The notes under the pieces: model-generated | What the model was told of the DNA's origin: nothing | The model's database searches: none | The model's input: the letters and a program-made list of their open reading frames with translations, nothing else | Position numbers and translations under genes: made by a program | Shown: in pieces, positions 1-64,000 of the stretch | How positions within the stretch are numbered: the first letter of the stretch is position 1 | How the letters are laid out: each line of letters opens with the position of its first letter | NCBI RefSeq assembly: GCF_000243415.2 | Contig: NZ_KI912270.1 | Span: 6,839,837-6,903,836, forward strand | Source of the DNA: Mycolicibacterium tusciae JS617 | Lineage (GTDB): Bacteria; Actinomycetota; Actinomycetes; Mycobacteriales; Mycobacteriaceae | Length of the DNA stretch: 64,000 nt | Reading direction: 5' to 3'

Positions 1-1110
1 CAATCCGGTGGCGGCGAGACGCCGCCGGCGATGGAGCCGTTGGCCGCCGTCGGCGACGGCGAGGGTGAGCTGAACCTCGTCGCGTGGGCGGGCTACGCCG
101 AGGACGGTTCCAACGACCCAGACGCCAATTGGGTGACGCCGTTCGAGCAGCAGACCGGTTGCCAGGTCAACGTGAAACTCGGGAACACGTCCGACGAGAT
201 GGTGCAACTGATGCGCAGCGGTCAGTACGACGGCGTATCGGCGTCAGGCGACGCGACGCTCCGGTTGATCTATGCCGGCGATGTGGCGCCGGTCAACACC
301 GACCTCGTGCCGAACTACGCATCCATTTCGTCCTTCCTCAAGGACAAGCCCTGGAATTCGGTCGACGGGCAGATGTATGGGATCCCGCACGGCTGGGGCG
401 CCAATCTCCTGATGTACAACATCGACGTCGTTCGCGATGCGCCGGACTCGTGGTCGGCGGTGTTCGACGACGCGGGCAGATATCAGGGCAAGGTCACCGC
501 ATACGACTCCCCCATCTACATCGCCGACGCGGCGCTGTACCTGTCCAAGTCCAAACCGGAACTCGGGATCAAAGATCCGTATTCACTGACACCCGAACAG
601 CTCGACGCCGCAACCGAATTGCTCAAGAAGCAGCGGGAGAACATCGGCGAGTATTGGTCGGATTACACCAAGGAAGTGCAGGCTTTCGAATCTGGCACTT
701 CGGTCATCGGGACGACCTGGCAGGTCATCGCAAACACCATCGGCGCCGAGAACAGAGTGCAGGTCAACACGGTCCTGCCCAAGGAAGGCTCCACAGGGTG
801 GTCTGACACCTGGATGATCTCGTCGAAGGCCTCCCACCCCAACTGCATGTACAAGTGGATGGACTGGATCTCCTCGCCGGAGGTCAACGCCCAGGTCGCC
901 GAATTCTTCGGTGAGGCACCGTCGAACGCCAAGGCGTGTGAGCACACCGTCGAACCGGACTTCTGCGACATCTATCACGCCACCGACGAGGATTTCGCCG
1001 CCAAGATCCACTACTGGACCACACCACAGAAGAACTGCGTCGACGGCAGCGGTGACAACTGCACGGCCTACAGCGAGTGGGTCGACAAATGGCAACAGAT
1101 CAAGGGCTGA
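1..1110 (+). CDS. ABC transporter substrate-binding protein, polyamine (PotD) type, 5' partial
   Basis: The reading frame is open to the first base of the window, so the N-terminus (signal peptide or lipobox) is missing; the first in-frame ATG, at 31, is probably not the start. About 369 codons are visible. The sequence has the look of periplasmic binding proteins of the spermidine/putrescine class: an early LVAWAGYAEDG segment, then VTPFEQQTGCQV, a YGIPHGWGANLLMYN hinge-like segment, and a C-terminal part ending in YSEWVDKWQQIKG. The C-terminal third carries several cysteines that could form extracytoplasmic disulfides. Two permease genes follow directly with overlapping ends, so this is the solute-capturing subunit of an ABC importer; the ATPase is not in the window and may lie upstream. 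The substrate is inferred from family only; other small cationic or organic solutes are possible. Confidence 0.9.
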   Translation, partial: QSGGGETPPAMEPLAAVGDGEGELNLVAWAGYAEDGSNDPDANWVTPFEQQTGCQVNVKLGNTSDEMVQLMRSGQYDGVSASGDATLRLIYAGDVAPVNTDLVPNYASISSFLKDKPWNSVDGQMYGIPHGWGANLLMYNIDVVRDAPDSWSAVFDDAGRYQGKVTAYDSPIYIADAALYLSKSKPELGIKDPYSLTPEQLDAATELLKKQRENIGEYWSDYTKEVQAFESGTSVIGTTWQVIANTIGAENRVQVNTVLPKEGSTGWSDTWMISSKASHPNCMYKWMDWISSPEVNAQVAEFFGEAPSNAKACEHTVEPDFCDIYHATDEDFAAKIHYWTTPQKNCVDGSGDNCTAYSEWVDKWQQIKG

Positions 1111-1973
1111 ACCTGCGCGGGTCCGCACCGTCAATGTCGATGCCAACGTCGATTCGACGACGCATCAGCCTCGCGTTACTGCTGGCGCCTCCCCTGACCT
1201 GGTTAGTGGTGGCATACCTCGGATCGCTTGCAGTGCTGCTAGTTTCGGCCTTCTGGAGCACGAATGCGTTCACCGGCGCGGTGGTGCGCACATTCACCCT
1301 CGACAACATCGTGCGGGTGCTGACCGACGAGCTCTTCAGGACAGCGGCGGTGCGCACCGTATCGGTAGCACTGTCGGTCACAGTGATCTGCGCGGTGCTC
1401 GCCGTGCCGCTGGCGTTCTATATGGCCAAGATCGCCTCGCCGCGTGTGCGATTGGCGCTCGTGGTGGCGGTGACGACGCCGCTGTGGGCCAGCTATCTGG
1501 TCAAGGCGTACGCCTGGCGCATGCTGCTGTCCCCGGAGGGGCCGCTGTCCTGGGCAACCGGCTACACACCCGGATACGGCCTGACCGCCACCATCGTGAC
1601 CCTGACCTACCTGTGGCTGCCCTACATGGTCCTTCCGGTGTTCGCGGCGTTTTCTCGCGTCCCGAACTCGCTGCTCGACGCGAGTGCCGACCTCGGCGCC
1701 TCCGACCTGTCGACCCTGCGAATGGTAGTGGCGCCGTTGGTATTCCCCGGCATCGCCGCAGGCTCGATCTTCACCTTCTCGCTATCGCTCGGCGACTACA
1801 TCGCGGTGACGATCGTGGGAGGCAAGACCCAACTGCTGGGCAACATCATCTACGGCCAACTCGTCACCGCCAACAACCAGCCGCTGGCTGCGGCGCTGTC
1901 GATCATCCCGCTGGTGGCGATCGTGGCATACCTGCTCGCGATGCGGCGCACGGGCGCGCTGGAGAACATCTGA
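1077..1973 (+). CDS. ABC transporter permease, PotB type
   Basis: Inner-membrane permease of 298 residues with about six hydrophobic segments. The first is near residues 30-55, and the EAA-like cytoplasmic loop (DASADLGASDLSTLRMVVAPL) lies near residues 205-225, where the ATPase would dock. GTG at 1077 gives the longest frame; ATG at 1089 is an equally plausible start, and both overlap the end of the binding-protein gene. It shares a stop/start TGATG with the next permease, so the three genes are translationally coupled. It should pair with that second permease as a heterodimer, as in PotB/PotC. Confidence 0.9.
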   Translation: MGRQMATDQGLNLRGSAPSMSMPTSIRRRISLALLLAPPLTWLVVAYLGSLAVLLVSAFWSTNAFTGAVVRTFTLDNIVRVLTDELFRTAAVRTVSVALSVTVICAVLAVPLAFYMAKIASPRVRLALVVAVTTPLWASYLVKAYAWRMLLSPEGPLSWATGYTPGYGLTATIVTLTYLWLPYMVLPVFAAFSRVPNSLLDASADLGASDLSTLRMVVAPLVFPGIAAGSIFTFSLSLGDYIAVTIVGGKTQLLGNIIYGQLVTANNQPLAAALSIIPLVAIVAYLLAMRRTGALENI

Positions 1974-2773
1974 TGCTGTCGAACACCGGCCGGCGCCTGG
2001 TCCGCGGATGGACAGTGCTCGTACTGCTATTCCTTTACGCACCACTGCTCCTGGTTGTGGTGAACGCCTTCAACAGCTCCCGCACATTCGCATTTCCTCC
2101 GACGGGTTTCACGCTGGGTTGGTGGTCGGACGCCTGGAACAGCCATGGCATGTGGCAGTCGCTCGCCAACTCGGCCGTGGTCGGCCTCGGCGCAACGGCG
2201 ATTGCGCTGGTGCTGGGGACGATGGCCGCCGTCGCAGTGCAGCGCTACGGCTTCTTTGGTAAGCATGTGGTGAGTTTCCTTGTGGTACTTCCGATCACGC
2301 TCCCCGGTATCGTCACCGGAATTGCCTTGAATGCGACGTTCACGTCTGCGCTCGGCGTGTCGCTCGGCCTGGCCACCGTCATCGTCGGGCACGCCACATT
2401 CTGCGTCGTCATCGTCTTCAACAACACCCAGGCACGGCTGCGTCGAATGGACGGCAATCTGGAAGACGCCTCAGCCGACCTCGGCGCGTCACCGTGGCAG
2501 ACCTTCCGCTACGTGACATTCCCGATGATGCGAGGGTCCGTCCTGGCCGGAGCGGTGTTGGCATTCGCCCTGTCCTTCGACGAGATCGTCGTCACGACCT
2601 TCACGGCCGGTCCCACTGTGCAGACACTGCCAATCTGGATCTTCGGAAACCTGTTCCGCCCCAACCAGGCGCCGGTGATCAATGTGGTCGCCGCGGCGCT
2701 GACGATCGTCGCGATCATTCCGGTGTGGCTGGCTCAGCGCTTCGGGGGTGACCCGGCGGTCAGCAGGGTGTAA
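1973..2773 (+). CDS. ABC transporter permease, PotC type
   Basis: Second permease of the importer, 266 residues, with about six membrane spans. The EAA loop here reads DASADLGASPWQTFRYVTFPM, nearly identical in its first half to the loop of the preceding permease. I place the start at ATG 1973, where it overlaps the upstream TGA by one base. The same frame runs open far upstream through both earlier genes, but that extension has no membrane or family character. The gene ends 10 bp before the convergent MerR gene, which closes the operon. Confidence 0.9.
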   Translation: MLSNTGRRLVRGWTVLVLLFLYAPLLLVVVNAFNSSRTFAFPPTGFTLGWWSDAWNSHGMWQSLANSAVVGLGATAIALVLGTMAAVAVQRYGFFGKHVVSFLVVLPITLPGIVTGIALNATFTSALGVSLGLATVIVGHATFCVVIVFNNTQARLRRMDGNLEDASADLGASPWQTFRYVTFPMMRGSVLAGAVLAFALSFDEIVVTTFTAGPTVQTLPIWIFGNLFRPNQAPVINVVAAALTIVAIIPVWLAQRFGGDPAVSRV

Positions 2774-2783
2774 TACGCTCCGC

Positions 2784-3557
2784 CTACAGGCGCAGGAGCT
2801 CACTCAACAGAGCCCTCGTGGAGGGTCCCGACGCTCCAGCCAACAACTGCCGCTGCATCGACTCCTCCAGGCGATCCGACAGGACGTGGCCCCACAGCTC
2901 GCGATAGTTCTGGGTGAGCTGGCCCAGTTCGTCGACCTCGCCGGGCTCTGGCTCACGGCCGTTGCCGAACCTGGCGTCCATGACCTCCTCGAGTGATCGG
3001 ACGAAGCCGCTGGCCAAGGCATCGGCGGCGTCCCGACTCGACTCGTAGAACCGCAGCAGCGCGTGGACGTACTGCAGCTGATCCGTCGCTCGCCCAAGGA
3101 TCTCGGCGATCGTCGCATCGACGACGACGACGAGGCCCTGGCGCCGTTCTGCCAAGCCGTAGTCGATCAGCATGCTCGCTGTGTCACCGTGCGGATCGAT
3201 GTCGAGCGCGCGTGGTCTCGGCGCCGGCTTGTCCTCTGCTGGACTCTTGCCTCCTGCGGACTCGGTTTCGGAGTCGTTGACCGGCGACCCGAGCAGCGCG
3301 CGCTGAATGCCCAGAATGTCGGCCAGATCCGCGCCCTCACGCATACTCGCGAAGAACTCGGCGATGTGGGCGGAGTTGAATCCCCGGCGAAGTAGCTGGT
3401 TGATGGTGCGCAATTGCGACAGCTGGTAGTCGTCGTAATAGGCCGAACGGCCGACCCGGCGTGGCGGGTCCAGCAGTCCACGCTCGCGGTAGGCGCGGAT
3501 ATTGCGGGTACTGACACCGGAGATCCGGGAAAGCTCATCGAGGCGGTACTCAGCCAA
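2784..3557 (-). CDS. MerR family transcriptional regulator
   Basis: 257 residues from a TTG start. The N-terminal winged helix-turn-helix is clear: YRLDELSRISGVSTRNIRAY, then RERGLLDPPRRVGRSAYYDD (the MerR wing), then a long helix with the LRRGFNSAHIAEFF pattern. The C-terminal part (residues about 90-257) is helical, with no obvious metal-binding cysteine cluster, so an organic ligand or protein-type signal is more likely than a metal. It is divergent from the MFS transporter at 3889 and convergent with the ABC importer; the intergenic region to the MFS gene holds two inverted repeats that may be its operator. Control of the MFS gene is the natural guess. Confidence 0.88.
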   Translation of the reverse strand: MAEYRLDELSRISGVSTRNIRAYRERGLLDPPRRVGRSAYYDDYQLSQLRTINQLLRRGFNSAHIAEFFASMREGADLADILGIQRALLGSPVNDSETESAGGKSPAEDKPAPRPRALDIDPHGDTASMLIDYGLAERRQGLVVVVDATIAEILGRATDQLQYVHALLRFYESSRDAADALASGFVRSLEEVMDARFGNGREPEPGEVDELGQLTQNYRELWGHVLSDRLEESMQRQLLAGASGPSTRALLSELLRL

Positions 3558-3888
3558 CGGAGCGCACTCCGATCGACCCCAGGGCGCGGAGTAGCTGTGG
3601 ACCGCGACGGTTCATGCGGACCACTGTAGCGTGCGCGACAGACTCCGAGCGAAGAAATCGTGATTCGGTTCAGGTTTTTTCAGCTAATCAATATGTACGT
3701 CACTATCAGCATATTTGACGCCTGGGTAAACTCTGGCTTGACGAAGATATGCAGAATCAGCCAACTTTATTGTCCCCCGGCGGCCCACCGGGTGAGGCAC
3801 CTCACCGCCTACCAATTGGCTTCTGAGCCAGTCGTTGCCGGAGGATGACAGGTGGCAGACATTAAGACAAATTGGCAGTCATGCAGTT
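3558..3888. promoter_or_regulatory. Divergent MerR/MFS intergenic region with inverted repeats
   Basis: 331 bp without a convincing gene. It is clearly more AT-rich than its surroundings between about 3655 and 3780. It contains a perfect 16-bp inverted repeat GGTGAGG-CA-CCTCACC at 3791-3806 and a looser one, AATATG-N14-CATATT, at 3690-3715. These are the obvious operator candidates for the divergent MerR regulator. A 62-codon frame at 3660-3848 has no family features and I do not call it. Confidence 0.5.
3791..3806. repeat. Perfect 16-bp inverted repeat upstream of the MFS gene
   Basis: GGTGAGG-CA-CCTCACC, 7-bp arms with a 2-bp spacer, about 82 bp upstream of the chosen MFS start. It could be a regulator binding site or a 5'-UTR hairpin. 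The arms are perfect, which is unlikely by chance in a 331-bp region. Confidence 0.5.
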
Positions 3889-5175
3889 ATGAGGTTCGGC
3901 GTGCGTCCCTGGATTGTGTGGACCACCGGGCTCGTGGCCTACATCGTCGCCGTCCTCGACCGCACCACCCTTGGTGTTTCCGGGCTCGACGCCGCCGACC
4001 GGTTCAACGCAGGCCCCACCGTCTTGTCGGCGTTCGTCGTACTGCAAGTGATCGTCTATGCGGGCGCGCAGGTGCCGGCAGGCCTGCTGCTCGATCGGTT
4101 CGGCTCCAAGACTCTGATCGTCGCGGGCGCTGCGCTGATGGCCTCGGGCCAGCTGGCGTTGGCGTTCACCGAATCCCTGCCTGTCGCCATCGGCGCACGC
4201 GCGGTGGTCGGTCTGGGTGACGCATTCACGTTCATCTCGGTGCTGCGCCTGGTTCCGCACTGGTTCACACCTCGGAAGGTGCCGCTGGTCACGCAGTTGA
4301 CCGGAATCTGCGGCCAGCTTGGTCAGGTGCTGTCCGCCATTCCCTTCTTCGCCCTGCTCGCCGGTTTGGGCTGGACCACCGCGTACGTCTCGGTGGCCGC
4401 GCTGGGACTGCTGTCGATCGTGCTGACGCTGCTCCTGGTCCACGACACGCCCGAGGGCCATGTGGTCGAACACGAGGCCACGTCGGTCCGCGAAATCATG
4501 GCCAGTGTCAAAACGGTGTGGTTGCGGCCCGGGACACGTTTGGGTTTCTTCACACATATGGGCACCCAATTCTCGGTGACGGTGTTCGCTTTGATGTGGG
4601 GTGTCCCGTATCTCACGGTGGCCCAGGGTCTTTCGGCAACCATCGCGGGAACCCTGCTGACCATCTCGGTGGTCGCCGCCATCTCTGCGGGCATCCTGAT
4701 CGGCATCTTCACCGGGCGCCACCCGCACCGCAGGTCGCGGCTGGTGCTCTGCATCATCGCCAGCAATGCCGTCATCTGGTCAGTGGTGCTGGCCCTCCCC
4801 GACCGTGCGCCGCTCTGGCTGCTGGTGGTTCTGGTCGTGGTCATCTCGGTCGGTGGTCCCGGATCAATGGTCGGATTCGATTTCGCCCGCACCTTCAACC
4901 CGCGGGCGACGCTTGGCACCGCGTCGGGAATGGTCAACATGGGCGGTTTCATCGCGTCACTGCTCGTCATGCAGGCCATGGGCGTCATTCTGGACGCGGT
5001 GGGCGAGATCTCGTTCGATGCGTTCCGGCTGGCCTGGACCGTTCAGTACGCCATCTGGGTGCTCGCCGTTGTCGGCATCCTCATCACCCGCCGCAAGGCG
5101 CGCGCCGTGATGAGGGCCGACCAAGAAAGGATGCTGATGGAGGGCTTCGAGGCCACTCCGGCACCGCCTCGCTAG
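3889..5175 (+). CDS. Major facilitator superfamily transporter
   Basis: 428 residues with about twelve hydrophobic segments. MFS motif A is recognisable between spans 2 and 3 as LLLDRFGSKTLI (near residue 65). There is a central cytoplasmic loop after about residue 185 (VHDTPEGHVVEHEATSVRE), and the second half begins with the RPGTRLGFFTH segment. I choose ATG 3889; an in-frame TTG at 3835 adds 18 residues of no MFS character. The substrate cannot be predicted. It ends in a CTAG shared with the stop of the convergent LtrA-like gene (4-bp overlap). It is divergent from a MerR regulator that probably controls it. Confidence 0.88.
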   Translation: MRFGVRPWIVWTTGLVAYIVAVLDRTTLGVSGLDAADRFNAGPTVLSAFVVLQVIVYAGAQVPAGLLLDRFGSKTLIVAGAALMASGQLALAFTESLPVAIGARAVVGLGDAFTFISVLRLVPHWFTPRKVPLVTQLTGICGQLGQVLSAIPFFALLAGLGWTTAYVSVAALGLLSIVLTLLLVHDTPEGHVVEHEATSVREIMASVKTVWLRPGTRLGFFTHMGTQFSVTVFALMWGVPYLTVAQGLSATIAGTLLTISVVAAISAGILIGIFTGRHPHRRSRLVLCIIASNAVIWSVVLALPDRAPLWLLVVLVVVISVGGPGSMVGFDFARTFNPRATLGTASGMVNMGGFIASLLVMQAMGVILDAVGEISFDAFRLAWTVQYAIWVLAVVGILITRRKARAVMRADQERMLMEGFEATPAPPR

Positions 5176-6434
5176 CGGGCCTCCAACGCCTTGTGGATGT
5201 CTGCGGCGGCGTGCCGATGACCCGCCACTTCGTAGCCGATCACTGTCACCAGCGGCGCCAGCGTGACGACGAGGAGGCAGTTGGCCATCGAGTAACCCAC
5301 TACGGCCAGCCACACGGCAATGACGAGCACCACCGCGGTGAGGACCAGAAGGACGATGTGGAACAGCGCGACCTTCCGCACGATGACGAAATAGAGCGCG
5401 TAGATGGAAATGACGTACAGACCGACCGGCAGGGCCACCGCCAAGACTGTTTGCACGGAGCTCAGCTTGGAGTCGTGCTCGATGAAATAGGCCGCTACAT
5501 GCAGGCCGGCTCCCGTCGCCACGATCGCGCCGTACATCACGATCGGTAGGTAGCCGAACCAGAAGGACCGTTCGCGGTGGGCGTGCAACAACTCAGCCTG
5601 CGGCACCACGAAATACGACCACCACATTCCGAACGTCAGTCCGATGCCGGCCACCACGACGAACGCGCAATCGAACGACCAGCCCTGCGCGCTGACCACG
5701 GCCGACAATGTCGCGACGGTGCCGACCACACCCTCACCGAGCGCGATGATCGCCAACAGGCCGTAGCGTTCGGCGATGTGATGGGGGTGCCATGGGGTGC
5801 CCCCGCTGCGATACTCGGCGATGATCGGCCCCAGAGTTTCGATGCCGATCAGCACAGCGACCAGAACAAATGTCACGGGGATCGACTTGTGCGCCATTGC
5901 TCCTCCGATCCAACCGACCTGAGCCACACTGACCCACAGCGCATAGGTGAGACAGGCCGAGCGACGTGCGGGGTCCTGTTTGGCCGCTCGTAACCACTGC
6001 CCTACCAGCGAAATTCGCATGATCACATAGCCGGCCACCATCACCCGGCTGTCGACGTGCTCACCATGCTCGATCGATGCAAACATCGGCGGGAAGCCAA
6101 GCGCCATGATGATGACGCCGACCATCTGCAGCATCGTCATCAGCCGGTAGACCCAGTCGTCGGTGTCATAGGCCGAGGCGAACCAGCTGAAGTTGATCCA
6201 GGCCCAGCACACCGAAAACGTGGCGAGCGAGAAGCCGAGCAGACCGGCGCCGATATGGTTTTCGGCCAGCAGATGGGCGAACTCGTTAGCGGCTATGCCG
6301 AAGGCGATGACGAAGGTCAGGTCGAACAGAAGCTCGAGCGGCGTCGCCACCCGATGCGGCTCGTCGGGATCACGACCCGTCATCCGGCGAACGCGGTGCT
6401 GGATCGTGATCGGCTCGTGCTGCGCGTCGCTCAT
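5172..6434 (-). CDS. Low temperature requirement A (LtrA) family membrane protein
   Basis: 420 residues from ATG 6434; in-frame ATGs at 6479 and 6491 would add 15 or 19 hydrophilic residues. The LtrA signature near the N-terminus is clear: RVATPLELLFDLTFVIAFG. It is followed by about ten to twelve membrane spans and the conserved AERYGLLAIIALGEGVVGT region. LtrA proteins are poorly characterised integral membrane proteins, named for cold growth in Listeria. The gene converges on the MFS gene with a 4-bp overlap and has no functional partner nearby. Confidence 0.88.
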   Translation of the reverse strand: MSDAQHEPITIQHRVRRMTGRDPDEPHRVATPLELLFDLTFVIAFGIAANEFAHLLAENHIGAGLLGFSLATFSVCWAWINFSWFASAYDTDDWVYRLMTMLQMVGVIIMALGFPPMFASIEHGEHVDSRVMVAGYVIMRISLVGQWLRAAKQDPARRSACLTYALWVSVAQVGWIGGAMAHKSIPVTFVLVAVLIGIETLGPIIAEYRSGGTPWHPHHIAERYGLLAIIALGEGVVGTVATLSAVVSAQGWSFDCAFVVVAGIGLTFGMWWSYFVVPQAELLHAHRERSFWFGYLPIVMYGAIVATGAGLHVAAYFIEHDSKLSSVQTVLAVALPVGLYVISIYALYFVIVRKVALFHIVLLVLTAVVLVIAVWLAVVGYSMANCLLVVTLAPLVTVIGYEVAGHRHAAADIHKALEAR

Positions 6435-6491
6435 CGCTACATTTTCACCAAAGTCCACCGCATCTGTCTGCGAGGACATGGGGTAGTGCAT

Positions 6492-6838
6492 TACTCACGC
6501 CTTCGCGACGACCGCGATTCACGATCGAAGCGTGGACCAGTTCTCAGTGCGCCTGCTCGGCGAATTCGCCGTTCACCACGGCGACCGGCGCGTCGACCTG
6601 CCGCCCGCCTGCCGACGAAGTGCGCCTCGAGCGGTTCGACTACGACCGCCACGCAGAAGATTGACGGGCGACGGTTGGTGGTACACGTGCGGATCGGGCC
6701 GAGATTCGGCCGCCGCAACGGGGTGCCCGGCGAACTGGTGGTGCGAATCACGCCGACCAAGGTGCACAACGCCTTCGGTCTGACCAGCTGACCGCCCACG
6801 GGCGCGCACCCACGCGACGGCGACCGCAGTGACAAGAT
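6492..6838. pseudogene. Decayed coding debris (SARP-like N-terminus and unrelated fragment)
   Basis: No intact gene. A GTG at 6532 opens a frame starting DQFSVRLLGEFAVHHGDRR, which resembles the first strands of SARP/BTAD-type regulators, but homology stops after about 30 codons. A second frame from 6611 reads ADEVRLERFDYDRHAED and then stops. A third frame ending at 6791 carries VVRITPTKVHNAFG, faintly like the C-terminus of a PPOX-type flavoprotein. Three partial frames in sequence suggest erosion of one or two former genes. The region also supplies the promoters for the LtrA gene (leftward) and the IspD-type gene (rightward). Confidence 0.3.
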
Positions 6839-7552
6839 ATGGCAATGAGCGCGACGCCGGGGTCCCGTGCCGTGGCCGTTGTGCTTGCAGCCGGTCTGGG
6901 GACGCGGGTCGGGGCCGACGGCAACAAGGCCTATGTAAAGATCGCCGACCGCTCCATGGTGGCCTGGTCGATCGACACGTTGACCCGGGTTCCGGAGATC
7001 GCTCGCACCGTGCTGGTGTTCCGGCGCGGCGAGCTTGAGCTTGCGCGGGACACGATACGGCGGGAACTACCCTCAGCGACAGTGGAGTTCGTCGAGGGCG
7101 GCGACAGCAGGCACGCGTCGGAGTCCAATGTGTTGGCGTATCTGGCCGATGACATCGAGTCCGGGGCCGTCGCCGTCGTCGTCATCCACGACGCTGCCCG
7201 ACCGCTCGCCGGCCGCGACATGTTCGCCACCGCGGTGTCGGTCGCAGAAGAGTTCGGCGGTGCAATCCCCGCGATACCCGCTGCCGATCTGGTCCGCACC
7301 AGCGGCGATGACGGCATCGTATCGATGAGCGACCTGGTGCGCGTCCAGACACCTCAGGCCTTTCGCGCCGTGGCACTGCTCGAGGCATATCGTGCCGCGG
7401 CACGGGACGGGTTCGAGGGCACCGATACCTCGTCATGCGTCGAGGCATTCACCGAAATCGAGGTACGCACGTTCCGCGGCGAACAACGCAACCTCAAGGT
7501 GACCTACGCTTCGGACATCGCCGTCGCCGAACGCCTACTCACGCGCCGTTGA
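6839..7552 (+). CDS. IspD/TarI family cytidylyltransferase
   Basis: 237 residues. It has the nucleotidyltransferase A loop VVLAAGLGTRVGADGNKAY (residues about 14-32), the VIHDAARPL motif near residue 118, and the C-terminal LKVTYASDIAVAERLL typical of IspD. Enzymes of this family join CTP to a polyol phosphate (methylerythritol 4-phosphate in isoprenoid synthesis, or ribitol phosphate). The active-site Pro of the usual PK motif is Asn here (NKAYVKI). It is not next to ispF or carD, where mycobacterial ispD normally sits, so it is likely a paralogue with its own substrate. ATG 6839 and ATG 6845 are both usable starts. It ends 6 bp from a second, degenerate IspD homologue on the other strand. 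Confidence 0.85.
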   Translation: MAMSATPGSRAVAVVLAAGLGTRVGADGNKAYVKIADRSMVAWSIDTLTRVPEIARTVLVFRRGELELARDTIRRELPSATVEFVEGGDSRHASESNVLAYLADDIESGAVAVVVIHDAARPLAGRDMFATAVSVAEEFGGAIPAIPAADLVRTSGDDGIVSMSDLVRVQTPQAFRAVALLEAYRAAARDGFEGTDTSSCVEAFTEIEVRTFRGEQRNLKVTYASDIAVAERLLTRR

Positions 7553-7558
7553 CTCTGC

Positions 7559-8242
7559 TCACCTGCTCGCGATGATCGCCTCGAAGAACTCGGTGTCTCG
7601 GGGAAGTTCGGCGCGGAACGCGTGCGGGTCACCGTCGACGAAGGTGATGGGCGCGGCGGCGCCAAGCGCGACGGCGATCTCGTCGAAATCGTCGGACGTG
7701 TGCTGTGCGAGCAACCCGGCCAGCGCGTCGATGGCGAAACCGCGGGGAAATTGGATGGCGCGCAACACCGACCGATCCACCGTGGCGCTGACCGAGCCGT
7801 GCACATCGACGGCCTTGACACTGTCGGTCACCGCGAGTGCCGGCATCACCACGGCGCCGCCGCCCTGCAGGCCATCGATCACTCGCTGCGCGACCTCGGC
7901 CGATACCAACGGGCTGGCGATGTCGTGAACCAGCACGTGGGTCGTCGAGAACGATGCGTGCCGAAGGTATTCCAATGCTGCCTTCAGGCAGTCAGCTCTG
8001 GACGCCGATCCGGTGACGGCCGCGACACTTACCGCACCCAGGTTGTCGGACGCCAGCGCGGCGTCGACGTCGACGATCAGAGGTTCGGCGGCAGCGACGA
8101 CGATGCGCCCGGACTCTGCCACCGCGCCGAGCAGGGTACCGACGATGCGGACCAGAGGCGGCGCAGTCACCAACGGCAGGAACGCAGCCGCCATATTGTC
8201 GGCGACCGAAATCGGCAGCGGGACAACGACCGAAACGTCCAC
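7559..8242 (-). CDS. IspD-like protein lacking active-site motifs (probable pseudoenzyme)
   Basis: 227 residues from GTG 8242. The second half aligns by eye with mycobacterial IspD: VLVHDIASPLVSAEVAQRVI, then AVVMPALAVTDSVKAVD, LRAIQFPRGF and FVDGDPHAFRAELP. The CTP-binding loop AAGxGxR is absent; the N-terminus reads VSVVVPLPISVADNMAAAF, and HDAAR has become HDIAS. It is therefore unlikely to transfer cytidylate. It lies 11 bp downstream of two Mce-associated membrane protein genes on the same strand, so it is probably co-transcribed with them under the operator at 9776. I infer a structural or regulatory role connected with Mce or envelope function; that is not shown by the sequence. Confidence 0.82.
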   Translation of the reverse strand: MDVSVVVPLPISVADNMAAAFLPLVTAPPLVRIVGTLLGAVAESGRIVVAAAEPLIVDVDAALASDNLGAVSVAAVTGSASRADCLKAALEYLRHASFSTTHVLVHDIASPLVSAEVAQRVIDGLQGGGAVVMPALAVTDSVKAVDVHGSVSATVDRSVLRAIQFPRGFAIDALAGLLAQHTSDDFDEIAVALGAAAPITFVDGDPHAFRAELPRDTEFFEAIIASR

Positions 8243-8253
8243 GGACTCTGGCG

Positions 8254-8913
8254 TTATACCGGGTCGAATGTGTTGATCAACCAGCGGTCATCGACCTTCT
8301 TCAGGCCGACCTTGACGCTACTGGCCGCAAACGCGCCGTCCGGATTCTCTTTGCTGGTGGTCGTTTGGTTGATGAACAACAGCACGGTCGCCGAGTCGGG
8401 TTGCATCTCGGACACCGCAGCCCGAATGACGGCGGCGACGGTCTTGACCTGTTTCTCCTTGGCAGCCGGCGTGACGATCTGTTCGGTGAATTGCGTGTAG
8501 TACGAAAGGAAGTCACCGGTCAGATTCGACTTGGCGGCCGTAAAGTCGTTTTCGAGAGTGTCCGGCGCATAGGACAGCAATGCGACGGTGCCCTTCTTCG
8601 CGGCCTCCAGCGCGACGTTGGCCGCCGCCGCATTGGTCTGCTGATCCACTCGGTATTGATAGAAGTACAGCCAGCCGGCCACTCCGGCGGAGACCACCAG
8701 TGCCGCGGCCACCAGAACGACGCCCAGAATGGCGCCCAGTGGGCGGCGGGCGCCGTTGCGACCCGCAGGCTCGGCGTCGTTGACGCCAGACTCCTCGACG
8801 ATATCGGCGCTTGACTCCTCTGGGACTTCCCCGGATTCGGTGATCTCGACCGCCTCGCCACTCTCCGCAGCGGTGGGTGCGTCCTCGGGCGTGGCTTTCT
8901 CGTCGGCGCTCAC
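8254..8913 (-). CDS. Mce-associated membrane protein
   Basis: 219 residues from GTG 8913, which overlaps the stop of the upstream gene as GTGA; the longer frame running up to 9402 is antisense to that gene. Residues 1-55 are acidic and disordered (EESSADIVEESGVND). A single membrane span follows near residues 60-85 (LGAILGVVLVAAALVV), then an extracytoplasmic SnoaL/NTF2-like fold with LLSYAPDTLENDFTAAKSNLTGDF, the hallmark of Mce-associated (Mas/Mam) proteins. Family members stabilise Mce complexes. Here the pair is 12 kb from the mce operon instead of directly downstream of mceF. Confidence 0.88.
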   Translation of the reverse strand: MSADEKATPEDAPTAAESGEAVEITESGEVPEESSADIVEESGVNDAEPAGRNGARRPLGAILGVVLVAAALVVSAGVAGWLYFYQYRVDQQTNAAAANVALEAAKKGTVALLSYAPDTLENDFTAAKSNLTGDFLSYYTQFTEQIVTPAAKEKQVKTVAAVIRAAVSEMQPDSATVLLFINQTTTSKENPDGAFAASSVKVGLKKVDDRWLINTFDPV

Positions 8914-9743
8914 GGTACGAACTCGACTTTCGACATCTTCACCTGTCCGCCGTCCACCCGTTCGAGGTTGACCGACAGCCGCCATGCGCGCGGCTCCTGT
9001 TTTGCACCAGAGGAATTGGTGACTCGGGAGGTGGCGGCGATCAGCACGACGGCCGATGTCGGGGTCATCGACTCGACCGCGGTGGCGGTGACGTTGACGT
9101 CGGTGATCACCTTGGCATCCTGGGCAACCTTGACGAAATCGGCCTGCTGGTCTTGGAAGTCCTTCTGGAACTGGCCCGTCGTGTTGTCGATGATGCGCTG
9201 CACGTCGGCTTCGGCGTTGTTGAAGTCCAACGACATCAAGGTCACGACACTCTGCCGGCCGGCTGCTTGATACTCCGCGTCGAGCTGTTGAGTTGCGACC
9301 ACTTTCCGATGCTGGTTCACCATGAGCACGCTGAGCGTGATCAGCGCGGCCGTGCCGAGCACCGCGAGTGTCATCGCGACGATCTTGAGGACGAGCCCCC
9401 ACCGGCGACCGCGTGGCGCGGTCTCCTCTTGTCCCTCGTCGGCGGTGTCGGGATGCTCGACGACGGCCTCGTCATCGGCCTCAGCATCCACCGCGACTGC
9501 GGTTTCGGCTTCGGCCTCCGCTTCAGCCTTGGCTTCCGCTTCGGATTCCTGCGCTTCGCGACGCAGCCGGATCGCCCGGGCCTTTGCGCGCGCCGCGGCG
9601 GCGATCGCCTCGGCCTCGGCCGCCTCGGCCTCAGCCACTTCGGCCAGCGTCAGCGCGTCGTTCATCGGGGCGTCCGGCGTCTTCGGCGCGTCCTCGACCG
9701 GATCGGGGTCGGTCACCGACGCACGACGCTTGAATGACGGCAC
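8910..9743 (-). CDS. Mce-associated membrane protein with Ala/Glu-rich N-terminus
   Basis: 277 residues. Residues about 30-95 form a long Ala/Glu stretch (AEVAEAEAAEAEAIAAAARA and later EAEAKAEAEAEAE), probably a coiled coil or extended cytoplasmic arm. A membrane span lies near residues 115-140 (LVLKIVAMTLAVLGTAALI). The extracytoplasmic domain contains VVTLMSLDFNNAEADVQRIIDNTTGQF, the Mas-family motif. It is the first gene of a three-gene unit with the second Mas protein and the IspD-like protein. A palindromic operator candidate lies at 9776-9790, 33 bp upstream of the start. Confidence 0.88.
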   Translation of the reverse strand: MPSFKRRASVTDPDPVEDAPKTPDAPMNDALTLAEVAEAEAAEAEAIAAAARAKARAIRLRREAQESEAEAKAEAEAEAETAVAVDAEADDEAVVEHPDTADEGQEETAPRGRRWGLVLKIVAMTLAVLGTAALITLSVLMVNQHRKVVATQQLDAEYQAAGRQSVVTLMSLDFNNAEADVQRIIDNTTGQFQKDFQDQQADFVKVAQDAKVITDVNVTATAVESMTPTSAVVLIAATSRVTNSSGAKQEPRAWRLSVNLERVDGGQVKMSKVEFVP

Positions 9744-9775
9744 GGCGACCTCCTTGTCCTATGCCCACTGATCAT

Positions 9776-9790
9776 GAGAATGCCATTATC
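9776..9790. promoter_or_regulatory. Operator candidate, GAGAAT-N3-ATTCTC family (site 1)
   Basis: GAGAAT-GCC-ATTATC, one mismatch from a perfect palindrome, 33 bp upstream of the Mas gene start at 9743. A repressor there would overlap the promoter of the Mas-Mas-IspD-like operon. Confidence 0.55.
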
Positions 9791-9885
9791 CTTTTTTGCG
9801 TATCGCCGCGACGATACCTTGCCCCCACAGGCCCGACAAATGCCGACCTTCCTGCGGAAATGCTATTTACACGCTGTGCGCACGC

Positions 9886-11349
9886 TCAGCGGTGTCGTTT
9901 GTGCAACTCGTCCTTCACCACCTTGCCGGTGGCGTTCAACGGCAGGTTGTCGAGGAACTCTACATACCGGGGCACCTTGAATCCCGCCATTCGTTGGCGG
10001 CTCCACTCGATGAGATCGTCGCTGCTGATCGCCGGTCCACCCGTCTTGGCGACGATGAACGCCTTGCCCACCTGACCCATCCTTTCATCCGGCACGCCGA
10101 TCACGGCCGCCTGCGCGACGGCCGGATGCTCCAGCAGGAACCCCTCGATCTCGGCAGGATAGGCGTTGAAGCCGCCGACGATGAACATGTCCTTCTTGCG
10201 GCCGACGATCCGCAGCCGTCCCGCCGCGTCGAGTGTGCCGAGGTCGCCGGTGTGCAGCCACCCGTCGTCATCGATCGTTTCGGCGGTGGCGGCGGGATCG
10301 TCGAGGTATCCCTGCATCACGGTGTAACCGCGTACCAGCACCTCGCCATCGTCGGCGATCCGAACCTCGACTCCGTCGCACGCGCTCCCCGCGGTGGTCG
10401 CGATGTCTTCGAAGGAGTCGCCTGGCCTCGACAGCGTCACCGTGCCCGCCTCGGTCAAGCCGTAGCCGGTGGCCAGCGTCTGGAACGGCAACTCCTCATG
10501 CACTCGCCGGACCAGTTCCACGGGAATATCCGCAGCACCGGTCACACCTGCGCGCAGGGTGGACAGCTTGCCCTTGTCGTCGACCGCAAGTAGTGAGTGA
10601 TACAGCGTGGGCGGCCCGGGAAGCATCGTGATCCGCTCGGCGGCAATCAGTTCCACGACACGGTCGATATCGAAGACGTCCACCGGAACCATGGTCGCCC
10701 CGCGCGTGAATGACGCGATCAGTCCCGCCTTGTAGCCGAAGGTGTGGAAGTAGGGGTTGACCATCAGATACCGGTCACCCTCGCGCAGGTCGGCGAGCTC
10801 ACACCATTCGGCGTAGAGACGCAGATTCTGCTGGTGATTCATCATCACACCCTTCGGGCGCCCGGTCGTGCCCGAGGTGAAGATGATGTCGGAGATGTCC
10901 GTGCCCTCCAGACCGTCGGCCTCCAACGGTGAACCGCCGGAAAGGAAGTCGGACTTCAGATCGATCACCGGAATACCTGCGGGGGCGGAGTAGTCCTGGC
11001 CGAGAAATCCCGTCTGGGCCATCACCGCCTTCGCCCCACTGCGGGTGATGATGTCGGCCGCCTCTTCGTCCTTGAAGCGCGTATTCACCGGAACGAGGAC
11101 TCCGCCGGCGGTCAAAAGGCCGAATGCGGCGATGATCCACTCGGCGCAGTTGGGCGCCCAGATCGCTACCCGATCGCCCTTTCCGATACCGAAATCAGCG
11201 AACGCTCCTGCCGCGCAACGAATCCGATCGACGACCTCGATGAAACTGAGGCGCAGCGGACCGTCGACAACCGCTTCTGCATCGCCGAACCGGTCCGCCG
11301 CGCTCAAGACCATCTCGGGGATGGTCTTGAAGGTTTGGGTGCCCGTCAC
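9886..11349 (-). CDS. Acyl-CoA synthetase, FadD3-like
   Basis: 487 residues from GTG 11349, overlapping the upstream stop as GTGA. It has the adenylate-forming motifs in order: the P-loop IIFTSGTTGRPKGV (about residue 155), NPYFHTFGYKAGL, the LPGPPTLYHSLL segment, YGLTEAGTVTL, GWLHTGDLGTLDAAG, and the C-terminal lysine motif NATGKVVKDEL. The FHTFGYKAG and LPGPPT segments and the overall length resemble M. tuberculosis FadD3, which activates a steroid-derived alicyclic propionate. It probably makes the CoA thioester of a ring-containing carboxylic acid, but the substrate is inferred. It is co-transcribed with the amidohydrolase just upstream. Confidence 0.9.
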   Translation of the reverse strand: MTGTQTFKTIPEMVLSAADRFGDAEAVVDGPLRLSFIEVVDRIRCAAGAFADFGIGKGDRVAIWAPNCAEWIIAAFGLLTAGGVLVPVNTRFKDEEAADIITRSGAKAVMAQTGFLGQDYSAPAGIPVIDLKSDFLSGGSPLEADGLEGTDISDIIFTSGTTGRPKGVMMNHQQNLRLYAEWCELADLREGDRYLMVNPYFHTFGYKAGLIASFTRGATMVPVDVFDIDRVVELIAAERITMLPGPPTLYHSLLAVDDKGKLSTLRAGVTGAADIPVELVRRVHEELPFQTLATGYGLTEAGTVTLSRPGDSFEDIATTAGSACDGVEVRIADDGEVLVRGYTVMQGYLDDPAATAETIDDDGWLHTGDLGTLDAAGRLRIVGRKKDMFIVGGFNAYPAEIEGFLLEHPAVAQAAVIGVPDERMGQVGKAFIVAKTGGPAISSDDLIEWSRQRMAGFKVPRYVEFLDNLPLNATGKVVKDELHKRHR

Positions 11350-12536
11350 ACGGTGACGAGGCGACCAAGGTTGCCGCCCATGATCTTCGCCTGATCCTCC
11401 ATGGAGAGGTGCTCGAGCGCGGTCACATAGTGGGTCGGCTCCGCAAGGCCTTCAGGGTGCGGCCAGTCGGAGCCGTAGAGCACCTGGTCGACGCCGATCA
11501 GGTTGATCAAATCGTCGATGCCCTCTTCGTAGAACGGGCTGACGAAGATGCGGTTCTTGATCTCCTCCATCGGGTTACCCGGGAAGGCTTCGGGCGCCTT
11601 CTTGTAGACCTCGGCCATGGAGTCCAGAAGCGGGAACATCCACTTCGACCCGGCCTCGACGATGCCCACCTTCAACTTCGGGAACCGGAACAGTGCACCG
11701 TGAATTACCCAGGAGGCCACGGCATCCTGGATCGGCCGCCACTCGTTGAGGATCGACATCGCGTTGGTCTGGAACGGCAGCATTTCCTGCGCGGCACCGT
11801 CCCACTCCGAGGTGTAGCGGGAGTAACCGCTGTCGCTGGAGTGCATGCCGACGAAGACGTCGTACTCGACGCACTTCTGCCAGAACGGGTCGAACTCGGG
11901 CAGCGCGAACGACCGCGGGCCGCGGAACCCGGGCACCGGCGCGGGGCGGATGAGGATCGCGCGGGCACCGCGCTTGACCGCCCAGTCCAACTCCTCGATC
12001 GCCTTCTCGACGATGGGCAGGGTGATCACCGGGGTGGTGAAGATGCGGTTCTTGTAGTTGAAGCCCCACACCTCGTGCAGCCACTCGTTGAGCGCGTGGA
12101 TGATGACGTGGATGGCGAGCGGATCGTCGGAGAGACGCTCCTCGATCAGGCTGGCCAGCGTCGGGAACATCAGCGAACGGTCCAGACCCAGTTCGTTCAT
12201 CTTCTCCAGCCGCGGCTCGGGCTCGAAGAAGGCGGGAATCGCCCGCATCGGCTCACCGAAGAGTTCGCGCTTGCTCTTGCCGTCGGGGTTGCCGAACTTG
12301 AAGTACTCCTCCCATGCGCCCGGCTTGGCGACCACCGAGAAGGTGGGGTTCGGGATGTAGTTGCTGATCTGGCCCTTCAGCGCGATCTTGGTGCGGCCGT
12401 TGATCTCGACGTACTGGACGACGTCCTTGTACTCCTTGGGTAGGTACTTGGTCATCGCCTCCGGCGGCTCGTACAGATGATTGTCCGCGTCGAACAGCGG
12501 AAACGGAATGTCGACCCGGTGTGACAGCTGACCCAT
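11346..12536 (-). CDS. Amidohydrolase_2 family metal-dependent hydrolase
   Basis: 396 residues, a TIM-barrel protein of the ACMSD-like amidohydrolase-2 family. The N-terminal metal region reads FPLFDADNHLYEPPEA, a DxDxH variant instead of HxH. Mid-barrel His occurs in VFVGMHSSDSGY. The C-terminal catalytic segment VLYGSDWPHPEGLAEP keeps the conserved Asp. Family members hydrolyse or decarboxylate ring-derived acids. It overlaps the FadD gene by 4 bp and has a perfect palindromic operator candidate 23 bp upstream. The two other amidohydrolases at 54946 and 56070 belong to the same broad family but are not close copies. Confidence 0.88.
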   Translation of the reverse strand: MGQLSHRVDIPFPLFDADNHLYEPPEAMTKYLPKEYKDVVQYVEINGRTKIALKGQISNYIPNPTFSVVAKPGAWEEYFKFGNPDGKSKRELFGEPMRAIPAFFEPEPRLEKMNELGLDRSLMFPTLASLIEERLSDDPLAIHVIIHALNEWLHEVWGFNYKNRIFTTPVITLPIVEKAIEELDWAVKRGARAILIRPAPVPGFRGPRSFALPEFDPFWQKCVEYDVFVGMHSSDSGYSRYTSEWDGAAQEMLPFQTNAMSILNEWRPIQDAVASWVIHGALFRFPKLKVGIVEAGSKWMFPLLDSMAEVYKKAPEAFPGNPMEEIKNRIFVSPFYEEGIDDLINLIGVDQVLYGSDWPHPEGLAEPTHYVTALEHLSMEDQAKIMGGNLGRLVTV

Positions 12537-12558
12537 GAAAGACTCCTTATCCTCTTAC

Positions 12559-12573
12559 GAGAATCCTATTCTC
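12559..12573. promoter_or_regulatory. Operator candidate, GAGAAT-N3-ATTCTC family (site 2, perfect)
   Basis: Perfect palindrome GAGAAT-CCT-ATTCTC in the 59-bp gap between the amidohydrolase start (12536) and the upstream fadD stop (12596). It makes the amidohydrolase-fadD3-like pair a separately regulated unit. Confidence 0.65.
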
Positions 12574-12595
12574 CTGCTGCCACGGTAACAAGGTT

Positions 12596-14155
12596 TTACG
12601 GCTGAGTGGTAACGGCGTTCTCACGCACCTGCTCCCGCACCCGAAACTTTTGCACCTTGCCGCTCGCTGTGCGTGGGAAGTCTTCGCCGTTGGGGACTCG
12701 AAGAAGCTCCTCCGGCCATTTCTGGACGGCGACGCCTGCTGCCTTGAAATGCGCACGGACCTCGTCGATTGTCGGCATTTCGTGACCCTCACGAACCCGC
12801 AGCACCGCGGCCGCACGCTCACCGAGGCGGTCGTCAGGCACCGCCACCACCACGGCCTCGACGACGGCGGGCATGGCGAGGAGCACCTCCTCGACTTCGA
12901 GTGCGCTGATGTTCTCCCCACCGCGGATGATCACGTCCGCCTTACGGTCGGTGATGGTGAGGTATCCGTCGTCGTCGAGGACACCGACGTCGCCGGTGCG
13001 GTACCAACCATCCGTGTCGAACGCGCGCTTGGTCATCGAATCGTCGGTGTAGCCGAGGCACAGATCGGGGCCGCGACTGAAGATCTCGCCGTCGGGGCCG
13101 AGCCGGATCTCCACTCCGGGGCGGACGTCGCCGTCGGTGAACAGCCGCTTGTCCTCCGGCGCGCTGCGTCGTAAGCCGGTGATCGACGGGTGCTCGGTGC
13201 TGCCATAGGAGCGGAACACGAACATTCCGAGGTCGGCCAGCCGGCGGGTCACCGCGGCCGGAACCGTCGAGCCGCCGAGCCCGACCGTCGTGAAGTGGCG
13301 AACGTGGTCCGGCGTGCAGTCCGGATGATCAAGCACGCTGGTGACGAAGTAGGGCGGCCCGCCGCCGATCGACAACCCGTCGCGTTCGATCAGTTCGAGT
13401 ACCCGCCCCGGATCCCACACGTCGCACAGGTCGATGGGCGCACCTTCGAGCACCGGGATGAGGAAGGCTCCGAGCATCCCGATGAAGTGGCCGACCGGAG
13501 TGGCAGTCAGCTGCCTGCCACGGTCGGGTGGGTAGTTCTCGAGGAGCTGACGCGTCTCGAAGCCAAGCGTCTGATGGCTGTGGATGACGCCCTTGGGATT
13601 GCTCGTGGTGCCCGAGGTGAAGGCGATCAACGCGGGACTGGCGGGGTCCGCGGCGATGGTGCCCGTCATCGGTTCCTCGGCCAGGAGGTCGTCGTATGTA
13701 CTGCCCACCAGACCGACGATCGGCACGTCTGCGCAGAGGTCGGCCTGGAACGTCATCCGGCCGAATTCGGCAGTGGTGATGAAGACTTTCGGCCGAGCCG
13801 CCGACATGATGTGGCCGAGTTCCCTGCGACCGTAGAAGTGCACGATCGGCACGGTCACCGCACCAAGGAATGTCGAGGCCCAGAACGCCGCGGCGGCCTC
13901 CACCCAGTTCGGCAGCTGAATTGCCACGACATCGCCGGCGCCGACGCCACGCAGGCGCAGCCCTTCGGCCAACCTGCGGGCCTGGATCTCGACGTCGGAA
14001 AAGGTGCCGGAGAATGGGCGCACCGCGGAATGCACGTGGAAGGCCGTGGCGGGATTGGCAGCCAGCCCGCCGGCCACCAGATCCCCGAGGGTCTCCTGCG
14101 TCCACCACCCTTCTGCTACATAGCGTTTGGTCAGGTCCTCGGGGATGTTTCGCAT
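12596..14155 (-). CDS. Acyl-CoA synthetase (FadD family)
   Basis: 519 residues from ATG 14155. The frame is open to 14704, but that part is antisense to the enoyl-CoA hydratase. Motifs: ALIAFTSGTTSNPKGVIHSH (P-loop), FRSYGSTEHPSITG, GWYRTGDVGVLDDDG, and the C-terminal TASGKVQKFRVRE with the adenylation lysine. It is divergent from an enoyl-CoA hydratase; the shared 115-bp region carries an ATTCTC-N7-GAGAAT operator candidate. The leader just upstream (14159-14188) is identical over 30 bp to sequence in front of the CoA-transferase gene at 32789. An alternative start inside that leader would add MSRVREEQRN. Confidence 0.9.
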   Translation of the reverse strand: MRNIPEDLTKRYVAEGWWTQETLGDLVAGGLAANPATAFHVHSAVRPFSGTFSDVEIQARRLAEGLRLRGVGAGDVVAIQLPNWVEAAAAFWASTFLGAVTVPIVHFYGRRELGHIMSAARPKVFITTAEFGRMTFQADLCADVPIVGLVGSTYDDLLAEEPMTGTIAADPASPALIAFTSGTTSNPKGVIHSHQTLGFETRQLLENYPPDRGRQLTATPVGHFIGMLGAFLIPVLEGAPIDLCDVWDPGRVLELIERDGLSIGGGPPYFVTSVLDHPDCTPDHVRHFTTVGLGGSTVPAAVTRRLADLGMFVFRSYGSTEHPSITGLRRSAPEDKRLFTDGDVRPGVEIRLGPDGEIFSRGPDLCLGYTDDSMTKRAFDTDGWYRTGDVGVLDDDGYLTITDRKADVIIRGGENISALEVEEVLLAMPAVVEAVVVAVPDDRLGERAAAVLRVREGHEMPTIDEVRAHFKAAGVAVQKWPEELLRVPNGEDFPRTASGKVQKFRVREQVRENAVTTQP

Positions 14156-14158
14156 GTT

Positions 14159-14188
14159 CCTCTGCTCTTCGCGCACGCGGCTCATCGC
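14159..14188 (-). repeat. 30-bp repeated leader element, copy 1
   Basis: Identical over 30 bp to 32797-32826. Read on the minus strand it starts GCGATGAGCCGCG and ends GAAGAGCAGAGG, and the fadD start codon follows 3 nt later. The AGCAGAGG end resembles a Shine-Dalgarno sequence. Here it is untranslated; the other copy lies inside a coding sequence. Confidence 0.75.
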
Positions 14189-14224
14189 TGGTACGGCTGC
14201 TCCTTGGCGTCGCGCAACGATGCT

Positions 14225-14243
14225 ATTCTCCGCTGAAGAGAAT
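14225..14243. promoter_or_regulatory. Operator candidate in divergent fadD/echA promoter (site 3)
   Basis: Perfect inverted repeat ATTCTC-N7-GAGAAT. The right half also begins GAGAATGCC, as in site 1. It lies 27 bp upstream of the hydratase start at 14271 and 69 bp from the fadD start. The same N7 arrangement occurs at 16508-16526. Confidence 0.6.
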
Positions 14244-14270
14244 GCCAATACCGGAGACGGAGAACGCTTG

Positions 14271-14996
14271 ATGGTCGATCTCGAGTTGGACGACGGCCTC
14301 GCGGTCATCACGATCGACCGACCGCATGCCCGCAACGCCATCTCCCTGGAGACGATGGACCAGCTGGAGAAAGCGCTCGACGGGGCGCACGGCGCGGCTG
14401 CGCTCGTGATCACAGGTGCGGGCGATCGCGCGTTCGTCTCCGGAGGCGACCTCAAGGAACTCAGCGCACTGCGCACCGAACTCGACGCGTCGGCGATGGC
14501 TTTCCGGATGCGGAGCATCTGCGACCGGATCGCCGGCTTTGCAGGACCGACGATCGCGGCGATGAACGGCCACGCGCTGGGCGGCGGCGCCGAATTCGCG
14601 GTTTCGGCCGATATCCGGGTGGCCGCCGACGACATCAAAGTCGGTTTCAACCAGGTGTCGCTGGAAATCATGCCGGCGTGGGGCGGGGCCGAGCGTCTCG
14701 TCACGCTGGTCGGCTACAGCAGGGCATTGCTGTTGGCGGGCAGTGGCACCATCATCGGCGCCGCGGAAGCCGAACGGATAGGACTGATCGACCGCGTCAT
14801 CCCGCGCGCGTCGTTCGATGGTGGCTGGCGTGATCTCGCCCGCGCACTGGCCAGCCGTCCTGCGGGTGAGATCAAGCGCGTGATGAAAGGAGCGACGACT
14901 ACCGAGGCCGTCGCAGCCTTTGCGCGGCTGTGGGTCTCGGACGAACACTGGGCCGCCGCCGACAAAGTGATGAAGCGCGACAAACGCGACAAATAG
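14271..14996 (+). CDS. Enoyl-CoA hydratase/isomerase family protein
   Basis: 241 residues from ATG 14271; upstream codons of the frame overlap the operator region and are unlikely to be translated. Crotonase features are present: an N-terminal IDRPHARNAISLETM, oxyanion-hole segments GDRAFVSGGDLKEL and AMNGHALGGGAEFAVSADI, and EIMPAWGGAERL in the position of the active-site helix. It probably hydrates a 2-enoyl-CoA made by the FadE enzymes of this cluster, although crotonase-fold isomerases and hydrolases look similar. It is convergent with the VOC protein (5 bp gap). Confidence 0.88.
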   Translation: MVDLELDDGLAVITIDRPHARNAISLETMDQLEKALDGAHGAAALVITGAGDRAFVSGGDLKELSALRTELDASAMAFRMRSICDRIAGFAGPTIAAMNGHALGGGAEFAVSADIRVAADDIKVGFNQVSLEIMPAWGGAERLVTLVGYSRALLLAGSGTIIGAAEAERIGLIDRVIPRASFDGGWRDLARALASRPAGEIKRVMKGATTTEAVAAFARLWVSDEHWAAADKVMKRDKRDK

Positions 14997-15001
14997 GTCG
15001 C

Positions 15002-15523
15002 TTACGCTCCGAGAACGCGGATCGGGTCGCTGCCGTCCCACTCAACGGCCGCTTCCCGGACGAATTTGCCCATGCCGGAGGTGATTTCGTTGTCTTCCAT
15101 GATCTCGATGACTGTGGCTGGACTGTTGGGCGGCTCGACATAGGCGAACCGCGTCCCGACATCCTCGTCGCCGAGCCATACCACCTCCCAGCCGGCTTCC
15201 CGTACCGATGCCATGGTGGCGTCGAAATTGTCGGTCCAGTAAGCCAGTTGGTGATACCCAGGGCCACTGGCCGCCAGGAACTCGGTGTAGATGCTCGGGG
15301 TGTCACCCTCCTGCTGGATCAGCTCGATCTGCATCTCCCCGCTATTGGCCAATGCCATCGAGATCGAGACCTGGCACGGCCGGCCGCGGTAGGACGCGCG
15401 GATGGGAATGCCGGACATGACGAAGAACGGACCGACACCCAGGTCGAGCCAGGACGCCAGCGCCGCGTCGAGATCCTCGACGATGTAACCGATTTGGCGG
15501 ATCGGTCCCGGCAGAATGCTCAC
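15002..15523 (-). CDS. VOC (glyoxalase/dioxygenase) superfamily protein
   Basis: 173 residues with two beta-alpha-beta-beta-beta modules: IRQIGYIVEDLDAALASWLD at the N-terminus and GYHQLAYWTDNFDATMASVREAG in the second half. Candidate metal ligands are His in GYHQLAYW and Glu in QIELIQQEG and VIEIMEDN. Members include epimerases such as methylmalonyl-CoA epimerase, lyases and ring-cleaving dioxygenases; length and motifs do not decide between them. It overlaps the upstream SnoaL-like gene by 4 bp, so the two are translated together. Confidence 0.82.
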   Translation of the reverse strand: MSILPGPIRQIGYIVEDLDAALASWLDLGVGPFFVMSGIPIRASYRGRPCQVSISMALANSGEMQIELIQQEGDTPSIYTEFLAASGPGYHQLAYWTDNFDATMASVREAGWEVVWLGDEDVGTRFAYVEPPNSPATVIEIMEDNEITSGMGKFVREAAVEWDGSDPIRVLGA

Positions 15524-15933
15524 GAAGGAGCGCCGGCCTGCACACGGGCGATGTTCGTTGCGCGGCGGGCGATACGCCAGCCCTCGGAGGTTCGAACGAG
15601 TTCGTCGTCGTAATGCCCAAGCGCCTCAACCCAACTGCCGGGATCATCGGGCACCGCCTGCAGCACGGCATGCACGTAGGACCGTGCCGTGGCCCGATCC
15701 CCATCGACAGTGATCGTGAAGTTCGTCAGTCGGTGGTACGTCGGCCCCATGGCGTCGTGCAACTGAGTCATCAGGTCGGTGATGGCATCGACACCCGAGT
15801 ACCGCCCGACCTCGCCGTAGTCGCAGTCGACGTCTTGGGTCCAGCAGGTGCGCAGTAGCGCCCAGTCCTTGAAGTCGATTCCGGTGGCGTAGCGGATCAG
15901 AACGTCTGCGATCTGCGCTTTATCGGCGTCCAC
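15520..15933 (-). CDS. SnoaL/NTF2-like protein
   Basis: 137 residues in a single NTF2-like cone: ADVLIRYATGIDFKDWALLRTCW at the N-terminus, the central VDAITDLMTQLHDAMGPTYHRLTNF, and YDDELVRTSEGWRIARR at the end. This is the SnoaL_4 pattern seen in steroid isomerase/dehydratase-like proteins of catabolic clusters. Its job is probably a dehydration or isomerisation, or binding of a hydrophobic intermediate. It forms a two-gene unit with the VOC protein. Confidence 0.82.
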   Translation of the reverse strand: MDADKAQIADVLIRYATGIDFKDWALLRTCWTQDVDCDYGEVGRYSGVDAITDLMTQLHDAMGPTYHRLTNFTITVDGDRATARSYVHAVLQAVPDDPGSWVEALGHYDDELVRTSEGWRIARRATNIARVQAGAPS

Positions 15934-16014
15934 ACGGGCAGGCTAACGCACGCCGAGCTTGGCAGCTCCCACATCACGGCGCTTCGGAACGGCTACAAGA
16001 CCTAGGGTGTATGC

Positions 16015-16497
16015 GTGCGACGTTGGCGCGTTGACCCGCTTGATCGCGCGCTCGACGCGGTGTCGGAGCTCGAACTTCCGCCTGCCGTGTTCAAGACGTG
16101 TCCGTGGCAGCCTCGTGAGCTCATCGACACCGGCCTTCGGCAGTGGCTGAGGTGTTGTGCGGCGGCGATCCGCGACAACCAGGTGATCGGGATGCCGTCG
16201 CATGCGGTGGACGAGGCGTGGCATGGGCTGATCCTGTGCACCGCCCGATACGCCGAGTTCTGCGACAAGGCATACGGCCGGTTCCTGCATCACCATCCCG
16301 ACGGCGGCGCACCCATCGAGGTGGTCAGCGATTCAATGGAGGAGCAGCTGCGCAGAACGGTGATCGCGTGGTCGATCGCGGCGCAACCCGGCGAGCAGTG
16401 CGTGCTGTGGGACCTCGATCGGCGTGTCGGGGTGGATCGGCCGTGGGGCCTGGACCTCGCCCGGATAGCGGCGATCGAGGCCGACATCCCGCGCTGA
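16015..16497 (+). CDS. Glycine-rich-domain-protein-like hypothetical protein
   Basis: 160 residues from GTG 16015. The diagnostic segment is SHAVDEAWHGLILCTARYAEFC followed by GRFLHHHP, the His/Cys-rich pattern of the GRDP-like (DUF1399-type) family, whose function in bacteria is unknown. The conserved His, Cys and Trp residues could bind a metal, but this is inference. It stands alone, upstream of the DUF35-thiolase pair and its operator, with no evident link to the catabolic genes. Confidence 0.7.
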   Translation: MRRWRVDPLDRALDAVSELELPPAVFKTCPWQPRELIDTGLRQWLRCCAAAIRDNQVIGMPSHAVDEAWHGLILCTARYAEFCDKAYGRFLHHHPDGGAPIEVVSDSMEEQLRRTVIAWSIAAQPGEQCVLWDLDRRVGVDRPWGLDLARIAAIEADIPR

Positions 16498-16507
16498 GAC
16501 GGGCACT

Positions 16508-16535
16508 GTTCTCTCTAGACGAGAACGCCATTTCC
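16508..16535. promoter_or_regulatory. Operator candidate upstream of DUF35-thiolase pair (site 4)
   Basis: GTTCTC-N7-GAGAAC at 16508-16526, overlapping GAGAAC-GCC-ATTTCC at 16521-16535. The outer N7 spacing matches site 3 and the GCC spacer matches sites 1 and 3. It ends 15 bp before the GTG start at 16551. Confidence 0.55.
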
Positions 16536-16550
16536 GATTAGGGTCAACCC

Positions 16551-16970
16551 GTGTCCACACAGAAAGCGCTCGCACCCGAGATCTCGACGTGGCCTGACGA
16601 GAACCCGCAGCTGATCGGCAGTCGCTGCGGCGCGTGCGGAGCGACCACATTCCCCGTCCAGCAGCGCTGCCCGAAGTGCAGCGGGGGCGAGATGTCCGAC
16701 GTGCGGCTCCCCCGCAGCGGCACCCTCGTCGCCTGGACCACGCAGGGCTTCCCGCCCGGCGCCCCTTACAAGGGGCCCGCGGGTAAGGACTTCGTGCCGT
16801 TCGGCGTCGGCCTCGTCCAGCTCGAGGACGTGATCCGCGTCGAGGGCCGGCTCACTGAGAACGACCCCGAAAAGCTCCAATTCGGCATGAAGGTCGAGCT
16901 GACCATGGTGCCGTTCACCACCGACGACGAGGGCAACGAGATCGTCACCTTCGCCTTCCAGCCGGTCTAG
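16551..16970 (+). CDS. DUF35 Zn-ribbon/OB-fold acyl-CoA-associated protein
   Basis: 139 residues from GTG 16551. The N-terminal rubredoxin-like zinc ribbon has Cys26, Cys29, Cys40 and Cys43 (SRCGACG and QRCPKCSGG), followed by an OB fold (GTLVAWTTQG, then EDVIRVEGRL). DUF35 proteins are partners of SCP-x-type thiolases and aldolases; ChsH2 of cholesterol side-chain degradation is the studied case. The thiolase gene follows 14 bp downstream, so the two products should form a complex. Confidence 0.88.
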   Translation: MSTQKALAPEISTWPDENPQLIGSRCGACGATTFPVQQRCPKCSGGEMSDVRLPRSGTLVAWTTQGFPPGAPYKGPAGKDFVPFGVGLVQLEDVIRVEGRLTENDPEKLQFGMKVELTMVPFTTDDEGNEIVTFAFQPV

Positions 16971-16984
16971 AGAGGGCTCTGAGC

Positions 16985-18139
16985 ATGACAACTAAAACCG
17001 ACACAGTTGCGATCATCGGGGTGGGACTCCATCCGTTCGGCCGGTTCGACAAGACAGCCATGGAGATGGGCGCCGATGCGATTCAACTGGCACTCACCGA
17101 CGCCGGTGTCGACTGGAAGGACATCCAGTTCGGCTTCGGCGGCAGCTACGAGGTCTCCAACCCCGACGCTGTGACCCGTCTCGTCGGCCTCACCGGCATT
17201 ACCTTCACCAACGTGTTCAACGCCTGCGCCACCGCGGCGTCGGCGATCCAGCAGACAGCCGACACGATCCGGCTCGGCAAGTACGACATCGGAATCGCCA
17301 TCGGTCTGGACAAGCACCCCCGCGGCGCCTTCACCGACGATCCCGCCAAACTCGCCTTGCCGCAGTGGTATGCCGAGAACGGCCAGTTCGTCACCACCAA
17401 GTTCTTCGGTATCAAAGCCAACCACTACATCCACAAGCACGGCATCTCGCAGGAGACGCTGGCCCGAGTGGCCAACAAAAACTTTCGCAACGGGGCGCTG
17501 AACCCGAATGCGTTTCGCCGCAAAGAGATCTCGGTCGATGAGATTCTCAACTCGGCGGTGCTGAACTATCCGCTCACCCAGTACATGTTCTGCGCCCCCG
17601 ACGAGGGTGCGGCCGCGGTGATCATGTGCCGCGGGGACATCGCCCACAAGTTCACCGACAAACCGGTGTTCGTGCGCGCCAGCGAGATCCGTACGCGCAC
17701 CTTCGGCGCCTACGAGGTACACGCCACGTTCGCGCCTCTCGACGAGGACCCTTCGCCCACGGTGTACGCCGCCAAGGCGGCGTACGAGGCGGCCGGGATC
17801 GGACCCGAGGACGTCGATATCGCCCAGCTGCAGGACACCGACGCGGGGGCGGAGGTGATCCACATGGCCGAGACGGGCCTGTGCGCCGACGGCGAGCAGG
17901 AGAAGCTGCTGGCCGACGGCGCCACCGAGATTCACGGCACCATCCCGGTCAACACCGACGGCGGGCTGATCGCCAACGGCGAACCGATCGGCGCGTCGGG
18001 TCTGCGCCAGGTTCATGAGCTGGTGCGCCAGCTTCGTGGCGAGGCGGGCGAGCGCCAGGTCCCGGGCGAACCGAAGGTCGGTTTGGCGCAGGTCTACGGC
18101 GCGCCCGGCACCGCCTCGGCGACCATCCTTTCGATCTGA
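16985..18139 (+). CDS. Thiolase-fold lipid-transfer protein (SCP-x type)
   Basis: 384 residues. Thiolase fold with the nucleophile region VFNACATAASAIQQ (Cys81) and the C-terminal GGLIANGEPIGASG. In that motif the usual catalytic His of GHPxGA is Glu333. It keeps the IDIAQLQDTDAGAE-type internal segment and the LRGEAGERQVPG tail of mycobacterial Ltp proteins. With its DUF35 partner it probably cleaves or condenses an acyl-CoA intermediate. Retention of Cys with replacement of His makes classical thiolysis uncertain. Confidence 0.88.
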   Translation: MTTKTDTVAIIGVGLHPFGRFDKTAMEMGADAIQLALTDAGVDWKDIQFGFGGSYEVSNPDAVTRLVGLTGITFTNVFNACATAASAIQQTADTIRLGKYDIGIAIGLDKHPRGAFTDDPAKLALPQWYAENGQFVTTKFFGIKANHYIHKHGISQETLARVANKNFRNGALNPNAFRRKEISVDEILNSAVLNYPLTQYMFCAPDEGAAAVIMCRGDIAHKFTDKPVFVRASEIRTRTFGAYEVHATFAPLDEDPSPTVYAAKAAYEAAGIGPEDVDIAQLQDTDAGAEVIHMAETGLCADGEQEKLLADGATEIHGTIPVNTDGGLIANGEPIGASGLRQVHELVRQLRGEAGERQVPGEPKVGLAQVYGAPGTASATILSI

Positions 18140-18167
18140 GCAAGATCGCGCATTCGACACATCATGC

Positions 18168-18182
18168 GGAAACATGGTTCTA
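18168..18182. promoter_or_regulatory. Weak operator-like palindrome upstream of secreted protein
   Basis: GGAAAC-ATG-GTTCTA resembles the left half of site 6 (GGAAAC) and the right half only partly. It lies 11 bp upstream of the ATG at 18194. It is weaker than the other sites and is listed for comparison. Confidence 0.25.
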
Positions 18183-18193
18183 AAATTCGGGCA

Positions 18194-18637
18194 ATGAAAT
18201 TTCCGGCGGCAACCAGTGTTTCGAGGCCCGGAGCATTGCTACGGCTCGCCTCGGCAACCATTCTGGCCGCTTCGTCCGTCGCCGTCGCCAGCGTGCCCGC
18301 GCGGGCGCAGGGTCCGCTGCACAACGTCAAATACACGGTGTTCGCCGAGGGGCCCGCGTACGTGGATATCTACTACCGTGACGTCGACCCGCCGAACTGG
18401 GCCGATTACAGCCACAATCCCTACGTATACACCCCGAAGGTCGAGGCCGACGTCGGACCGAATCAGCAGTGGAATCTCGATGTGCAACTTGCGAATCCCG
18501 ACGACTGGGCGATGGTCGTCGCGGGTGGCGAACCAGGCCTATCCCCCAACGTCCACTGCGTCCTCGCGGTGGACGGAGTCGTCGTCGCCACCCATCAAGG
18601 GCCCAAGGGTGCGCTCTGCTCTATTCGCAACTGGTGA
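18194..18637 (+). CDS. Small exported protein with MmpS-like C-terminal pattern
   Basis: 147 residues from ATG 18194; an upstream in-frame start at 18164 would put ten residues before the signal peptide. The signal sequence is RLASATILAASSVAVASVPARAQ, with a likely cleavage after ARA (about residue 35). The mature domain (VKYTVFAEGPAYVDIYYRD and VHCVLAVDGVVVATHQG) resembles the extracytoplasmic domain of MmpS proteins, including two cysteines near the end, but it lacks their membrane anchor. It could be a periplasmic lipid-handling accessory. It converges on the TetR gene. Confidence 0.75.
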   Translation: MKFPAATSVSRPGALLRLASATILAASSVAVASVPARAQGPLHNVKYTVFAEGPAYVDIYYRDVDPPNWADYSHNPYVYTPKVEADVGPNQQWNLDVQLANPDDWAMVVAGGEPGLSPNVHCVLAVDGVVVATHQGPKGALCSIRNW

Positions 18638-18645
18638 CAGCTGAC

Positions 18646-19257
18646 TCACGATCCATCGTCCGGAAGTGGCTCGCCCTCCAGACGGCGAAGCCACTGCTCG
18701 CAATACGCGAACGTCTCGGCGTGACCGGTGGTCATGCCCAGCGCGCGTTCCATCACAAGACTCTGTGACACGCTGGTCGCGAAGACCGTCCACACCACAG
18801 GCGGCACCTCAGTGGATGCGACACCGTAGCGCGCGAGCGCGGCAGCGATCGCCGCGTTCTGTTCCTCCCGGAAACGTTCCGCGTAATAGACGATCTCGGC
18901 TCGCAGTGCCTTGCGGTGATTGGCCAGGCCCATGAATTCCATCGTCAGCCGGGTGGCCTCCGGCTGGGTACTGAATCTCCAAAGCGACCAGAGCGGCTGA
19001 GGCGAGGCCAGCGCCGTCTTGAGAACGCTCAGCCCGGCTTCGGCCATGCGCCGGAACACCGCGAGGAACAGATCCTCCATGGTCCGGAAGTAGTAGTGGA
19101 CGAGCTGAGGCTTGAGGCCGGCCTTCTCGGCGACACGGCGCGAGGTGACCGAGGCGTAGCCCTCCTCGAGAAGCAGCTGCTCTGCGGCATCGAGCAGCAC
19201 CCCGCGATTCTTCGCCTCCGGCGCCCCGATCCTTCGCAGCCCAGAGATCTCGGTCAT
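18646..19257 (-). CDS. TetR family transcriptional regulator
   Basis: 203 residues. The HTH is in residues about 22-62: LDAAEQLLLEEGYASVTSRRVAEKAGLKPQLVHYYF, the canonical TetR layout. The ligand domain contains RLTMEFMGLANHRKALRAEIVYYAERFREEQ. It is divergent from the P450 gene at 19451, and the 193-bp gap holds a twin TGCTNAGCA element that is a better candidate for its own operator than the GAGAAT palindromes. It may sense a CoA thioester or lipid intermediate of the pathway. Confidence 0.9.
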   Translation of the reverse strand: MTEISGLRRIGAPEAKNRGVLLDAAEQLLLEEGYASVTSRRVAEKAGLKPQLVHYYFRTMEDLFLAVFRRMAEAGLSVLKTALASPQPLWSLWRFSTQPEATRLTMEFMGLANHRKALRAEIVYYAERFREEQNAAIAAALARYGVASTEVPPVVWTVFATSVSQSLVMERALGMTTGHAETFAYCEQWLRRLEGEPLPDDGS

Positions 19258-19344
19258 GCCATCAATCCTCTTCCCGACGTCAGTTGCGACACGCCGATCG
19301 TAGTGGGGACGGGCCCAACGATCTTGACCCTGACCTTAACGCCG

Positions 19345-19364
19345 TGCTAAGCAGGTGCTCAGCA
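19345..19364. promoter_or_regulatory. Twin TGCTNAGCA operator candidate in TetR-P450 intergenic region
   Basis: TGCTAAGCA at 19345-19353 and TGCTCAGCA at 19356-19364, each palindromic, 11 bp apart. Together they frame TAAGCA-GG-TGCTCA. The position between divergent TetR and P450 genes suggests autoregulation plus P450 control. Confidence 0.5.
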
Positions 19365-19450
19365 TATTCGGCAGAACGGCTCATCCGAGCCGCCGATTCA
19401 GTGACAGTCACAATGCGGGTAAGCGCCGACCTTGGAGGGCTCAGAAGACG

Positions 19451-20731
19451 ATGACCACGGATTTCGACTCGGTCGACTACTTCACCGATCCGTCGCTGGT
19501 GCCCGATCCGCATCCGTATTACGACCACGTGCGCACCAAGGATCCGGTGTGTTGCCCTATCAGCAACGGCGTGCTGGCGGTCACGGGCTGGGAAGCGGCC
19601 AACACCGTCTATAAGGACAGCGAAAACTACTCCTCCTGTGTCGCGGTCATGGGACCGTTCACGCCGATCCCGTTCACGCCGGAGGGCGACGACATTTGTG
19701 CACAGCTCGAGGAGCACCGCACTGGGATCATCATGCACGAGCACATGGTCACGATGGACCCACCGCACCACACGGACGCACGGTCCGTTCTATCGCGGCT
19801 GCTGACTCCCAAGCGGCTTAAGGAGAACGAGGATTTCATGTGGCGGCTCGCCGACCGTCACATCGACGAGTTCATTGCCGCGGGCCACTGTGAGTTCCTC
19901 AATGCCTACGCCAAGCCGTTCTCGCTGCTGGTGGTCGCCGACCTGCTCGGTGTGCCCGAGGAGGACCACGAGGACTTCCGTCAGGCATTCGGCGCCCTGG
20001 GCGAGGGAACCAACATCGGCAGCCTCGACCACGAGGTCATCGCCGTGAACCCGTTGGCGTGGGCCGATGAGAAGTTCTCCCAGTACATAGAGGAGCGCCG
20101 CGCCTCACCCCGTGACGACGTGCTCACATCGATTGCGACGGCGAAGTATCCGGACGGCTCGACTCCCGAGGTGGTCGACGTGGTCCGGACTGCGACGTTC
20201 CTTTTCGCCGCCGGCCAGGAGACGACCGCGAAGCTGCTCGGTGCGGCGATGCGGGTGCTCAGCGACCGGCCCGACATCCAGCAGCAGTTGCGCGACGACC
20301 GCACCCTCATCCCGATCTTCGTCGAGGAGTGCCTACGCATGGACAGCCCGGTGAAGAGCGTGTTCCGGATGGCCCGCAAGACAACGACACTCGGTGACAC
20401 CCCGGTGCCCGCAGGGACCACGGTGATGGTCAGCCCCGGCGCCGCCAACCGCGACCCGGCGCGCTTCCAGAATCCCCATGAGTTCTCCCTCGACCGCAAG
20501 AACGTCCGCGAGCACATCGCGTTCAGCCGCGGCATCCACTCCTGCCCGGGCGCTCCGTTGGCGCGGGTGGAGGGTCGTGTCTCGATCGAGCGCATCCTCG
20601 ACCGGATGGCCGACATCACCGTCAGCGAGGAGAAGCACGGGCCGATCGATGCCCGGCGTTACGAGTACGAGCCGACGTTCATCCTGCGCGGACTGACCGA
20701 GATCAACATCGAATTCACGCCGGTCGGTTAG
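19451..20731 (+). CDS. Cytochrome P450
   Basis: 426 residues from ATG 19451, with GGAGGG 11 bp upstream; the frame upstream to 19355 lies in the TetR intergenic region. I-helix A254-G-Q-E-T-T259, K-helix ExxR in FVEECLRMDSP, and heme loop FSRGIHSCPGAPLAR with Cys365 as thiolate ligand. It is a soluble bacterial class I P450 that needs a ferredoxin and reductase; candidates in the window are the ferredoxins at 36190 and 60446 and the FprB-like enzyme at 40704. The substrate is not predictable. It ends convergent with a secreted-protein gene, overlapping by 4 bp. Confidence 0.93.
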   Translation: MTTDFDSVDYFTDPSLVPDPHPYYDHVRTKDPVCCPISNGVLAVTGWEAANTVYKDSENYSSCVAVMGPFTPIPFTPEGDDICAQLEEHRTGIIMHEHMVTMDPPHHTDARSVLSRLLTPKRLKENEDFMWRLADRHIDEFIAAGHCEFLNAYAKPFSLLVVADLLGVPEEDHEDFRQAFGALGEGTNIGSLDHEVIAVNPLAWADEKFSQYIEERRASPRDDVLTSIATAKYPDGSTPEVVDVVRTATFLFAAGQETTAKLLGAAMRVLSDRPDIQQQLRDDRTLIPIFVEECLRMDSPVKSVFRMARKTTTLGDTPVPAGTTVMVSPGAANRDPARFQNPHEFSLDRKNVREHIAFSRGIHSCPGAPLARVEGRVSIERILDRMADITVSEEKHGPIDARRYEYEPTFILRGLTEINIEFTPVG

Positions 20732-21138
20732 GAACCTGCCGGAGCGGGCCGGAGCTGCTCTCCGCTCTCCCACCTCGGGAAGCCGTCCTCGCGCGTGACG
20801 CAGGACAGGAACATGCCGTCGGGCGCCTGAGCGACCTCACCGTCGTAGCCGGCGCAATTGCTCATGTAGTCCTTGATTCCGCGCATCTCCGGAGACCGAA
20901 ACCAGCGCGGTTCGTAGCGTCGCGGCGTTCCGCAGAACACCAACCGTCCCCACGACGTCACACCGAACACGTAGTACTTGGTGTTGTCACCGCAGTACGA
21001 GCCCAGTACGACACCCGGTCTGATGCCCGGGACACAGCTGGGCTCGTTGCACTGGGTCGGTCCCGCCGACGCGGCAGGGGACGCGATGATCGAACCTGCG
21101 GTCAGGGCTGCAGCAAGCACTGCGACGGTGGATCGCAT
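20728..21138 (-). CDS. Small exported protein, cysteine-containing
   Basis: 136 residues from ATG 21138; the frame continues upstream to 21330 but only this start gives a clean signal peptide (STVAVLAAALTAGSIIASPAASAG, cleavage near residue 26). The mature part has six or more cysteines (TQCNEPSCVPG, SYCGD, VFCGT, SNCAG, LSCVT), suggesting disulfides outside the membrane. No known domain. It is divergent from another exported protein at 21218, with the site 5 operator between them. Confidence 0.75.
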   Translation of the reverse strand: MRSTVAVLAAALTAGSIIASPAASAGPTQCNEPSCVPGIRPGVVLGSYCGDNTKYYVFGVTSWGRLVFCGTPRRYEPRWFRSPEMRGIKDYMSNCAGYDGEVAQAPDGMFLSCVTREDGFPRWESGEQLRPAPAGS

Positions 21139-21144
21139 TCGACC

Positions 21145-21173
21145 ATTCTCACATGTGCGGGAATCAAATTCTC
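21145..21173. promoter_or_regulatory. Operator candidate between divergent exported-protein genes (site 5)
   Basis: GGGAAT-CAA-ATTCTC at 21159-21173, preceded by another ATTCTC half-site at 21145-21150. It lies just upstream of the minus-strand start at 21138 and 44 bp from the plus-strand start at 21218. Confidence 0.5.
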
Positions 21174-21217
21174 GCTTTCGAAGAGGAAGGCTATCGGCCA
21201 AGATAGGCTCTATAGCC

Positions 21218-21742
21218 ATGCGTAGACAGACGATCGCCGCAGGCGCATTAGCGGCAATGACCATCGCCGCGACGCTGAGCCCCACCCCCGCCGCGAACGC
21301 ATCGGACTTCGGAACCGAGCTCAACGGCACCTACCATTACCACGCGAACGGCCAGTTCGCCTTGGTCAATGATGTTCGAAAGGACATGCCGACGATCGAC
21401 GAGACGTGGACTCTGTCGTCGAGCTGTGTCAGCCCGGTCGAATGCGAAGGGACGGCGGTGAGTTCGGCGGGTTGGAGCGCCCGGTTGTGGTACGGCTATC
21501 CGAACACCTACTGGGTCGTCGACCGAACGATAGACCAATGGCAATTCTGCCCCGGGGGTGGAATCGCTCCCGGCGAGCAGAGGTTTCAGTTCGCCGGACT
21601 CGACCGGGTACGCGAGGAAAGAAACGAAAAGGTCACGAACTTCCTGGTGGGCCGCCAGCGGACGGTCAGTCCCAGCGGATCGTGCGGCACCAACAAGCCC
21701 CTCGTCATCGAGACACCCATTAAGGTGGAGCAGATTTCCTGA
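21218..21742 (+). CDS. Small exported protein of unknown function
   Basis: 174 residues from ATG 21218. Signal peptide TIAAGALAAMTIAATLSPTPAANAS with likely cleavage near residue 30. The mature domain starts FGTELNGTYHYHANGQFALVN and contains three cysteines around SSCVSPVECEGTAVSSAGW and more further on. This pattern of a beta-rich exported protein with TWTLSSSC and W-rich segments is common in mycobacteria and has no assigned function. It converges on mceF with a 7-bp gap and shares its upstream region and operator candidate with the exported protein at 20728. Confidence 0.78.
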   Translation: MRRQTIAAGALAAMTIAATLSPTPAANASDFGTELNGTYHYHANGQFALVNDVRKDMPTIDETWTLSSSCVSPVECEGTAVSSAGWSARLWYGYPNTYWVVDRTIDQWQFCPGGGIAPGEQRFQFAGLDRVREERNEKVTNFLVGRQRTVSPSGSCGTNKPLVIETPIKVEQIS

Positions 21743-21749
21743 CGCCGGA

Positions 21750-23471
21750 TCAGATCGGCAGCAGGTCCTTCCACGTCTTGGGCGCGTGCCCCGCGGCGAC
21801 GTTCGTCAGAGTCTGTACCTGCCCATCTGGCGTCACGAACTGTCCGGTGTTCGGGTCATAAGGCACCGCGGCGACCGACGGTCCGCCGGAATCGTTGCCA
21901 CTGAACCCACTTGGCGCTGCAGGTACTCCCCCACCGTGCGGCACCTCAGTCGCCTGCGGAAGGCCGGGTGCCGGCGTGACAGCGCCGGCCGGGGCGGCCG
22001 GCATCGGCACACCGTTCACCGAGTTGCCGGGCGGCGGTGGCGGCAACGGTGAAGGCGAGGGAGGTGCTGGCGGCGGGGCAGGCGCCGCAGGGGGCGGTGC
22101 GATCGGCGTGTAGAGGGGATTGGGTACACCGGGAGGCGTCCCCGACGGCACCGCGCCTGGAGGCAGAGGTGTCCCCTGGAGCGGTGCATAGATTCGTTCT
22201 TGAAAGTCGACCCGATCATCGAGGGCGAACCCCTGCCAAATCATGTTGGGGTCGAACGGATATGGCCCTGTCGAATGAGGGCGAAGGGCAATGGGCTTGA
22301 AGCCCTCTGGGTCGTTGCACAGTTCGACGGTCGGGGCACGCCTGCCCGGGTGTCCCATACACGGATAATTACGGGCGCCTCGCACGCCGATCGGCGAATC
22401 CTGCGGCAGTTTGCAATACACGTCATCCGGTGTGTCGATGACGGTCACGTCGGCCGGTGAGCGCCACTGCGACGGCGGCAGGAATCCGACCGTACACGGC
22501 ACCGGATCCGAAATGGTCAGGGCGAAATCGCTGAGAGGGTAGCCAGTGGGGTTGTTCTTGCCGAGGCCAAATTCCTGCTGAGCGGCTAGCGCATTGGGAA
22601 AAACAACCAGCAGCTGTTCGAGCGACGGGTTGTATGTGACGAGGATCTGCCCGAGGGTCGTGAGGTTCGCCAGCAGCACCGGCAGCGTCGGCTTGATCTG
22701 GTTCAGCAGCTGCGAAACCTCTTGCGCGAAGCCGGGTCCACGCTCCAGGAGTGTGCGGATCTGAGGATCGTTCTGCGCGAGCTGGGCAGTGACCCCCTCC
22801 AGACTTCGCGCCCACGTCCGGATGGAGTCCGCGGTTTCGGCCTGTGAATCCAGCAGCGGCCCACTGTCGTCGATCAGCCCGCGCGACTCGTCGGACACGG
22901 CGTTCAATCGCTCGGACAGCGTTGCACCGGAGTCCAGCAGCGAGCCGAAGTCTGGACCGGCGCCGTTGAACGCCTTGAACGTCTCGTCGAGAAGGTCAGA
23001 GATCCTGTCACCGGGGATGCTGTTCACCAGCTCGCTGACCTGATCCAGCATCGGACCGACCTGTTGCGGAATCGTGGTGTTGGCCACTGAGATTCGCGAT
23101 CCGTCTTCCAGGTACGGTCCCGAGTCGGTCCGTGGGCGCAGATCCACGTACTGCTCGCCGACCGCCGACACGCTGAGCACACTGGCCTCGAGATCCGCGG
23201 GGACCTTCGGTGATGTGTTGAGCGACATCACGGCTTCGGCCCCGGTCTCGGTCAGCTGCACCGATTTCACCTTGCCGATCTGTACCCCGCGGTACGTGAC
23301 ATTGGCGAAGCGGTAAAGACCCCCTGCGGCAGGCAATTCCAGGGTGACGGTCAGTCGGCCGACGTTGAGCAGCGTCGGCAACTGCATGTAGGCGAACAGC
23401 ATCACCGTCACGCCGACGATCGACGCGATCGTGAAGATGATCAGCTGGTTACGGACGAAGCGGGTCAGCAT
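21750..23471 (-). CDS. mceF: MceF, Mce-family lipid transporter subunit with Pro-rich tail
   Basis: 573 residues. N-terminal membrane anchor at about residues 10-35 (LIIFTIASIVGVTVMLFAY), then the MCE domain (GGLYRFANVTYRGVQIGKVKSVQL, about residues 45-120), then the long helical region (VSELVNSIPGDRISDLLDETF onward). After residue 435 comes a Pro-rich, low-complexity tail (PPPAAPAPPPAPPSPSPLP). MceF is the last core subunit of the MCE hexamer that carries lipids across the periplasm. The ATG of mceF overlaps the mceE stop by one base. Confidence 0.93.
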   Translation of the reverse strand: MLTRFVRNQLIIFTIASIVGVTVMLFAYMQLPTLLNVGRLTVTLELPAAGGLYRFANVTYRGVQIGKVKSVQLTETGAEAVMSLNTSPKVPADLEASVLSVSAVGEQYVDLRPRTDSGPYLEDGSRISVANTTIPQQVGPMLDQVSELVNSIPGDRISDLLDETFKAFNGAGPDFGSLLDSGATLSERLNAVSDESRGLIDDSGPLLDSQAETADSIRTWARSLEGVTAQLAQNDPQIRTLLERGPGFAQEVSQLLNQIKPTLPVLLANLTTLGQILVTYNPSLEQLLVVFPNALAAQQEFGLGKNNPTGYPLSDFALTISDPVPCTVGFLPPSQWRSPADVTVIDTPDDVYCKLPQDSPIGVRGARNYPCMGHPGRRAPTVELCNDPEGFKPIALRPHSTGPYPFDPNMIWQGFALDDRVDFQERIYAPLQGTPLPPGAVPSGTPPGVPNPLYTPIAPPPAAPAPPPAPPSPSPLPPPPPGNSVNGVPMPAAPAGAVTPAPGLPQATEVPHGGGVPAAPSGFSGNDSGGPSVAAVPYDPNTGQFVTPDGQVQTLTNVAAGHAPKTWKDLLPI

Positions 23472-24811
23472 CAGCCGCCACCTCCCGCCGGCGGTGCCGG
23501 AGCCGGCGGGGCCGCTGGCGCCGGACCGGCCGGCGCCGCGTCGCCGTATGGACCGGCGAAGATCTGCGAGCCTTCCAGCGTCGGATTAGGTCCGAACTGC
23601 GGTCTGGCCGGTGGAGGCGGAACCATCGGTAGCACCGGCCCGAACATGGTGTTGATTTGCGCGCCTGGGGGCGCCTCGGGCGCAGGAGGCAGCTCGCTCG
23701 GCGGCGGCGCAACACCCACCATGATCGGATCGTAGGCGTAGTTCAGAAAATAGGGATCACCTGGGGCGGGGATGAGCTTCGCGTTCTCGTCTCCCCAGCG
23801 GGTACCGAGCAGGATGCCGCGCTTGAATCGCGGATACGTGAGGTCGAACGTGGCGATGAGGTTGATGTAGTCGCCCTTGGAGATCTTGTCCGCGAATGCC
23901 GGACCGTACGGGAACGCAGTCGCGAAGATGAGCGCCTGGCTGAGATCGGGACCGATGTCGGCGAGCGATTTCAGCGCCGGCTCGAGGTTTTGCAAATTCG
24001 TCACCAGATCGTCGCCGGCGTCGTTGACCAGCTGGGTGGCGGTGTCGCTGAGGGTTCCCAGCCTATCCAGCGCCGTTGTCAGGTTGGGCCGCTCCTTGAC
24101 GAGCACGTCTATCGCGGGCGGAATCTCTTTGAGCGCCCGGTCGATCACGTCGCGTTGACTCGCGAACTTTCCCGCCACGCGGTTGAGCTGTTTTATGGAC
24201 TCGATGATGTTGTCGCGCTGGGCGTCCAGCGTTCCCACGAATTCGTCAAGCCGGGTGAGCAATTCCCGAATCTGTGGCTCACGCCCCGACAGCGCAGTGC
24301 TGAAGTTGTGGATGACATCGCCGATCTGCCCCAGCCCGCCTGCGTTGACGATGGTCGACAGCGACGAGAGCGTCTGCTCGGTGGTCGGATAGGTCGACGA
24401 CTGGTTCAGGGGAAGGGTGGAACCGGGTTGCAGGCGACCCCTTGGCTGTTCCCCCAGCGGTGTATTCAGTGCGAGATGCATAGATCCGAGGAGGCTCGTC
24501 TGTCCCACGGACGCGACCGCGTTCTCCGGTATGACGACGTCGGGCTTGACCGACACCTCGACGTTCGCGTGCCAGGCGTCGACGGTCATCTTGCCCACGC
24601 TGCCGACGATCACGTCGTTGACCATCACCGGCGAATTCGACTCGAGCGTGGCGACATTGGGGACCTGAACGGTGTACTGCACCGAGTCGGGACCGCGGCC
24701 GACCGCTCCGGGTAGCGGCAGCGAGTTGATCCCCTGGTAGGCACAGCCCGTCATCGTCACGGCCAGACAGCACCCCGAGACAACCAGCGCCTTCGCGCGA
24801 TTGCGGATCAT
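23471..24811 (-). CDS. mceE: MceE, lipoprotein subunit (LprK/LprN type)
   Basis: 446 residues. The signal peptide ends in a lipobox LAVTMTGCA with Cys23 as lipidation site, as expected for the fifth gene of an mce operon. The MCE domain follows (VQYTVQVPNVATLESNSPVMVNDVIVGSV, about residues 45-110), then the helical needle region. The C-terminus is rich in Pro/Ala/Gly (PAPAAPPAPAPPAGGGG). It overlaps mceD by 4 bp and mceF by 1 bp. Confidence 0.93.
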   Translation of the reverse strand: MIRNRAKALVVSGCCLAVTMTGCAYQGINSLPLPGAVGRGPDSVQYTVQVPNVATLESNSPVMVNDVIVGSVGKMTVDAWHANVEVSVKPDVVIPENAVASVGQTSLLGSMHLALNTPLGEQPRGRLQPGSTLPLNQSSTYPTTEQTLSSLSTIVNAGGLGQIGDVIHNFSTALSGREPQIRELLTRLDEFVGTLDAQRDNIIESIKQLNRVAGKFASQRDVIDRALKEIPPAIDVLVKERPNLTTALDRLGTLSDTATQLVNDAGDDLVTNLQNLEPALKSLADIGPDLSQALIFATAFPYGPAFADKISKGDYINLIATFDLTYPRFKRGILLGTRWGDENAKLIPAPGDPYFLNYAYDPIMVGVAPPPSELPPAPEAPPGAQINTMFGPVLPMVPPPPARPQFGPNPTLEGSQIFAGPYGDAAPAGPAPAAPPAPAPPAGGGG

Positions 24812-26298
24812 GATGGTCCTTCCGCAGGCAGCAGCGGCCCGGGCGGCGGCGGGGCAGCCGCGGTCGGCGGGAGCAGCATGTTCTGGACCGACGGTGTGCC
24901 AGGTCCAGTCTGGATGTTGGGCGGACCAGGAATCGGGGCGCCCGGGAACAATGCCGGTGACGGTATGGCGGGCACTTCGTCGTGCCCGTACAGGCCCCGC
25001 GGCATCTCAGGCAGGCCAACGCCCCCGTAGCCGGGTGGTGGGGCAACGTCGCCGATACCCGTGTAGGCCGAGACCGCGGGCGGCGGCTCGGGCGGATCAC
25101 CCGGCCCGGTACCGCCGGGAGCGAGCTTGGGGTCCGTGTAGATCAGCCGATCGGGGCCCGGGGCTCGCCTCAGGTAGGGGTTTATCGGCAGCGGCACGTT
25201 GTTGAAGTTCAGCAGCCGCAGCGCCGGACCGAGGTACTGCTCGCAGAGCTTTGCCGTCTCGGGTCCAGTGGTGTTGGCGACGCCGCCGATCAGGCCGCAA
25301 ATGAAGTACACCGGGTTGGAGAAGTTGACGAACGAAAATGCCCCGCTGACACCGCCGGTCGGTGGGTAGTAGATGTTCAGATAGTTGGCGATTGCGTTGG
25401 GCGCCACGTGCAGGACATTCTCCAGCGGAAGCCGATTGTCGACGAGGTTCTGGGTGACGGCAGCCAAGCTTCTGATCTGCTCGGCGGTCTGCTCGCGGCT
25501 GCCTGCGACGAAGCGTTGGACCTCACCGATCGCGACCGACAGATCCGAGAGGGCAGCGTCCAGATCGGACCTGCTGTTGTCCACCACGCTGGTCAGGCTG
25601 GCCAGGCGGTTCTGGAACAGCACGATCTGCTGCTTGCTGTCGCGCAACGCGCTGACAAAGATCTGCAGATTCTTGATGATATCGACGATGTTGCCGCTGC
25701 CTTCGGCGAAGATCCGTGCGACACCGGACAATTCAGCAATCGTCGATCGAAGCTTTTCGCCGTTACCGTCCATCGCATTGGCGGCGCTGTCGATGAACCT
25801 GCCGATAGAAGTGTCGGTGACCGCGCCCTGGGAGCCGGGTTTGGGTCCCAATTCGGTTGCGAGCCGCATCAACTGGGTCTTGACCTCATCCCACTCGACA
25901 GGGACTGCCGTCCGGTCACTGGGAATCACCGCGCCGTCATCCATCGTCGGCCCGTCGCCCTGCCGGTATGCTGGTGTCAACTGAACGTAGCGGGCCGCGA
26001 TCAGGTTCTGCGCGACGATCACGGCTTTAGCGCCCGCGGGCACCGGAACGCCGCGGTCGACCTCCAAGACGAGTTTGGTCTGCGTGCCCTCCGGCTCGAT
26101 GCTCGCGATCCTGCCGACCTTCACGCCAGACACTCGCACCTCGTCCCCCGGGTAGATCGCCGTCGCCGTGGGGAAATAGGCGGTGATCTTGTTCGGGCCG
26201 AAGAAGATCTGGCGCACCAAGAACACCGCTCCGGCCACCAGCACAACGGCTAGCAGCACAGCGACCCACGTCGCGAGGCGCTTACGGGTTGCCATCAT
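24808..26298 (-). CDS. mceD: MceD, Mce-family protein with Pro-rich tail
   Basis: 496 residues. Anchor at residues about 8-30 (LATWVAVLLAVVLVAGAVFLV), then the MCE domain with KITAYFPTATAIYPGDEVRVSGVKVGRI, a helical region, and a Pro/Gly-rich tail beyond residue 385. Two adjacent ATG codons (26298 and 26295) are possible starts, both inside the end of mceC (17-bp overlap). It is part of the same hexameric transporter. Confidence 0.92.
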   Translation of the reverse strand: MMATRKRLATWVAVLLAVVLVAGAVFLVRQIFFGPNKITAYFPTATAIYPGDEVRVSGVKVGRIASIEPEGTQTKLVLEVDRGVPVPAGAKAVIVAQNLIAARYVQLTPAYRQGDGPTMDDGAVIPSDRTAVPVEWDEVKTQLMRLATELGPKPGSQGAVTDTSIGRFIDSAANAMDGNGEKLRSTIAELSGVARIFAEGSGNIVDIIKNLQIFVSALRDSKQQIVLFQNRLASLTSVVDNSRSDLDAALSDLSVAIGEVQRFVAGSREQTAEQIRSLAAVTQNLVDNRLPLENVLHVAPNAIANYLNIYYPPTGGVSGAFSFVNFSNPVYFICGLIGGVANTTGPETAKLCEQYLGPALRLLNFNNVPLPINPYLRRAPGPDRLIYTDPKLAPGGTGPGDPPEPPPAVSAYTGIGDVAPPPGYGGVGLPEMPRGLYGHDEVPAIPSPALFPGAPIPGPPNIQTGPGTPSVQNMLLPPTAAAPPPPGPLLPAEGPS

Positions 26299-27397
26299 CG
26301 GGAAGATCTCCTGGTTGTGGAATCCCGTTGACGGGGAACGGAAGTTGGGCCCGGGGCCCGGCCGTGTCCGGTGGCTGCCCGATGTTGTTGCCGTTCCGGA
26401 AGCCGAAGATGTAGTCGAGGAACGGCTGCAGCAGCTGTGCCGGCTGAATGTTTGGGATGAACGCGTTGTAATAGGCGCCGTTGGCCACGATCTCGCCCTG
26501 GGTCAATTCGTATTTCCGCAGCCCCTTGAGCGCTTTGCCGATATTTTCGGCGTTCTTCTCGAGCATCTGGTTGACCGCGTTCATCTTTTCCAGCGCCGGT
26601 GCGAGTTCCTGTTCGTTCTCGGCGACGAGACCGGTGAGATTCCGCGACAGCGCCGACGTATTGGCGAGTAGATCGACGATCGCCTGGCGACGATCGTTGA
26701 GCACGGCAAGAAGGTCGTTGGCGTTGAGAATCAAGCTGTTGACCTGCTGACTGCGCTCGGACAGGATTCCCGTGACGTCCCCTGCGGTTTTCAGCAACTC
26801 GGCAAGGCTGTCGTTGCGGCCGTTCAGCGATCTGGACACCCGCGACAGACCGTCGAACGTCGGTCCCAATTGTGGTGCGACCTGATCGAGCGTCTGTGCC
26901 AATGTATCCAAAGACTCGTTGAGAGTGTCGGTTTCGGTGGCCGCGGTGTTCGCGGTCAACTCACTGACCGCGTCGGTCAACGAATACGGTGACGACGTTC
27001 TGGTGACCGGGATGACGTGGTTCGGTGGCAGCGTGCCGCTACCTTCCGACTCCAGCGCCAGCACCCGCTCACCGAGCAGGGTGCCGGTGCGGATGTGCGC
27101 GGTGGTGTCCGAGCCGAGCGCGTACTTGCCGTCGATGGTGAAACCCACCAGCGCATCGCCGTTGTCGAGTTCGATCGACGAGACCGACCCGACCTTAATG
27201 CCCGAAACCGTCACATCGTTGCCGGTCGCAAGGCCGCCGGCTTCGGTGAACAGCGCTTGATACCGCAGAGCAGTGGCCCAGGAATACAGGCGCTCCGGCT
27301 GCAACCCGATCGCGATCACGAGGACGATCAGCACCACACCGATGAAGCCGGCCTTGATGAGGGACGCACCCCTGTACTTGTTCATTCGTCTCGGCAC
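26282..27397 (-). CDS. mceC: MceC, Mce-family protein
   Basis: 371 residues. N-terminal anchor AGFIGVVLIVLVIAIGLQPE near residues 12-33, then the MCE domain with YQALFTEAGGLATGNDVTVSGIKVGSVSSIEL, then a long amphipathic helical stretch and a short Pro-rich end. It overlaps mceB by 16 bp at its start and mceD by 17 bp at its end, which fits tight translational coupling. Confidence 0.92.
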   Translation of the reverse strand: MPRRMNKYRGASLIKAGFIGVVLIVLVIAIGLQPERLYSWATALRYQALFTEAGGLATGNDVTVSGIKVGSVSSIELDNGDALVGFTIDGKYALGSDTTAHIRTGTLLGERVLALESEGSGTLPPNHVIPVTRTSSPYSLTDAVSELTANTAATETDTLNESLDTLAQTLDQVAPQLGPTFDGLSRVSRSLNGRNDSLAELLKTAGDVTGILSERSQQVNSLILNANDLLAVLNDRRQAIVDLLANTSALSRNLTGLVAENEQELAPALEKMNAVNQMLEKNAENIGKALKGLRKYELTQGEIVANGAYYNAFIPNIQPAQLLQPFLDYIFGFRNGNNIGQPPDTAGPRAQLPFPVNGIPQPGDLPDDGNP

Positions 27398-28407
27398 CTC
27401 CCCGTCTCTTGCCTTATCCAGGGGAACTGAACGGTACGACCCTCGAGATCGCTTGCCCGGAACGTGATTCCGCAGATGTAGTAGGGGAAGAACGCGCCAT
27501 AGGAGCCCACCCGGGCCAGCTTGCGGTAGATATCAGGTAGACGCTGCAGCGTCGCGTCGAAGGTCGCCTTGTCGGCGTCCAGATACTCCGCGAGCCGCTT
27601 CACTTGGTCGATGGTGCCGTCCAGCGGAGGACGCGCGCGCCCAAGCAGGTCGGACAGCGACGCGGTGCCGTTGTCGAGCGACGTGATGGCTTCGCCGATC
27701 GGGTCACGATCCTCCGAGAGGCCGCGCACCAGTTGTTCGAGTTTGTCGATGGCCTCGGTGAACTGGTCACCGTCGTCGGAGAGCGTCTTCAAGGTCGTCC
27801 TGAGCTCGTCGATGAGCTGCTCGATGACCTGGTTGTTGTCCGCCAACGCATTTGAGAACGACGATGCCCTCGAGAACAGCGATTCGATGGTGCCACCCTG
27901 GCCCTGCAGGATCTGCAGCAGCGATGCCGAGAGCGCGTTGACATCCTGCGGGTTGAGGCCTTGAATTACCGGTTTCAGACCGCCGAGTAGCAGGTCGAGG
28001 TCCAGCGCGGGGGCGGTGCGGTCGATGGGAATCTGAGCGCCCTTCGGCATGATCCTGGTAGATCCAGGCGCGTCGACGAGTTCGAGATAGCGGTCGCCGA
28101 CCAGGTTGAGGTACTTGATCTGAGCCTTGGTGCCGTCTGTCAGCCTGATGTCGCGACCGGCATCGAACTTCACCAGCACGTTGCGGTCGGCATCCAGCGA
28201 CACTTCCTGCACTGTGCCTACCCGGATGCCGGCGACACGCACGGTGTCTCCGGTTTCCAGCCGGGAGGCGTCCTTGAACACCGCCGAGTAGTCGTTGGTC
28301 GAACCGGTCTGAACTTCGGCGAACGTGGCGAAAAGGAACGCCGTCAACAGGATCATGACGATCGCGAAGATCCCGAACTTGATAAAAGTTCCACGCATCC
28401 CCGTCAC
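27382..28407 (-). CDS. mceB: MceB, Mce-family protein
   Basis: 341 residues from GTG 28407, which overlaps the mceA stop as GTGA; ATG 28398 is an alternative, and a longer frame to 28467 lies inside mceA. Anchor IKFGIFAIVMILLTAFLFATF, MCE domain with YSAVFKDASRLETGDTVRVAGIRVG, then a helical region, ending with a CGITFRASDLEGRTV segment. Confidence 0.92.
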   Translation of the reverse strand: MTGMRGTFIKFGIFAIVMILLTAFLFATFAEVQTGSTNDYSAVFKDASRLETGDTVRVAGIRVGTVQEVSLDADRNVLVKFDAGRDIRLTDGTKAQIKYLNLVGDRYLELVDAPGSTRIMPKGAQIPIDRTAPALDLDLLLGGLKPVIQGLNPQDVNALSASLLQILQGQGGTIESLFSRASSFSNALADNNQVIEQLIDELRTTLKTLSDDGDQFTEAIDKLEQLVRGLSEDRDPIGEAITSLDNGTASLSDLLGRARPPLDGTIDQVKRLAEYLDADKATFDATLQRLPDIYRKLARVGSYGAFFPYYICGITFRASDLEGRTVQFPWIRQETGRCRDE

Positions 28408-29603
28408 CCCGGCATTCCGATCATCGCGCTGTTTCGCGGCGGTCCCGGGATTGGACCGAACAGCCATTGCTTGAGCCCGTCGGAGTTGAGCAGAATTCCC
28501 TGGTTTCCATACTTGAACGGGTTCGAACCCACGTCCGAAACGAGAAACGGCGGACGGAAGTCAGGTGGGACGTCGGGCAGACCCAATTCCCTACAGAAGG
28601 ACCGGCCTCCGGTCGAAGCCGCGACTTTGGGCAGATCCTCCGGCCAGCGATAACGCTCCACCCCGAACGTAAGACCGGCATTGAACAGGATGTGCGAATA
28701 CTGAAAGTTCGCGGCGTGGACGAATGGGACGAGGGCGCCGACGCCGCAGCCCACCGTCTCGTGGTACTCCCCGAGCAGTGACGTTGTCGGCACGAGAACG
28801 TGCAGAGCGTCCGTCAGGGCTTGTCGATTGCCGCCGATCACCTCGTTGCCGATATCGGCCAAACCGATTGAGCTGATCAAGAATTCGTCGAGCTGCTGCT
28901 GTTCCTCGACGATGGAGTTGCTGAGCTTGATCGAATTATCGAGGATCCCGACGAGATCGGGTGCGGCATCGCCGTACGCGGCGAACGTCGGGACCGACGC
29001 TTCGATGTCATGCGACAGGTTCGGCAGACTCGGATTGATCTTCGCGAGGAACGCATTGAAGTCCTCGAGCGTCCGGCCGAACTTCTCGCCACGCCCGTCG
29101 AACGCCGTCGAAACCGCACCGAGGGTTTCATTGAGTTTCGCCGGATCGATCTTGTCCAGGACGGTGACGAGGCGCTGGAAGACGGTGTTGATCTCGGTGG
29201 TGACGTGTTGGCCCTGAATGACCTGCCCGCCGTGCAACCTCTGTGATTCTGGGTTCTTCGAGGGTATGAGATCGACGAATTTGGCGCCGAACACCGTCGT
29301 TGATGTGATGTCCACTCCGACGTTGGAGGGAATCAGGTGCAGCTGCGACGGATTCATGTCCAGCTTCAGCACGGCCTGGCCGTCGGGCTTGGTCGCGATC
29401 GACGCGACCTTTCCGACCTCCACGCCGCGCATCTTCACCTTGGCGTCAGGGTTCATCACCAGGCCGGCGCGATCCGAGACCACGGTCACCGGAACGGTTT
29501 CGATGAAGCTGCCCCGGAAGAGACCGATTGCCATCGCGACAATCGCGACAATCGCGACAATCGCGGCCAAACCGGACAGTGCGCGCGCGGTGATTGAATT
29601 CAT
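28404..29603 (-). CDS. mceA: MceA, Mce-family protein
   Basis: 399 residues. The membrane anchor near residues 9-30 is encoded by a 9-bp tandem repeat that makes IVAIVAIVAMAIG. The MCE domain (VPVTVVSDRAGLVMNPDAKVKMRGVEVGKV, residues about 37-115) and helical region follow. The C-terminal third includes the GCGVGALVPFVHAANFQ segment typical of MceA. As first MCE protein in the operon it follows yrbEB by 12 bp. Paralogue number (mce1-mce8) cannot be assigned without alignment; it is not the mce4 locus by gene neighbourhood. Confidence 0.93.
   Translation of the reverse strand: MNSITARALSGLAAIVAIVAIVAMAIGLFRGSFIETVPVTVVSDRAGLVMNPDAKVKMRGVEVGKVASIATKPDGQAVLKLDMNPSQLHLIPSNVGVDITSTTVFGAKFVDLIPSKNPESQRLHGGQVIQGQHVTTEINTVFQRLVTVLDKIDPAKLNETLGAVSTAFDGRGEKFGRTLEDFNAFLAKINPSLPNLSHDIEASVPTFAAYGDAAPDLVGILDNSIKLSNSIVEEQQQLDEFLISSIGLADIGNEVIGGNRQALTDALHVLVPTTSLLGEYHETVGCGVGALVPFVHAANFQYSHILFNAGLTFGVERYRWPEDLPKVAASTGGRSFCRELGLPDVPPDFRPPFLVSDVGSNPFKYGNQGILLNSDGLKQWLFGPIPGPPRNSAMIGMPG
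29533..29565. repeat. 9-bp tandem repeat in mceA membrane anchor
   Basis: The unit ATCGCGACA occurs three times in a row plus a 6-base partial copy. It encodes repeating Ile-Val-Ala in the MceA transmembrane segment. Unit number changes keep frame and would lengthen or shorten the anchor by three residues. Confidence 0.85.
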
Positions 29604-29615
29604 GGCTGTCTGTCG

Positions 29616-30473
29616 CTATCCGGAGAGGTTGAAGTTGCCGTTGGAACCGTAAACGGACAGTGACACCAGCAGGGTGACCGATACGACGACGATGAGGCTG
29701 GTGCGCACCGCGTTGCCCACCGCGACACCGACGCCCGACGGTCCGCCAGTGGCGAAGTAACCGAAGTAAGTGTGGATCAGCAGGATCGTGATGGCCATCA
29801 ACACCGCTTGCAGAAACGACCACAACAGGTCGATCGGGTTGAGGAACGTGTCGAAGTAGTGGTCATACAATCCGCCGGACTGACCGAATATCACCACCGT
29901 GGTGAACTGCGACGCCACGAAACTCAAGATGACCGCGATCGAGTACAGCGGGGTGATCGCGATCATTCCCGCGATGATGCGCGTGCTCACCAGATACTCC
30001 ACCGGCCGGATCGCCATCGCCTCCAGCGCGTCGATCTCCTCGTTGATGCGCATCGCCCCCAACTGAGCGGTCACGCCTGCGCCGAAGGTGGCCGCCAGGC
30101 CGATGCCTGCCACCACCGGCGCGGCGATGCGCACGTTGATGAATGCGGCGAGGAATCCGGTCAACGCCTCGATGCCGATGTTGCCCAGCGACGAGTAGCC
30201 CTGCACCGCCAGTGTGCCGCCGGCGGCCAGCGTCAAGAAGCCGACGATCACGACGGTGCCACCGATCATCGCCAATGTGCCTGCGCCCATGGAAATCTCG
30301 GCGATCAACCGGATGATCTCCTTGCGGTAGTGCACGAAGGCGTGCGGCATACCACCCAACGACTTCAGGTAGAAGATCATGTGGTCGCCGATACCGCTCA
30401 GCCACGCCACCGGGCGCCGCGCCCCAGCGGTGGCCCGCGGATACCTCGACTTCAGGATCGTTGTTGTCCCCAT
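29616..30473 (-). CDS. yrbEB: YrbEB, MlaE-type permease of Mce transporter
   Basis: 285 residues with about five or six hydrophobic segments. The MlaE-family signature is present: TFGAGVTAQLGAMRINEEIDALEAMAIRPVEYLVSTRIIAG (around residues 130-170), where EEIDALEAM is the conserved cytoplasmic coupling helix. It forms the inner-membrane permease together with YrbEA; the ATPase (MceG/Mkl) is encoded elsewhere in mycobacteria. It is 4 bp after yrbEA. Confidence 0.94.
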   Translation of the reverse strand: MGTTTILKSRYPRATAGARRPVAWLSGIGDHMIFYLKSLGGMPHAFVHYRKEIIRLIAEISMGAGTLAMIGGTVVIVGFLTLAAGGTLAVQGYSSLGNIGIEALTGFLAAFINVRIAAPVVAGIGLAATFGAGVTAQLGAMRINEEIDALEAMAIRPVEYLVSTRIIAGMIAITPLYSIAVILSFVASQFTTVVIFGQSGGLYDHYFDTFLNPIDLLWSFLQAVLMAITILLIHTYFGYFATGGPSGVGVAVGNAVRTSLIVVVSVTLLVSLSVYGSNGNFNLSG

Positions 30474-30477
30474 CCCG

Positions 30478-31290
30478 CTATCCCGTCGTCATCCGGATGC
30501 CGATGGCCGTCACGAGAACATTGATCACGAACAACGCCATGAACGCATAGACCACCGTCTCGTTGACCGCGTTACCCACCGCCTTGGCGCCACCACCGGT
30601 GATGGACAAGCCCCGGTAACACGCGACCAGCCCGGCGATCAAACCGAACAGAGCGGCCTTCACACACGAGATGATGACCTCCGGCACCCCGGTCAATAGC
30701 GTGATGCCCGCGGCGAACGCCCCTGGGTTCACGTCCTGCACGAAGACCGAGAACAAATAGCCGCCCAGGATGCCGATGATTACCACGAAGCTGTTGAGCA
30801 GCAACGCGACCAACCCCGCCGCGAGCATTCTGGGCGTCACCAACCGCTGCACCGGGTTGATACCCAGCACCTCCATCGCGTCGATCTCCTCGCGAATGGT
30901 GCGCGACCCCAGATCCGCACAGATCGCCGTCGAACCCGCACCGGCCACGATCAACACCGTCACCAGAGGGCCGACCTGTGTCACCGCGCCGAAGGCCGCA
31001 CCCGCCCCCGACAGGTCAGCCGCACCCAACTCACGAAGAAGAATATTTAGCGTGAAGCTGACCAGCACCGTGAACGGAATCGCCACCAGCAGCGTCGGCG
31101 CCAACGCCACGCGGGCGATGAACCAGCACTGGTCCAAGAACTCCCGCCATTGAAACGGCCGACGAAACACAAACCGCACCGCATCGGCCGACATGGCGAA
31201 GAGACCACCGACAGCCTGCATCGGACCCGCGAAGCTGCTCAACTGAGGCAACCCGGGCGACCACCGCTCCGGCCCGCTACCCCGCGCCAC
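30478..31290 (-). CDS. yrbEA: YrbEA, MlaE-type permease of Mce transporter
   Basis: 270 residues from GTG 31290, with GGGAGGAG shortly upstream. MlaE signature ICADLGSRTIREEIDAMEVLGINPVQRLVTPRMLA, and hydrophobic segments throughout. First gene of the eight-gene mce operon (yrbEA-yrbEB-mceA-F). A 290-bp gap separates it from the CoA-transferase gene on the same strand, so read-through from that unit is possible as well as an internal promoter. Confidence 0.94.
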   Translation of the reverse strand: MARGSGPERWSPGLPQLSSFAGPMQAVGGLFAMSADAVRFVFRRPFQWREFLDQCWFIARVALAPTLLVAIPFTVLVSFTLNILLRELGAADLSGAGAAFGAVTQVGPLVTVLIVAGAGSTAICADLGSRTIREEIDAMEVLGINPVQRLVTPRMLAAGLVALLLNSFVVIIGILGGYLFSVFVQDVNPGAFAAGITLLTGVPEVIISCVKAALFGLIAGLVACYRGLSITGGGAKAVGNAVNETVVYAFMALFVINVLVTAIGIRMTTG

Positions 31291-31580
31291 AGGTGACTCC
31301 TCCCGCGATGGTCACTGCCGACTCCCCCGCCGACCGAAAGACAGTGTGCACCCAATTGATCTGTGCCTCGCGCAGATCCCCCCGGCGACAGTCTGACGTC
31401 CGATTCGATGAGTTTGTAGCCCCCGCAACCCCTCGGCGAACCCGACACCTTCATAGCCGATCAAGCCGATGCCCGTGCGGGAACCGCGAATTTGGGGGGA
31501 TAACCCCCAGCTGCGCGGCGCCTGGGTGCCGATCGAAGTGACGTAGCGCATTGGGTTGTGTCCCTGGCCTCTCTCGTTGT
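31291..31580. promoter_or_regulatory. Leader region upstream of the mce operon
   Basis: 290 bp between the CoA-transferase stop and yrbEA. No gene is evident. It contains a strong short hairpin TGGGGG-GATAA-CCCCCA at 31493-31509 with no following T-run, which could act as partial terminator, RNA-stabilising stem or regulator site. I see no GAGAAT-type operator here. Confidence 0.45.
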
Positions 31581-32789
31581 CTAAGTGACGGCGCCGGCCG
31601 TCTTGAGTTCGATGATGCGGTCCCAATCCAATCCGAGTTCCAGCAAGATTTCGTCAGTTTGCTCCGCAAAACCCGGAGCGGGACCGGTTTGAGGAGGACT
31701 CACATCGAATTGAACCGGATTTGCGACCAGTTCGAGTTCGCCCGCCTGCACCAGATAATCGTTCGCGCGGATCTGGGCGTCCTCCACAGCCTGCAGAGTG
31801 TCCTGCACCGGCGCCCACGGCCCGAGCAATGTCGCGAACCGCTCGCTCCACTCCGTGAGTGGACGTTTGCTCATCGCCTCGCTGAGGATCTCCGCTGCTG
31901 CCGCTGTGTTTTCAGCGATCGACTCGACGGTGGCGAACCGCGGATCGTCGGCCAGGTCGTCCAGGTCCATGTGCTTGCAGACGTCCGCCCAGAACTTGGT
32001 GGGCTGCATCATCACGAAAGAGATGTAGCGATCGTCGGCTGTCGCATAGAGGCCGACCAGCGGGTTGATCGGCGATCCGTGCACACCGGGAGGGAAAGCC
32101 TCCATCCGCTGACCGAGGTGCTTCGTCAACGCCACCGTGTGTCCGAGCGACCAGAGGCCGCTTCCCAACAGCGAGACGTCTACCACCGATGGCTCACCGG
32201 TGCGCTCCCGCTTCAGCAGCGCGGCGGCGATCCCGCCCGCGAGGTTGGTGCCGGAGATCGTGTCGCCGTATGCCGGGCCGGGCGGGCCGACCATGCCCGG
32301 TGTGCCCGGCGGCGTGATGGTGGCCGCAGTGCCCGCTCGGCACCAGAACGCGGTCATGTCGTAGCCGCCCTTGACCGATTCCTCACCGCGCGGTCCCAGC
32401 GCACTGCCCCTGGCATAGATGATCTTGGGGTTGACGGCGCGGATGTCGTCGACGTCGATACCGAACTTTTTTCGGTGCCCCGGCAGGAAGCTCGTCAGGA
32501 ACACGTCGGCGCGCTTAGCCAGCTCCAGCAGTACCTCTTTGCCCTCGGGCACCGACATATCCAGACCAAGGCTGCGCTTGCCGCGGTTGGCGTGCTCGAT
32601 GTTGGGATTGGGGTCGCCCTCGACTCGTAACAGCCCGGTCTGGCGCAACCCGCGCTGCGGATCGCCCGTCACCGCGTGCTCGACCTTGATGACGTCGGCA
32701 CCCCACTCGCGCAGCACGGCGCCAGCCGAGGGCACGAAGCCGTACATCGCGACCTCGAGGACGCGGATTCCGTCTAGCGGCCGGCTCAT
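31581..32789 (-). CDS. CaiB/BaiF family CoA-transferase (class III)
   Basis: 402 residues. Begins LDGIRVLEVAMYGFVPSAGAVLREWGADVIKVE, the CaiB family N-terminus. It has NRGKRSLGLDMSVPEGKEVLLELAKRADVFLTSF, and a likely catalytic Asp in GGYDMTAFWCRAG. Family members move CoA between carboxylic acids, or act as racemases on 2-methylacyl-CoA. It overlaps the ALDH gene by 4 bp, so an acid made by the dehydrogenase could be its acceptor. Its start codon sits 7 nt after copy 2 of the 30-bp element. Confidence 0.9.
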   Translation of the reverse strand: MSRPLDGIRVLEVAMYGFVPSAGAVLREWGADVIKVEHAVTGDPQRGLRQTGLLRVEGDPNPNIEHANRGKRSLGLDMSVPEGKEVLLELAKRADVFLTSFLPGHRKKFGIDVDDIRAVNPKIIYARGSALGPRGEESVKGGYDMTAFWCRAGTAATITPPGTPGMVGPPGPAYGDTISGTNLAGGIAAALLKRERTGEPSVVDVSLLGSGLWSLGHTVALTKHLGQRMEAFPPGVHGSPINPLVGLYATADDRYISFVMMQPTKFWADVCKHMDLDDLADDPRFATVESIAENTAAAAEILSEAMSKRPLTEWSERFATLLGPWAPVQDTLQAVEDAQIRANDYLVQAGELELVANPVQFDVSPPQTGPAPGFAEQTDEILLELGLDWDRIIELKTAGAVT

Positions 32790-34309
32790 GCTGTGCCCTC
32801 TGCTCTTCGCGCACGCGGCTCATCGCCGGGCTCCGAAACAACCACAGCGAACGTCTTGGACTCCAGGAACTCTTCGAGCCCTGCGGTGCCCATTTCGCGT
32901 CCGATGCCCGACTGCTTGTAGCCACCGAACGGACTGTCGGGGCTGAAGTAGTTGCCCCCGTTGATGGAGAAGGTGCCCGTCCGAATGCGGCGGGCCAACG
33001 CGAGCGCGCGGTCCTGGCTGCCGAACACGGCACCCGACAGTCCGTAGATCGAGTTGTTGGCGATCCGCACTGCGTGGTCGTCGTCCTCGTAGGCGATGAC
33101 GACGAGGACCGGACCGAAGACTTCTTCTTGGGCTATTTCGCTGTCGGGGTCCACGTTGGTCAGCAGAGTCGGGGTATAGAAGTATCCGGGATCGATCTTC
33201 TCGCCGCCGGTGACCAGCGTGGCGCCCGCCTCGACGGCACGTTTCACCATGCCGTCGACCTTGTCGCGCTGCTTGTCGCTGATCAGAGGTCCCATATATG
33301 TGCCGGCGTCGGCGGGGTTGCCGTACCGCACGAGCCCGAAGTTATTTCTGACCATTTCGACGATCTCGTCGTGATGGCTTCTGGGCACAAGAAGGCGAGA
33401 CGTCAGCGCGCAACCCTGTCCGGCGTGGGTGACCATGCTGAAGGCGGAGAACAGCGCGGCGGTGCTGAAGTCGGCGTCGTCCAGGACGATCGCGGCTGAC
33501 TTGCCGCCGAGTTCCAAGAACACCTTCTTGAGAGTGTCGCTGGCCGCCGACATGATCCGCCGGCCGGTCGGCGTCGAGCCGGTGAAGGTGACCATGTCGA
33601 CGTCCGGGCTGGTGGTCAGCGCGGCACCGACCTCGGGGTCGGCGCCACTGAGCACATTCACGACGCCGGCGGGGATGTCGGTGTGGTTGGCAATCAGCTC
33701 GCCCAGCGCCAGCGTGATCAGCGGGGTGTCGGGCGCGGACTTCAGGATCACCGTGCAGCCGGCGGCGAGTGCGGGCGCGAGCTTGGCCAGCGCCAGCTGA
33801 TTGGGATAGTTGTAGGCGATGATCGCGGCGACGACGCCGCCCGCTTCCTTCTCCACCCAGCGGTGGTGCTGCATTCCGCGGCTCTCGATGTTTCCGAGGT
33901 CCTCGGTCATCGGATAGTTCTTCAGCAGATCCGCGTAATAGCGGACGATCGCGATCGGCTGGTCCAACTGCGCGCCCTGGCACAGGGCCTCGGTCGCGCC
34001 GACCTCGGCCATGGTCAGTGCGGCGAGCTCGTCGCGGTGGTCGACCAGCGCCTGATGGAACTGCTCGAGGCAGCGGATACGAAATTCGATGTTGGTCGAC
34101 CAGTCAGTCTCATCGAAGGCCCGCCGCGCGGCGGCGACGGCCGCTTCGGCGTCGCCGACCGTGGCGTCAGGGGCGTGACCGAGCACCTCGCCGGTGGCTG
34201 GGTTCAGGGAGGGAAACGTCCGCAACGTGTCGAGAAGCTTGCCGTCGATCAGCAACCGCCGGTCGACACCGTGCGTCACGGTGTCGGTGGTGGCTCCGCC
34301 ACTCGACAT
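32786..34309 (-). CDS. Aldehyde dehydrogenase (NAD(P)+-dependent)
   Basis: 507 residues from ATG 34309, with an AGGAAA ribosome site; in-frame ATGs at 34324 and 34339 are alternatives but run into the leader. Catalytic Cys300 in THAGQGCALTSR and general base Glu266 in FLELGGKSA, with NAD-binding FTGSTPTGRRI upstream. It probably oxidises an aldehyde derived from the P450 and SDR steps to the acid. Operator candidate site 6 lies 46 bp upstream. The last dozen codons contain copy 2 of the 30-bp element. Confidence 0.92.
   Translation of the reverse strand: MSSGGATTDTVTHGVDRRLLIDGKLLDTLRTFPSLNPATGEVLGHAPDATVGDAEAAVAAARRAFDETDWSTNIEFRIRCLEQFHQALVDHRDELAALTMAEVGATEALCQGAQLDQPIAIVRYYADLLKNYPMTEDLGNIESRGMQHHRWVEKEAGGVVAAIIAYNYPNQLALAKLAPALAAGCTVILKSAPDTPLITLALGELIANHTDIPAGVVNVLSGADPEVGAALTTSPDVDMVTFTGSTPTGRRIMSAASDTLKKVFLELGGKSAAIVLDDADFSTAALFSAFSMVTHAGQGCALTSRLLVPRSHHDEIVEMVRNNFGLVRYGNPADAGTYMGPLISDKQRDKVDGMVKRAVEAGATLVTGGEKIDPGYFYTPTLLTNVDPDSEIAQEEVFGPVLVVIAYEDDDHAVRIANNSIYGLSGAVFGSQDRALALARRIRTGTFSINGGNYFSPDSPFGGYKQSGIGREMGTAGLEEFLESKTFAVVVSEPGDEPRARRAEGTA
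32797..32826 (-). repeat. 30-bp repeated leader element, copy 2
   Basis: Identical over 30 bp to 14159-14188. Here it encodes the C-terminal end of the ALDH (GDEPRARRAEG) and at the same time supplies the purine-rich AGCAGAGG ahead of the CoA-transferase start. Confidence 0.75.
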
Positions 34310-34354
34310 GGTCGTTTCCTGCATCTTCCTCCTCAGCACCCAGCCCCGTGTGAT

Positions 34355-34369
34355 GGAAACTTCATTCTC
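34355..34369. promoter_or_regulatory. Operator candidate upstream of ALDH-CoA-transferase-(mce) unit (site 6)
   Basis: GGAAAC-TTC-ATTCTC, perfect in its right half, 46 bp upstream of the ALDH start. GAGAAC half-sites follow at about 34396 and 34416. A further GTTCTC at 34529-34534 lies ahead of the divergent SDR gene. Confidence 0.45.
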
Positions 34370-34576
34370 ATCACCGGCGAATCATACATTCGTTACAAGA
34401 GAACTCAAGGAAAAGACGAGAACTCCCGCTGCCTGCACTTAACGGTGCGACAATCATCGATGAAACGTCTCACCAGTGCGAATCTGACCTCTACCGTGTC
34501 TTGCGGGATTGCAGCGCACGAGAGTACGGTTCTCATAATCGGAAGGACGATTCTTTATGCATGACCGGCAGGTGGG

Positions 34577-35278
34577 GTGTTGAAGAACGCTGTCGTGACC
34601 GGAGGCGGCTCCGGCATCGGGCAGGCTGTGGCGCACCGACTACGCGCCGACGGCATGAATGTGGCGATCCTGGACCTCAATCCATCGGACGCTGACCACT
34701 CGTACGTCGCCGATGTCACCGACCGCGCCCAAGTCGACGCGGCGCTGGATGCCGTACGCGCCAAGCTCGGTCCGGTAACGGTTCTGGTGAACGCCGCGGG
34801 CCTTGAGAAGTTCAAGCGATTCACCGACATCTCGTTCGAGGAGTGGCAGAGGGTCGTTGACGTCAACCTGAACGGGGTCTTCCACTGCATCCAGGCAGTT
34901 CTGCCCGACATGATCGAGGCCGGCTGGGGTCGCATCGTCAACATCTCGTCATCCAGCACTCATTCCGGCCAGCCGTATATGTCCCCCTATGTGGCCGCCA
35001 AGTCGGCAGTCAACGGACTGACCAAGTCGCTCGCGTTGGAGTACGGCCCCAGTGGCATAACCGTCAACGCCGTGCCGCCCGGCTTCATCGACACCCCGAT
35101 GCTGCGGAAGTCCGAAGAGCGCGGTTACCTGACTGTGCAGCAGAGCATCGACTCGACGCCGGTGCGGCGCATCGGCAGGCCCGAGGACATCGCGGCCGCT
35201 TGCGCGTTCCTGGCCTCCGAGGAGGCCGGCTACATCACCGGACAGATCCTGGGCGTCAACGGCGGCCGGAACACGTAA
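34577..35278 (+). CDS. Short-chain dehydrogenase/reductase
   Basis: 233 residues from GTG 34577 (CAGGTGG upstream). Rossmann motif VVTGGGSGIGQAVA, NAAG in VLVNAAGLEK, catalytic Ser in NISSSSTHSGQ, and Tyr138-x3-Lys142 (SPYVAAKSA). It ends GYITGQILGVNGGRNT. It is a classical NAD(P)-dependent alcohol dehydrogenase or ketoreductase. It is first of the plus-strand group SDR, mycofactocin-type SDR, ferredoxin, P450 and is divergent from the ALDH. Confidence 0.9.
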   Translation: MLKNAVVTGGGSGIGQAVAHRLRADGMNVAILDLNPSDADHSYVADVTDRAQVDAALDAVRAKLGPVTVLVNAAGLEKFKRFTDISFEEWQRVVDVNLNGVFHCIQAVLPDMIEAGWGRIVNISSSSTHSGQPYMSPYVAAKSAVNGLTKSLALEYGPSGITVNAVPPGFIDTPMLRKSEERGYLTVQQSIDSTPVRRIGRPEDIAAACAFLASEEAGYITGQILGVNGGRNT

Positions 35279-35307
35279 CCAAACAGCAGAATCGAAAGGA
35301 CATCTCA

Positions 35308-36168
35308 GTGGGACGAGTACAGGGAAAGGTCGCATTCGTCACCGGTGCTGCCCGCGGGCAGGGCCGGAGTCACGCGGTTCGGCTGGCCGAGGAAGGCGCC
35401 GACATCATCGCCGTCGACCTGTGTCAGGACATCGCGACAATCGGTTACCCGATGGCGACGCCCGAGGACCTCGAGGAGACCGCCAAACTAGTCGAGAAGA
35501 CCGGCCGCAGTGTTTTCACCGCGCAGGCCGACGTGCGTGAGGCCTCGCAGCTGCGCGCCGCGCTCGAGGAGGGCATCTCGCAGTTCGGCCATGTCGACAT
35601 CGTCGTTGCCCAGGCAGGCGTCGCGGGTATGAAGGGCGAACCGCCGCTGCAGGCTTGGGTCGACGTCATCAACACCAACCTCGTCGGCACGCTCAACGCG
35701 ATCAACGTCGCACTACCGCATCTCACGGAGGGCGCGGCGATCGTGGCGACAGGTTCGACCGCGGCGCTGATGGACACCCATAACAAGCCCAATCCGGGCG
35801 GCGACCCGGGCGGTATGGCCTACGTACACAGCAAGCGTGCGCTGTCTGCCTATGTTCACGACCTGGCGACCGAGCTCGCGCCGCGAGGAATCCGTGCAAA
35901 TGTGGTGCACCCGACCAACTGCAACACCGACATGCTGCAGAGCGAGCCGATGTACAAGTCGTTCCGCCCCGACCTCGAGAGTCCGACACTGACGGACGCC
36001 GAACCCGTTTTCTATGTCCAACAGGCCATGAAGGTGCCGTGGATCGAGCCGGTCGACATCAGCAACGCGGTGCTGTGGCTGGCATCGGACGAGGCGCGCT
36101 ACGTCACCGGAATGCAGGTTCGGGTGGACGCCGGCGGATACCTCAAGTGGTACGACTACCACAACTGA
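35308..36168 (+). CDS. Mycofactocin-coupled SDR family oxidoreductase
   Basis: 286 residues from GTG 35308 with GAAAGGA upstream; the frame above it overlaps the previous gene. N-terminus RVQGKVAFVTGAARGQGRSHAVRL, a longer insert after the third strand (ATIGYPMATPEDLEETAKLV), Tyr172-x3-Lys176 (AYVHSKRA), and VVHPTNCNTDMLQSE. This is the TIGR03971-like pattern of SDRs with non-exchangeable NAD whose electrons go to mycofactocin. It probably oxidises the alcohol produced by the P450 encoded two genes on. Confidence 0.9.
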   Translation: MGRVQGKVAFVTGAARGQGRSHAVRLAEEGADIIAVDLCQDIATIGYPMATPEDLEETAKLVEKTGRSVFTAQADVREASQLRAALEEGISQFGHVDIVVAQAGVAGMKGEPPLQAWVDVINTNLVGTLNAINVALPHLTEGAAIVATGSTAALMDTHNKPNPGGDPGGMAYVHSKRALSAYVHDLATELAPRGIRANVVHPTNCNTDMLQSEPMYKSFRPDLESPTLTDAEPVFYVQQAMKVPWIEPVDISNAVLWLASDEARYVTGMQVRVDAGGYLKWYDYHN

Positions 36169-36189
36169 CCCTGAAGGCAGGAGGACACC

Positions 36190-36384
36190 GTGAAGGTTTT
36201 CGTCGACTCAGGACGCTGCCAGGGCCACACGCTCTGCTCGATGATCGCCCCAGATTCCTTCGAGCTCAGCGACATCGACGGCACCGCCTCGCCGGTGAAC
36301 GAAGTCGTGCCGCCCGATCAGGAGGGCGCGGTGCGCGAAGCAGTGCAGTCGTGCCCAGAGCAGGCCATCTCGATCGAAGAGTGA
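36190..36384 (+). CDS. [3Fe-4S] ferredoxin for P450
   Basis: 64 residues from GTG 36190. Cys10, Cys16 and Cys55-Pro56, with His13 in the CxxHxxC position that would otherwise hold a fourth Cys. This is the single-cluster [3Fe-4S] type found beside mycobacterial P450 genes. It lies 52 bp ahead of the P450 gene and is its obvious electron donor. Confidence 0.92.
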   Translation: MKVFVDSGRCQGHTLCSMIAPDSFELSDIDGTASPVNEVVPPDQEGAVREAVQSCPEQAISIEE

Positions 36385-36436
36385 CACCACCACCGCCGGC
36401 GGGCCGGCAATTCAACGAAGCGCAGGGAGACAAGCC

Positions 36437-37804
36437 TTGAGTGTCGACGACATCCGCGCCGCCGACAACGAGCGGAAGAAGAATCGGTATCACTTCGACC
36501 GGCACACCCCCGAGTACCGGGTGCAGTTCGAGAAGATCACCGAGGAGATGCAGTCCAAGTGCCCGATGGCCTGGACCGACGTCTACGACGGGCATTGGGT
36601 TGCCGCCGACAGCAAGCACGTGTTCGAGCTGGCGCGCTGTCCGGTGGTGTCGAACGATCACGACATCAACGGAGAGCGCAAGGGTTATCAGGGAATAACG
36701 ATCCCGAAGGCGCAACGGGCCACTGTCGTGCGCGGCGGAATTCTGGAGATGGACGAGCCGGAGCACAGCATCTATCGCGGCGCGTTGAACCCCTACCTCT
36801 CCCCGGCCGCGGTCCGGCGATGGCAGCCGTTCGTCGACGAGATCACCCGGGCGGCCCTCGACGAGAAGATCGAGTCGGGCCGCATCGACTTCGTCGACGA
36901 CCTGGCCAACATCGTGCCAGCGGTGCTGACGCTGGCGATGATGGGCATCGAGCTGAAGAAGTGGCCGGTCTACAGCGAGCCCGCGCACCTCTCGGTATCC
37001 ACCCCGGAGCATTCGCCCGACGCCGCACGCGTCGCCGAGATGAACCGGCAGATGGGCATCGACATGATCACCACGATGAATGAGGTCCGCGAGAATCCGC
37101 GACCGGGGCTGATCAACGCACTACTGCAATTGCGTATCGACGGCGAACCGGCCCCTGACCTGGAGATTCTCGGCAATCTCGGATTGATCATCGGCGGCGG
37201 ATTCGACACCACGACGGCGCTCACCGCGCACTCGCTGGAGTGGCTGTCGGAGAACCCGGAGCAGCGCGAGCTGCTCAGCCGTGAACGCGACACGTTAATG
37301 AACCCGGCTACCGAGGAATTCCTGCGCTTCTACACGCCCGCACCGGGCGACGGTCGCACCTTCGCCGACGATGTCGAGGTCGAGGGTACGAAGTTCAAAG
37401 AAGGCGAGCGACTGTGGATTTCGTGGGCCATGGCCAACCGCGACCCGTCGGTCTTCGAGAAGCCCAACGAGCTCATCATGGACCGGAAGGGCAACCGCCA
37501 CTTCAGCTTCGGCATCGGTGTGCACCGGTGCGTGGGATCCAACGTCGCCCGCACGGTCTTCAAGTCGATGCTGACCGCGGTGCTGGACCGGATGCCCGAC
37601 TACGCCTGCGACCCCGAGGGCACCGAGCATTACGAAACCATCGGCGTCATTCAGGGGATGAAGCATCTGCCCGCAACGTTCACGCCGAGCAAGCCACTTG
37701 GTCCAGGACTCGACGAGACACTGGAAAAACTTCAGCGCATCTGCGACGAGCAGCAGCCGGCCCGGCCCATCACCGAACACAAGGACGCCGTCGTCATCGA
37801 CTGA
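36437..37804 (+). CDS. Cytochrome P450
   Basis: 455 residues from TTG 36437 (GGGAGA upstream); no better in-frame start is near. I-helix GGGFDTT around residues 253-259, ETEEFLR-type K-helix (NPATEEFLRFYTPAPGDGR), heme loop FSFGIGVHRCVGSNVAR with Cys365. The Asp in GFDTT replaces the usual acid-alcohol Glu/Asp pair in a recognised variant. It is the terminal oxygenase of the ferredoxin-P450 pair and is flanked by two SDRs and an ALDH, suggesting hydroxylation followed by stepwise oxidation to an acid. Confidence 0.93.
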   Translation: MSVDDIRAADNERKKNRYHFDRHTPEYRVQFEKITEEMQSKCPMAWTDVYDGHWVAADSKHVFELARCPVVSNDHDINGERKGYQGITIPKAQRATVVRGGILEMDEPEHSIYRGALNPYLSPAAVRRWQPFVDEITRAALDEKIESGRIDFVDDLANIVPAVLTLAMMGIELKKWPVYSEPAHLSVSTPEHSPDAARVAEMNRQMGIDMITTMNEVRENPRPGLINALLQLRIDGEPAPDLEILGNLGLIIGGGFDTTTALTAHSLEWLSENPEQRELLSRERDTLMNPATEEFLRFYTPAPGDGRTFADDVEVEGTKFKEGERLWISWAMANRDPSVFEKPNELIMDRKGNRHFSFGIGVHRCVGSNVARTVFKSMLTAVLDRMPDYACDPEGTEHYETIGVIQGMKHLPATFTPSKPLGPGLDETLEKLQRICDEQQPARPITEHKDAVVID

Positions 37805-37867
37805 TCGGAACCGAGATTTGCTACGAGATGGTTTGATAGGCACCGGCGAACGAATTGGGAGGACGCG

Positions 37868-38311
37868 ATGAAACTCATCAAGGTCCTGACCGCGGTGGCC
37901 GCCGCCGTCCTCATGGCGCTGGCGACGGTGGTCGCACCGCCGGCCCAAGCCTTCTGGGATTACGGAAACTACGATCTCCAAACCAACAGGTACCAACGGG
38001 CATCGTGGTACTGGTTCGTCGCGCGATGCGGCCCCGGGGCACCCGACTGCAGGTATATCAGCGCGGCACCGCGGCTGAAGTTCTACAACTACTATCAGGG
38101 AAATGCCTACCTGGCCAACGGCCAGTGGACGCTCAAGGTCGACGTGTCCGACGGTCTACAGTGCCTTCCCGGCTACGCCATGCCCACCCACGAGACGTAC
38201 GTATGGGACGAAAACACGTTGGTGGGCACCATCACGTCGAATTATGACGTCGGCTGCTTCAACGGCCCGCCCGGACAGCAGTTCTGGACGTTCAAGCTGC
38301 AACGCCTCTAG
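37868..38311 (+). CDS. Small exported protein of unknown function
   Basis: 147 residues. Signal peptide VLTAVAAAVLMALATVVAPPAQAF with cleavage near residue 28. The mature domain is Tyr/Trp-rich (FWDYGNYDLQTNRYQRASWYWF) with paired cysteines (ARCGPGAPDCRY, LQCLPG, VGCFNG). It is similar in plan to the exported proteins at 20728 and 21218. It lies 63 bp downstream of the P450 on the same strand and may be transcribed with it. Confidence 0.78.
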   Translation: MKLIKVLTAVAAAVLMALATVVAPPAQAFWDYGNYDLQTNRYQRASWYWFVARCGPGAPDCRYISAAPRLKFYNYYQGNAYLANGQWTLKVDVSDGLQCLPGYAMPTHETYVWDENTLVGTITSNYDVGCFNGPPGQQFWTFKLQRL

Positions 38312-38849
38312 TTATTTCGGTATCCCTGCCCTCGGACAGGGGCCGGGAGATTCTGCGGGTCTAGACCCGAAGCCATACTGCAGGTTCGGTAGAGCGTTGA
38401 CCCACACGAAGGTGCCTCTCTAGTTACTGCTGGGTCGACCTCGAGGTGCCCGCGAAGGCATCCCCCGGCGGGCAACAGAAGTCGTGCGGCAGTCACTCAG
38501 AGAGGATTGGCCTGAATCGGCGTTCTCACCGTGCGAGTTGTGCGCACTCTAGCTCGGGCAGACATGCAGCTCGGACGATGCTGGTGCGAGACGCTGTCCG
38601 AGGGAGAGTCGAAACAGCGCTTCGACTTCGTGGCATCGCGTTGACTTCCCTACATTCGACACCCAACCTAACGCTATGCCAGGAGAAACCCACCGCGGGT
38701 GGTTGACGCCCTCGCTGGTGCGCCATCGCGTAAACCCGGGCGGCACATTTGATGCTTCAGTCACGCGCATCGACCTCACAGCAGATCGCGCCACCTTGGT
38801 AGCACGCCGTAGAGATCTGTCTCAGAGCTCACGAAGGAGAGCGAAGTTC
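38312..38849. other. 538-bp region without a gene, left edge of a possible acquired module
   Basis: No supported coding sequence. A weak stem (CCCTG at 38324, CAGGG at 38337) just after the exported-protein stop could terminate its transcript. A perfect 14-bp palindrome CGGGTCTAGACCCG lies at 38356-38369. A lone GTTCTC half-site occurs near 38522 without a partner. Base composition is less extreme than in neighbouring genes. The right end provides AGGAGAG ahead of the SDR start. Confidence 0.4.
38356..38369. repeat. Perfect 14-bp palindrome
   Basis: CGGGTCTAGACCCG, self-complementary over all 14 bases, about 45 bp after the stop of the exported-protein gene and at the left boundary of the 38.8-45.1 kb module. 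It could be a regulator site or part of a recombination site; nothing in the sequence decides. Confidence 0.5.
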
Positions 38850-39770
38850 GTGTCAATGAAAAAGTGGAGCGAGGCTGATACGCCAGACCAGACCGGGCGG
38901 GTGGCGATCGTTACCGGCGCCAATACCGGATTGGGATTCGACACCGCGCGAGTATTGGCACAGCGTGGGGCGACGGTGGTGCTTGCCGTCCGCAACATCG
39001 ACAAAGGCAAGATCGCCCGGGAACGTATCCTCAAGGTTGCGCCGAAGGCCAATCTCACCGTTGAGAAACTGGACTTGGGGTCCCTCGAGTCGGTGCGCGC
39101 TGCGGCTACGACTTTGCGGGACGCATACCCGCGCATCGACCTTCTGATCAATAACGCCGGTGTGATGATTCCGCCCAAACAAGTCACACCTGATGGCTTC
39201 GAACTGCAGTTCGGAACCAACTACCTCGGTCACTTCGCGCTGACCGGGCTCCTGTTGCATAACCTAATCGACGTACGAGGCTCGAGAATTGTCGTCGTTA
39301 GCAGTAGTGCCCATAAGTTAGGCGGTGCAATACATTTCGACGACCTGCACTGGGAACGACGTTACAGCCGCGGCGCTGCCTATGCGCAGTCCAAACTGGC
39401 CAACCTGATGTTCTGCTTCGAGCTGCAACGACGGCTGGCCGCTGCGCAGGTGCCAACCATCGCTGTTGCCGCCCATCCTGGCTACACCGACTCCGAGCTG
39501 ATACGCCATGTGTGGAAACCCGTCGTACCCGCGATGAGGCTGTTTGGTCCGCTAGTGGGACAGGACCCGGCGAAGGGGGCGCTCCCTCAGTTGCTCGCCG
39601 CCACCGCTCCCGAGGTACGCGGCGGCCAGTACTGGGGTCCGCGTGGGCTATTCGAACTCAAAGGCTATCCGAAACAAGTGACTGCCAGCGCCAGAGCCCG
39701 CGATACGGCCGTCCAAAAGCGGCTGTGGTCGATTGCAGAGGAACTCACCGGCGTCAAATTCACAGTCTGA
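38850..39770 (+). CDS. Short-chain dehydrogenase, retinol dehydrogenase/protochlorophyllide reductase-like
   Basis: 306 residues from GTG 38850 (AGGAGAG at proper distance; ATG 38856 is an alternative). GRVAIVTGANTGLGFDTARVLAQRG, NNAGVM, a long loop with FELQFGTNYLGHFALTG, and catalytic YAQSKLANLMF. This LGHFALT / YAQSKLAN pattern marks the RDH-like SDR class acting on bulky hydrophobic alcohols. It ends in TGATG shared with the next gene. Codon use is looser than in surrounding genes (more TTA, AGT, ATA). Confidence 0.88.
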   Translation: MSMKKWSEADTPDQTGRVAIVTGANTGLGFDTARVLAQRGATVVLAVRNIDKGKIARERILKVAPKANLTVEKLDLGSLESVRAAATTLRDAYPRIDLLINNAGVMIPPKQVTPDGFELQFGTNYLGHFALTGLLLHNLIDVRGSRIVVVSSSAHKLGGAIHFDDLHWERRYSRGAAYAQSKLANLMFCFELQRRLAAAQVPTIAVAAHPGYTDSELIRHVWKPVVPAMRLFGPLVGQDPAKGALPQLLAATAPEVRGGQYWGPRGLFELKGYPKQVTASARARDTAVQKRLWSIAEELTGVKFTV

Positions 39771-40660
39771 TGGACCAGCAATTTCATCCTGATTTGCGCA
39801 GAATCGCATACCTGTTGCCACGTGGAGCATTCAATCGCTTTACGGCGGCCCCCATTCGGGCGCTGACGAGACTGCAAGCGCGACGCACACCCAAGGGCGT
39901 CGAGGCGGTGACCCTGCCGAGCGGGATCAACGTGCGGCTGCACCATCCCTCGCAAGCGACCGGTGCGGACGCGGTTCTTCTGTGGATCCACGGAGGCGGC
40001 TATGTCATTGGATCGGCGGCCCAGGACGATGGATTGTGCCGCCGATTCGCAGACCGGCTCGGAGTTCTCGTCGCAGCGGTCGACTACCGTCTCGCACCCA
40101 AACACCCTTACCCGGCCGCGCTCGAGGATTGTTATGAAGCGTTCGCGTGGTTGACCCGTTTGCCCGGGGTCAACCCGGCACGGATCGCGATCGGCGGCGC
40201 GAGCGCCGGCGGGGGCCTCGCTGCGGCGCTGGCGCTAATGGCCCGCGAGCGTGGCGAATTCGCACCGTTGTTTCAACTCCTCGTGTACCCGATGCTCGAT
40301 GACAGGTCGAGCGATCGTCCGAACATCTCACACCGCCACTTTCGGATGTGGAACCCCGAAACGAACCGTTTGGGATGGAGCGCCTACTTGCGAGGCGCCG
40401 AACCTGACGTCGCCGTCCCCGCACGGCACGCTGATCTTCGCGGATTGCCACCCGCCTGGATTGGAGTCGGCACTCTGGATCCACTGCACGACGAGAACAT
40501 CGAGTATGCCCGGCGTCTAAACGAGGCGGGCGTGGCGTGTGACATCGAGGTCGTCCCTGGCGCTTTCCACGGATTCGACATCGTCGCCCGCAGGGCTGGG
40601 GTGTCGCGTGCCTTCTTCGGTCGCCAGTGCCAAGTGCTCTTGAATGCGTACTCGCACTGA
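39770..40660 (+). CDS. Alpha/beta hydrolase, HSL/esterase type
   Basis: 296 residues. Oxyanion motif WIHGGGYVIGS, nucleophile elbow IGGASAGGGLAA (GxSxG), and the catalytic His in VPGAFHGFDIV near the C-terminus with Asp in GTLDPLHDEN. This is the hormone-sensitive-lipase/carboxylesterase group. It probably hydrolyses an ester or lactone intermediate. It overlaps the upstream SDR by one base, so both are made together. Confidence 0.9.
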   Translation: MDQQFHPDLRRIAYLLPRGAFNRFTAAPIRALTRLQARRTPKGVEAVTLPSGINVRLHHPSQATGADAVLLWIHGGGYVIGSAAQDDGLCRRFADRLGVLVAAVDYRLAPKHPYPAALEDCYEAFAWLTRLPGVNPARIAIGGASAGGGLAAALALMARERGEFAPLFQLLVYPMLDDRSSDRPNISHRHFRMWNPETNRLGWSAYLRGAEPDVAVPARHADLRGLPPAWIGVGTLDPLHDENIEYARRLNEAGVACDIEVVPGAFHGFDIVARRAGVSRAFFGRQCQVLLNAYSH

Positions 40661-40703
40661 AGGAAGGGCTCGGCAGATCTGGGCGACCGACTAGCGCGTG
40701 AGT

Positions 40704-42377
40704 TCAGGCGTTGTTGGCGATGTTGAGCATCTCGGCGCGCCCGGTGAATTTGACACGAGGGCGTCCCGCGGATTTGCCGCGGGTGCGCTCGGCCTGGTCG
40801 ATGGCATGCCAACCGGCACCTGAGATCAGGTCCGGCTGGCGCGACAGGAGCAGTCGGCGCAGCGATTGCCGATCACCTCGGGGATGGGACAGCCGGCCGG
40901 ACATAAAGTCGTGCATGATGCTGTCGACGGTCTCGTGGGCGCAATGTTTGTTGGTACCGATCGTGCCGGTAGCGCCACGCTTGATCCACCCGGCAACATA
41001 AGCGCCGACGACCGGCTGACCGTCCTCGTCTATCACCCTGCCGTGGTCGTTGGGGATGATTCCGCGCCTCTCGTCGAAAGGCAGGCCGGGCAACGGCCGG
41101 CCTCGAAAACCCACGGAGCGCAGAACCAGAGATGTGTCGATCTCCTCGGTTCGGTCCGTCGCCACGGCCTTGATCGCGCCGTCGATCTCGACGAGCTCGT
41201 TGGCGGTGATCCGCAGTCCCTCAACGCGTTCATTGCCGAGAATTTCGAGCGGAGAGACGCAATACCGGAACACGACGCGCTTGTTTTCCTGCTCTACATT
41301 TTTATGCGCGAACTCCTCTGCGAGCTTGACCTTCAACGCCAGCGCTGGTGCTAGCAAGGGGTCATGCAATTTGGCTCTGCTGGCCGTGTCGAGGTCTAGC
41401 TCGCTCTTGTCGAGCACAACGTCCACACCGCGCAGGTGATGGAAGGCCAAGAACTCCGAAGACGAGTAGGCCGCCTGCAGTGGCCCACGTCGCCCCAGTA
41501 GCACGACTTCGCGGATGTTGCTGCACCGCAACGCCTCCAGCGCGTGGTCTGAGATGTCAGTGTTCTGTAATTCGGCGGGATCCAGGAGCAGGATCCGCGC
41601 CACGTCCAACGCGACGTTGCCGTTTCCGACGACCACCGCGCGCTCTCCGGACAAGTCGAACGTCATGTCGGCGTAATCAGGGTGGCCGTTGAACCAGGCG
41701 ACGAACTCGGACGCGGGATGGCTGCCGGGCAAGTCCTCACCCGGTATATCTAGGCGACGCTCCTCGAATGCGCCGACCGCGTATATGACGGCGTGGTGGT
41801 GAGCCATCAGCTCCTCGTGCGTGACGTGGTTTCCAACCTCGACGTTGAGGTACATAGCCACGTCGTCGGTCACAAACTTGGGCTCGAACGTAAACGCCAC
41901 ATCTTTGGTTTCGGAATGGTCGGGTGCCACACCGCCGCGGATGAGTCCAAACGGCGTTGGCAACCTCTCCAGTAGGTCTACCTCGACGTCAGCTCGTACC
42001 AACAGTTCCTCGACGGCATAACACGCAGCTGCACCTACGCCAACGATCGCGACCCTCAAGGTCCCCAGTCGGCTGGGCGAGAGTTGGCGCACATCCAGAC
42101 GGGCGGGGTCTGCATTCAAGGGATACCGCTCAAAGTACGCGGCGTTGATATCTTTGAATCGGCTCAGCGGCTCAGGCAGGTCAACCTCGTAGCGAATGGC
42201 GCTTGTCGGGCACACCGGCACGCATGCACCGCAATCAACGCAGGAATCCGGATCAATGTGCAGCATCTCGGCGTCGCCGAAGTCGGGGTCGTCGGGATGC
42301 GGACGAATACAGTCAACCGGGCACACCGATACGCAGCTGGCGTCGTTACAACACCGCTGCGTTATTACAAAAGCCAC
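40704..42377 (-). CDS. fprB: Ferredoxin-fused ferredoxin-NADP+ reductase, FprB-like
   Basis: 557 residues. The N-terminal ferredoxin domain has two Cys clusters (Cys9/Cys15/Cys19-Pro/Cys23 and Cys46, Cys49, Cys52, Cys56-Pro). An adrenodoxin-reductase-type domain follows: FAD site VAIVGVGAAACYAVEELL, RGGVAPDH, and NADP site VVVGNGNVALDVARILL. It ends with GYVAGWIKRG-like AYVAGWIKRGATGTIGTNK. Size and domain order match M. tuberculosis FprB. It is likely the electron source for P450s here, and faces away from the P450 at 43042 across a 664-bp gap. Confidence 0.9.
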   Translation of the reverse strand: MAFVITQRCCNDASCVSVCPVDCIRPHPDDPDFGDAEMLHIDPDSCVDCGACVPVCPTSAIRYEVDLPEPLSRFKDINAAYFERYPLNADPARLDVRQLSPSRLGTLRVAIVGVGAAACYAVEELLVRADVEVDLLERLPTPFGLIRGGVAPDHSETKDVAFTFEPKFVTDDVAMYLNVEVGNHVTHEELMAHHHAVIYAVGAFEERRLDIPGEDLPGSHPASEFVAWFNGHPDYADMTFDLSGERAVVVGNGNVALDVARILLLDPAELQNTDISDHALEALRCSNIREVVLLGRRGPLQAAYSSSEFLAFHHLRGVDVVLDKSELDLDTASRAKLHDPLLAPALALKVKLAEEFAHKNVEQENKRVVFRYCVSPLEILGNERVEGLRITANELVEIDGAIKAVATDRTEEIDTSLVLRSVGFRGRPLPGLPFDERRGIIPNDHGRVIDEDGQPVVGAYVAGWIKRGATGTIGTNKHCAHETVDSIMHDFMSGRLSHPRGDRQSLRRLLLSRQPDLISGAGWHAIDQAERTRGKSAGRPRVKFTGRAEMLNIANNA

Positions 42378-43041
42378 GATCCCACGTCCGGCATTGCCCA
42401 GCGCGAGGACGTGCGTAGAGGCCGTCCCGTCTGCCGAGACCGCTGAAGTTTCACCACTTGACTGAGCTTGGCGACCGGATCGAAGCGCGTCAACGAGCTA
42501 CGGCGAAGTTGAAATCGCATCGCCCGCTATTCACGGAAGATCTGCCGCATTTCACATGCCGTTCGGCTGCGTCACCAGCATTGATCCGCGAGGCCAATCG
42601 GCACCGAAATCTCGCCATGAGAGAAGCAATTCTGCGCTGCGTCTAGGGCGATGGGTCGGCTAGCCGGTTTACATGGCAAGTAGGAACGCCACGGATACCT
42701 GACTGCTACAGGAAGTGTTATCAACGTGAGAATTATGCGGTCGATGCTCTCGATGTACGCGCCGGTCAGGTAAGGCAAGTGCGAAAAGCAAGCCGTATCT
42801 AGCGCACAGCAGTCATTCAACTTCAAGTCGCGCCGTTGACCTCCCCGCGTGTCAGCCTCCAGTCTGAAGTAATGCATGCGAAATGGGCCACCACACCGCA
42901 TGACCGATTGGTCGCCCACGATTCTCCAACCCAGAGGGAGGCGCATACGCTGTCGCAAAAAGTTTTCTGCGATCCCCGAGCTCGATACGACTCGCCTCGG
43001 ACAGGCGCGGTCCCGTTGTTCACCGCGGCGCGAAAGCGATC
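42378..43041. other. 664-bp divergent region between FprB-like and P450 genes
   Basis: No convincing gene. A 62-codon frame from TTG 42458 to 42646 encodes a basic, helical peptide (MTELGDRIEARQRATAKLK at its start) with no recognised family; it may be a gene remnant. AT-richer patches occur near 42690-42800. The region must hold both divergent promoters. I found no GAGAAT-type operator. Confidence 0.35.
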
Positions 43042-44337
43042 GTGGTCGTGAGTTCGAAGACCGGCTCTGGCGGCACCTTGCTCAAGCCGCTCGCAAGCGC
43101 GGTGCAGATGAATCTTGTCGGCGCGCTTCGCACGCGTTGGCGCGGTTGCGACGGCTGGACCGGTGCGATTAACACCGACTACGACCCGTTGAACCCTGTA
43201 ACCGCGGCGCAGCCCCACGAGGCGTACCGAGCACTCCATCGCCAAGGACGGGTGCACTACAACCCTAAACGCGCGACATGGATACTCAACCAACTCAACG
43301 ACGTGCGAGCCGCCCTCCGGAACACCGACCAGGTTACAAGCGCCTTGGGTGTGACCAGGGTCCGAATGGCAGCCGATCTGGTAGTGCTCACTGATGGCGA
43401 CCGGCACGCTGAATTGCGCAAGCAGGTTCAGCCCGGGTTTACGCGCGGAGCTCTGGAAGGCTGGCAGGAGATCAACGACAACCTGGCCCATGAGTTGGTG
43501 TCTGACCTCATCGCCAACCCGGGATGCGATGCAGTCCAGAGGCTGGCGATACCCATGCCCATGCGGCTAATCGCGTCCATCCTCGGCGTACCCGAGAGCG
43601 ATGTCCCCGATTTCCGACGATGGTCAGAGAAAAGCGTCCGCGTCATGGACTTCTCGCCGACCCCACGAAGCCTCGTTGAGACCGCCGCGTCGATGCGGGC
43701 GGTGATCGCTTTGCGTCGTTACTTCCTGCGTCATCTGGCCGCGGGTGAGCTCAAAGATTCCCAGACGGTGCTCGGGCAACTCCTGCGGCACAACACCGAC
43801 GGCAATCTGGACGACGACCAGTTGTTTTATATCGCCCTCTTGCTATTGATCGCCGGCAACGAGACGACCACAAATCTGCTCGGCGGGATGTTGGATACGT
43901 TGGCCCGCAACCCCGATCAGTACGACATGATCCGCGCAAACCCTGATCTCATCCCGATGGCCGTGGAAGAACAACTTCGATTCTCCAGCCCCATCCAGAA
44001 TCTGTATCGGTACACGCGAGCCGCCTACCAAGTGGGGAATGTGACGATCCCTGCGGGCGCACGCTTGCTGCTGTCCTTTGGTGCGGCCAATCGGGACCCT
44101 TTGATTTTCGAGGATCCTGATACGTTCCGAGCAGATCGAGATCCTCGCATGCACATCGGCTTCGGACACGGTGCACATATGTGTGTCGGCGCTCCCCTTG
44201 CGCGCATGGAAGCCCAGGCTGTGCTCCGCGAGCTCGTCACCCGCGTCACCCGAATTACCGCAGGCGCAGCAACGTGGTCGACCAACAGCTCACTGCGCGG
44301 CCCCACGAGGTTGCCAGTCTGGCTACATTCCGGCTGA
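43042..44337 (+). CDS. Cytochrome P450
   Basis: 431 residues from GTG 43042 (GTG 43048 also possible). I-helix A271-G-N-E-T-T276, K-helix EEQLRFSSP, heme loop FGHGAHMCVGAPLAR with Cys381. The N-terminal 40 residues are basic and variable. Together with the FprB-like reductase it makes a nearly self-sufficient oxygenase module. Codon use suggests the same origin as the neighbouring SDR, esterase and TetR genes. Confidence 0.92.
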   Translation: MVVSSKTGSGGTLLKPLASAVQMNLVGALRTRWRGCDGWTGAINTDYDPLNPVTAAQPHEAYRALHRQGRVHYNPKRATWILNQLNDVRAALRNTDQVTSALGVTRVRMAADLVVLTDGDRHAELRKQVQPGFTRGALEGWQEINDNLAHELVSDLIANPGCDAVQRLAIPMPMRLIASILGVPESDVPDFRRWSEKSVRVMDFSPTPRSLVETAASMRAVIALRRYFLRHLAAGELKDSQTVLGQLLRHNTDGNLDDDQLFYIALLLLIAGNETTTNLLGGMLDTLARNPDQYDMIRANPDLIPMAVEEQLRFSSPIQNLYRYTRAAYQVGNVTIPAGARLLLSFGAANRDPLIFEDPDTFRADRDPRMHIGFGHGAHMCVGAPLARMEAQAVLRELVTRVTRITAGAATWSTNSSLRGPTRLPVWLHSG

Positions 44338-44565
44338 GTCAAGCTTGCGGCCACTGTGCGACCCATGAGGCAGGCTCGTGCCGAAGGACGCTCGAGAATC
44401 TCTTCTTCGAACATCGTTGCGGAGATGCCGGCGAAACGAGCTTGTTCTTCGATGAGCTATCGGCCGAGTACGTGACCGAGAACGAAGCCCCACCCTCTCG
44501 CGACCACAGTTTCCGCGGAGATAATGCAGGGAGCCCAGACGCATCTTCGAAAGGAGTGACGCACG

Positions 44566-45117
44566 GTGACACGACAGGATTGGCTAGTCGGGGCAGACCG
44601 TCACACCAAAGCCGCCGAACGAATCTATGCTGCGGCCGCTGAATTGGTAGTCCAGCATGGCTTTGAGGGGCTGACGATTGACGCCTTGGCATCGAAGGTG
44701 CACTGTTCGCCCGCAACCGTATATCGGAACGTAGGCGGCAGGGCGGCGATCATCCAGGGCGTAATGCGTCAGATGTCCGAACGCATTGTCGAGCAAGTAG
44801 AGAACGCAATCGCCGAACTCGCGGGACCCGAACGGGTCGTGACCGCTATCGTTGTCGCGTTGGATCGCATCCGCGCAGAACCACTCAGTTCCCTTGCACT
44901 GGGCACTATTCGTGCTGGTCATAACAGCGGATGGTTAACCAATTCACCGCTCGTCGCCGATCTGGCTGAACACATGATTGGTCGTAGGGACCCAGTAGCT
45001 GCGCAGTGGTTAGTTCGCGCCACGCTAGCGCTGCTGTATTGGCCAGTAGAAAATCCGACAGTCGAACGTGAAATCGTTACGCGGATGATCGGTCCTACCT
45101 TCGAGGCACAGCCCTAG
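44566..45117 (+). CDS. TetR family transcriptional regulator
   Basis: 183 residues from GTG 44566. HTH in AAAELVVQHGFEGLTIDALASKVHCSPATVYRNVGGRAAI (about residues 22-62), with TVYRNV in place of the common YYHF at the end of the recognition helix. The ligand domain is short. It closes the 38.8-45.1 kb module and probably controls the P450 upstream (228-bp gap). It is the second candidate regulator for the GAGAAT palindromes, though none lies near it. Confidence 0.88.
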   Translation: MTRQDWLVGADRHTKAAERIYAAAAELVVQHGFEGLTIDALASKVHCSPATVYRNVGGRAAIIQGVMRQMSERIVEQVENAIAELAGPERVVTAIVVALDRIRAEPLSSLALGTIRAGHNSGWLTNSPLVADLAEHMIGRRDPVAAQWLVRATLALLYWPVENPTVEREIVTRMIGPTFEAQP

Positions 45118-45310
45118 CGAAGTGCTTGTCGTGAACCGGTAGATAACTCCGTGTGCCGTTACGGCTCGCGCCATCGCCGTCGGCCTAGCGGTTGCGCGAA
45201 CGTGTGATCATCGGCGTTGTCGCGTTCGGTCGCGGACCGCGTCACTTGGAAGGCCGCCGACCTACCGGCGAAGATCGAAAACCAAGATGCCCAGATAACA
45301 TCTGTACCTG

Positions 45311-46519
45311 TCACAGGTCGTAGCGCTGCCGAATCCCGTTGAAACGGGCCCACATCTGCGCGACGCGTTCGGCGGCGCTGACCGTTGCGGTATCCGGAGG
45401 CAGCGCGCCTGGTAGGTCTTCGCGCTTGACGACCCGGGTACGAAGCTCTGCCGGCTGACCCTCCAACATGTGCCGATAGGTGACGTTGCCGCGCTCGAAT
45501 CCCTGGGTGTCGATCCAGTTGTGGAATCCCGGGTCATCGTGGGCCAGGATCAGTCGCACCGTGCCATCGCTATCGACCTTGGTCCGGCTCGGTGTGTAGC
45601 TCACCGGCCGGTAGAGGTAGTCCATGCTGTTGAAGAAGACGCCCATATTGGTGAACATCCACAGGCCGTCATGCGCCTCGAACTCGATGATGAGTGCCTC
45701 GTCGGCGGCCAGTACCCAGTGCATATTGGTCGCGGCGCGACCGCGTTTCGCATCGGCGTCGGTCGCGCCGGCGGCCGGGAAGCGGTTGGGATTGGCAGCG
45801 TCCACCCCGCCGTAGCGGAACGGGAACTCCGGCCAGTCGTCCATCAGGCCGGTGACGAAGTCACCCGCCCAGCCCATCGCGTCGATCATCGACCCCGGAG
45901 TCGGTGGCGGTTTGGGGGTATCCATGCCGACCCGTTCGATTTGTAGGCGTGCAGGCCGCTCATCCCAGGAATCGAAACCCTGGCGGATGAACAGCTTTCG
46001 GGAACCCGCTGTGGTGGGTAACCAGTTCGTTCCGCGTTGCTGGCCGCCGACCCAGACCTCGAAGCTGCCGTCGTCGGCGGACGTGAGCTGGTGGCCGAAC
46101 AGGTTCGCCTCCGGCACGTCGCCGAACGGTTCATGCAGGACGCCCGGACCGTCGGATCGCGGTCCCTGCACCGTGACGTTGAGAAAACGTGCGGTGCCAC
46201 GATTCCCGACGACGCGATACGTCGACTCGCCGTCGATCCATGCCTGCTGATAAACGAAGTCGGCGCAGTCGCCGCCGAGTTTGCGCGTCGGGTTGCAGAA
46301 CGTGTGAATCGCCGGATAGCGAGTGTCCCTGGTCTCCAGTCCCAGATCGAATGCCTGGCCGAGGTTCTGAGTCAGGAACCGGAAGCCGTCGGCCCGTTGC
46401 AGACCCGAGGTCGGGTTCAGTTCCTTGAAGACGCGTTCGCCGGCGACCTTGAGACGGTCGCAGAAGTCGATCCACGCGGCGTGCAGCGCGGCGTCATCAG
46501 AACCGTCTCCAAGCGCCAT
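45311..46519 (-). CDS. DUF1214 domain-containing protein
   Basis: 402 residues. The C-terminal half contains the DUF1214-type segments: NMHWVLAADEALIIEFEAHDGLWMFTNMGVFFNSMDYLYRPVSYT and DGTVRLILAHDDPGFHNWIDTQGFERGNVTYRHM. The domain is found in envelope-linked or lipid-associated proteins of unknown function. There is no signal peptide here. It is the last gene of the nine-gene minus-strand operon and ends facing the TetR gene across 193 bp. Confidence 0.85.
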   Translation of the reverse strand: MALGDGSDDAALHAAWIDFCDRLKVAGERVFKELNPTSGLQRADGFRFLTQNLGQAFDLGLETRDTRYPAIHTFCNPTRKLGGDCADFVYQQAWIDGESTYRVVGNRGTARFLNVTVQGPRSDGPGVLHEPFGDVPEANLFGHQLTSADDGSFEVWVGGQQRGTNWLPTTAGSRKLFIRQGFDSWDERPARLQIERVGMDTPKPPPTPGSMIDAMGWAGDFVTGLMDDWPEFPFRYGGVDAANPNRFPAAGATDADAKRGRAATNMHWVLAADEALIIEFEAHDGLWMFTNMGVFFNSMDYLYRPVSYTPSRTKVDSDGTVRLILAHDDPGFHNWIDTQGFERGNVTYRHMLEGQPAELRTRVVKREDLPGALPPDTATVSAAERVAQMWARFNGIRQRYDL

Positions 46520-46528
46520 CGCTATCCC

Positions 46529-47299
46529 CTACGCGTCCAGTCGCTTCAGCATTGTCGATACCGCTTCGCACCCGCGACGTACTGCCTCGAAACGGCCCTC
46601 AACCTCGATTCGCGGGCCGATCAACTCCAAGTCGAAGCCATGGCTGTAGCCGCCGACGAGTACCTGCCGGATGAACGGCTCGATCGGGATCGTGCCGTCC
46701 CCCGGGACGGCGCGGGCCGGTAGTGCCCGGTCACCGAGGACGTAGTCGCTGAGCTGAATTTGCAGCGTCCGCGGCAACGCCCGTTCGACGAGATCAGCCA
46801 GATCGGCCTCGGCCCAACAGTGAAACAAGTCGATACAGACACCGACGCCCGCCATCTCGGCAAGTGTGATCGTGTCGCGCAAGGTGTGCGCGATGTGGAT
46901 GTCTGCGTAGAGAGCGGATGCGTTTTCGATGGCGAGTGCCACGCCGGCCTGCTCTGCCTCCCGCAGGCACGGAGCGACCTGCGCGCAGAAGCGTTCGGCG
47001 GCCTGGCCCCAGTTCAATTCACCGCGACCACCCGTCAGCATGTACACCACGCGAGTTCCGAGAGCGGCGGCGGTCTCGATGACGCGGGACAGCCCATCGG
47101 CGGACTCGAACAGGTGATACACGGTGTCGACCGAGTAGCCGTGTTGCTCGATGAGCGGCACCAGACCGGGTTCACCCAGCTGGGAATCGATCAGGCTCAG
47201 CCGGGTGAGTCCGAGTGCGGCCCACATCGAATGTTGCTCGGCGAGCGGTGTGCCGAGAAAGGTCACACTGTGCACCGAGAGCCGACTGTGCACGCTCAT
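46529..47299 (-). CDS. Sugar phosphate isomerase/epimerase family TIM-barrel protein
   Basis: 256 residues with xylose-isomerase-like features: AIENASALYADIHIAHTL with the conserved Glu, VGVCIDLFHCWAEADL with Asp and His as metal ligands, QIQLSDYVLGDRALP, and GDGTIPIEPFIRQVL. Members isomerise sugars or cyclic polyols (inosose dehydratase, IolI types). Placement among acyl-CoA genes suggests a ring-opening or isomerisation role, which is inference. Overlaps the sulfotransferase by 4 bp. Confidence 0.85.
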   Translation of the reverse strand: MSVHSRLSVHSVTFLGTPLAEQHSMWAALGLTRLSLIDSQLGEPGLVPLIEQHGYSVDTVYHLFESADGLSRVIETAAALGTRVVYMLTGGRGELNWGQAAERFCAQVAPCLREAEQAGVALAIENASALYADIHIAHTLRDTITLAEMAGVGVCIDLFHCWAEADLADLVERALPRTLQIQLSDYVLGDRALPARAVPGDGTIPIEPFIRQVLVGGYSHGFDLELIGPRIEVEGRFEAVRRGCEAVSTMLKRLDA

Positions 47300-48465
47300 C
47301 TCCGCTGTTCGATGGCGACACCGAATCGATCACGGAAAGGCCGGAATTCTTCGTGCAATGCCTCGAGATCCTCACCTATGTCGGTGAGGAGTTGGGTCGA
47401 ATAGCGGAACTTCCCGTGCCGGTCGCCCGGGTTGTTCTCCAGGTAGGCGCGCATCTCCGTGCGGGCTTCGGCGCTCACGGTCTGGCCGCGGAATTCGTAG
47501 TAGCGACCGACGGTGCCGACGGGGTCAGCGAGAAAGTCGGTGTAGCGCACGTGCAGGATCCGGGGATCGTCGGTGAGCGGGTTGGTCATGGTGTTGGCGA
47601 TGCTTGCCCGCGTCAACTCGAGATGCATTTTCGCCGCCTGTTGTAGGTCGATCGGGCCGACGATGCCTTCGAGGATGTCGGCCATCATCATCGTGCGCGA
47701 CGCGGCGACCTGCACGGGGTCTCGGTGCAGCCATAGCAGGGTCGCATCCGGATAGCAGTTGAAGAACTCCCGCAAACGAAAGCCGTGGAATCCCTTGAGG
47801 ACCCACTGCTTGCACGGGCGCCCGTACTGGAACTGTTGCAGCATCGCCTTGTGGATGCGGTATTGCGCGGCGTCGTCGGTGGGCAGACCACCGACCACCG
47901 TCTGCATCGGAACCCGCCACCACGCGGTCGGTGTCATCACGCGGAAGTCGAAGGCCCAGGTGCGTTCGTCCTCGGGCAGACCGTCGCCGAGCATGTCGTT
48001 GTAGGGATGGCTGTGCAGCCATTTCGGCATCTGTGCGTTGATCTCGCGCCAGTCGGCGTCGGCGCGCGCCCGGCGAGGGTCGTCATCGCCGGCGAGTCCT
48101 GGTGGCGGGGAGGGATACATCACCTCCCAGAACCGGAGCGCTCGCGCGTCGGGATCCACCGACATCAGGGCGTGCATCAGGGTGGTGCCCGAGCGCGGTT
48201 CACCGGTCACGAACATGGGCCGCTCGATCACTTCGTCGGCGATGGGGTAGCGGTTTCGGTCCTCGAAGAATTCCAGTCGCGAGGTGAGCAGCCACTGGCA
48301 TACGTCCTCGGCCCGCGCCCTACCCTCGGCGTCCAAGCCGATGCCGTTGAGAAGTTCGACGGCTGTGGCGAATCGCTGCGGCAGTGTGTCATCGCCGTAA
48401 TCCGTCAGGCCGGTGCTCTCCTGCGCGCGGCTCAGCATCTCCGTCGCGTCGAGCGCGCCGCTCAC
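47296..48465 (-). CDS. Sulfotransferase family protein
   Basis: 389 residues from GTG 48465, overlapping the LLM stop as GTGA (the frame opens at 48480). 5'-phosphosulfate loop RPMFVTGEPRSGTTLMHALM, 3'-phosphate region RDPVQVAASRTMMM, and LHVRYTDFLADPVGTVGRYYEF. Mycobacteria hold many such putative sulfotransferases; whether this one sulfonates a pathway intermediate or acts in lipid modification is unknown. It lies inside a beta-oxidation operon, which is unusual. Confidence 0.9.
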   Translation of the reverse strand: MSGALDATEMLSRAQESTGLTDYGDDTLPQRFATAVELLNGIGLDAEGRARAEDVCQWLLTSRLEFFEDRNRYPIADEVIERPMFVTGEPRSGTTLMHALMSVDPDARALRFWEVMYPSPPPGLAGDDDPRRARADADWREINAQMPKWLHSHPYNDMLGDGLPEDERTWAFDFRVMTPTAWWRVPMQTVVGGLPTDDAAQYRIHKAMLQQFQYGRPCKQWVLKGFHGFRLREFFNCYPDATLLWLHRDPVQVAASRTMMMADILEGIVGPIDLQQAAKMHLELTRASIANTMTNPLTDDPRILHVRYTDFLADPVGTVGRYYEFRGQTVSAEARTEMRAYLENNPGDRHGKFRYSTQLLTDIGEDLEALHEEFRPFRDRFGVAIEQRR

Positions 48466-49589
48466 CGGACATCTCCGCACATGCGCATCAGTTCGTCCTC
48501 GACGTCGCGGACGTTCTCCGCGGACGCGGCGGAGTACGAGAGTCCGGCCATACCGCCATAATCCAGGATCTTGGGCACGCGAAGACCGGCGTCGACATAC
48601 TTCTTTACCTCCTGTGCCACCTGCTTCGGTGTGCCGTGGGGGACGACGGCGAGAATCGATTCGGGCTCGACTCGGTCGAGAAACTCGACGACGCGTTCGC
48701 GGGTCAGTGTCGCGGGGTCGATGTCCTGGTAGCCGCGCCAGTGCTCCCCCATCGGATGGTCGAAGCCGAGGCTGCGCAGGAGTTCAGCGGACACCTGCAG
48801 AAGAAACGCCTTGACGAGCGGCGCGTCCAGAATCTGGTCGAGAGCGGCGTCGTCGCGGCCGATCAGGCAGACCTGGATGTAGCACGGCGTGATGGACATC
48901 GGATCGCGCCCGGCCCGCTCCGCCGAAGCCCTTACGGTGGCGAGCTTTTGGGCGTAGTCGTCGGGATCCCAGGCACCGGTGGGCCACCACCCGTCGGCGT
49001 AGCGGCCGACGATCTCCAAGGTTCGCGGCCCGCTTGCCCCGATCCAGATCTGCGGGGTGGCACCCTGGTACGGCTCGGTGTCGAGGCGGGCATGGCGCAG
49101 GTGGTAGAACTGTCCGTCGAAATCGACCGGGCCATCGCTGTCCCAGAGCAGCCGGATGACGTGCAGCGCCTCTTCGAATCGGCTGACCGGTTTGGCGAAG
49201 TCGAAACCGTAGGGCACGGTGTTCTCGGTCTCTCCGCTGCCCAGGCCAAGCACGAAACGGCCCTTGGCGAGATGGTCGATGGTGAGCGCGCTCTGTGCAA
49301 GCAGTGCCGGATGACGGCGCACGGTATCGATCACGCTGGTGACCAGCGGTACGTTCTCGGTCAGCACTGCCGCCGCCGCAGCCACCGCCATGGCGTCGAG
49401 GTGGCGGTGCGGTGACGGAGAAACCGTTGCCAGATCGGTGAATTCAGGAGTCCAGATCGAGTCGGGCCAGAAGCTGACCATGTGATCAGGCAGCCAGATC
49501 GAGTGATAACGACCGCTGTCGAGCTGCGTCAGCACCGAGAGATCCAGCGGAAGCGTGGTCCGAAGGTACGCAGCGGGCTGGACCTTCAC
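48462..49589 (-). CDS. LLM class F420-dependent oxidoreductase
   Basis: 375 residues from GTG 49589. Luciferase-like fold with LTIDHLAKGRFVLGLGSGE (the most diagnostic segment), SVIDTVRRHPALLAQSA, GATPQIWIGASGPRTLEIVGRYADGWWPTG and a C-terminal barrel. In mycobacteria this class usually uses F420 instead of FMN. It may reduce or oxygenate a ring intermediate. Overlaps SDR and sulfotransferase genes by 4 bp each. Confidence 0.9.
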   Translation of the reverse strand: MKVQPAAYLRTTLPLDLSVLTQLDSGRYHSIWLPDHMVSFWPDSIWTPEFTDLATVSPSPHRHLDAMAVAAAAAVLTENVPLVTSVIDTVRRHPALLAQSALTIDHLAKGRFVLGLGSGETENTVPYGFDFAKPVSRFEEALHVIRLLWDSDGPVDFDGQFYHLRHARLDTEPYQGATPQIWIGASGPRTLEIVGRYADGWWPTGAWDPDDYAQKLATVRASAERAGRDPMSITPCYIQVCLIGRDDAALDQILDAPLVKAFLLQVSAELLRSLGFDHPMGEHWRGYQDIDPATLTRERVVEFLDRVEPESILAVVPHGTPKQVAQEVKKYVDAGLRVPKILDYGGMAGLSYSAASAENVRDVEDELMRMCGDVR

Positions 49590-50362
49590 AGCCAGCCGAC
49601 CTCACGCAGGAACGGCTGCGTGTGGGCGATACGGCCGGTCAGCGTTTTCGGGTCGCCCGTGCACAACACGAAGGCCGTCTGTGTGATGAGCTCGATGTCT
49701 TCGGTGTCGGTCTTGGCGAGGTCGAGTGCACCCGCGCCCTCGGTGGCGACGGGGTTGGACGGCGCCGCGGCATTCACGGCGATACCGTCGTCGTACAGCT
49801 CGGCCGCAAGGCTTTTCGTCAACCGGTTGAGCGCCGCCTTCATCGTGGCGTAGATGCCGAAACCCGCCTCGCGATCGAACGCGGAGAACGGCGGGCCGTC
49901 AGGCAGATCGCCGCCAACGGATGTCACGTTCAGGACCCAGCCCCGCTTCCGCTCGCGCATCGCGGGGATGGCCATTTGGGTGAGGTGCAGCGGGGCAAGC
50001 ACGTGCATCTCCATCATCAGACGCACGCGACGGTCGGGGAAGTCATCGAGTGGCCGCAGGAACGTGACGGCCGCGTTGTTGACCAGAATGTCGGGAGCGC
50101 CGACCTTCTCCACGACTTCGTTGAACAGCCGATCGCGGTCCTCGGGTTTGGAGAGGTCGGCGGCGACGGCGATCGCCGAGCCGCCCGAATGTTCGATCTC
50201 CGCCAGCGTCTGACTCAAAGAGCCTTGATATCTCGGGTCGGGTTCGGCGGTGCGTGCGGTGAGGGCGACGGTGGCGCCCTCTGCTGCCAGACGCTTCGCG
50301 ATGGCCTTGCCCAACCCGCGGCTGGTGCCGGTGACCAGGGCCACCTTGCCGTCACACGTCAT
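49586..50362 (-). CDS. Short-chain dehydrogenase/reductase
   Basis: 258 residues, ATG preceded by AGGAGG. VALVTGTSRGLGKAIAKRLAAEG, NNAAVTFL in place of NNAG, catalytic Ser in NVTSVGGDLPDG, and YATMKAALNRLTK. The extended PDGPPFSAFDREAGFG insert before the Tyr is unusual in length. It could be the 3-hydroxyacyl-CoA dehydrogenase of this operon. It is 9 bp from the acyl-CoA dehydrogenase upstream. Confidence 0.9.
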   Translation of the reverse strand: MTCDGKVALVTGTSRGLGKAIAKRLAAEGATVALTARTAEPDPRYQGSLSQTLAEIEHSGGSAIAVAADLSKPEDRDRLFNEVVEKVGAPDILVNNAAVTFLRPLDDFPDRRVRLMMEMHVLAPLHLTQMAIPAMRERKRGWVLNVTSVGGDLPDGPPFSAFDREAGFGIYATMKAALNRLTKSLAAELYDDGIAVNAAAPSNPVATEGAGALDLAKTDTEDIELITQTAFVLCTGDPKTLTGRIAHTQPFLREVGWL

Positions 50363-50371
50363 CGTGGCCTC

Positions 50372-51667
50372 CTAGGTACCCGCAATGCCTGCGAGCTTGT
50401 CGGCGAACTTCGCTTCCGCGGCTTCCCGCAGCCGCAGCAGGTGCTCGGACGGGAACGTGTCAGGCGCAGGCTTGACGTCCTTGAGTAACAGCCGCGCCAG
50501 TGTCACCTTGTGCACCTCGGTCGGCCCGTCGGCCAGCCCGAGCACGAACGACTCCGTCATGTACTGCACGAACGGCATCTCATGGGAGGTGCCGAGCGAT
50601 CCGTGCAGTTGCAGGGCGCGTGCCGAGACGTCATGCAGCACCTTCTGCATCATCGCCTTCACCGCCGAGATATCGCCGCGTACCGCCTTGTAGTCGTTGT
50701 ATTTGTCGATTTTCCAGGCGGTTTGGAGCGTCAGCAGTCGGTAGGCCTCGATTTCCATCCACGAGTCGGCGATCATCTCCTGCACCATCTGTTTGTTGGC
50801 GAGCAGCTCTCCCTGCGTGTAGCGCGAGACGGCCCGCTCGGTGAGCATGTCGAAGATCCGCCGCACGAGTCCGACGGTGCGCATGGCGTGGTGGATGCGG
50901 CCGCCGCCCAGCCGGGTCTGCGCCACCACGAACGCACCGCCGCGAGGACCGAGCATGTGGTCGGCGGGTACCCGGACGTTCTCGTACCGCACGTAGCCTT
51001 CCCGTCCGCCGCCTGGCGGCTGGTAGCCGAGGCCGACGTCGCGCAGCACGTTGATGCCGGGCGCGTCTCCGGGCACGACGAACATCGAATAGCGTTGGTA
51101 AGGCGGCGCGTCGGGATCGGTCATCGCCATCACGATGATGAACGACGCCATCGATGCGAACGAGGAGTACCACTTCTCGCCATTGATCACCCAGTGATCG
51201 CCGTCTTGCACTGCCGCCGTGGTGAACACCTTGGGGTCGGCACCGCCCTGCGGTTCGGTCATCGAGAAGCACGACACGATCCGGTTGTCCAACAGCGGTT
51301 CGAGATACCGTTCCTTGAGTTCCGGAGTGCCGTAGTGCGCGAGGATCTCACTGTTGCCCGAGTCGGGCGCCTGGGATCCGAACACTATCGGTGCGCATTC
51401 CGATCGCCCGAGAATCTCGTTGAGCAGCGCGAGTTTCACCTGTCCGTAGCCGGGTCCGCCGAGATGAGGGCCGAGGTGGGTGGCCCACAGACCGCGCTCT
51501 TTGACGATCTCCTGCAGCGGCGGGATCAGCGCCTGGCGCACGGGGTCGTTGAGGTCGTGCGACTCCTTGACCACGTAGTCGATGGGCTCGCATTCCTCGC
51601 GGACGAACTGCTCTACCCAGGCCAGTTGCTCCGTCCATTCGGGGTCGGTGGAGAAGTCCCACGCCAC
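50372..51667 (-). CDS. Acyl-CoA dehydrogenase (FadE family)
   Basis: 431 residues from GTG 51667. FAD/substrate motifs CFSMTEPQGGADPKVF and WVINGEKWYSSFAS, middle beta-domain, and C-terminal helices with LQLHGSLGTSHEMPFVQYMTESF and the LGLADGPTEVHKVTLARLLL signature. N-terminal segment RGLWATHLGPHLGGPGYGQ is common in larger mycobacterial FadE. It introduces the alpha,beta double bond in an acyl-CoA. It follows the enoyl-CoA hydratase by 28 bp. Confidence 0.92.
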   Translation of the reverse strand: MAWDFSTDPEWTEQLAWVEQFVREECEPIDYVVKESHDLNDPVRQALIPPLQEIVKERGLWATHLGPHLGGPGYGQVKLALLNEILGRSECAPIVFGSQAPDSGNSEILAHYGTPELKERYLEPLLDNRIVSCFSMTEPQGGADPKVFTTAAVQDGDHWVINGEKWYSSFASMASFIIVMAMTDPDAPPYQRYSMFVVPGDAPGINVLRDVGLGYQPPGGGREGYVRYENVRVPADHMLGPRGGAFVVAQTRLGGGRIHHAMRTVGLVRRIFDMLTERAVSRYTQGELLANKQMVQEMIADSWMEIEAYRLLTLQTAWKIDKYNDYKAVRGDISAVKAMMQKVLHDVSARALQLHGSLGTSHEMPFVQYMTESFVLGLADGPTEVHKVTLARLLLKDVKPAPDTFPSEHLLRLREAAEAKFADKLAGIAGT

Positions 51668-51695
51668 TATTCAGTACCGCCCTTCTGTACCGTGA

Positions 51696-52493
51696 TCACT
51701 TCGGTCGCCGCCGCGCCTCGGCTTCGTCGGTGGCGTGGCTGAGCACCTGGTTGCGATTCTCGAGCTCCAGTGCCGCGCCGAGACCCGTCGCGTCGGTGTT
51801 GACCTGCAGCGCGCGTTTCGTCAACTGCGTGCCGAAGGGCGGGAGTTCGGCAACGGCACGGGCGATTTCGAGTGCGCGCGGCATCAACCCGTCCGGCTCG
51901 ACCACCTGGCTGACCAGGCCGCGTCGGTCGGCTTCGGCCGCCGTCACCGTCCGGCCGGTCATCATCCAGTCGGCGGCGACGCTGGTGCCGACGATTCGGG
52001 GCAGGTGGTAGCTCATGCCCATTTCGGCACCGGACAACCCGAGCAGGATCGCACCGTTGCCGAAGGTCGCGGACGTCGAGCAGATCCGGATGTCCGACGA
52101 CAGGCACAGCGCGAAGCCCGCGCCCACGCACGGGCCGTTCACCGCCGCGATGACGGGCTGGGGCAGATTCCAGATCGCCTGTGGCAGAGCGGCCATCGCT
52201 TCCTGGAACCGCAGCCGGTCGATCGCGGGATCGGAGGCCTCAAGTGCATGCGGCGAGAAGTTACGGACGTCGATCCCCGAACAGAATCCGCGCCCCTGAC
52301 CGGTGATCACGACGGCATGGACCGACGCGTCGGAGCCGATCGCGGCGAGCGTCGCGATCAACTCATCGCGCATCGCCTCGTTGATCGCGTTGAGCTGTTT
52401 GGGCCGATTCAGTTGCAGCAGCACAACGCCCACGTGCGGCCGGTCGATGAGCAGCGTCGCCGGGTGGGTTCGGGTGGGAGCGAACTCGGTCAC
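51696..52493 (-). CDS. Enoyl-CoA hydratase/isomerase family protein
   Basis: 265 residues from GTG 52493; the longer frame to 52919 is antisense to the FadE gene. Crotonase motifs: LQLNRPKQLNAINEAM, oxyanion hole GQGRGFCSGIDVRN and AVNGPCVGAGFALCLSSDIRI, and the active-site helix GLSGAEMGMSYHLPRIVG. The usual second Glu of hydratases is not obvious, so isomerase or hydrolase activity is possible. It starts 5 bp after the upstream FadE stop. Confidence 0.88.
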   Translation of the reverse strand: MTEFAPTRTHPATLLIDRPHVGVVLLQLNRPKQLNAINEAMRDELIATLAAIGSDASVHAVVITGQGRGFCSGIDVRNFSPHALEASDPAIDRLRFQEAMAALPQAIWNLPQPVIAAVNGPCVGAGFALCLSSDIRICSTSATFGNGAILLGLSGAEMGMSYHLPRIVGTSVAADWMMTGRTVTAAEADRRGLVSQVVEPDGLMPRALEIARAVAELPPFGTQLTKRALQVNTDATGLGAALELENRNQVLSHATDEAEARRRPK

Positions 52494-52498
52494 CGGTA

Positions 52499-53674
52499 TC
52501 AGCGCCGCGGCAGACCGAGCACCTGCTGCGCGATGATGTTGCGCTGGATCTCGGACGTGCCGCCCGCGATGGTGCCGCCGAAGCTGCGCGCGTAGCGCTC
52601 GAACCAGCTGACGAAGTAGTGGTCGAGGTTCATGTGTTCGTAAGGACCCGTGGTCGACGGGTGGGTGAGACCTTCGGCTCCCGCCGCGGTCAACGCGTTC
52701 TCGAATGCCTGACGTTCGGCCTCGGAACCGAAAAGCTTGAGCACTGAGACCGACGCGGTGTCCATCTCGCCGCGCGCGGCGCGGGCCAACGCCGCCGAAC
52801 CCATGGCACGCAGCGCCTGATAGTCCATGATCGTCGTCGCGTACTGGTCGCGCTCCAGCTCGGTGCGGGGCCGGAAATCGGCGATCATGTTGTCGATCCG
52901 GTCGGCGAAGCCCAGCCACATCATGGTGCGTTCGTGGCCGAGGGAGCCGTTGGCGACGGCCCAGCCACCGTTCAGCGGGCCGACGAGGTTTTCGGCCGGC
53001 ACCTTTGCATCGGTGAAGAACACCTCGTTGAAGTCAAGGTTGTCCTCACCGGTCATGTCGGCGAAGGGCCGGCACACCACGCCGGGAGTGTCGGTCGGGA
53101 TGATCAGCACGCTGATGCCCTTGTGTTTGGGGGCGTCGGGATCAGTGCGCACGAACGTCAACAGGAAGTCGGCGTCGTGTGCGCCGGACGTCCAGACCTT
53201 CTGACCGTTGACCACGAAGTGGTCGCCCTCGGCGACTGCCCGGGTGCGCAGCGATGCCAGGTCGGACCCCGCGCTCGGCTCGCTCATCCCGAGGGAGGCC
53301 GTCATCTCGCCGCGCAACACCGGTACCGCCCAACGGTGCTTCTGCTCATCGGAACCGAAGGAGATCAACGACGCCGCAACGATGTTCACGCCCTGCGGGT
53401 TGAAGCTGTGGTAGATCCGCCGGCGGCACAATTCGTCGAGGTGCACGAACTGTTGCAACACTGTTGCGTTGCGGCCACCGAACTCCGGCGGCTGGGAGGG
53501 CAGCAACCAGCCGTTGTCGAACAACAGCCGCTGCCAGTCACGCGCCCATTGGGGCATGTGTGACACCGACTTCGGTCGCTCCTGGGTCTCACTCTCTGAG
53601 GGCAGGTGCTCGTCGAGGAACGCCGCGAACTCGGCGCGGAACTCCTCGACATCGGAATCGAAGGTCAATTGCAC
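52499..53674 (-). CDS. Acyl-CoA dehydrogenase, large subunit of a probable heteromer
   Basis: 391 residues. ASLGMSEPSAGSDLASLRTRA, VVNGQKVWTSGAHDADFLL, and the C-terminal GGTIAGGTSEIQRNIIAQQVLGLPRR, the classical acyl-CoA dehydrogenase tail. It overlaps by one base with a shorter FadE gene (330 residues). Adjacent long/short FadE pairs in mycobacterial steroid operons form alpha2beta2 enzymes acting on bulky side-chain CoA thioesters; this pair fits that pattern by size and arrangement. Confidence 0.92.
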   Translation of the reverse strand: MQLTFDSDVEEFRAEFAAFLDEHLPSESETQERPKSVSHMPQWARDWQRLLFDNGWLLPSQPPEFGGRNATVLQQFVHLDELCRRRIYHSFNPQGVNIVAASLISFGSDEQKHRWAVPVLRGEMTASLGMSEPSAGSDLASLRTRAVAEGDHFVVNGQKVWTSGAHDADFLLTFVRTDPDAPKHKGISVLIIPTDTPGVVCRPFADMTGEDNLDFNEVFFTDAKVPAENLVGPLNGGWAVANGSLGHERTMMWLGFADRIDNMIADFRPRTELERDQYATTIMDYQALRAMGSAALARAARGEMDTASVSVLKLFGSEAERQAFENALTAAGAEGLTHPSTTGPYEHMNLDHYFVSWFERYARSFGGTIAGGTSEIQRNIIAQQVLGLPRR

Positions 53675-54666
53675 TAGAAGCTCCTGTATTCCGCGGCGAT
53701 CACGGCGCGATGCTCGGCAGCCCCACCCAGCAGAAGTTCACCGGCCTTGGCTCGCTTCAGCGCGAATTGCAGATCGTTCTCCCACGTAAATCCCATGGCG
53801 CCGAACAGCTGCAATCCATGGCGAAACACCAATGCCTGCGCCTCTCCCGCGGATGCCTTGGCCATTGCCGCGGCAAGGCGGCGGCGAGGGTCGTCGGCTG
53901 CGATGGTCAAGGCGGCGAAGTAGGACAGCGCGCGGGCACGCTCGGTCGCGACGTGCATGTCGACAGCCTTATGCTGCACGGCCTGAAAGGTTCCGATCGC
54001 CACACCGAACTGCTGACGCTGCTTCACGTGCTCGAGCACCAGATCGAGGATGCGTTGGCAGGCGCCGACCGTCGTGATGGCCATGCCGGTGAGAGCCACG
54101 TGCCGGGCCTTTTCGACGTCGACCCGGACGCGGTCGGTGTCGGGTACGTGTGTACCGGCGAAGGTGACCTCCGCGACGTGCAGGACCGGATCGAAGACGT
54201 CGCTGCGCCGGGTGGCGGCCTCACCGGCGTCGACGAGGAAGACCCCGGCCTCAGTGACCACCGCGAGCCTCTCCGCGCGGTCACCGTCGAGTACGTGATG
54301 CGCCGTGCCGTTCAGGACCCAGCCCTGGGCGTCGCGATGCGCGGTCACCCCGCTGTACACAGCGGTGCCGGCCAGCTGCGGATCGAACCGGTCACCAGCG
54401 AGGGGCGCGAACTGAGTCAATGTCGCCAGAAACGGGGTCGGATCGGTGGCGCGGCCCAATTCCTCGGCCACGATCGCGAGTTCGACCGCGTTCTCCGGAT
54501 CGTTGAGCTCCGTCCAGCCCGCGTCGACGTAGGTCTTCCACAGCGGCATGGGGTCTTCGCCGTTCTCGGCGATTCCGCGAATGAGCGACGCCGGGCAAGC
54601 CTTGGTGACCGCGTCCCGCACGGTCTCCTGCCACAGCCGCTGATCGGCGTCGAATTCCAGTAACAC
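53674..54666 (-). CDS. Acyl-CoA dehydrogenase, small subunit of a probable heteromer
   Basis: 330 residues from GTG 54666, which has GGGAGG about 9 nt upstream. The frame opens at 54714, but that start would place the palindromic operator 54701-54721 across the start codon; 54666 is better. The protein has the N-terminal helical domain (QRLWQETVRDAVTKACPASLIRGI), a beta-domain and FGVAIGTFQAVQHKAVDMHVATERARAL near the end of the C-terminal domain. It lacks the EIQRxxIA tail. First gene of the nine-gene operon. Confidence 0.88.
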   Translation of the reverse strand: MLLEFDADQRLWQETVRDAVTKACPASLIRGIAENGEDPMPLWKTYVDAGWTELNDPENAVELAIVAEELGRATDPTPFLATLTQFAPLAGDRFDPQLAGTAVYSGVTAHRDAQGWVLNGTAHHVLDGDRAERLAVVTEAGVFLVDAGEAATRRSDVFDPVLHVAEVTFAGTHVPDTDRVRVDVEKARHVALTGMAITTVGACQRILDLVLEHVKQRQQFGVAIGTFQAVQHKAVDMHVATERARALSYFAALTIAADDPRRRLAAAMAKASAGEAQALVFRHGLQLFGAMGFTWENDLQFALKRAKAGELLLGGAAEHRAVIAAEYRSF

Positions 54667-54700
54667 GTGTGGCCTCCCGAAGACCTCGTCATGGGTTGGC

Positions 54701-54721
54701 AACGAGAATAGCATTCTCGTT
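54701..54721. promoter_or_regulatory. Operator candidate upstream of the nine-gene operon (site 7, perfect)
   Basis: Perfect palindrome with 9-bp arms around an AGC spacer; the core is GAGAAT-AGC-ATTCTC at 54704-54718, extended by AAC and GTT. The best match of the family in the window. It lies 35 bp upstream of the start at 54666. Confidence 0.75.
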
Positions 54722-54827
54722 AGATGCTGTAACCGTTCTCTTGATTCGACTACCTCGTTTCACGAACCGAGCGCCGAGCGACTGACCAGCGCACACCCTG
54801 ACCTGCGAAGAAGTAAGCGTTCCGCTG

Positions 54828-54842
54828 GAGAACAAGATTCTT
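54828..54842. promoter_or_regulatory. Operator candidate upstream of amidohydrolase operon (site 8)
   Basis: GAGAAC-AAG-ATTCTT, two mismatches from the consensus palindrome, in the divergent 279-bp region. It is about 103 bp upstream of the GTG start at 54946. Together with site 7 it would let one regulator control both divergent operons. Confidence 0.5.
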
Positions 54843-54945
54843 GCCTTTGAAGAACAAGGCTTTACTATGGCTGTATGTCCGGTGCCGGCGCATGTCATAG
54901 CCCTTCGTGCGTTCCGGCCACCCGGATGGACATCGGAGGCCCTGA

Positions 54946-56040
54946 GTGAACACACTTCCCGAGGAGAGCCAGCTCGGTAAGACCCCTGTGATCGACGCCA
55001 GCGTGCACATCTTCAGCAAGTCGAACAAGGATCTGCGCGGCTTTATGCGCGAGCCGTTCAAGAGCCGCGGATTTCCGGACTACGAGATGGACTGGTACGG
55101 CGCCCCCGGCGGCGAGTACGCGCCCAACACCGAACGCGAACGCAGCTATCCCGGATCGGACCCCGAGTTCGTCGGCCGGCAGCTCTTCGAAGAACGCGGC
55201 GTCGACATCGCGATCCTGCACCCGATGACGCGGGGCAACATGCCCGACCGTCACCTCGGCACCGCGATCGCCGCCGCGCACAACGAGCTCATGGTGTCGC
55301 GCTGGCTCGAGGACAACTCCTACGCCGACCGGTTCCGCGGCACCATCCGGGTCAATCCCGACGACATCACCGGGGCGCTGCGCGAAATCGCCAAGTACGC
55401 CGACCACCCGCGCGTAGTCCAGATCGGGGTGCCGCTGCAGTCGCGGGAGCTCTACGGCAAGCCCCAGTTCTGGCCGTTGTGGGAGGCCGCCGCCGAGGCG
55501 AATCTTCCGGTCGCGGTGCACATCGAGGTCGGTGCCGGCGTCTCGTTCGCGCCGACGCCGAACGGTGTGCCGCGGACCTACGAGCACTACGTCAGCTTCA
55601 TGGCGCTGAACTTTCTGTATCACCTCATGAACCTGATCGTCGAAGGGGTGTTCGAGAAACTGCCCACGCTGAAGTTCGTCTGGGCCGACGGAGCCGGCGA
55701 CATGCTGACGCCGTTCATGTGGCGGATGGACTGCTTCGGTCGCCCCCACCTCGAGCAGACTCCGTGGGCGCCCAAGATGCCCAGTGACTACCTACCGGGT
55801 CACACCTACTTCATTCAGGGCGTGATGGACGGCCCCGGCGACGTCGAATTCGCGGGCGAATGGCTCGACTTCACGGGCAAGGACGACATGGTGATGTACG
55901 GGTCAAGTTATCCGCACTGGCAGCTCAACGAGCTGAAGGTGCCCTCCTCGTACTCGCCGGAACAACGCGACAAGCTCTGCTGGCGCAACGCCGCGGAGCT
56001 GTACGGCATAGACGTCGGGGCCGGCGTCAGCGCACAGTAA
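54946..56040 (+). CDS. Amidohydrolase_2 family protein with altered metal ligands
   Basis: 364 residues from GTG 54946 with GGAGG upstream. TIM-barrel of the ACMSD-like family: N-terminal TPVIDASVHIFSKSNKDLRG (single His), mid-barrel LPVAVHIEVGAG, and FVWADGAGDMLTPFMWRMD. The C-terminal GSDxPH is GSSYPHW, with Ser in place of the catalytic Asp. This suggests changed or lost metal chemistry. It precedes a second amidohydrolase by 29 bp, and the two may form a heteromer. Confidence 0.85.
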   Translation: MNTLPEESQLGKTPVIDASVHIFSKSNKDLRGFMREPFKSRGFPDYEMDWYGAPGGEYAPNTERERSYPGSDPEFVGRQLFEERGVDIAILHPMTRGNMPDRHLGTAIAAAHNELMVSRWLEDNSYADRFRGTIRVNPDDITGALREIAKYADHPRVVQIGVPLQSRELYGKPQFWPLWEAAAEANLPVAVHIEVGAGVSFAPTPNGVPRTYEHYVSFMALNFLYHLMNLIVEGVFEKLPTLKFVWADGAGDMLTPFMWRMDCFGRPHLEQTPWAPKMPSDYLPGHTYFIQGVMDGPGDVEFAGEWLDFTGKDDMVMYGSSYPHWQLNELKVPSSYSPEQRDKLCWRNAAELYGIDVGAGVSAQ

Positions 56041-56069
56041 GAGAAGACTTCGCACTATAGGAGGCCACC

Positions 56070-57212
56070 ATGACCGTCACAGTGTCAGAGCGAAAGCCCG
56101 CCGCGGAGCGCATTGCCGTCCGCTGCGTCGACTCCGATATGCATCCGACGCCCAGGGCCGGCGAACTGACGCCGTACATCCCCGAGCCGTGGCGCAGCAA
56201 GTATTTCCTGACGCGCCGGGTCGGCGATCAGATCTATTACGACGCACCGGACTACGCGCACGCGTACGCGATGCGGCTGGACACGTTCCCTTCGGATGGC
56301 AATTTCGCGGGCAGCGACCCCGACCTGGCCTTCAAGCAGCTGATCATGGAGGCCGGCGCCGATATCGCCATCCTCGAGCCGGCCGCCTATCCGGCGCGCT
56401 TTCCCGAGGTCAACCACGCGATGAACTGTGCGCTGAACGACTGGCAGGCCAATCACTGGCTGGACAGCCACAACAACTGGCATGAGCGCTGGCGCGGTTC
56501 CGTCTGCGTCGCGATCGAGGCCCCAGAGGACGCCGCCCGCGAGATCGACAAGTGGGCCGGACATCCCTATATGGGGCAAGTCCTGATCAAGGCCGAGCCG
56601 CGGCCGCCGTGGGGCGACCCCAAGTACGACCCGATCTGGGAGGCCGCCACCAGGAATGACATCACCGTAAGCTGCCACCTTTCGCGTAGCCACCACGAGG
56701 AACTGCCGATCCCGCCGGTCGGGTTCCCCAGTTACAACCACGATTTCATGGTCACGTACTCGCTGCTGGCCGCGAATCAGGTCATGAGCATGATCTTCGA
56801 CGGCCTCTTCGACCGGTTCCCGACACTGCGAATCGTGTTGGTGGAGCATGCATTCACGTGGATCTTGCCGCTGATGTGGCGGATGGACGCCATCTACGAA
56901 GCCCGCAAGTCGTGGATGGACATCAAGCGCAAGCCATCGGAATACGTCAAGGACCACATCAAGTTCACCACCCAACCGCTGGACTACCCGGAGGACAAGA
57001 CGGAGTTGAGCCGCGCGTTCGAGTGGATGGAGTGCGAAAAGATCCTGCTGTTCAGCAGCGACTACCCCCACTGGACGTTCGACGACCCGCGCTGGCTGGT
57101 CAAGCACCTGCCCGAGCACGCCCGCGAGGCGGTGATGTTCCGCAACGGCATCGCGACGTATCACCTGCCAGAGACTGTTCCGGCCCTCGAGGGCCAGGTA
57201 CGGGTGTTCTGA
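56070..57212 (+). CDS. Amidohydrolase_2 family metal-dependent hydrolase
   Basis: 380 residues, ATG with GGAGG 5 nt upstream. CVDSDMHPTPRAGELTPYIP at the N-terminus, DITVSCHLSRSHHEELP mid-barrel, RIVLVEHAFTWILPLMWRMD (Glu-His), and the C-terminal ILLFSSDYPHWTFDDPRWL that keeps the catalytic Asp. It appears to be the active partner of the preceding amidohydrolase. Family members cleave or decarboxylate ring-derived carbonyl acids, so a hydrolytic ring cleavage is plausible. The Rieske gene follows almost directly. Confidence 0.87.
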   Translation: MTVTVSERKPAAERIAVRCVDSDMHPTPRAGELTPYIPEPWRSKYFLTRRVGDQIYYDAPDYAHAYAMRLDTFPSDGNFAGSDPDLAFKQLIMEAGADIAILEPAAYPARFPEVNHAMNCALNDWQANHWLDSHNNWHERWRGSVCVAIEAPEDAAREIDKWAGHPYMGQVLIKAEPRPPWGDPKYDPIWEAATRNDITVSCHLSRSHHEELPIPPVGFPSYNHDFMVTYSLLAANQVMSMIFDGLFDRFPTLRIVLVEHAFTWILPLMWRMDAIYEARKSWMDIKRKPSEYVKDHIKFTTQPLDYPEDKTELSRAFEWMECEKILLFSSDYPHWTFDDPRWLVKHLPEHAREAVMFRNGIATYHLPETVPALEGQVRVF

Positions 57213-57213
57213 G

Positions 57214-57621
57214 TTGAGTGAAGAACAGAAGACGCCCCCGGCTGGCCCAAAAAGATTGGCGCAGGGGCGCGAACACGTCGTCGCCACAGTCGACGAGATT
57301 CCGCCGGGCAAGCACAAACTCGTCCCGATCGGCCGGCACGGGGTCGGCGTCTACAACGTCAACGGAACGTTCTACGCGATAGCGAACTACTGCCCGCACG
57401 AGGGTGGTCCGCTGTGTTCGGGGCGTCCGCGCGGCCGCACCGTCGTCGACAACGACGTTCCGGGTGACGCGGTTATGGTGCGCGACCTCGAGTACATCTA
57501 CTGCCCGTGGCACCAATGGGGTTTCGAATTGGCGACCGGCACCACGGCGGTCAAGCCCGAGTGGAGTATCCGGACCTATCCCGTCCGGGTCGTCGGCAAC
57601 GATGTGATGGTGCAGGCATGA
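57214..57621 (+). CDS. Rieske [2Fe-2S] protein
   Basis: 135 residues from TTG 57214. A stand-alone Rieske domain: NYCPHEGGPLCSG (Cys, His ligands) and YIYCPWHQWGFELATG (Cys, His ligands), then a short beta tail. Size fits a small ferredoxin-type Rieske component, not an oxygenase alpha subunit. No oxygenase catalytic subunit is present in this operon, so it may serve an oxygenase elsewhere or play an electron-transfer role with the amidohydrolase and hydrolase. It overlaps the hydrolase start as ATGA. Confidence 0.9.
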   Translation: MSEEQKTPPAGPKRLAQGREHVVATVDEIPPGKHKLVPIGRHGVGVYNVNGTFYAIANYCPHEGGPLCSGRPRGRTVVDNDVPGDAVMVRDLEYIYCPWHQWGFELATGTTAVKPEWSIRTYPVRVVGNDVMVQA

Positions 57622-58526
57622 CCTCTAAAGAATCGTCGGGCCTCAAGCTCACGCAAGGCGAGAAGACCTTCGAGTACAACGGCGGCCGCGTCGTCTATGA
57701 AACCCTGGGCACCGAGGGCGAATTCATCGCCCTGACGCCTGGGGGCCGCTTCAGTAAAGACATTCCGGGCCTACGGCCGCTGGCGCAGGCGTTGGCCGAG
57801 GGCGGCTACCGCGTCCTGCTCTGGGACCGACCGAACTGCGGCAAGTCGGACGTGCAGTTCTATGGCAAGAGCGAATCCCATATGCGCGCCGAGACTCTGC
57901 ACGCCTTGATCACCGGACTAGACATCGGGCCGTGCATCATCGCCGGCGGTTCGGGCGGCGCGCGCGATTCGATGTTGACCACGATGTTGTACCCCGAAAT
58001 CGTGCGAAAACTGGTGGTGTGGAACATCGTCGGCGGCGTCTACGGCTCATTCGTGCTCGGCGGGCACTACGTGGTGCCGAGCATACTGGCCGCCAGAGGC
58101 GCGGGGATCGACGGCCTCGTGCATGTCGGCGAGTGGAAGGAACGCATCGCCGAGAACCCGGACAACGAGGCGCGCTTCCGTGCGCTGGATGTCGACGAGT
58201 TCCTCAAGGTGATGTTGCGCTGGCTCAATGCGTTCGTACCGAAGCCGGGCCAGACCATCCCCGGCGTCGAGGACGAGATGTTCGACAACATCACGGTTCC
58301 AACGTTGATCATCCGTGGTGGCGAGAACGACTGGGACCATCCCAAGCGCACCTCGCTGGAGGTGAGCTGCCTTATCAAAGGCTCCAAGCTGATCGACCCG
58401 CCATGGCCGGAAGACGCCTGGGAACGCGCGGGTGAGAGGTTCGCCGCCAGCGGCGGAAAGAATTTCTGCCTGTTCGATACGTGGGTGCAGGCCGCGCCCG
58501 CGATCCTGAAGTTCCTGGACGGCTGA
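57618..58526 (+). CDS. Alpha/beta hydrolase
   Basis: 302 residues from ATG 57618. LWDRPNCGKSD after strand 4, the nucleophile elbow IIAGGSGGARDSML (GxSxG), Asp in TLIIRGGENDWDHP. The C-terminal catalytic His is not obvious (GGKNFCLFDTW), so the triad may be altered. Such hydrolases cleave C-C bonds of meta-cleavage products or thioesters. Last gene of the amidohydrolase-Rieske operon. Confidence 0.87.
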   Translation: MTSKESSGLKLTQGEKTFEYNGGRVVYETLGTEGEFIALTPGGRFSKDIPGLRPLAQALAEGGYRVLLWDRPNCGKSDVQFYGKSESHMRAETLHALITGLDIGPCIIAGGSGGARDSMLTTMLYPEIVRKLVVWNIVGGVYGSFVLGGHYVVPSILAARGAGIDGLVHVGEWKERIAENPDNEARFRALDVDEFLKVMLRWLNAFVPKPGQTIPGVEDEMFDNITVPTLIIRGGENDWDHPKRTSLEVSCLIKGSKLIDPPWPEDAWERAGERFAASGGKNFCLFDTWVQAAPAILKFLDG

Positions 58527-58647
58527 TGGGCGGACGAGGGACACCCACCGTCGCGTGGGCCCCCGCGCAAGCTGGGGATGTGCGGATTGATACGCCCTCG
58601 CCGGCGGGTCGCGTAGGAAACCGCACAATCGCGCCGAAGTCGGCCTC
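58527..58647. other. Convergent intergenic region
   Basis: 121 bp between the hydrolase and the oppositely oriented hypothetical gene. GC-rich, with GTGGGCCCCCGCGCAAGC as the only notable run; no clear terminator with T-tract. Confidence 0.3.
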
Positions 58648-59121
58648 TCACACTGTGCGGATATGCACTTCGCAGTTGAGCGACGCTTCGAGCGCAGTGT
58701 GCACACGGCTCTCCGGAACACGTTCGAGGTCGGACTTACGCAACGTCACGTTGACCACATCCCAGCCGTCCTCGCCCGGGACGCGTTCGACATCACCAAT
58801 GAGCCCAAATCCGGACAGCACGCCGTGCGCGTCGTCGTCGGTGCCCCGACTAATGAAGGTCAGCACGCCGGGTACCGGTGTCGTGCCGAACGCGTTGGCG
58901 CACAGGCTCGCCGCCATCCCCTCGAGTTCAGCGGCGTCGTCACCCGCGATCAACAACTCCACCTCGCGTCGCTGTGGCGGCAAGCCGGCGAGATTGTTTT
59001 CCACGACCGCGACGCCGGCCGCGTCAGCCGACTCACGAAGGCGTGCCATGCCAGCGGTTAACTGTGCAGGCGTGAGTTCGCCGGCCAGGTCTACCCCGAC
59101 GCGAACCACAGCAGTCCTCAT
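58648..59121 (-). CDS. Conserved hypothetical protein
   Basis: 157 residues from ATG 59121; the open frame to 59226 overlaps the NuoF-like gene and is not used. Sequence is a compact alpha/beta protein (VVRVGVDLAGELTPAQLTAGMARL, then VAVVENNLAGLPPQRREVELL, FISRGTDDDAHGVLSGFG), with no recognised family or catalytic motif. It is divergent from the NuoF-like gene by 30 bp, so they share promoter space. Function unknown. Confidence 0.7.
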   Translation of the reverse strand: MRTAVVRVGVDLAGELTPAQLTAGMARLRESADAAGVAVVENNLAGLPPQRREVELLIAGDDAAELEGMAASLCANAFGTTPVPGVLTFISRGTDDDAHGVLSGFGLIGDVERVPGEDGWDVVNVTLRKSDLERVPESRVHTALEASLNCEVHIRTV

Positions 59122-59151
59122 GGCCGTCAGCCTATCCAGCGGGGAGGCCCC

Positions 59152-60453
59152 ATGACCCCCACCGCAACCGATCTCACGGTCGCCGCGTGGCCCGAGTGCG
59201 CGCCGCGACTCCTTCGGCCCGCCCACGCGAAAGCCGAGGAGCTCGCCGACTATGTGCAGGCCGGTGGCTATGTGCCACTTGCTGACCCCGGCGCACTGCT
59301 CGAGCAGGTCGACCTTTCCGGACTACTCGGGCGCGGCGGCGCGGCCTTCCCGCTGGGGACCAAGCTGCGCACCGTGCACGACGCAGCAAGACGCGGCATG
59401 CAGACGGTCATCGTCGCGAACGGCGAAGAGGGTGAACCAGCCTCGGTCAAAGACCGATGGCTGCTGCGCAACCGGCCACACCTGGTGCTGGACGGCCTGC
59501 GCTTGGCCGCCGCGATCGTCAACGCGAGCCGTGCGTATGTGTATGTGTCCGATCAACAGTCGGCGATCGCCGTGAACAGTGCACTGTCGGAACTGGACTC
59601 GCAGGTGTTCGGAGCGACGGACATCACCGTGCTGACCGTCGAATCTGGGTACGTCGCGGGTGAGGAAACCGCAGCGGTGCGGCGCATCAACGGCGGACCC
59701 GCCAAGCCGACCGACAAACCACCCCGGCCTTTCGAGGAGGGGGTGTCGGGACTGCCGACGACGATCAGCAATGTCGAGACGCTGGCCAATCTGCCCCACA
59801 TCCACCGGCACGGCTCGCAGAGTTACCGCGCTCTCGGCACGCCGATGTCGCCGGGAACGTTCCTGGCGACGATCACGGGCGGCGGCAGGCCCGCGGCCCT
59901 TTACGAGATTCCCCATGGCGCCGCTTTTTCCGACCTGCTGACTTTGCACGGGGTGACGGTGGACTCGGTACGCGGAGTCTTGATGGGCGGCTACTTCGCC
60001 GGTCTGGTGAACACAGACATTCTCGACGCGACTCTCGACCACGAGACAATCCGTCGACTCGGCAGCGGCCTCGGCTGCGGTGCGATTTCGATCCTCACCG
60101 ACGACTGCCCGGTCGCTGTCGCGGCATCGGTGATGTCCTACTTCGACCGAGAGAACGCCGGCCAGTGCGGTTCATGTTTCAACGGCACGGCGGCCATGGC
60201 CGCCGTCGTCTCCGCGCTGCGTGACGGCGCGGCCGCCCAAGAGGATGTGACACGTCTGGAACGCTGGTCGGTGGTGCTGCGTGGCCGCGGCGCCTGTGGC
60301 ACCCTCGACGGCGCCACAAACGTCGCCGCGAGCCTGCTGCGCCAGTTTCCGCAGCTGATCACCAGCCACCTCGCCAACGAGTGTCCGTCCTGCCGAACCG
60401 GTGCGTTCAACGCGGTGCGGCCTTACGAAGTGGAGGCGGCGAACAATGAGTGA
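59152..60453 (+). CDS. NuoF-like NADH dehydrogenase flavoprotein, stand-alone
   Basis: 433 residues, ATG with GGGGAGG upstream. FMN/NADH site GRGGAAFPLGTKLRTV and VANGEEGEPASVKDRWLL, then ESGYVAGEETAAVRRI. The [4Fe-4S] region reads AGQCGSCFNGTAAM (Cys339, Cys342) and GRGACGTLDG (Cys382); the third Cys expected near 345 is Gly, while extra Cys411 and Cys414 occur at the C-terminus (NECPSCRTG). It overlaps a ferredoxin gene by 8 bp. I infer NADH:ferredoxin oxidoreductase activity that feeds an oxygenase or reductase, independent of complex I. Confidence 0.88.
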   Translation: MTPTATDLTVAAWPECAPRLLRPAHAKAEELADYVQAGGYVPLADPGALLEQVDLSGLLGRGGAAFPLGTKLRTVHDAARRGMQTVIVANGEEGEPASVKDRWLLRNRPHLVLDGLRLAAAIVNASRAYVYVSDQQSAIAVNSALSELDSQVFGATDITVLTVESGYVAGEETAAVRRINGGPAKPTDKPPRPFEEGVSGLPTTISNVETLANLPHIHRHGSQSYRALGTPMSPGTFLATITGGGRPAALYEIPHGAAFSDLLTLHGVTVDSVRGVLMGGYFAGLVNTDILDATLDHETIRRLGSGLGCGAISILTDDCPVAVAASVMSYFDRENAGQCGSCFNGTAAMAAVVSALRDGAAAQEDVTRLERWSVVLRGRGACGTLDGATNVAASLLRQFPQLITSHLANECPSCRTGAFNAVRPYEVEAANNE

Positions 60454-60757
60454 CGGCTTGAGGATTCGTCTCGATCGGACACTGTGTGACGGTTTCGGCA
60501 TCTGTGCCAAGCACGCTCCGGGGTACTTCTCGCTCGACGACTGGGGTTACGCGTCGCTGATCGGCGACGGTACCGTGCCCGAGAAGGATCGCGACGCGGT
60601 GATGCGGGCTCTGTTCGATTGCCCGGTGCACGCCATCATCTACATGGGTGAGCATCGGCCGTCAGCTGACGGTGCCACGCACCCTGACGTTCACGAATCG
60701 CCGGAGCCGGATCCGAAAACCAATGGCAACGAAGCGATCTCGGAGTTCGTCCGTTGA
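60446..60757 (+). CDS. Ferredoxin, P450 type with CxxFxxC
   Basis: 103 residues from ATG 60446. Cys14, Cys20 and Cys59-Pro60, with Phe17 in the variable CxxXxxC position, so a [3Fe-4S] cluster is expected. Compared with the 64-residue ferredoxin at 36190 it has a 35-residue acidic C-terminal extension (HPDVHESPEPDPKTNGNE). It is coupled by overlap to the NuoF-like gene before it and to the DUF35-thiolase after it (TTGA). Confidence 0.88.
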   Translation: MSDGLRIRLDRTLCDGFGICAKHAPGYFSLDDWGYASLIGDGTVPEKDRDAVMRALFDCPVHAIIYMGEHRPSADGATHPDVHESPEPDPKTNGNEAISEFVR

Positions 60758-62409
60758 GCAGACCGCTGCCCGAACTCAGCTCGCAGAACGAGTTCTTCTG
60801 GACCGCAGGCGGTGACGGCATCCTGCGCATCCAGGAGTGCCGGGACTGCGAAGCGCTGATCCACCCGCCGCAGCCGGTATGTCGATACTGCCGTAGCCGA
60901 AACATGGGTGTACGCGACGTCTCCGGACGCGCCACGCTGTCGGCATTCACCGTCAACCACAGGTTCGGCTTCCCCGACCTACCGCCGCCGTATGTGGTGG
61001 CACAGGTCGCCGTCGTCGAAGATCCGCGAGTGCGGCTGACCACCAACATCGTCGAGTGCGACCCCGAAGAGCTCGAGTTGGGGCAGACGGTCGAGGTCAC
61101 CTTCGACAAGCTCACCGATACCAACGGAGCTGTCTGGCTACCGCTGTTCCGGCCCACCACCGACAAGCGGACCGGCCCGCTGCCCACCGACGAGATCGCG
61201 CCAACGGATTTCGCGCGCCACGTGAGCGCACCGCTGACCACCGCGAAGTTCGAGGAGCACTCGGCGATCACCGGTATCGGCGCGTCCCGGCTGGGCCGCC
61301 GCCTGATGGTGCCGCCGCTGTCGCTGACCATCGATGCGTGCGAAGCCGCCGTCGCCGACGCCGGTTTGACCCTGGACGACATCGACGGGCTCTCGACCTA
61401 CCCGGGACTGGACATCGCCGGCATGGGCGAAGGCGGCGTGACGGCACTCGAGGGTGCGCTCGGTATCCGCCCGACGTGGATCAACGGCGGCATGGACACT
61501 TTCGGTCCAGGCGGATCCGTCATCGCCGCCATGATGGCCATCGCGACCGGCATGGCGCGGCATGTGCTGTGCTTCCGCACGTTGTGGGAAGCGACGTTCC
61601 AGCAGCTGATGAAAGAAGGCAAGGCCAGCCCTCCCGGTGGACCACGCACATCCAGTTGGCAGATGCCCTTCGGTGCCACGTCGGCGGCGCATGTGCTTGC
61701 GCTCAACGCGCAGAGACACTTTCAGCGTTATGGGACGACACGGGAGACGCTGGGATGGATCGCGCTGAATCAGCGCGCCAACGCCGCGCTGAACCCTACG
61801 GCGATCTACCGCGATCCGATGACCATGGACGACTATCTGAACGCCCGGCCGATCACGACGCCGTTCGGGCTCTACGACTGCGACGTCCCGTGCGACGGCG
61901 CCGTGGCGGTGATCGTGTCGGCCGTCGACGCCGCCAGGGACATGCCGCGCAAGCCGGTGCTGTTTGAAGCAGTCGGTACCCAGATCGTCGAACGCACCGA
62001 CTGGGACCAAACCACGATGACCCACGAACCTCAGGTGCTGGGCCAGGCCGCCCACCTGTGGACGCGAACGTCACTGCGGCCCAAGGATGTCGACGTGGCA
62101 GAGCTATACGACGGTTTCTCGTTCAACTGCCTGTCGTGGCTGGAAGCGCTCGGCTTCTGCGGTATCGGCGAGGCGAAGGACTTCCTCGACGGTGGAAAGT
62201 CCATCGCCCGCGACGGTGTGATCCCGCTCAACACCCACGGCGGCCAGCTCTCCCACGGCCGCACGCACGGCATGGGCCTTGTTTACGAAGCGGTCACCCA
62301 GTTGCGCGGCGACGCCGGCGAACGCCAGGTGAAAGACGCCCGCGTCGCGGTGGTAAGCAGCGGCGGCCTCACGCCCAGTGGTGCGATCCTGATGCGGACA
62401 GACGGGTGA
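60754..62409 (+). CDS. Fused DUF35-thiolase protein lacking the nucleophilic Cys
   Basis: 551 residues from TTG 60754. Residues 1-130 are a DUF35 domain: zinc ribbon with Cys29, Cys32, Cys43, Cys46 and an OB fold. Residues about 165-551 are an SCP-x-type thiolase (VADAGLTLDDIDGLSTYPG onward; LNTHGGQLSHGRTHGMG near the end). At the nucleophile position (NACATAAS in the thiolase at 16985) this protein has DTFGPGGS, so Cys is Phe250. Loss of Cys and fusion to DUF35 recall the Ltp2-ChsH2 retroaldolase, encoded there as two proteins. An aldolase acting on a hydroxyacyl-CoA is the likeliest function. Confidence 0.88.
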   Translation: MSRPLPELSSQNEFFWTAGGDGILRIQECRDCEALIHPPQPVCRYCRSRNMGVRDVSGRATLSAFTVNHRFGFPDLPPPYVVAQVAVVEDPRVRLTTNIVECDPEELELGQTVEVTFDKLTDTNGAVWLPLFRPTTDKRTGPLPTDEIAPTDFARHVSAPLTTAKFEEHSAITGIGASRLGRRLMVPPLSLTIDACEAAVADAGLTLDDIDGLSTYPGLDIAGMGEGGVTALEGALGIRPTWINGGMDTFGPGGSVIAAMMAIATGMARHVLCFRTLWEATFQQLMKEGKASPPGGPRTSSWQMPFGATSAAHVLALNAQRHFQRYGTTRETLGWIALNQRANAALNPTAIYRDPMTMDDYLNARPITTPFGLYDCDVPCDGAVAVIVSAVDAARDMPRKPVLFEAVGTQIVERTDWDQTTMTHEPQVLGQAAHLWTRTSLRPKDVDVAELYDGFSFNCLSWLEALGFCGIGEAKDFLDGGKSIARDGVIPLNTHGGQLSHGRTHGMGLVYEAVTQLRGDAGERQVKDARVAVVSSGGLTPSGAILMRTDG

Positions 62410-63296
62410 CCGAGGTCCGCCCACGCGTCGTCTTCGTCGACGGCGTGCCGATGTCCGGCCTCGTCGCCGCCGTAGAGGAGCCGAAGGCCGTCGTCGTCGC
62501 CTTCCACGGAGGATCAAGTACGGCAGCCTATTTCGATTGCCCCGGGCACCCGTCGTTGTCGCTGCTGCGGATGGGAGCCGACAACGGCTACACCGTGGTG
62601 GCGCTCGATCGGCCCGGGTACGGGAGTTCTGCGCCCTACCCAGACGCCATGGAACGCCCCGAACAGCGCATCGCGCTGACCTACGGGGCCATCGACAAGA
62701 TCCTCGGCGCCAACGCCCGTGGAGCCGGCTTGTTTCTCGTCGGCCACTCCGCCGGTTGCGAGCTGGCGGTGCGAATGGCCACAGATGATCGGGCCGAGCA
62801 AGAACGCGTCATCGGTCTCGAGTTGGCGGGCACCGGGATGCAGTACGACGCGGCAATGGCGGAGATCATGAAAGCGGCGACGGCGACCGGCCGTCCGACC
62901 GGGCTGCGTGAGGTGCTCTGGCAGCCCGCGGAGCTGTATCCGCCCGATGTGTTGTCCGGCATGACGAACTCGTCGACCGGCGCCCTTTACGAGGTGGGCA
63001 TGACGAGAAGCTGGCCGCGGCAAGACTTTCCCGCGCTTGCACCGCAGGTTCGGGTGCCGGTGCAGTTCAGTGCCGCTGAGCACGAGCGGGTGTGGCGATC
63101 GGATGCGGATGCCATGGCGCAGATCGCCGCCATGTTCACCGCGTCGCCGCGATTCGTGACCAATGAGCAACCGGGCACCGGACACAATATGTCCTTATCG
63201 CTGCGCGCAGCGGCTTACCACGGCTCCGTGCTGGCGTTCGTCGAGGAATGCGTTGTTGCGCAGAGGAACACATCAGAAGCAATGGAGGCGGGTTGA
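62406..63296 (+). CDS. Alpha/beta hydrolase
   Basis: 296 residues from GTG 62406, overlapping the thiolase stop as GTGA. VVVAFHGGSSTAAYFDCPGHP, VVALDRPGYGSS, nucleophile elbow FLVGHSAGCELA (GxSxG), and a catalytic His in NEQPGTGHNMSLSL close to the C-terminus. It is a typical thioesterase or C-C hydrolase fold with intact triad. It overlaps the next dehydrogenase by one base. Confidence 0.88.
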   Translation: MTEVRPRVVFVDGVPMSGLVAAVEEPKAVVVAFHGGSSTAAYFDCPGHPSLSLLRMGADNGYTVVALDRPGYGSSAPYPDAMERPEQRIALTYGAIDKILGANARGAGLFLVGHSAGCELAVRMATDDRAEQERVIGLELAGTGMQYDAAMAEIMKAATATGRPTGLREVLWQPAELYPPDVLSGMTNSSTGALYEVGMTRSWPRQDFPALAPQVRVPVQFSAAEHERVWRSDADAMAQIAAMFTASPRFVTNEQPGTGHNMSLSLRAAAYHGSVLAFVEECVVAQRNTSEAMEAG

Positions 63297-64000
63297 TGCG
63301 CGTCGGATTCATCGGATTGGGCAGTCAGGGTGGGCCCATGGCCCGTCGGATCGCCGAAGGCGGATTCTCCACGACGCTGTGGGCGCGCAGGGCGGCCAGC
63401 CTCGAACCGTATGCCGATACCGCGGCGAAGTCTGCAGCTTCGCCCGCTGAGCTGGCCGCCGCCAGCGATCTGGTTTGCCTTTGCGTGGTCGGTGATGACG
63501 ACGTGCGCGAGGTGCTATATGGCGAGACGGGTGTACTGGCTGGGCTCGCCGAGGGTGGCATCGTGGCCATTCACAGCACTGTGCATCCCGACACCTGTAG
63601 GGAGATCGCCGACAAGGCTGCCGCACAGGGTGTTTCGGTAATCGACGCTCCGGTTAGCGGTGGAGCGCCCGCCGTCGAGGAAGGCAAGCTGCTGGTTATG
63701 GTTGGCGGTGACGAGGAGACCGCCGAGAGGTGTCGCCCGGTGTTCGCGACCTACGCCGATCCGATCGTTCATCTCGGCCCGCTGGGCAGTGGGCAAGTCA
63801 CCAAGATCCTCAACAACCTGCTCTTCACCGCCAACCTCGGCAGCGCCCTGAGCACGCTGGATCTGGGTGAGTCTCTCGGCATCCCCCGAATGCGTTTGGC
63901 CGAGGTGCTCAACGGCGGTTCGGCCACCAGCAAGGCGCTGGGCAGCATTGCCATCTTCGGCGGCACCGTCGAGGGGCTAGCGCCGATCGCGGGTGCACTG
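63296..64000 (+). CDS. NAD(P)-dependent beta-hydroxyacid dehydrogenase (3-hydroxyisobutyrate dehydrogenase family), 3' partial
   Basis: Starts at ATG 63296, sharing its A with the TGA of the hydrolase; 235 codons are visible and the frame is still open at the window edge (the family usually has about 290 residues). Rossmann motif VGFIGLGSQGGPMARRI, substrate site IDAPVSGGAPAVEEGKLLVMVGG, and the catalytic Lys in LGSGQVTKILNNLLF. It oxidises a 3-hydroxyacid or reduces the semialdehyde; relation to the preceding aldolase-like thiolase is plausible. Confidence 0.9.
   Translation, partial: MRVGFIGLGSQGGPMARRIAEGGFSTTLWARRAASLEPYADTAAKSAASPAELAAASDLVCLCVVGDDDVREVLYGETGVLAGLAEGGIVAIHSTVHPDTCREIADKAAAQGVSVIDAPVSGGAPAVEEGKLLVMVGGDEETAERCRPVFATYADPIVHLGPLGSGQVTKILNNLLFTANLGSALSTLDLGESLGIPRMRLAEVLNGGSATSKALGSIAIFGGTVEGLAPIAGAL

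Follow-up and report, generated by a model that had tools for sequence, protein, structure and literature searches.

The KstR regulon of mycobacterial cholesterol catabolism is a large ring-catabolism cluster under TetR-family control, exerted through a short palindrome near the gene starts. This palindrome is described as 14 bp long, and for the KstR2 regulon the same report gives the motif AnCAAGnnCTTGnT, with three motifs per genome (PMC3068626). The distances from motif to start in the KstR2 regulon are 22, 22, 23, 39 and 82 bp, and a neighbour at 285 bp is not regulated; the motif was first found before the regulator gene and afterwards in nearby promoters (PMC3068626). M. smegmatis has a second cluster of the steroid type, C-19+, which contains KstD isoenzymes and is reported to have an evolutionary history separate from that of the KstR regulon (PMC5962712).

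The DNA analysed here is a stretch of 64,000 nucleotides (the window) from a soil-type mycobacterium. Coordinates are counted from its first nucleotide, also where they run beyond its end. An initial annotation had described a palindrome, GAGAAT-N3-ATTCTC, as recurring over 45 kb, and this recurrence is confirmed as genuine. The exact sequence GAGAAYNNNRTTCTC occurs twice in the window (12559 and 54704; 0.01 expected from shuffled sequences). With up to two mismatches allowed, 14 motif sites are found against 5.7 expected, a number reached by none of 100 shuffles, and several of the two-mismatch matches (e.g. 4560, 23774 and 49212) are probably due to chance. In the whole 7.3-Mb genome there are nine perfect copies of GAGAAY-N3-RTTCTC, all of them inside one catabolic block of ~175 kb. 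Matches with at most one mismatch number 40 genome-wide, compared with three for the reversed pattern. Since 26 of the 31 imperfect one-mismatch sites fall outside the block, single-mismatch sites alone are weak evidence.

A weight matrix, seeded with the nine perfect sites and settled on nine intergenic matches, finds 12 sites of at least 18 bits in a 346-kb region and none in control DNA, a 400-kb sample of the genome. The regional count is partly circular because the matrix was made from sites of that region; the zero in the control is not. A low-threshold, self-iterating matrix came to match codon patterns of coding DNA and was discarded in favour of this stricter one. Perfect and high-scoring matches thus gather in the block, which holds about 16 site places. 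The span of 45 kb was an underestimate, as strong sites extend from 9776 to 184521, beyond the ends of the window and the contig. The spacing of the arms is fixed while the central bases vary freely: converging arms with a spacer of 3 are present in nine copies here and in 28 distinct copies in the stretches from relatives, whereas all remaining spacers between 0 and 21 yield 0–1 distinct copies in both sets. The centre of a site is mostly 23–58 bp from the nearest called start. Genes were called with a simple script, which at least two genuine ones escaped. Most sites are intergenic, as the initial annotation held for all of them; the one at 14225 overlaps the start of a script-called gene.

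The locus resembles the KstR regulon in its predicted TetR-family control of a large ring-catabolism cluster via a short palindrome near starts. It differs in the operator itself, a 15-bp GAGAAT-N3-ATTCTC here and a 14-bp palindrome in KstR, whose core letters were quoted in the initial annotation as AACnnGTT. KstR was rejected as the reader of the motif because the canonical KstR of this genome is encoded elsewhere (C4:5913319, 339.9 bits, ~0.94 Mb from the block) and the candidate TetR protein described below reaches 20.4 bits against the KstR model (cut-off 280). The proximity of the motif to the starts is shared with the KstR2 regulon. Here, however, the sequence is GAGAAY-N3-RTTCTC, with the site places spread over 175 kb, and KstR2 was rejected as the reader because the operator differs from AnCAAGnnCTTGnT. 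The motif had been considered distinct from those of both regulators, correctly on both counts. A likeness to the C-19+ cluster, judged by features, may lie in a steroid-type block with KstD-type proteins. The regulator of the C-19+ cluster is of the PadR type. A PadR-type regulator was rejected for the block here because all three PadR matches of the genome (C4 5.77, 5.36 and 6.62 Mb) lie outside it.

Scans covered 148 genomes and the tables were restricted to the 88 congeneric ones, 69 of which contain at least five perfect sites; the 60 genomes outside the genus contain 0–4. In stretches of relatives (L161–L200), the start of a homolog of a region gene is found at most 400 bp from 47 of 56 sites of at least 17 bits. 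Some of these homologs have only 30–50% identity, and nine of the 56 sites have none. The sites are mostly kept in orthologous promoters. Neither of the two outcomes named in the initial annotation as refuting its reading, an equal motif density in unrelated DNA or a lack of conservation in orthologous promoters, was borne out.

The operator GAGAATGCCATTATC (9776–9790; one mismatch, 21.1 bits) is located 39 bp from the start of a minus-strand gene ending at 9743. In the relatives G020 and G034, sites of 18.3 and 21.1 bits precede a homologous gene (52–56% identity). The perfect operator at 12559–12573 precedes the genes of an amidohydrolase (11346–12536) and a FadD3-family ligase (9886–11349), and its counterparts in G020, G034, G086 and G028 score 25–26 bits at equal distance. 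Between the genes 20728–21138 (minus strand) and 21257–21742 (plus strand, PknI/Rv2253-type domain), the region 21145–21173 combines the operator GGGAATCAAATTCTC (21159–21173; one mismatch) with an extra ATTCTC half on its 5' side; a 17.2-bit site lies between the homologues in G020. The degenerate operator GGAAACTTCATTCTC (34355–34369; two mismatches) precedes an aldehyde dehydrogenase (32786–34324) and a CoA-transferase (31581–32789), and this stretch is near-identical in G020 and G034. The initial annotation overlooked the operator GAGAGTACGGTTCTC (34520–34534; one mismatch), 50 bp before an SDR gene (34577–35278). This operator is unchanged in G020 and G034, both of them relatives with a continuously read cluster, the only two of that kind. 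The perfect operator at 54701–54721 precedes the acyl-CoA dehydrogenase operon (45311–54666, minus strand) and has counterparts of 25–26 bits in G020, G034, G086, G028 and G007, while the operator GAGAACAAGATTCTT (54828–54842; one mismatch) precedes the amidohydrolase operon (54946–63296, plus strand), with counterparts of 15.7–20.9 bits in G020, G034, G086 and G028. The positions given in the initial annotation hold throughout, as do its two perfect palindromes, at 12559 and, with 9-bp arms, at 54704.

Two further operators, described there as RTTCTC-N7-GAGAAY, are composite. The first (14216–14252) has the core ATTCTC-N7-GAGAAT at 14225–14243, between a divergent fadD gene (12596–14185) and an enoyl-CoA hydratase gene (14220–14996); GAGAATGCCAAT is retained in G020, G034, G086 and G028. 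The second (16499–16535) has the core GTTCTC-N7-GAGAAC at 16508–16526, includes a two-mismatch site at 16521 and precedes the genes of a BbsA-like (DUF35-type) protein (16551–16970) and a thiolase/lipid-transfer-type protein (16985–18139). Its layout is also found in G028. Both read as a pair of weak palindromes of 15 bp, offset by 22 bp. Over 11 sites, matches to the outer half-site peak at a spacer of 3 (3.14 of 6, compared with 0.82–2.18 at the fifteen other spacers). At such weaker promoters two dimers may bind side by side, with the imperfect palindromes separated by 22 bp, i.e. two helical turns. The composite sites hint at an adjacent pair of dimers, which would resemble the arrangement on QacR-type double-dimer operators. 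The QacR operator is reported to be 28 bp long (PMC4482099), whereas the composite sites consist of two separate 15-mers and measure 37 bp in total.

The initial annotation suspected a TetR-type repressor, and this is the best-supported reading of the motif. The two TetR proteins named there as possible readers are encoded at 18646–19257 (minus strand) and 44566–45117 (plus strand). Neither is the best candidate, because the latter is not conserved with the cluster and the former, which does co-occur with it, is disfavoured by the genomes G026 and G045. Of the 63 genomes among 148 with a match to TetR44566 at E 1e-40 or better, only G028 and G021, besides the present genome (G000), exceed 60% identity; furthermore, the match is distant from the cluster in G020, G031 and G034, and this protein was rejected. 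The likely regulator is encoded elsewhere. The leading candidate is a TetR gene 70 kb beyond the window, at C4:28722–29378 of G000 (window coordinates 134456–135112), whose product has an N-terminal TetR helix-turn-helix domain (PF00440, 31.3 bits; cut-off 24). Judged from sequence comparison, GAGAAT-N3-ATTCTC is probably the operator of this one TetR-family repressor.

The motif is linked to this gene across the genus. Among 85 ortholog loci (the best 80 of 395 and five others), 83 have a site of at least 17 bits upstream of the gene and 63 have one downstream. At least five perfect sites are held by 69 of the 72 same-genus genomes with an ortholog and by none of the 16 without; outside the genus no match surpasses E 8.9e-21. 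Lying ~120 bp away from the TetR start codon, the upstream site may serve the divergent gene alone, and autoregulation would be no more than a possibility. Some observations count against this candidate. In G026 and G063 the N-terminal region of the protein is identical, but each genome has a single perfect site, and no site of at least 12 bits is found in the 400 bp upstream or the ~250 bp downstream of the ortholog. G009, which has no ortholog, contains a site whose intergenic position matches that of the single site in G063. The fraction of site-rich carriers (69 of 72) is also slightly lower than for TetR18646 (69 of 70, with none among the 18 non-carriers) and for a linked IclR protein (69 of 69).

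TetR18646 is unlikely to read the sites, whether by itself or together with the candidate at C4:28722–29378, although its distribution fits and although in G056 its gene is divergent from the other TetR gene with a single site in between. It is absent from G026, where the candidate ortholog is present and the only perfect site precedes an APH-type kinase gene; the same gene bears a site in G007 (78% identity) and G086 (74%). In G045, with ten perfect sites, the candidate ortholog is intact and flanked by sites on both sides, whereas TetR18646 is split between two frames. A sequencing error is possible for this split. In addition, no site of at least 10 bits is listed near the TetR18646 gene in the window, and matches with 52–60% identity occur in two genomes of other genera (G091 and G120) with one perfect site each.

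Still less likely is the IclR protein encoded at 171937–172650 beside the Mhp-type operon. It is matched at E 1e-40 or better in all 69 site-rich genomes of the genus and in none of the 19 others; in G000 a perfect site separates its gene from the divergent hydrolase operon, and a site of at least 17 bits is found upstream in 12 of 18 loci, or 12 of 19 counting L172 (L161, which is short, and L171, which is cut, are excluded). At the same threshold, however, it has no match in G026 and G056, both of which keep sites before the shared target or the TetR gene (in G056, before the ortholog of the candidate), and in G045 its frame has two in-frame stops. The models that fit it best, none of them over the cut-off, are those of PcaR/PobR-type and MhpR-type (PRK09834) regulators. 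Because of these models and its mhp-type neighbours, a local role is more natural for this protein. A structural or replication-related repeat is very improbable: the motif is palindromic and gathered in one region, and its copy in G063 and G009 is intergenic with no evident promoter function, but the fixed spacer with a free centre, the position mostly 23–58 bp before starts and the gene-by-gene conservation across species are at odds with a repeat. An arrangement of the sites around the replication origin was set aside on the weak basis of a DnaA-like stretch, which visual inspection placed near C4 5.4 Mb, a long way from the block.

As to the TetR protein at C4:28722–29378, its dimer would sit on the 15-bp palindrome, bind the operator sequence GAGAATACTATTCTC and block transcription from the site places of the block. 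The inducer would probably be a CoA thioester or another pathway intermediate. The products of the block resemble a pathway that handles steroid-like molecules or other alicyclic isoprenoids. It would start with uptake by Mce, for which an operon is present in the block at 21750–31290 (minus strand; three genes checked, two for Mce/MlaD proteins and one for an MlaE permease). P450s, a Rieske oxygenase, CoA ligases, acyl-CoA dehydrogenases, the thiolase with its BbsA-like partner and KstD-type dehydrogenases would follow, then a 3-carboxyethylcatechol (Mhp-type) meta-cleavage branch. The block encodes a 3-carboxyethylcatechol 2,3-dioxygenase (533.3 bits; cut-off 291) and a 3-(3-hydroxyphenyl)propionate hydroxylase (1121 bits; cut-off 853). 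One of its two KstD-type FAD proteins is over the general PRK12835 cut-off (1089.6 and 837 bits, respectively); neither passes a KstD equivalog cut-off.

Tentatively, the block could be a third large mycobacterial regulon for ring compounds beside those of KstR and KstR2. One TetR repressor would govern a 175-kb island for an alicyclic isoprenoid other than cholesterol, which would be taken up, aromatised in its ring by KstD-type enzymes and finished by Mhp-type cleavage, with operator strength graded from single perfect to phased double palindromes. Text searches of the literature, in which motif logos are not searchable, found no description of a regulon with GAGAAT-N3-ATTCTC among the papers listed. 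Despite the size of the block and the wide occurrence of the sites in the genus, neither regulator nor substrate is named in the literature found. The motif yields a list of co-regulated operons together with one leading candidate repressor, and therefore a direct way to the growth substrate, by derepressing the block or screening ligands. The linked steroid-type enzymes are also relevant to strains producing steroid synthons.

The 15-bp palindrome GAGAAY-N3-RTTCTC is concentrated in a single part of the Mycolicibacterium tusciae genome. In the window, GAGAAYNNNRTTCTC occurs twice as an exact match (0.01 expected). Allowing up to two mismatches raises the count to 14 (5.7 expected), a number not reached in any of 100 shuffles. 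A pattern search of the window located the two perfect and the related imperfect sites at the positions reported in the initial annotation. Genome-wide (7,306,413 bp on four contigs searched) there are nine perfect sites, all within C4:6852395–6910082 or C4:17699–78801 (C4, contig NZ_KI912270.1). Since C4 is 6,945,570 bp long, these intervals are two sides of a single block if C4 is circular. Continuity of the block is supported by the gene order of the relative G020, in which homologs of genes from both sides are found in order on a single contig (~5.36–5.55 Mb). Strong sites span window coordinates 9776–184521 (numbering continued beyond the window end), a stretch of ~175 kb that makes up 2.4% of the genome. 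An additional operator-like site with one mismatch, GAGAGTACGGTTCTC, is located at 34520–34534. It is absent from the initial annotation and letter-identical in the relatives G020 and G034.

A weight matrix that started from the perfect sites converged on nine intergenic hits. It finds 12 sites of at least 18 bits in the 346 kb around the block, nine of which fall between gene calls. In 400 kb of control DNA, drawn from 20 places on the same chromosome, it finds none; the count for the region is partly circular because the matrix was built there, the control count is not. The proposed clustering of the motif is thus borne out for high-scoring sites. At 10 bits the contrast weakens to 30 sites in the region versus 21 in the control (17 versus 4 for intergenic sites only).

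The spacer between converging arms is sharply biased to 3 bp. This arrangement is present in nine copies (9 distinct) in the region, in 46 copies (28 distinct) in the cluster stretches of relatives, a total that is not a rate because the stretches were partly chosen around sites, and in 216 copies (42 distinct) in 80 named TetR loci. Other spacers from 0 to 21 bp yield 0–1 distinct sequences in the region and the relatives' stretches and 0–4 in the named TetR loci. Free variation is seen at the three central bases, as expected of a protein-binding palindrome. In 256 distinct 31-base contexts of sites with at least 18 bits, the GAGAAT/ATTCTC arms are near invariant (sixth base T in 81%, C in 18%), partly a circular result of selection by score, and the flanks show weak preferences only.

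The everted arrangement RTTCTC-N7-GAGAAY described for 14225 and 16508 is real, with two copies in the region and nine in the relatives' stretches; everted arms with other spacers have 0–2 copies there. In the named TetR loci N7 is found just twice, and N11, N1 and N6 nine, seven and six times, respectively. Outside each inner arm of the 11 sites, a weak partner arm is present at 3-bp spacing (mean of 3.14 of 6 matches, versus 0.82–2.18 at fifteen other spacers tested). These weak partners allow each such composite site to be read as two putative imperfect 15-bp palindromes, whose centres, 22 bp apart, would lie on the same helix face. The composite in front of fadD/echA is retained in four relatives (G020, G034, G086 and G028). 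At window coordinate 188947 (L026), GAGAATGCCAATACC, which matches the right-hand half of the composite at 14225 letter for letter, precedes a methylmalonyl-CoA mutase gene (187343–188920).

Orthologous promoters were compared in G020 and G034, whose clusters were read continuously. The 28 promoter cells that correspond to site-bearing promoters, which are not independent because divergent genes share sites, have much higher scores than 36 control promoters (Mann-Whitney p = 4e-7), in agreement with the conservation expected of a regulon. The list of site-bearing genes has 19 entries; three of them (8910, 20728 and 21257) failed every filter in all genomes, and 183059 has no row in either relative. 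No site at all is present in three of the 28 cells, those of the 136131 gene in G020 and of the 177936 gene in both relatives. Among the 36 controls, three reach 15 bits, namely those of the site neighbours 123421, 171937 and 78208. The most strongly conserved promoters are those of the amidohydrolase (12559), the acyl-CoA dehydrogenase operon (54704) and the SDR gene 178906.

At least 150 places in the genome score as TetR helix-turn-helix (HTH) domains (150 of 324 candidates scored), so neighbourhood matters in picking the protein that reads the motif. Three HTH matches, at C4:4555105, 5041740 and 5341516, have equal scores (49.2 bits) and equal open-frame lengths (212 aa), which suggests a repeated element. 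The candidate reader is TetR134456 (C4:28722–29378, window coordinates 134456–135112; 218 aa), whose gene is flanked by perfect sites, one upstream and one a short way downstream. Among 85 ortholog loci (the best 80 of 395 plus five more), mostly from named Mycobacterium and Mycolicibacterium species, the upstream site reaches at least 17 bits in 83, nearly always as GAGAATACTATTCTC or GAGAATAGTATTCTC, and the downstream site in 63. Residues 7–58 and 60–84 are invariant in 28 aligned orthologs. An ortholog is present in 72 of 88 same-genus genomes, and 69 of these 72 carry 5–12 perfect sites; none of the 16 genomes lacking it has five or more. The upstream site is ~120 bp from the TetR134456 start and ~52 bp from that of a divergent acyl-CoA dehydrogenase gene, which it may therefore serve. 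A conserved GGTACAGTC stretch is likely the -10 box of the TetR134456 gene. In 82 of 86 loci a short reading frame precedes the TetR gene (L023:8722 and orthologs), its TGA overlapping the TetR start codon. The frame has 12 codons in 56 loci; in the 12-codon cases displayed, its ATG directly follows GGTACAGTC, and seven of the eight displayed peptides start with MFS. It probably encodes a leaderless leader peptide.

Co-occurrence in the same genus does not separate TetR134456 from two other block-encoded regulators and would be expected of any cluster gene. Of 70 genomes carrying TetR18646, 69 are site-rich (at least five perfect sites); IclR171937 is matched in all 69 site-rich genomes and in none of the 19 others. 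Three relatives help to separate the candidates. TetR18646 is split across two frames in G045 despite ten perfect sites in that genome, seven of them within 5.48–5.62 Mb, and is unmatched in G026, whose only perfect site precedes a kinase-type (APH) gene. APH orthologs in G007 and G086 likewise have a site, with different central bases. IclR171937 is also unmatched in G026, has two in-frame stops in G045 and is unmatched in G056, where the site in front of TetR134456, divergent from the TetR18646 ortholog, persists. TetR134456 is intact in G045, with sites on either side. Counting against it, no site is near its gene in G026 and G063, and G009, without an ortholog, has one site (GAGAACGCGGTTCTC). 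Thus, some perfect matches are background or belong to something else. The single perfect sites of G063 and G009 occupy the same intergenic place (around position 1501 of L205 and L204). By the score and motif comparisons made, this is neither the KstR nor the KstR2 regulon, consistent with the claimed distinctness of the motif, and the canonical KstR gene is located elsewhere in the genome.

The site set is read as a TetR-type catabolic regulon. Most site centres lie 23–58 bp away from the nearest start codon among the gene calls. This resembles KstR2, which is reported to repress at motif distances of 22–82 bp and to leave one neighbour at 285 bp unregulated (PMC3068626). By analogy, a bound regulator would block the promoter and cause repression. 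A literature text search, which mostly excludes subscription journals and cannot read printed logos, gave no account of this regulon among the matches listed; an earlier description may exist.

In the window, the site-bearing operons include those of an amidohydrolase with a FadD3-family ligase, fadD/echA, a BbsA-like protein with a thiolase, an aldehyde dehydrogenase with a CoA-transferase, and an SDR, together with the acyl-CoA dehydrogenase operon and the amidohydrolase operon, which also encodes a small Rieske protein, a Complex1_51K protein and a 551-aa lipid-transfer-type protein; an mce operon is positioned between sites. Beyond the window, they include two P450 genes, a Rieske oxygenase adjoining a CMD-family protein, an acyl-CoA dehydrogenase, a thioesterase, a mycofactocin-type SDR, a MeaB-like GTPase and a FadD. 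The operon from 171819 encodes an HsaD-like hydrolase (128.8 bits, model cut-off 400), an MhpA-type hydroxylase (1121, cut-off 853), a 3-carboxyethylcatechol 2,3-dioxygenase (533, cut-off 291) and a KstD-type protein. From family searches covering a minority of block genes, the products look like a pathway that breaks down a steroid-like or other alicyclic compound and finishes with aromatisation and meta cleavage. The script gene calls missed the dioxygenase gene and the TetR gene at 44566. Gaps between called genes are present at 38312–38855 (544 bp) and 42222–43041 (820 bp) of the window. At C4:62–67 kb (L201:9625–13064 and further), an operon of Mhp-type meta-cleavage genes that also encodes a KstD-type protein is located beside a PcaR/MhpR-type IclR gene.
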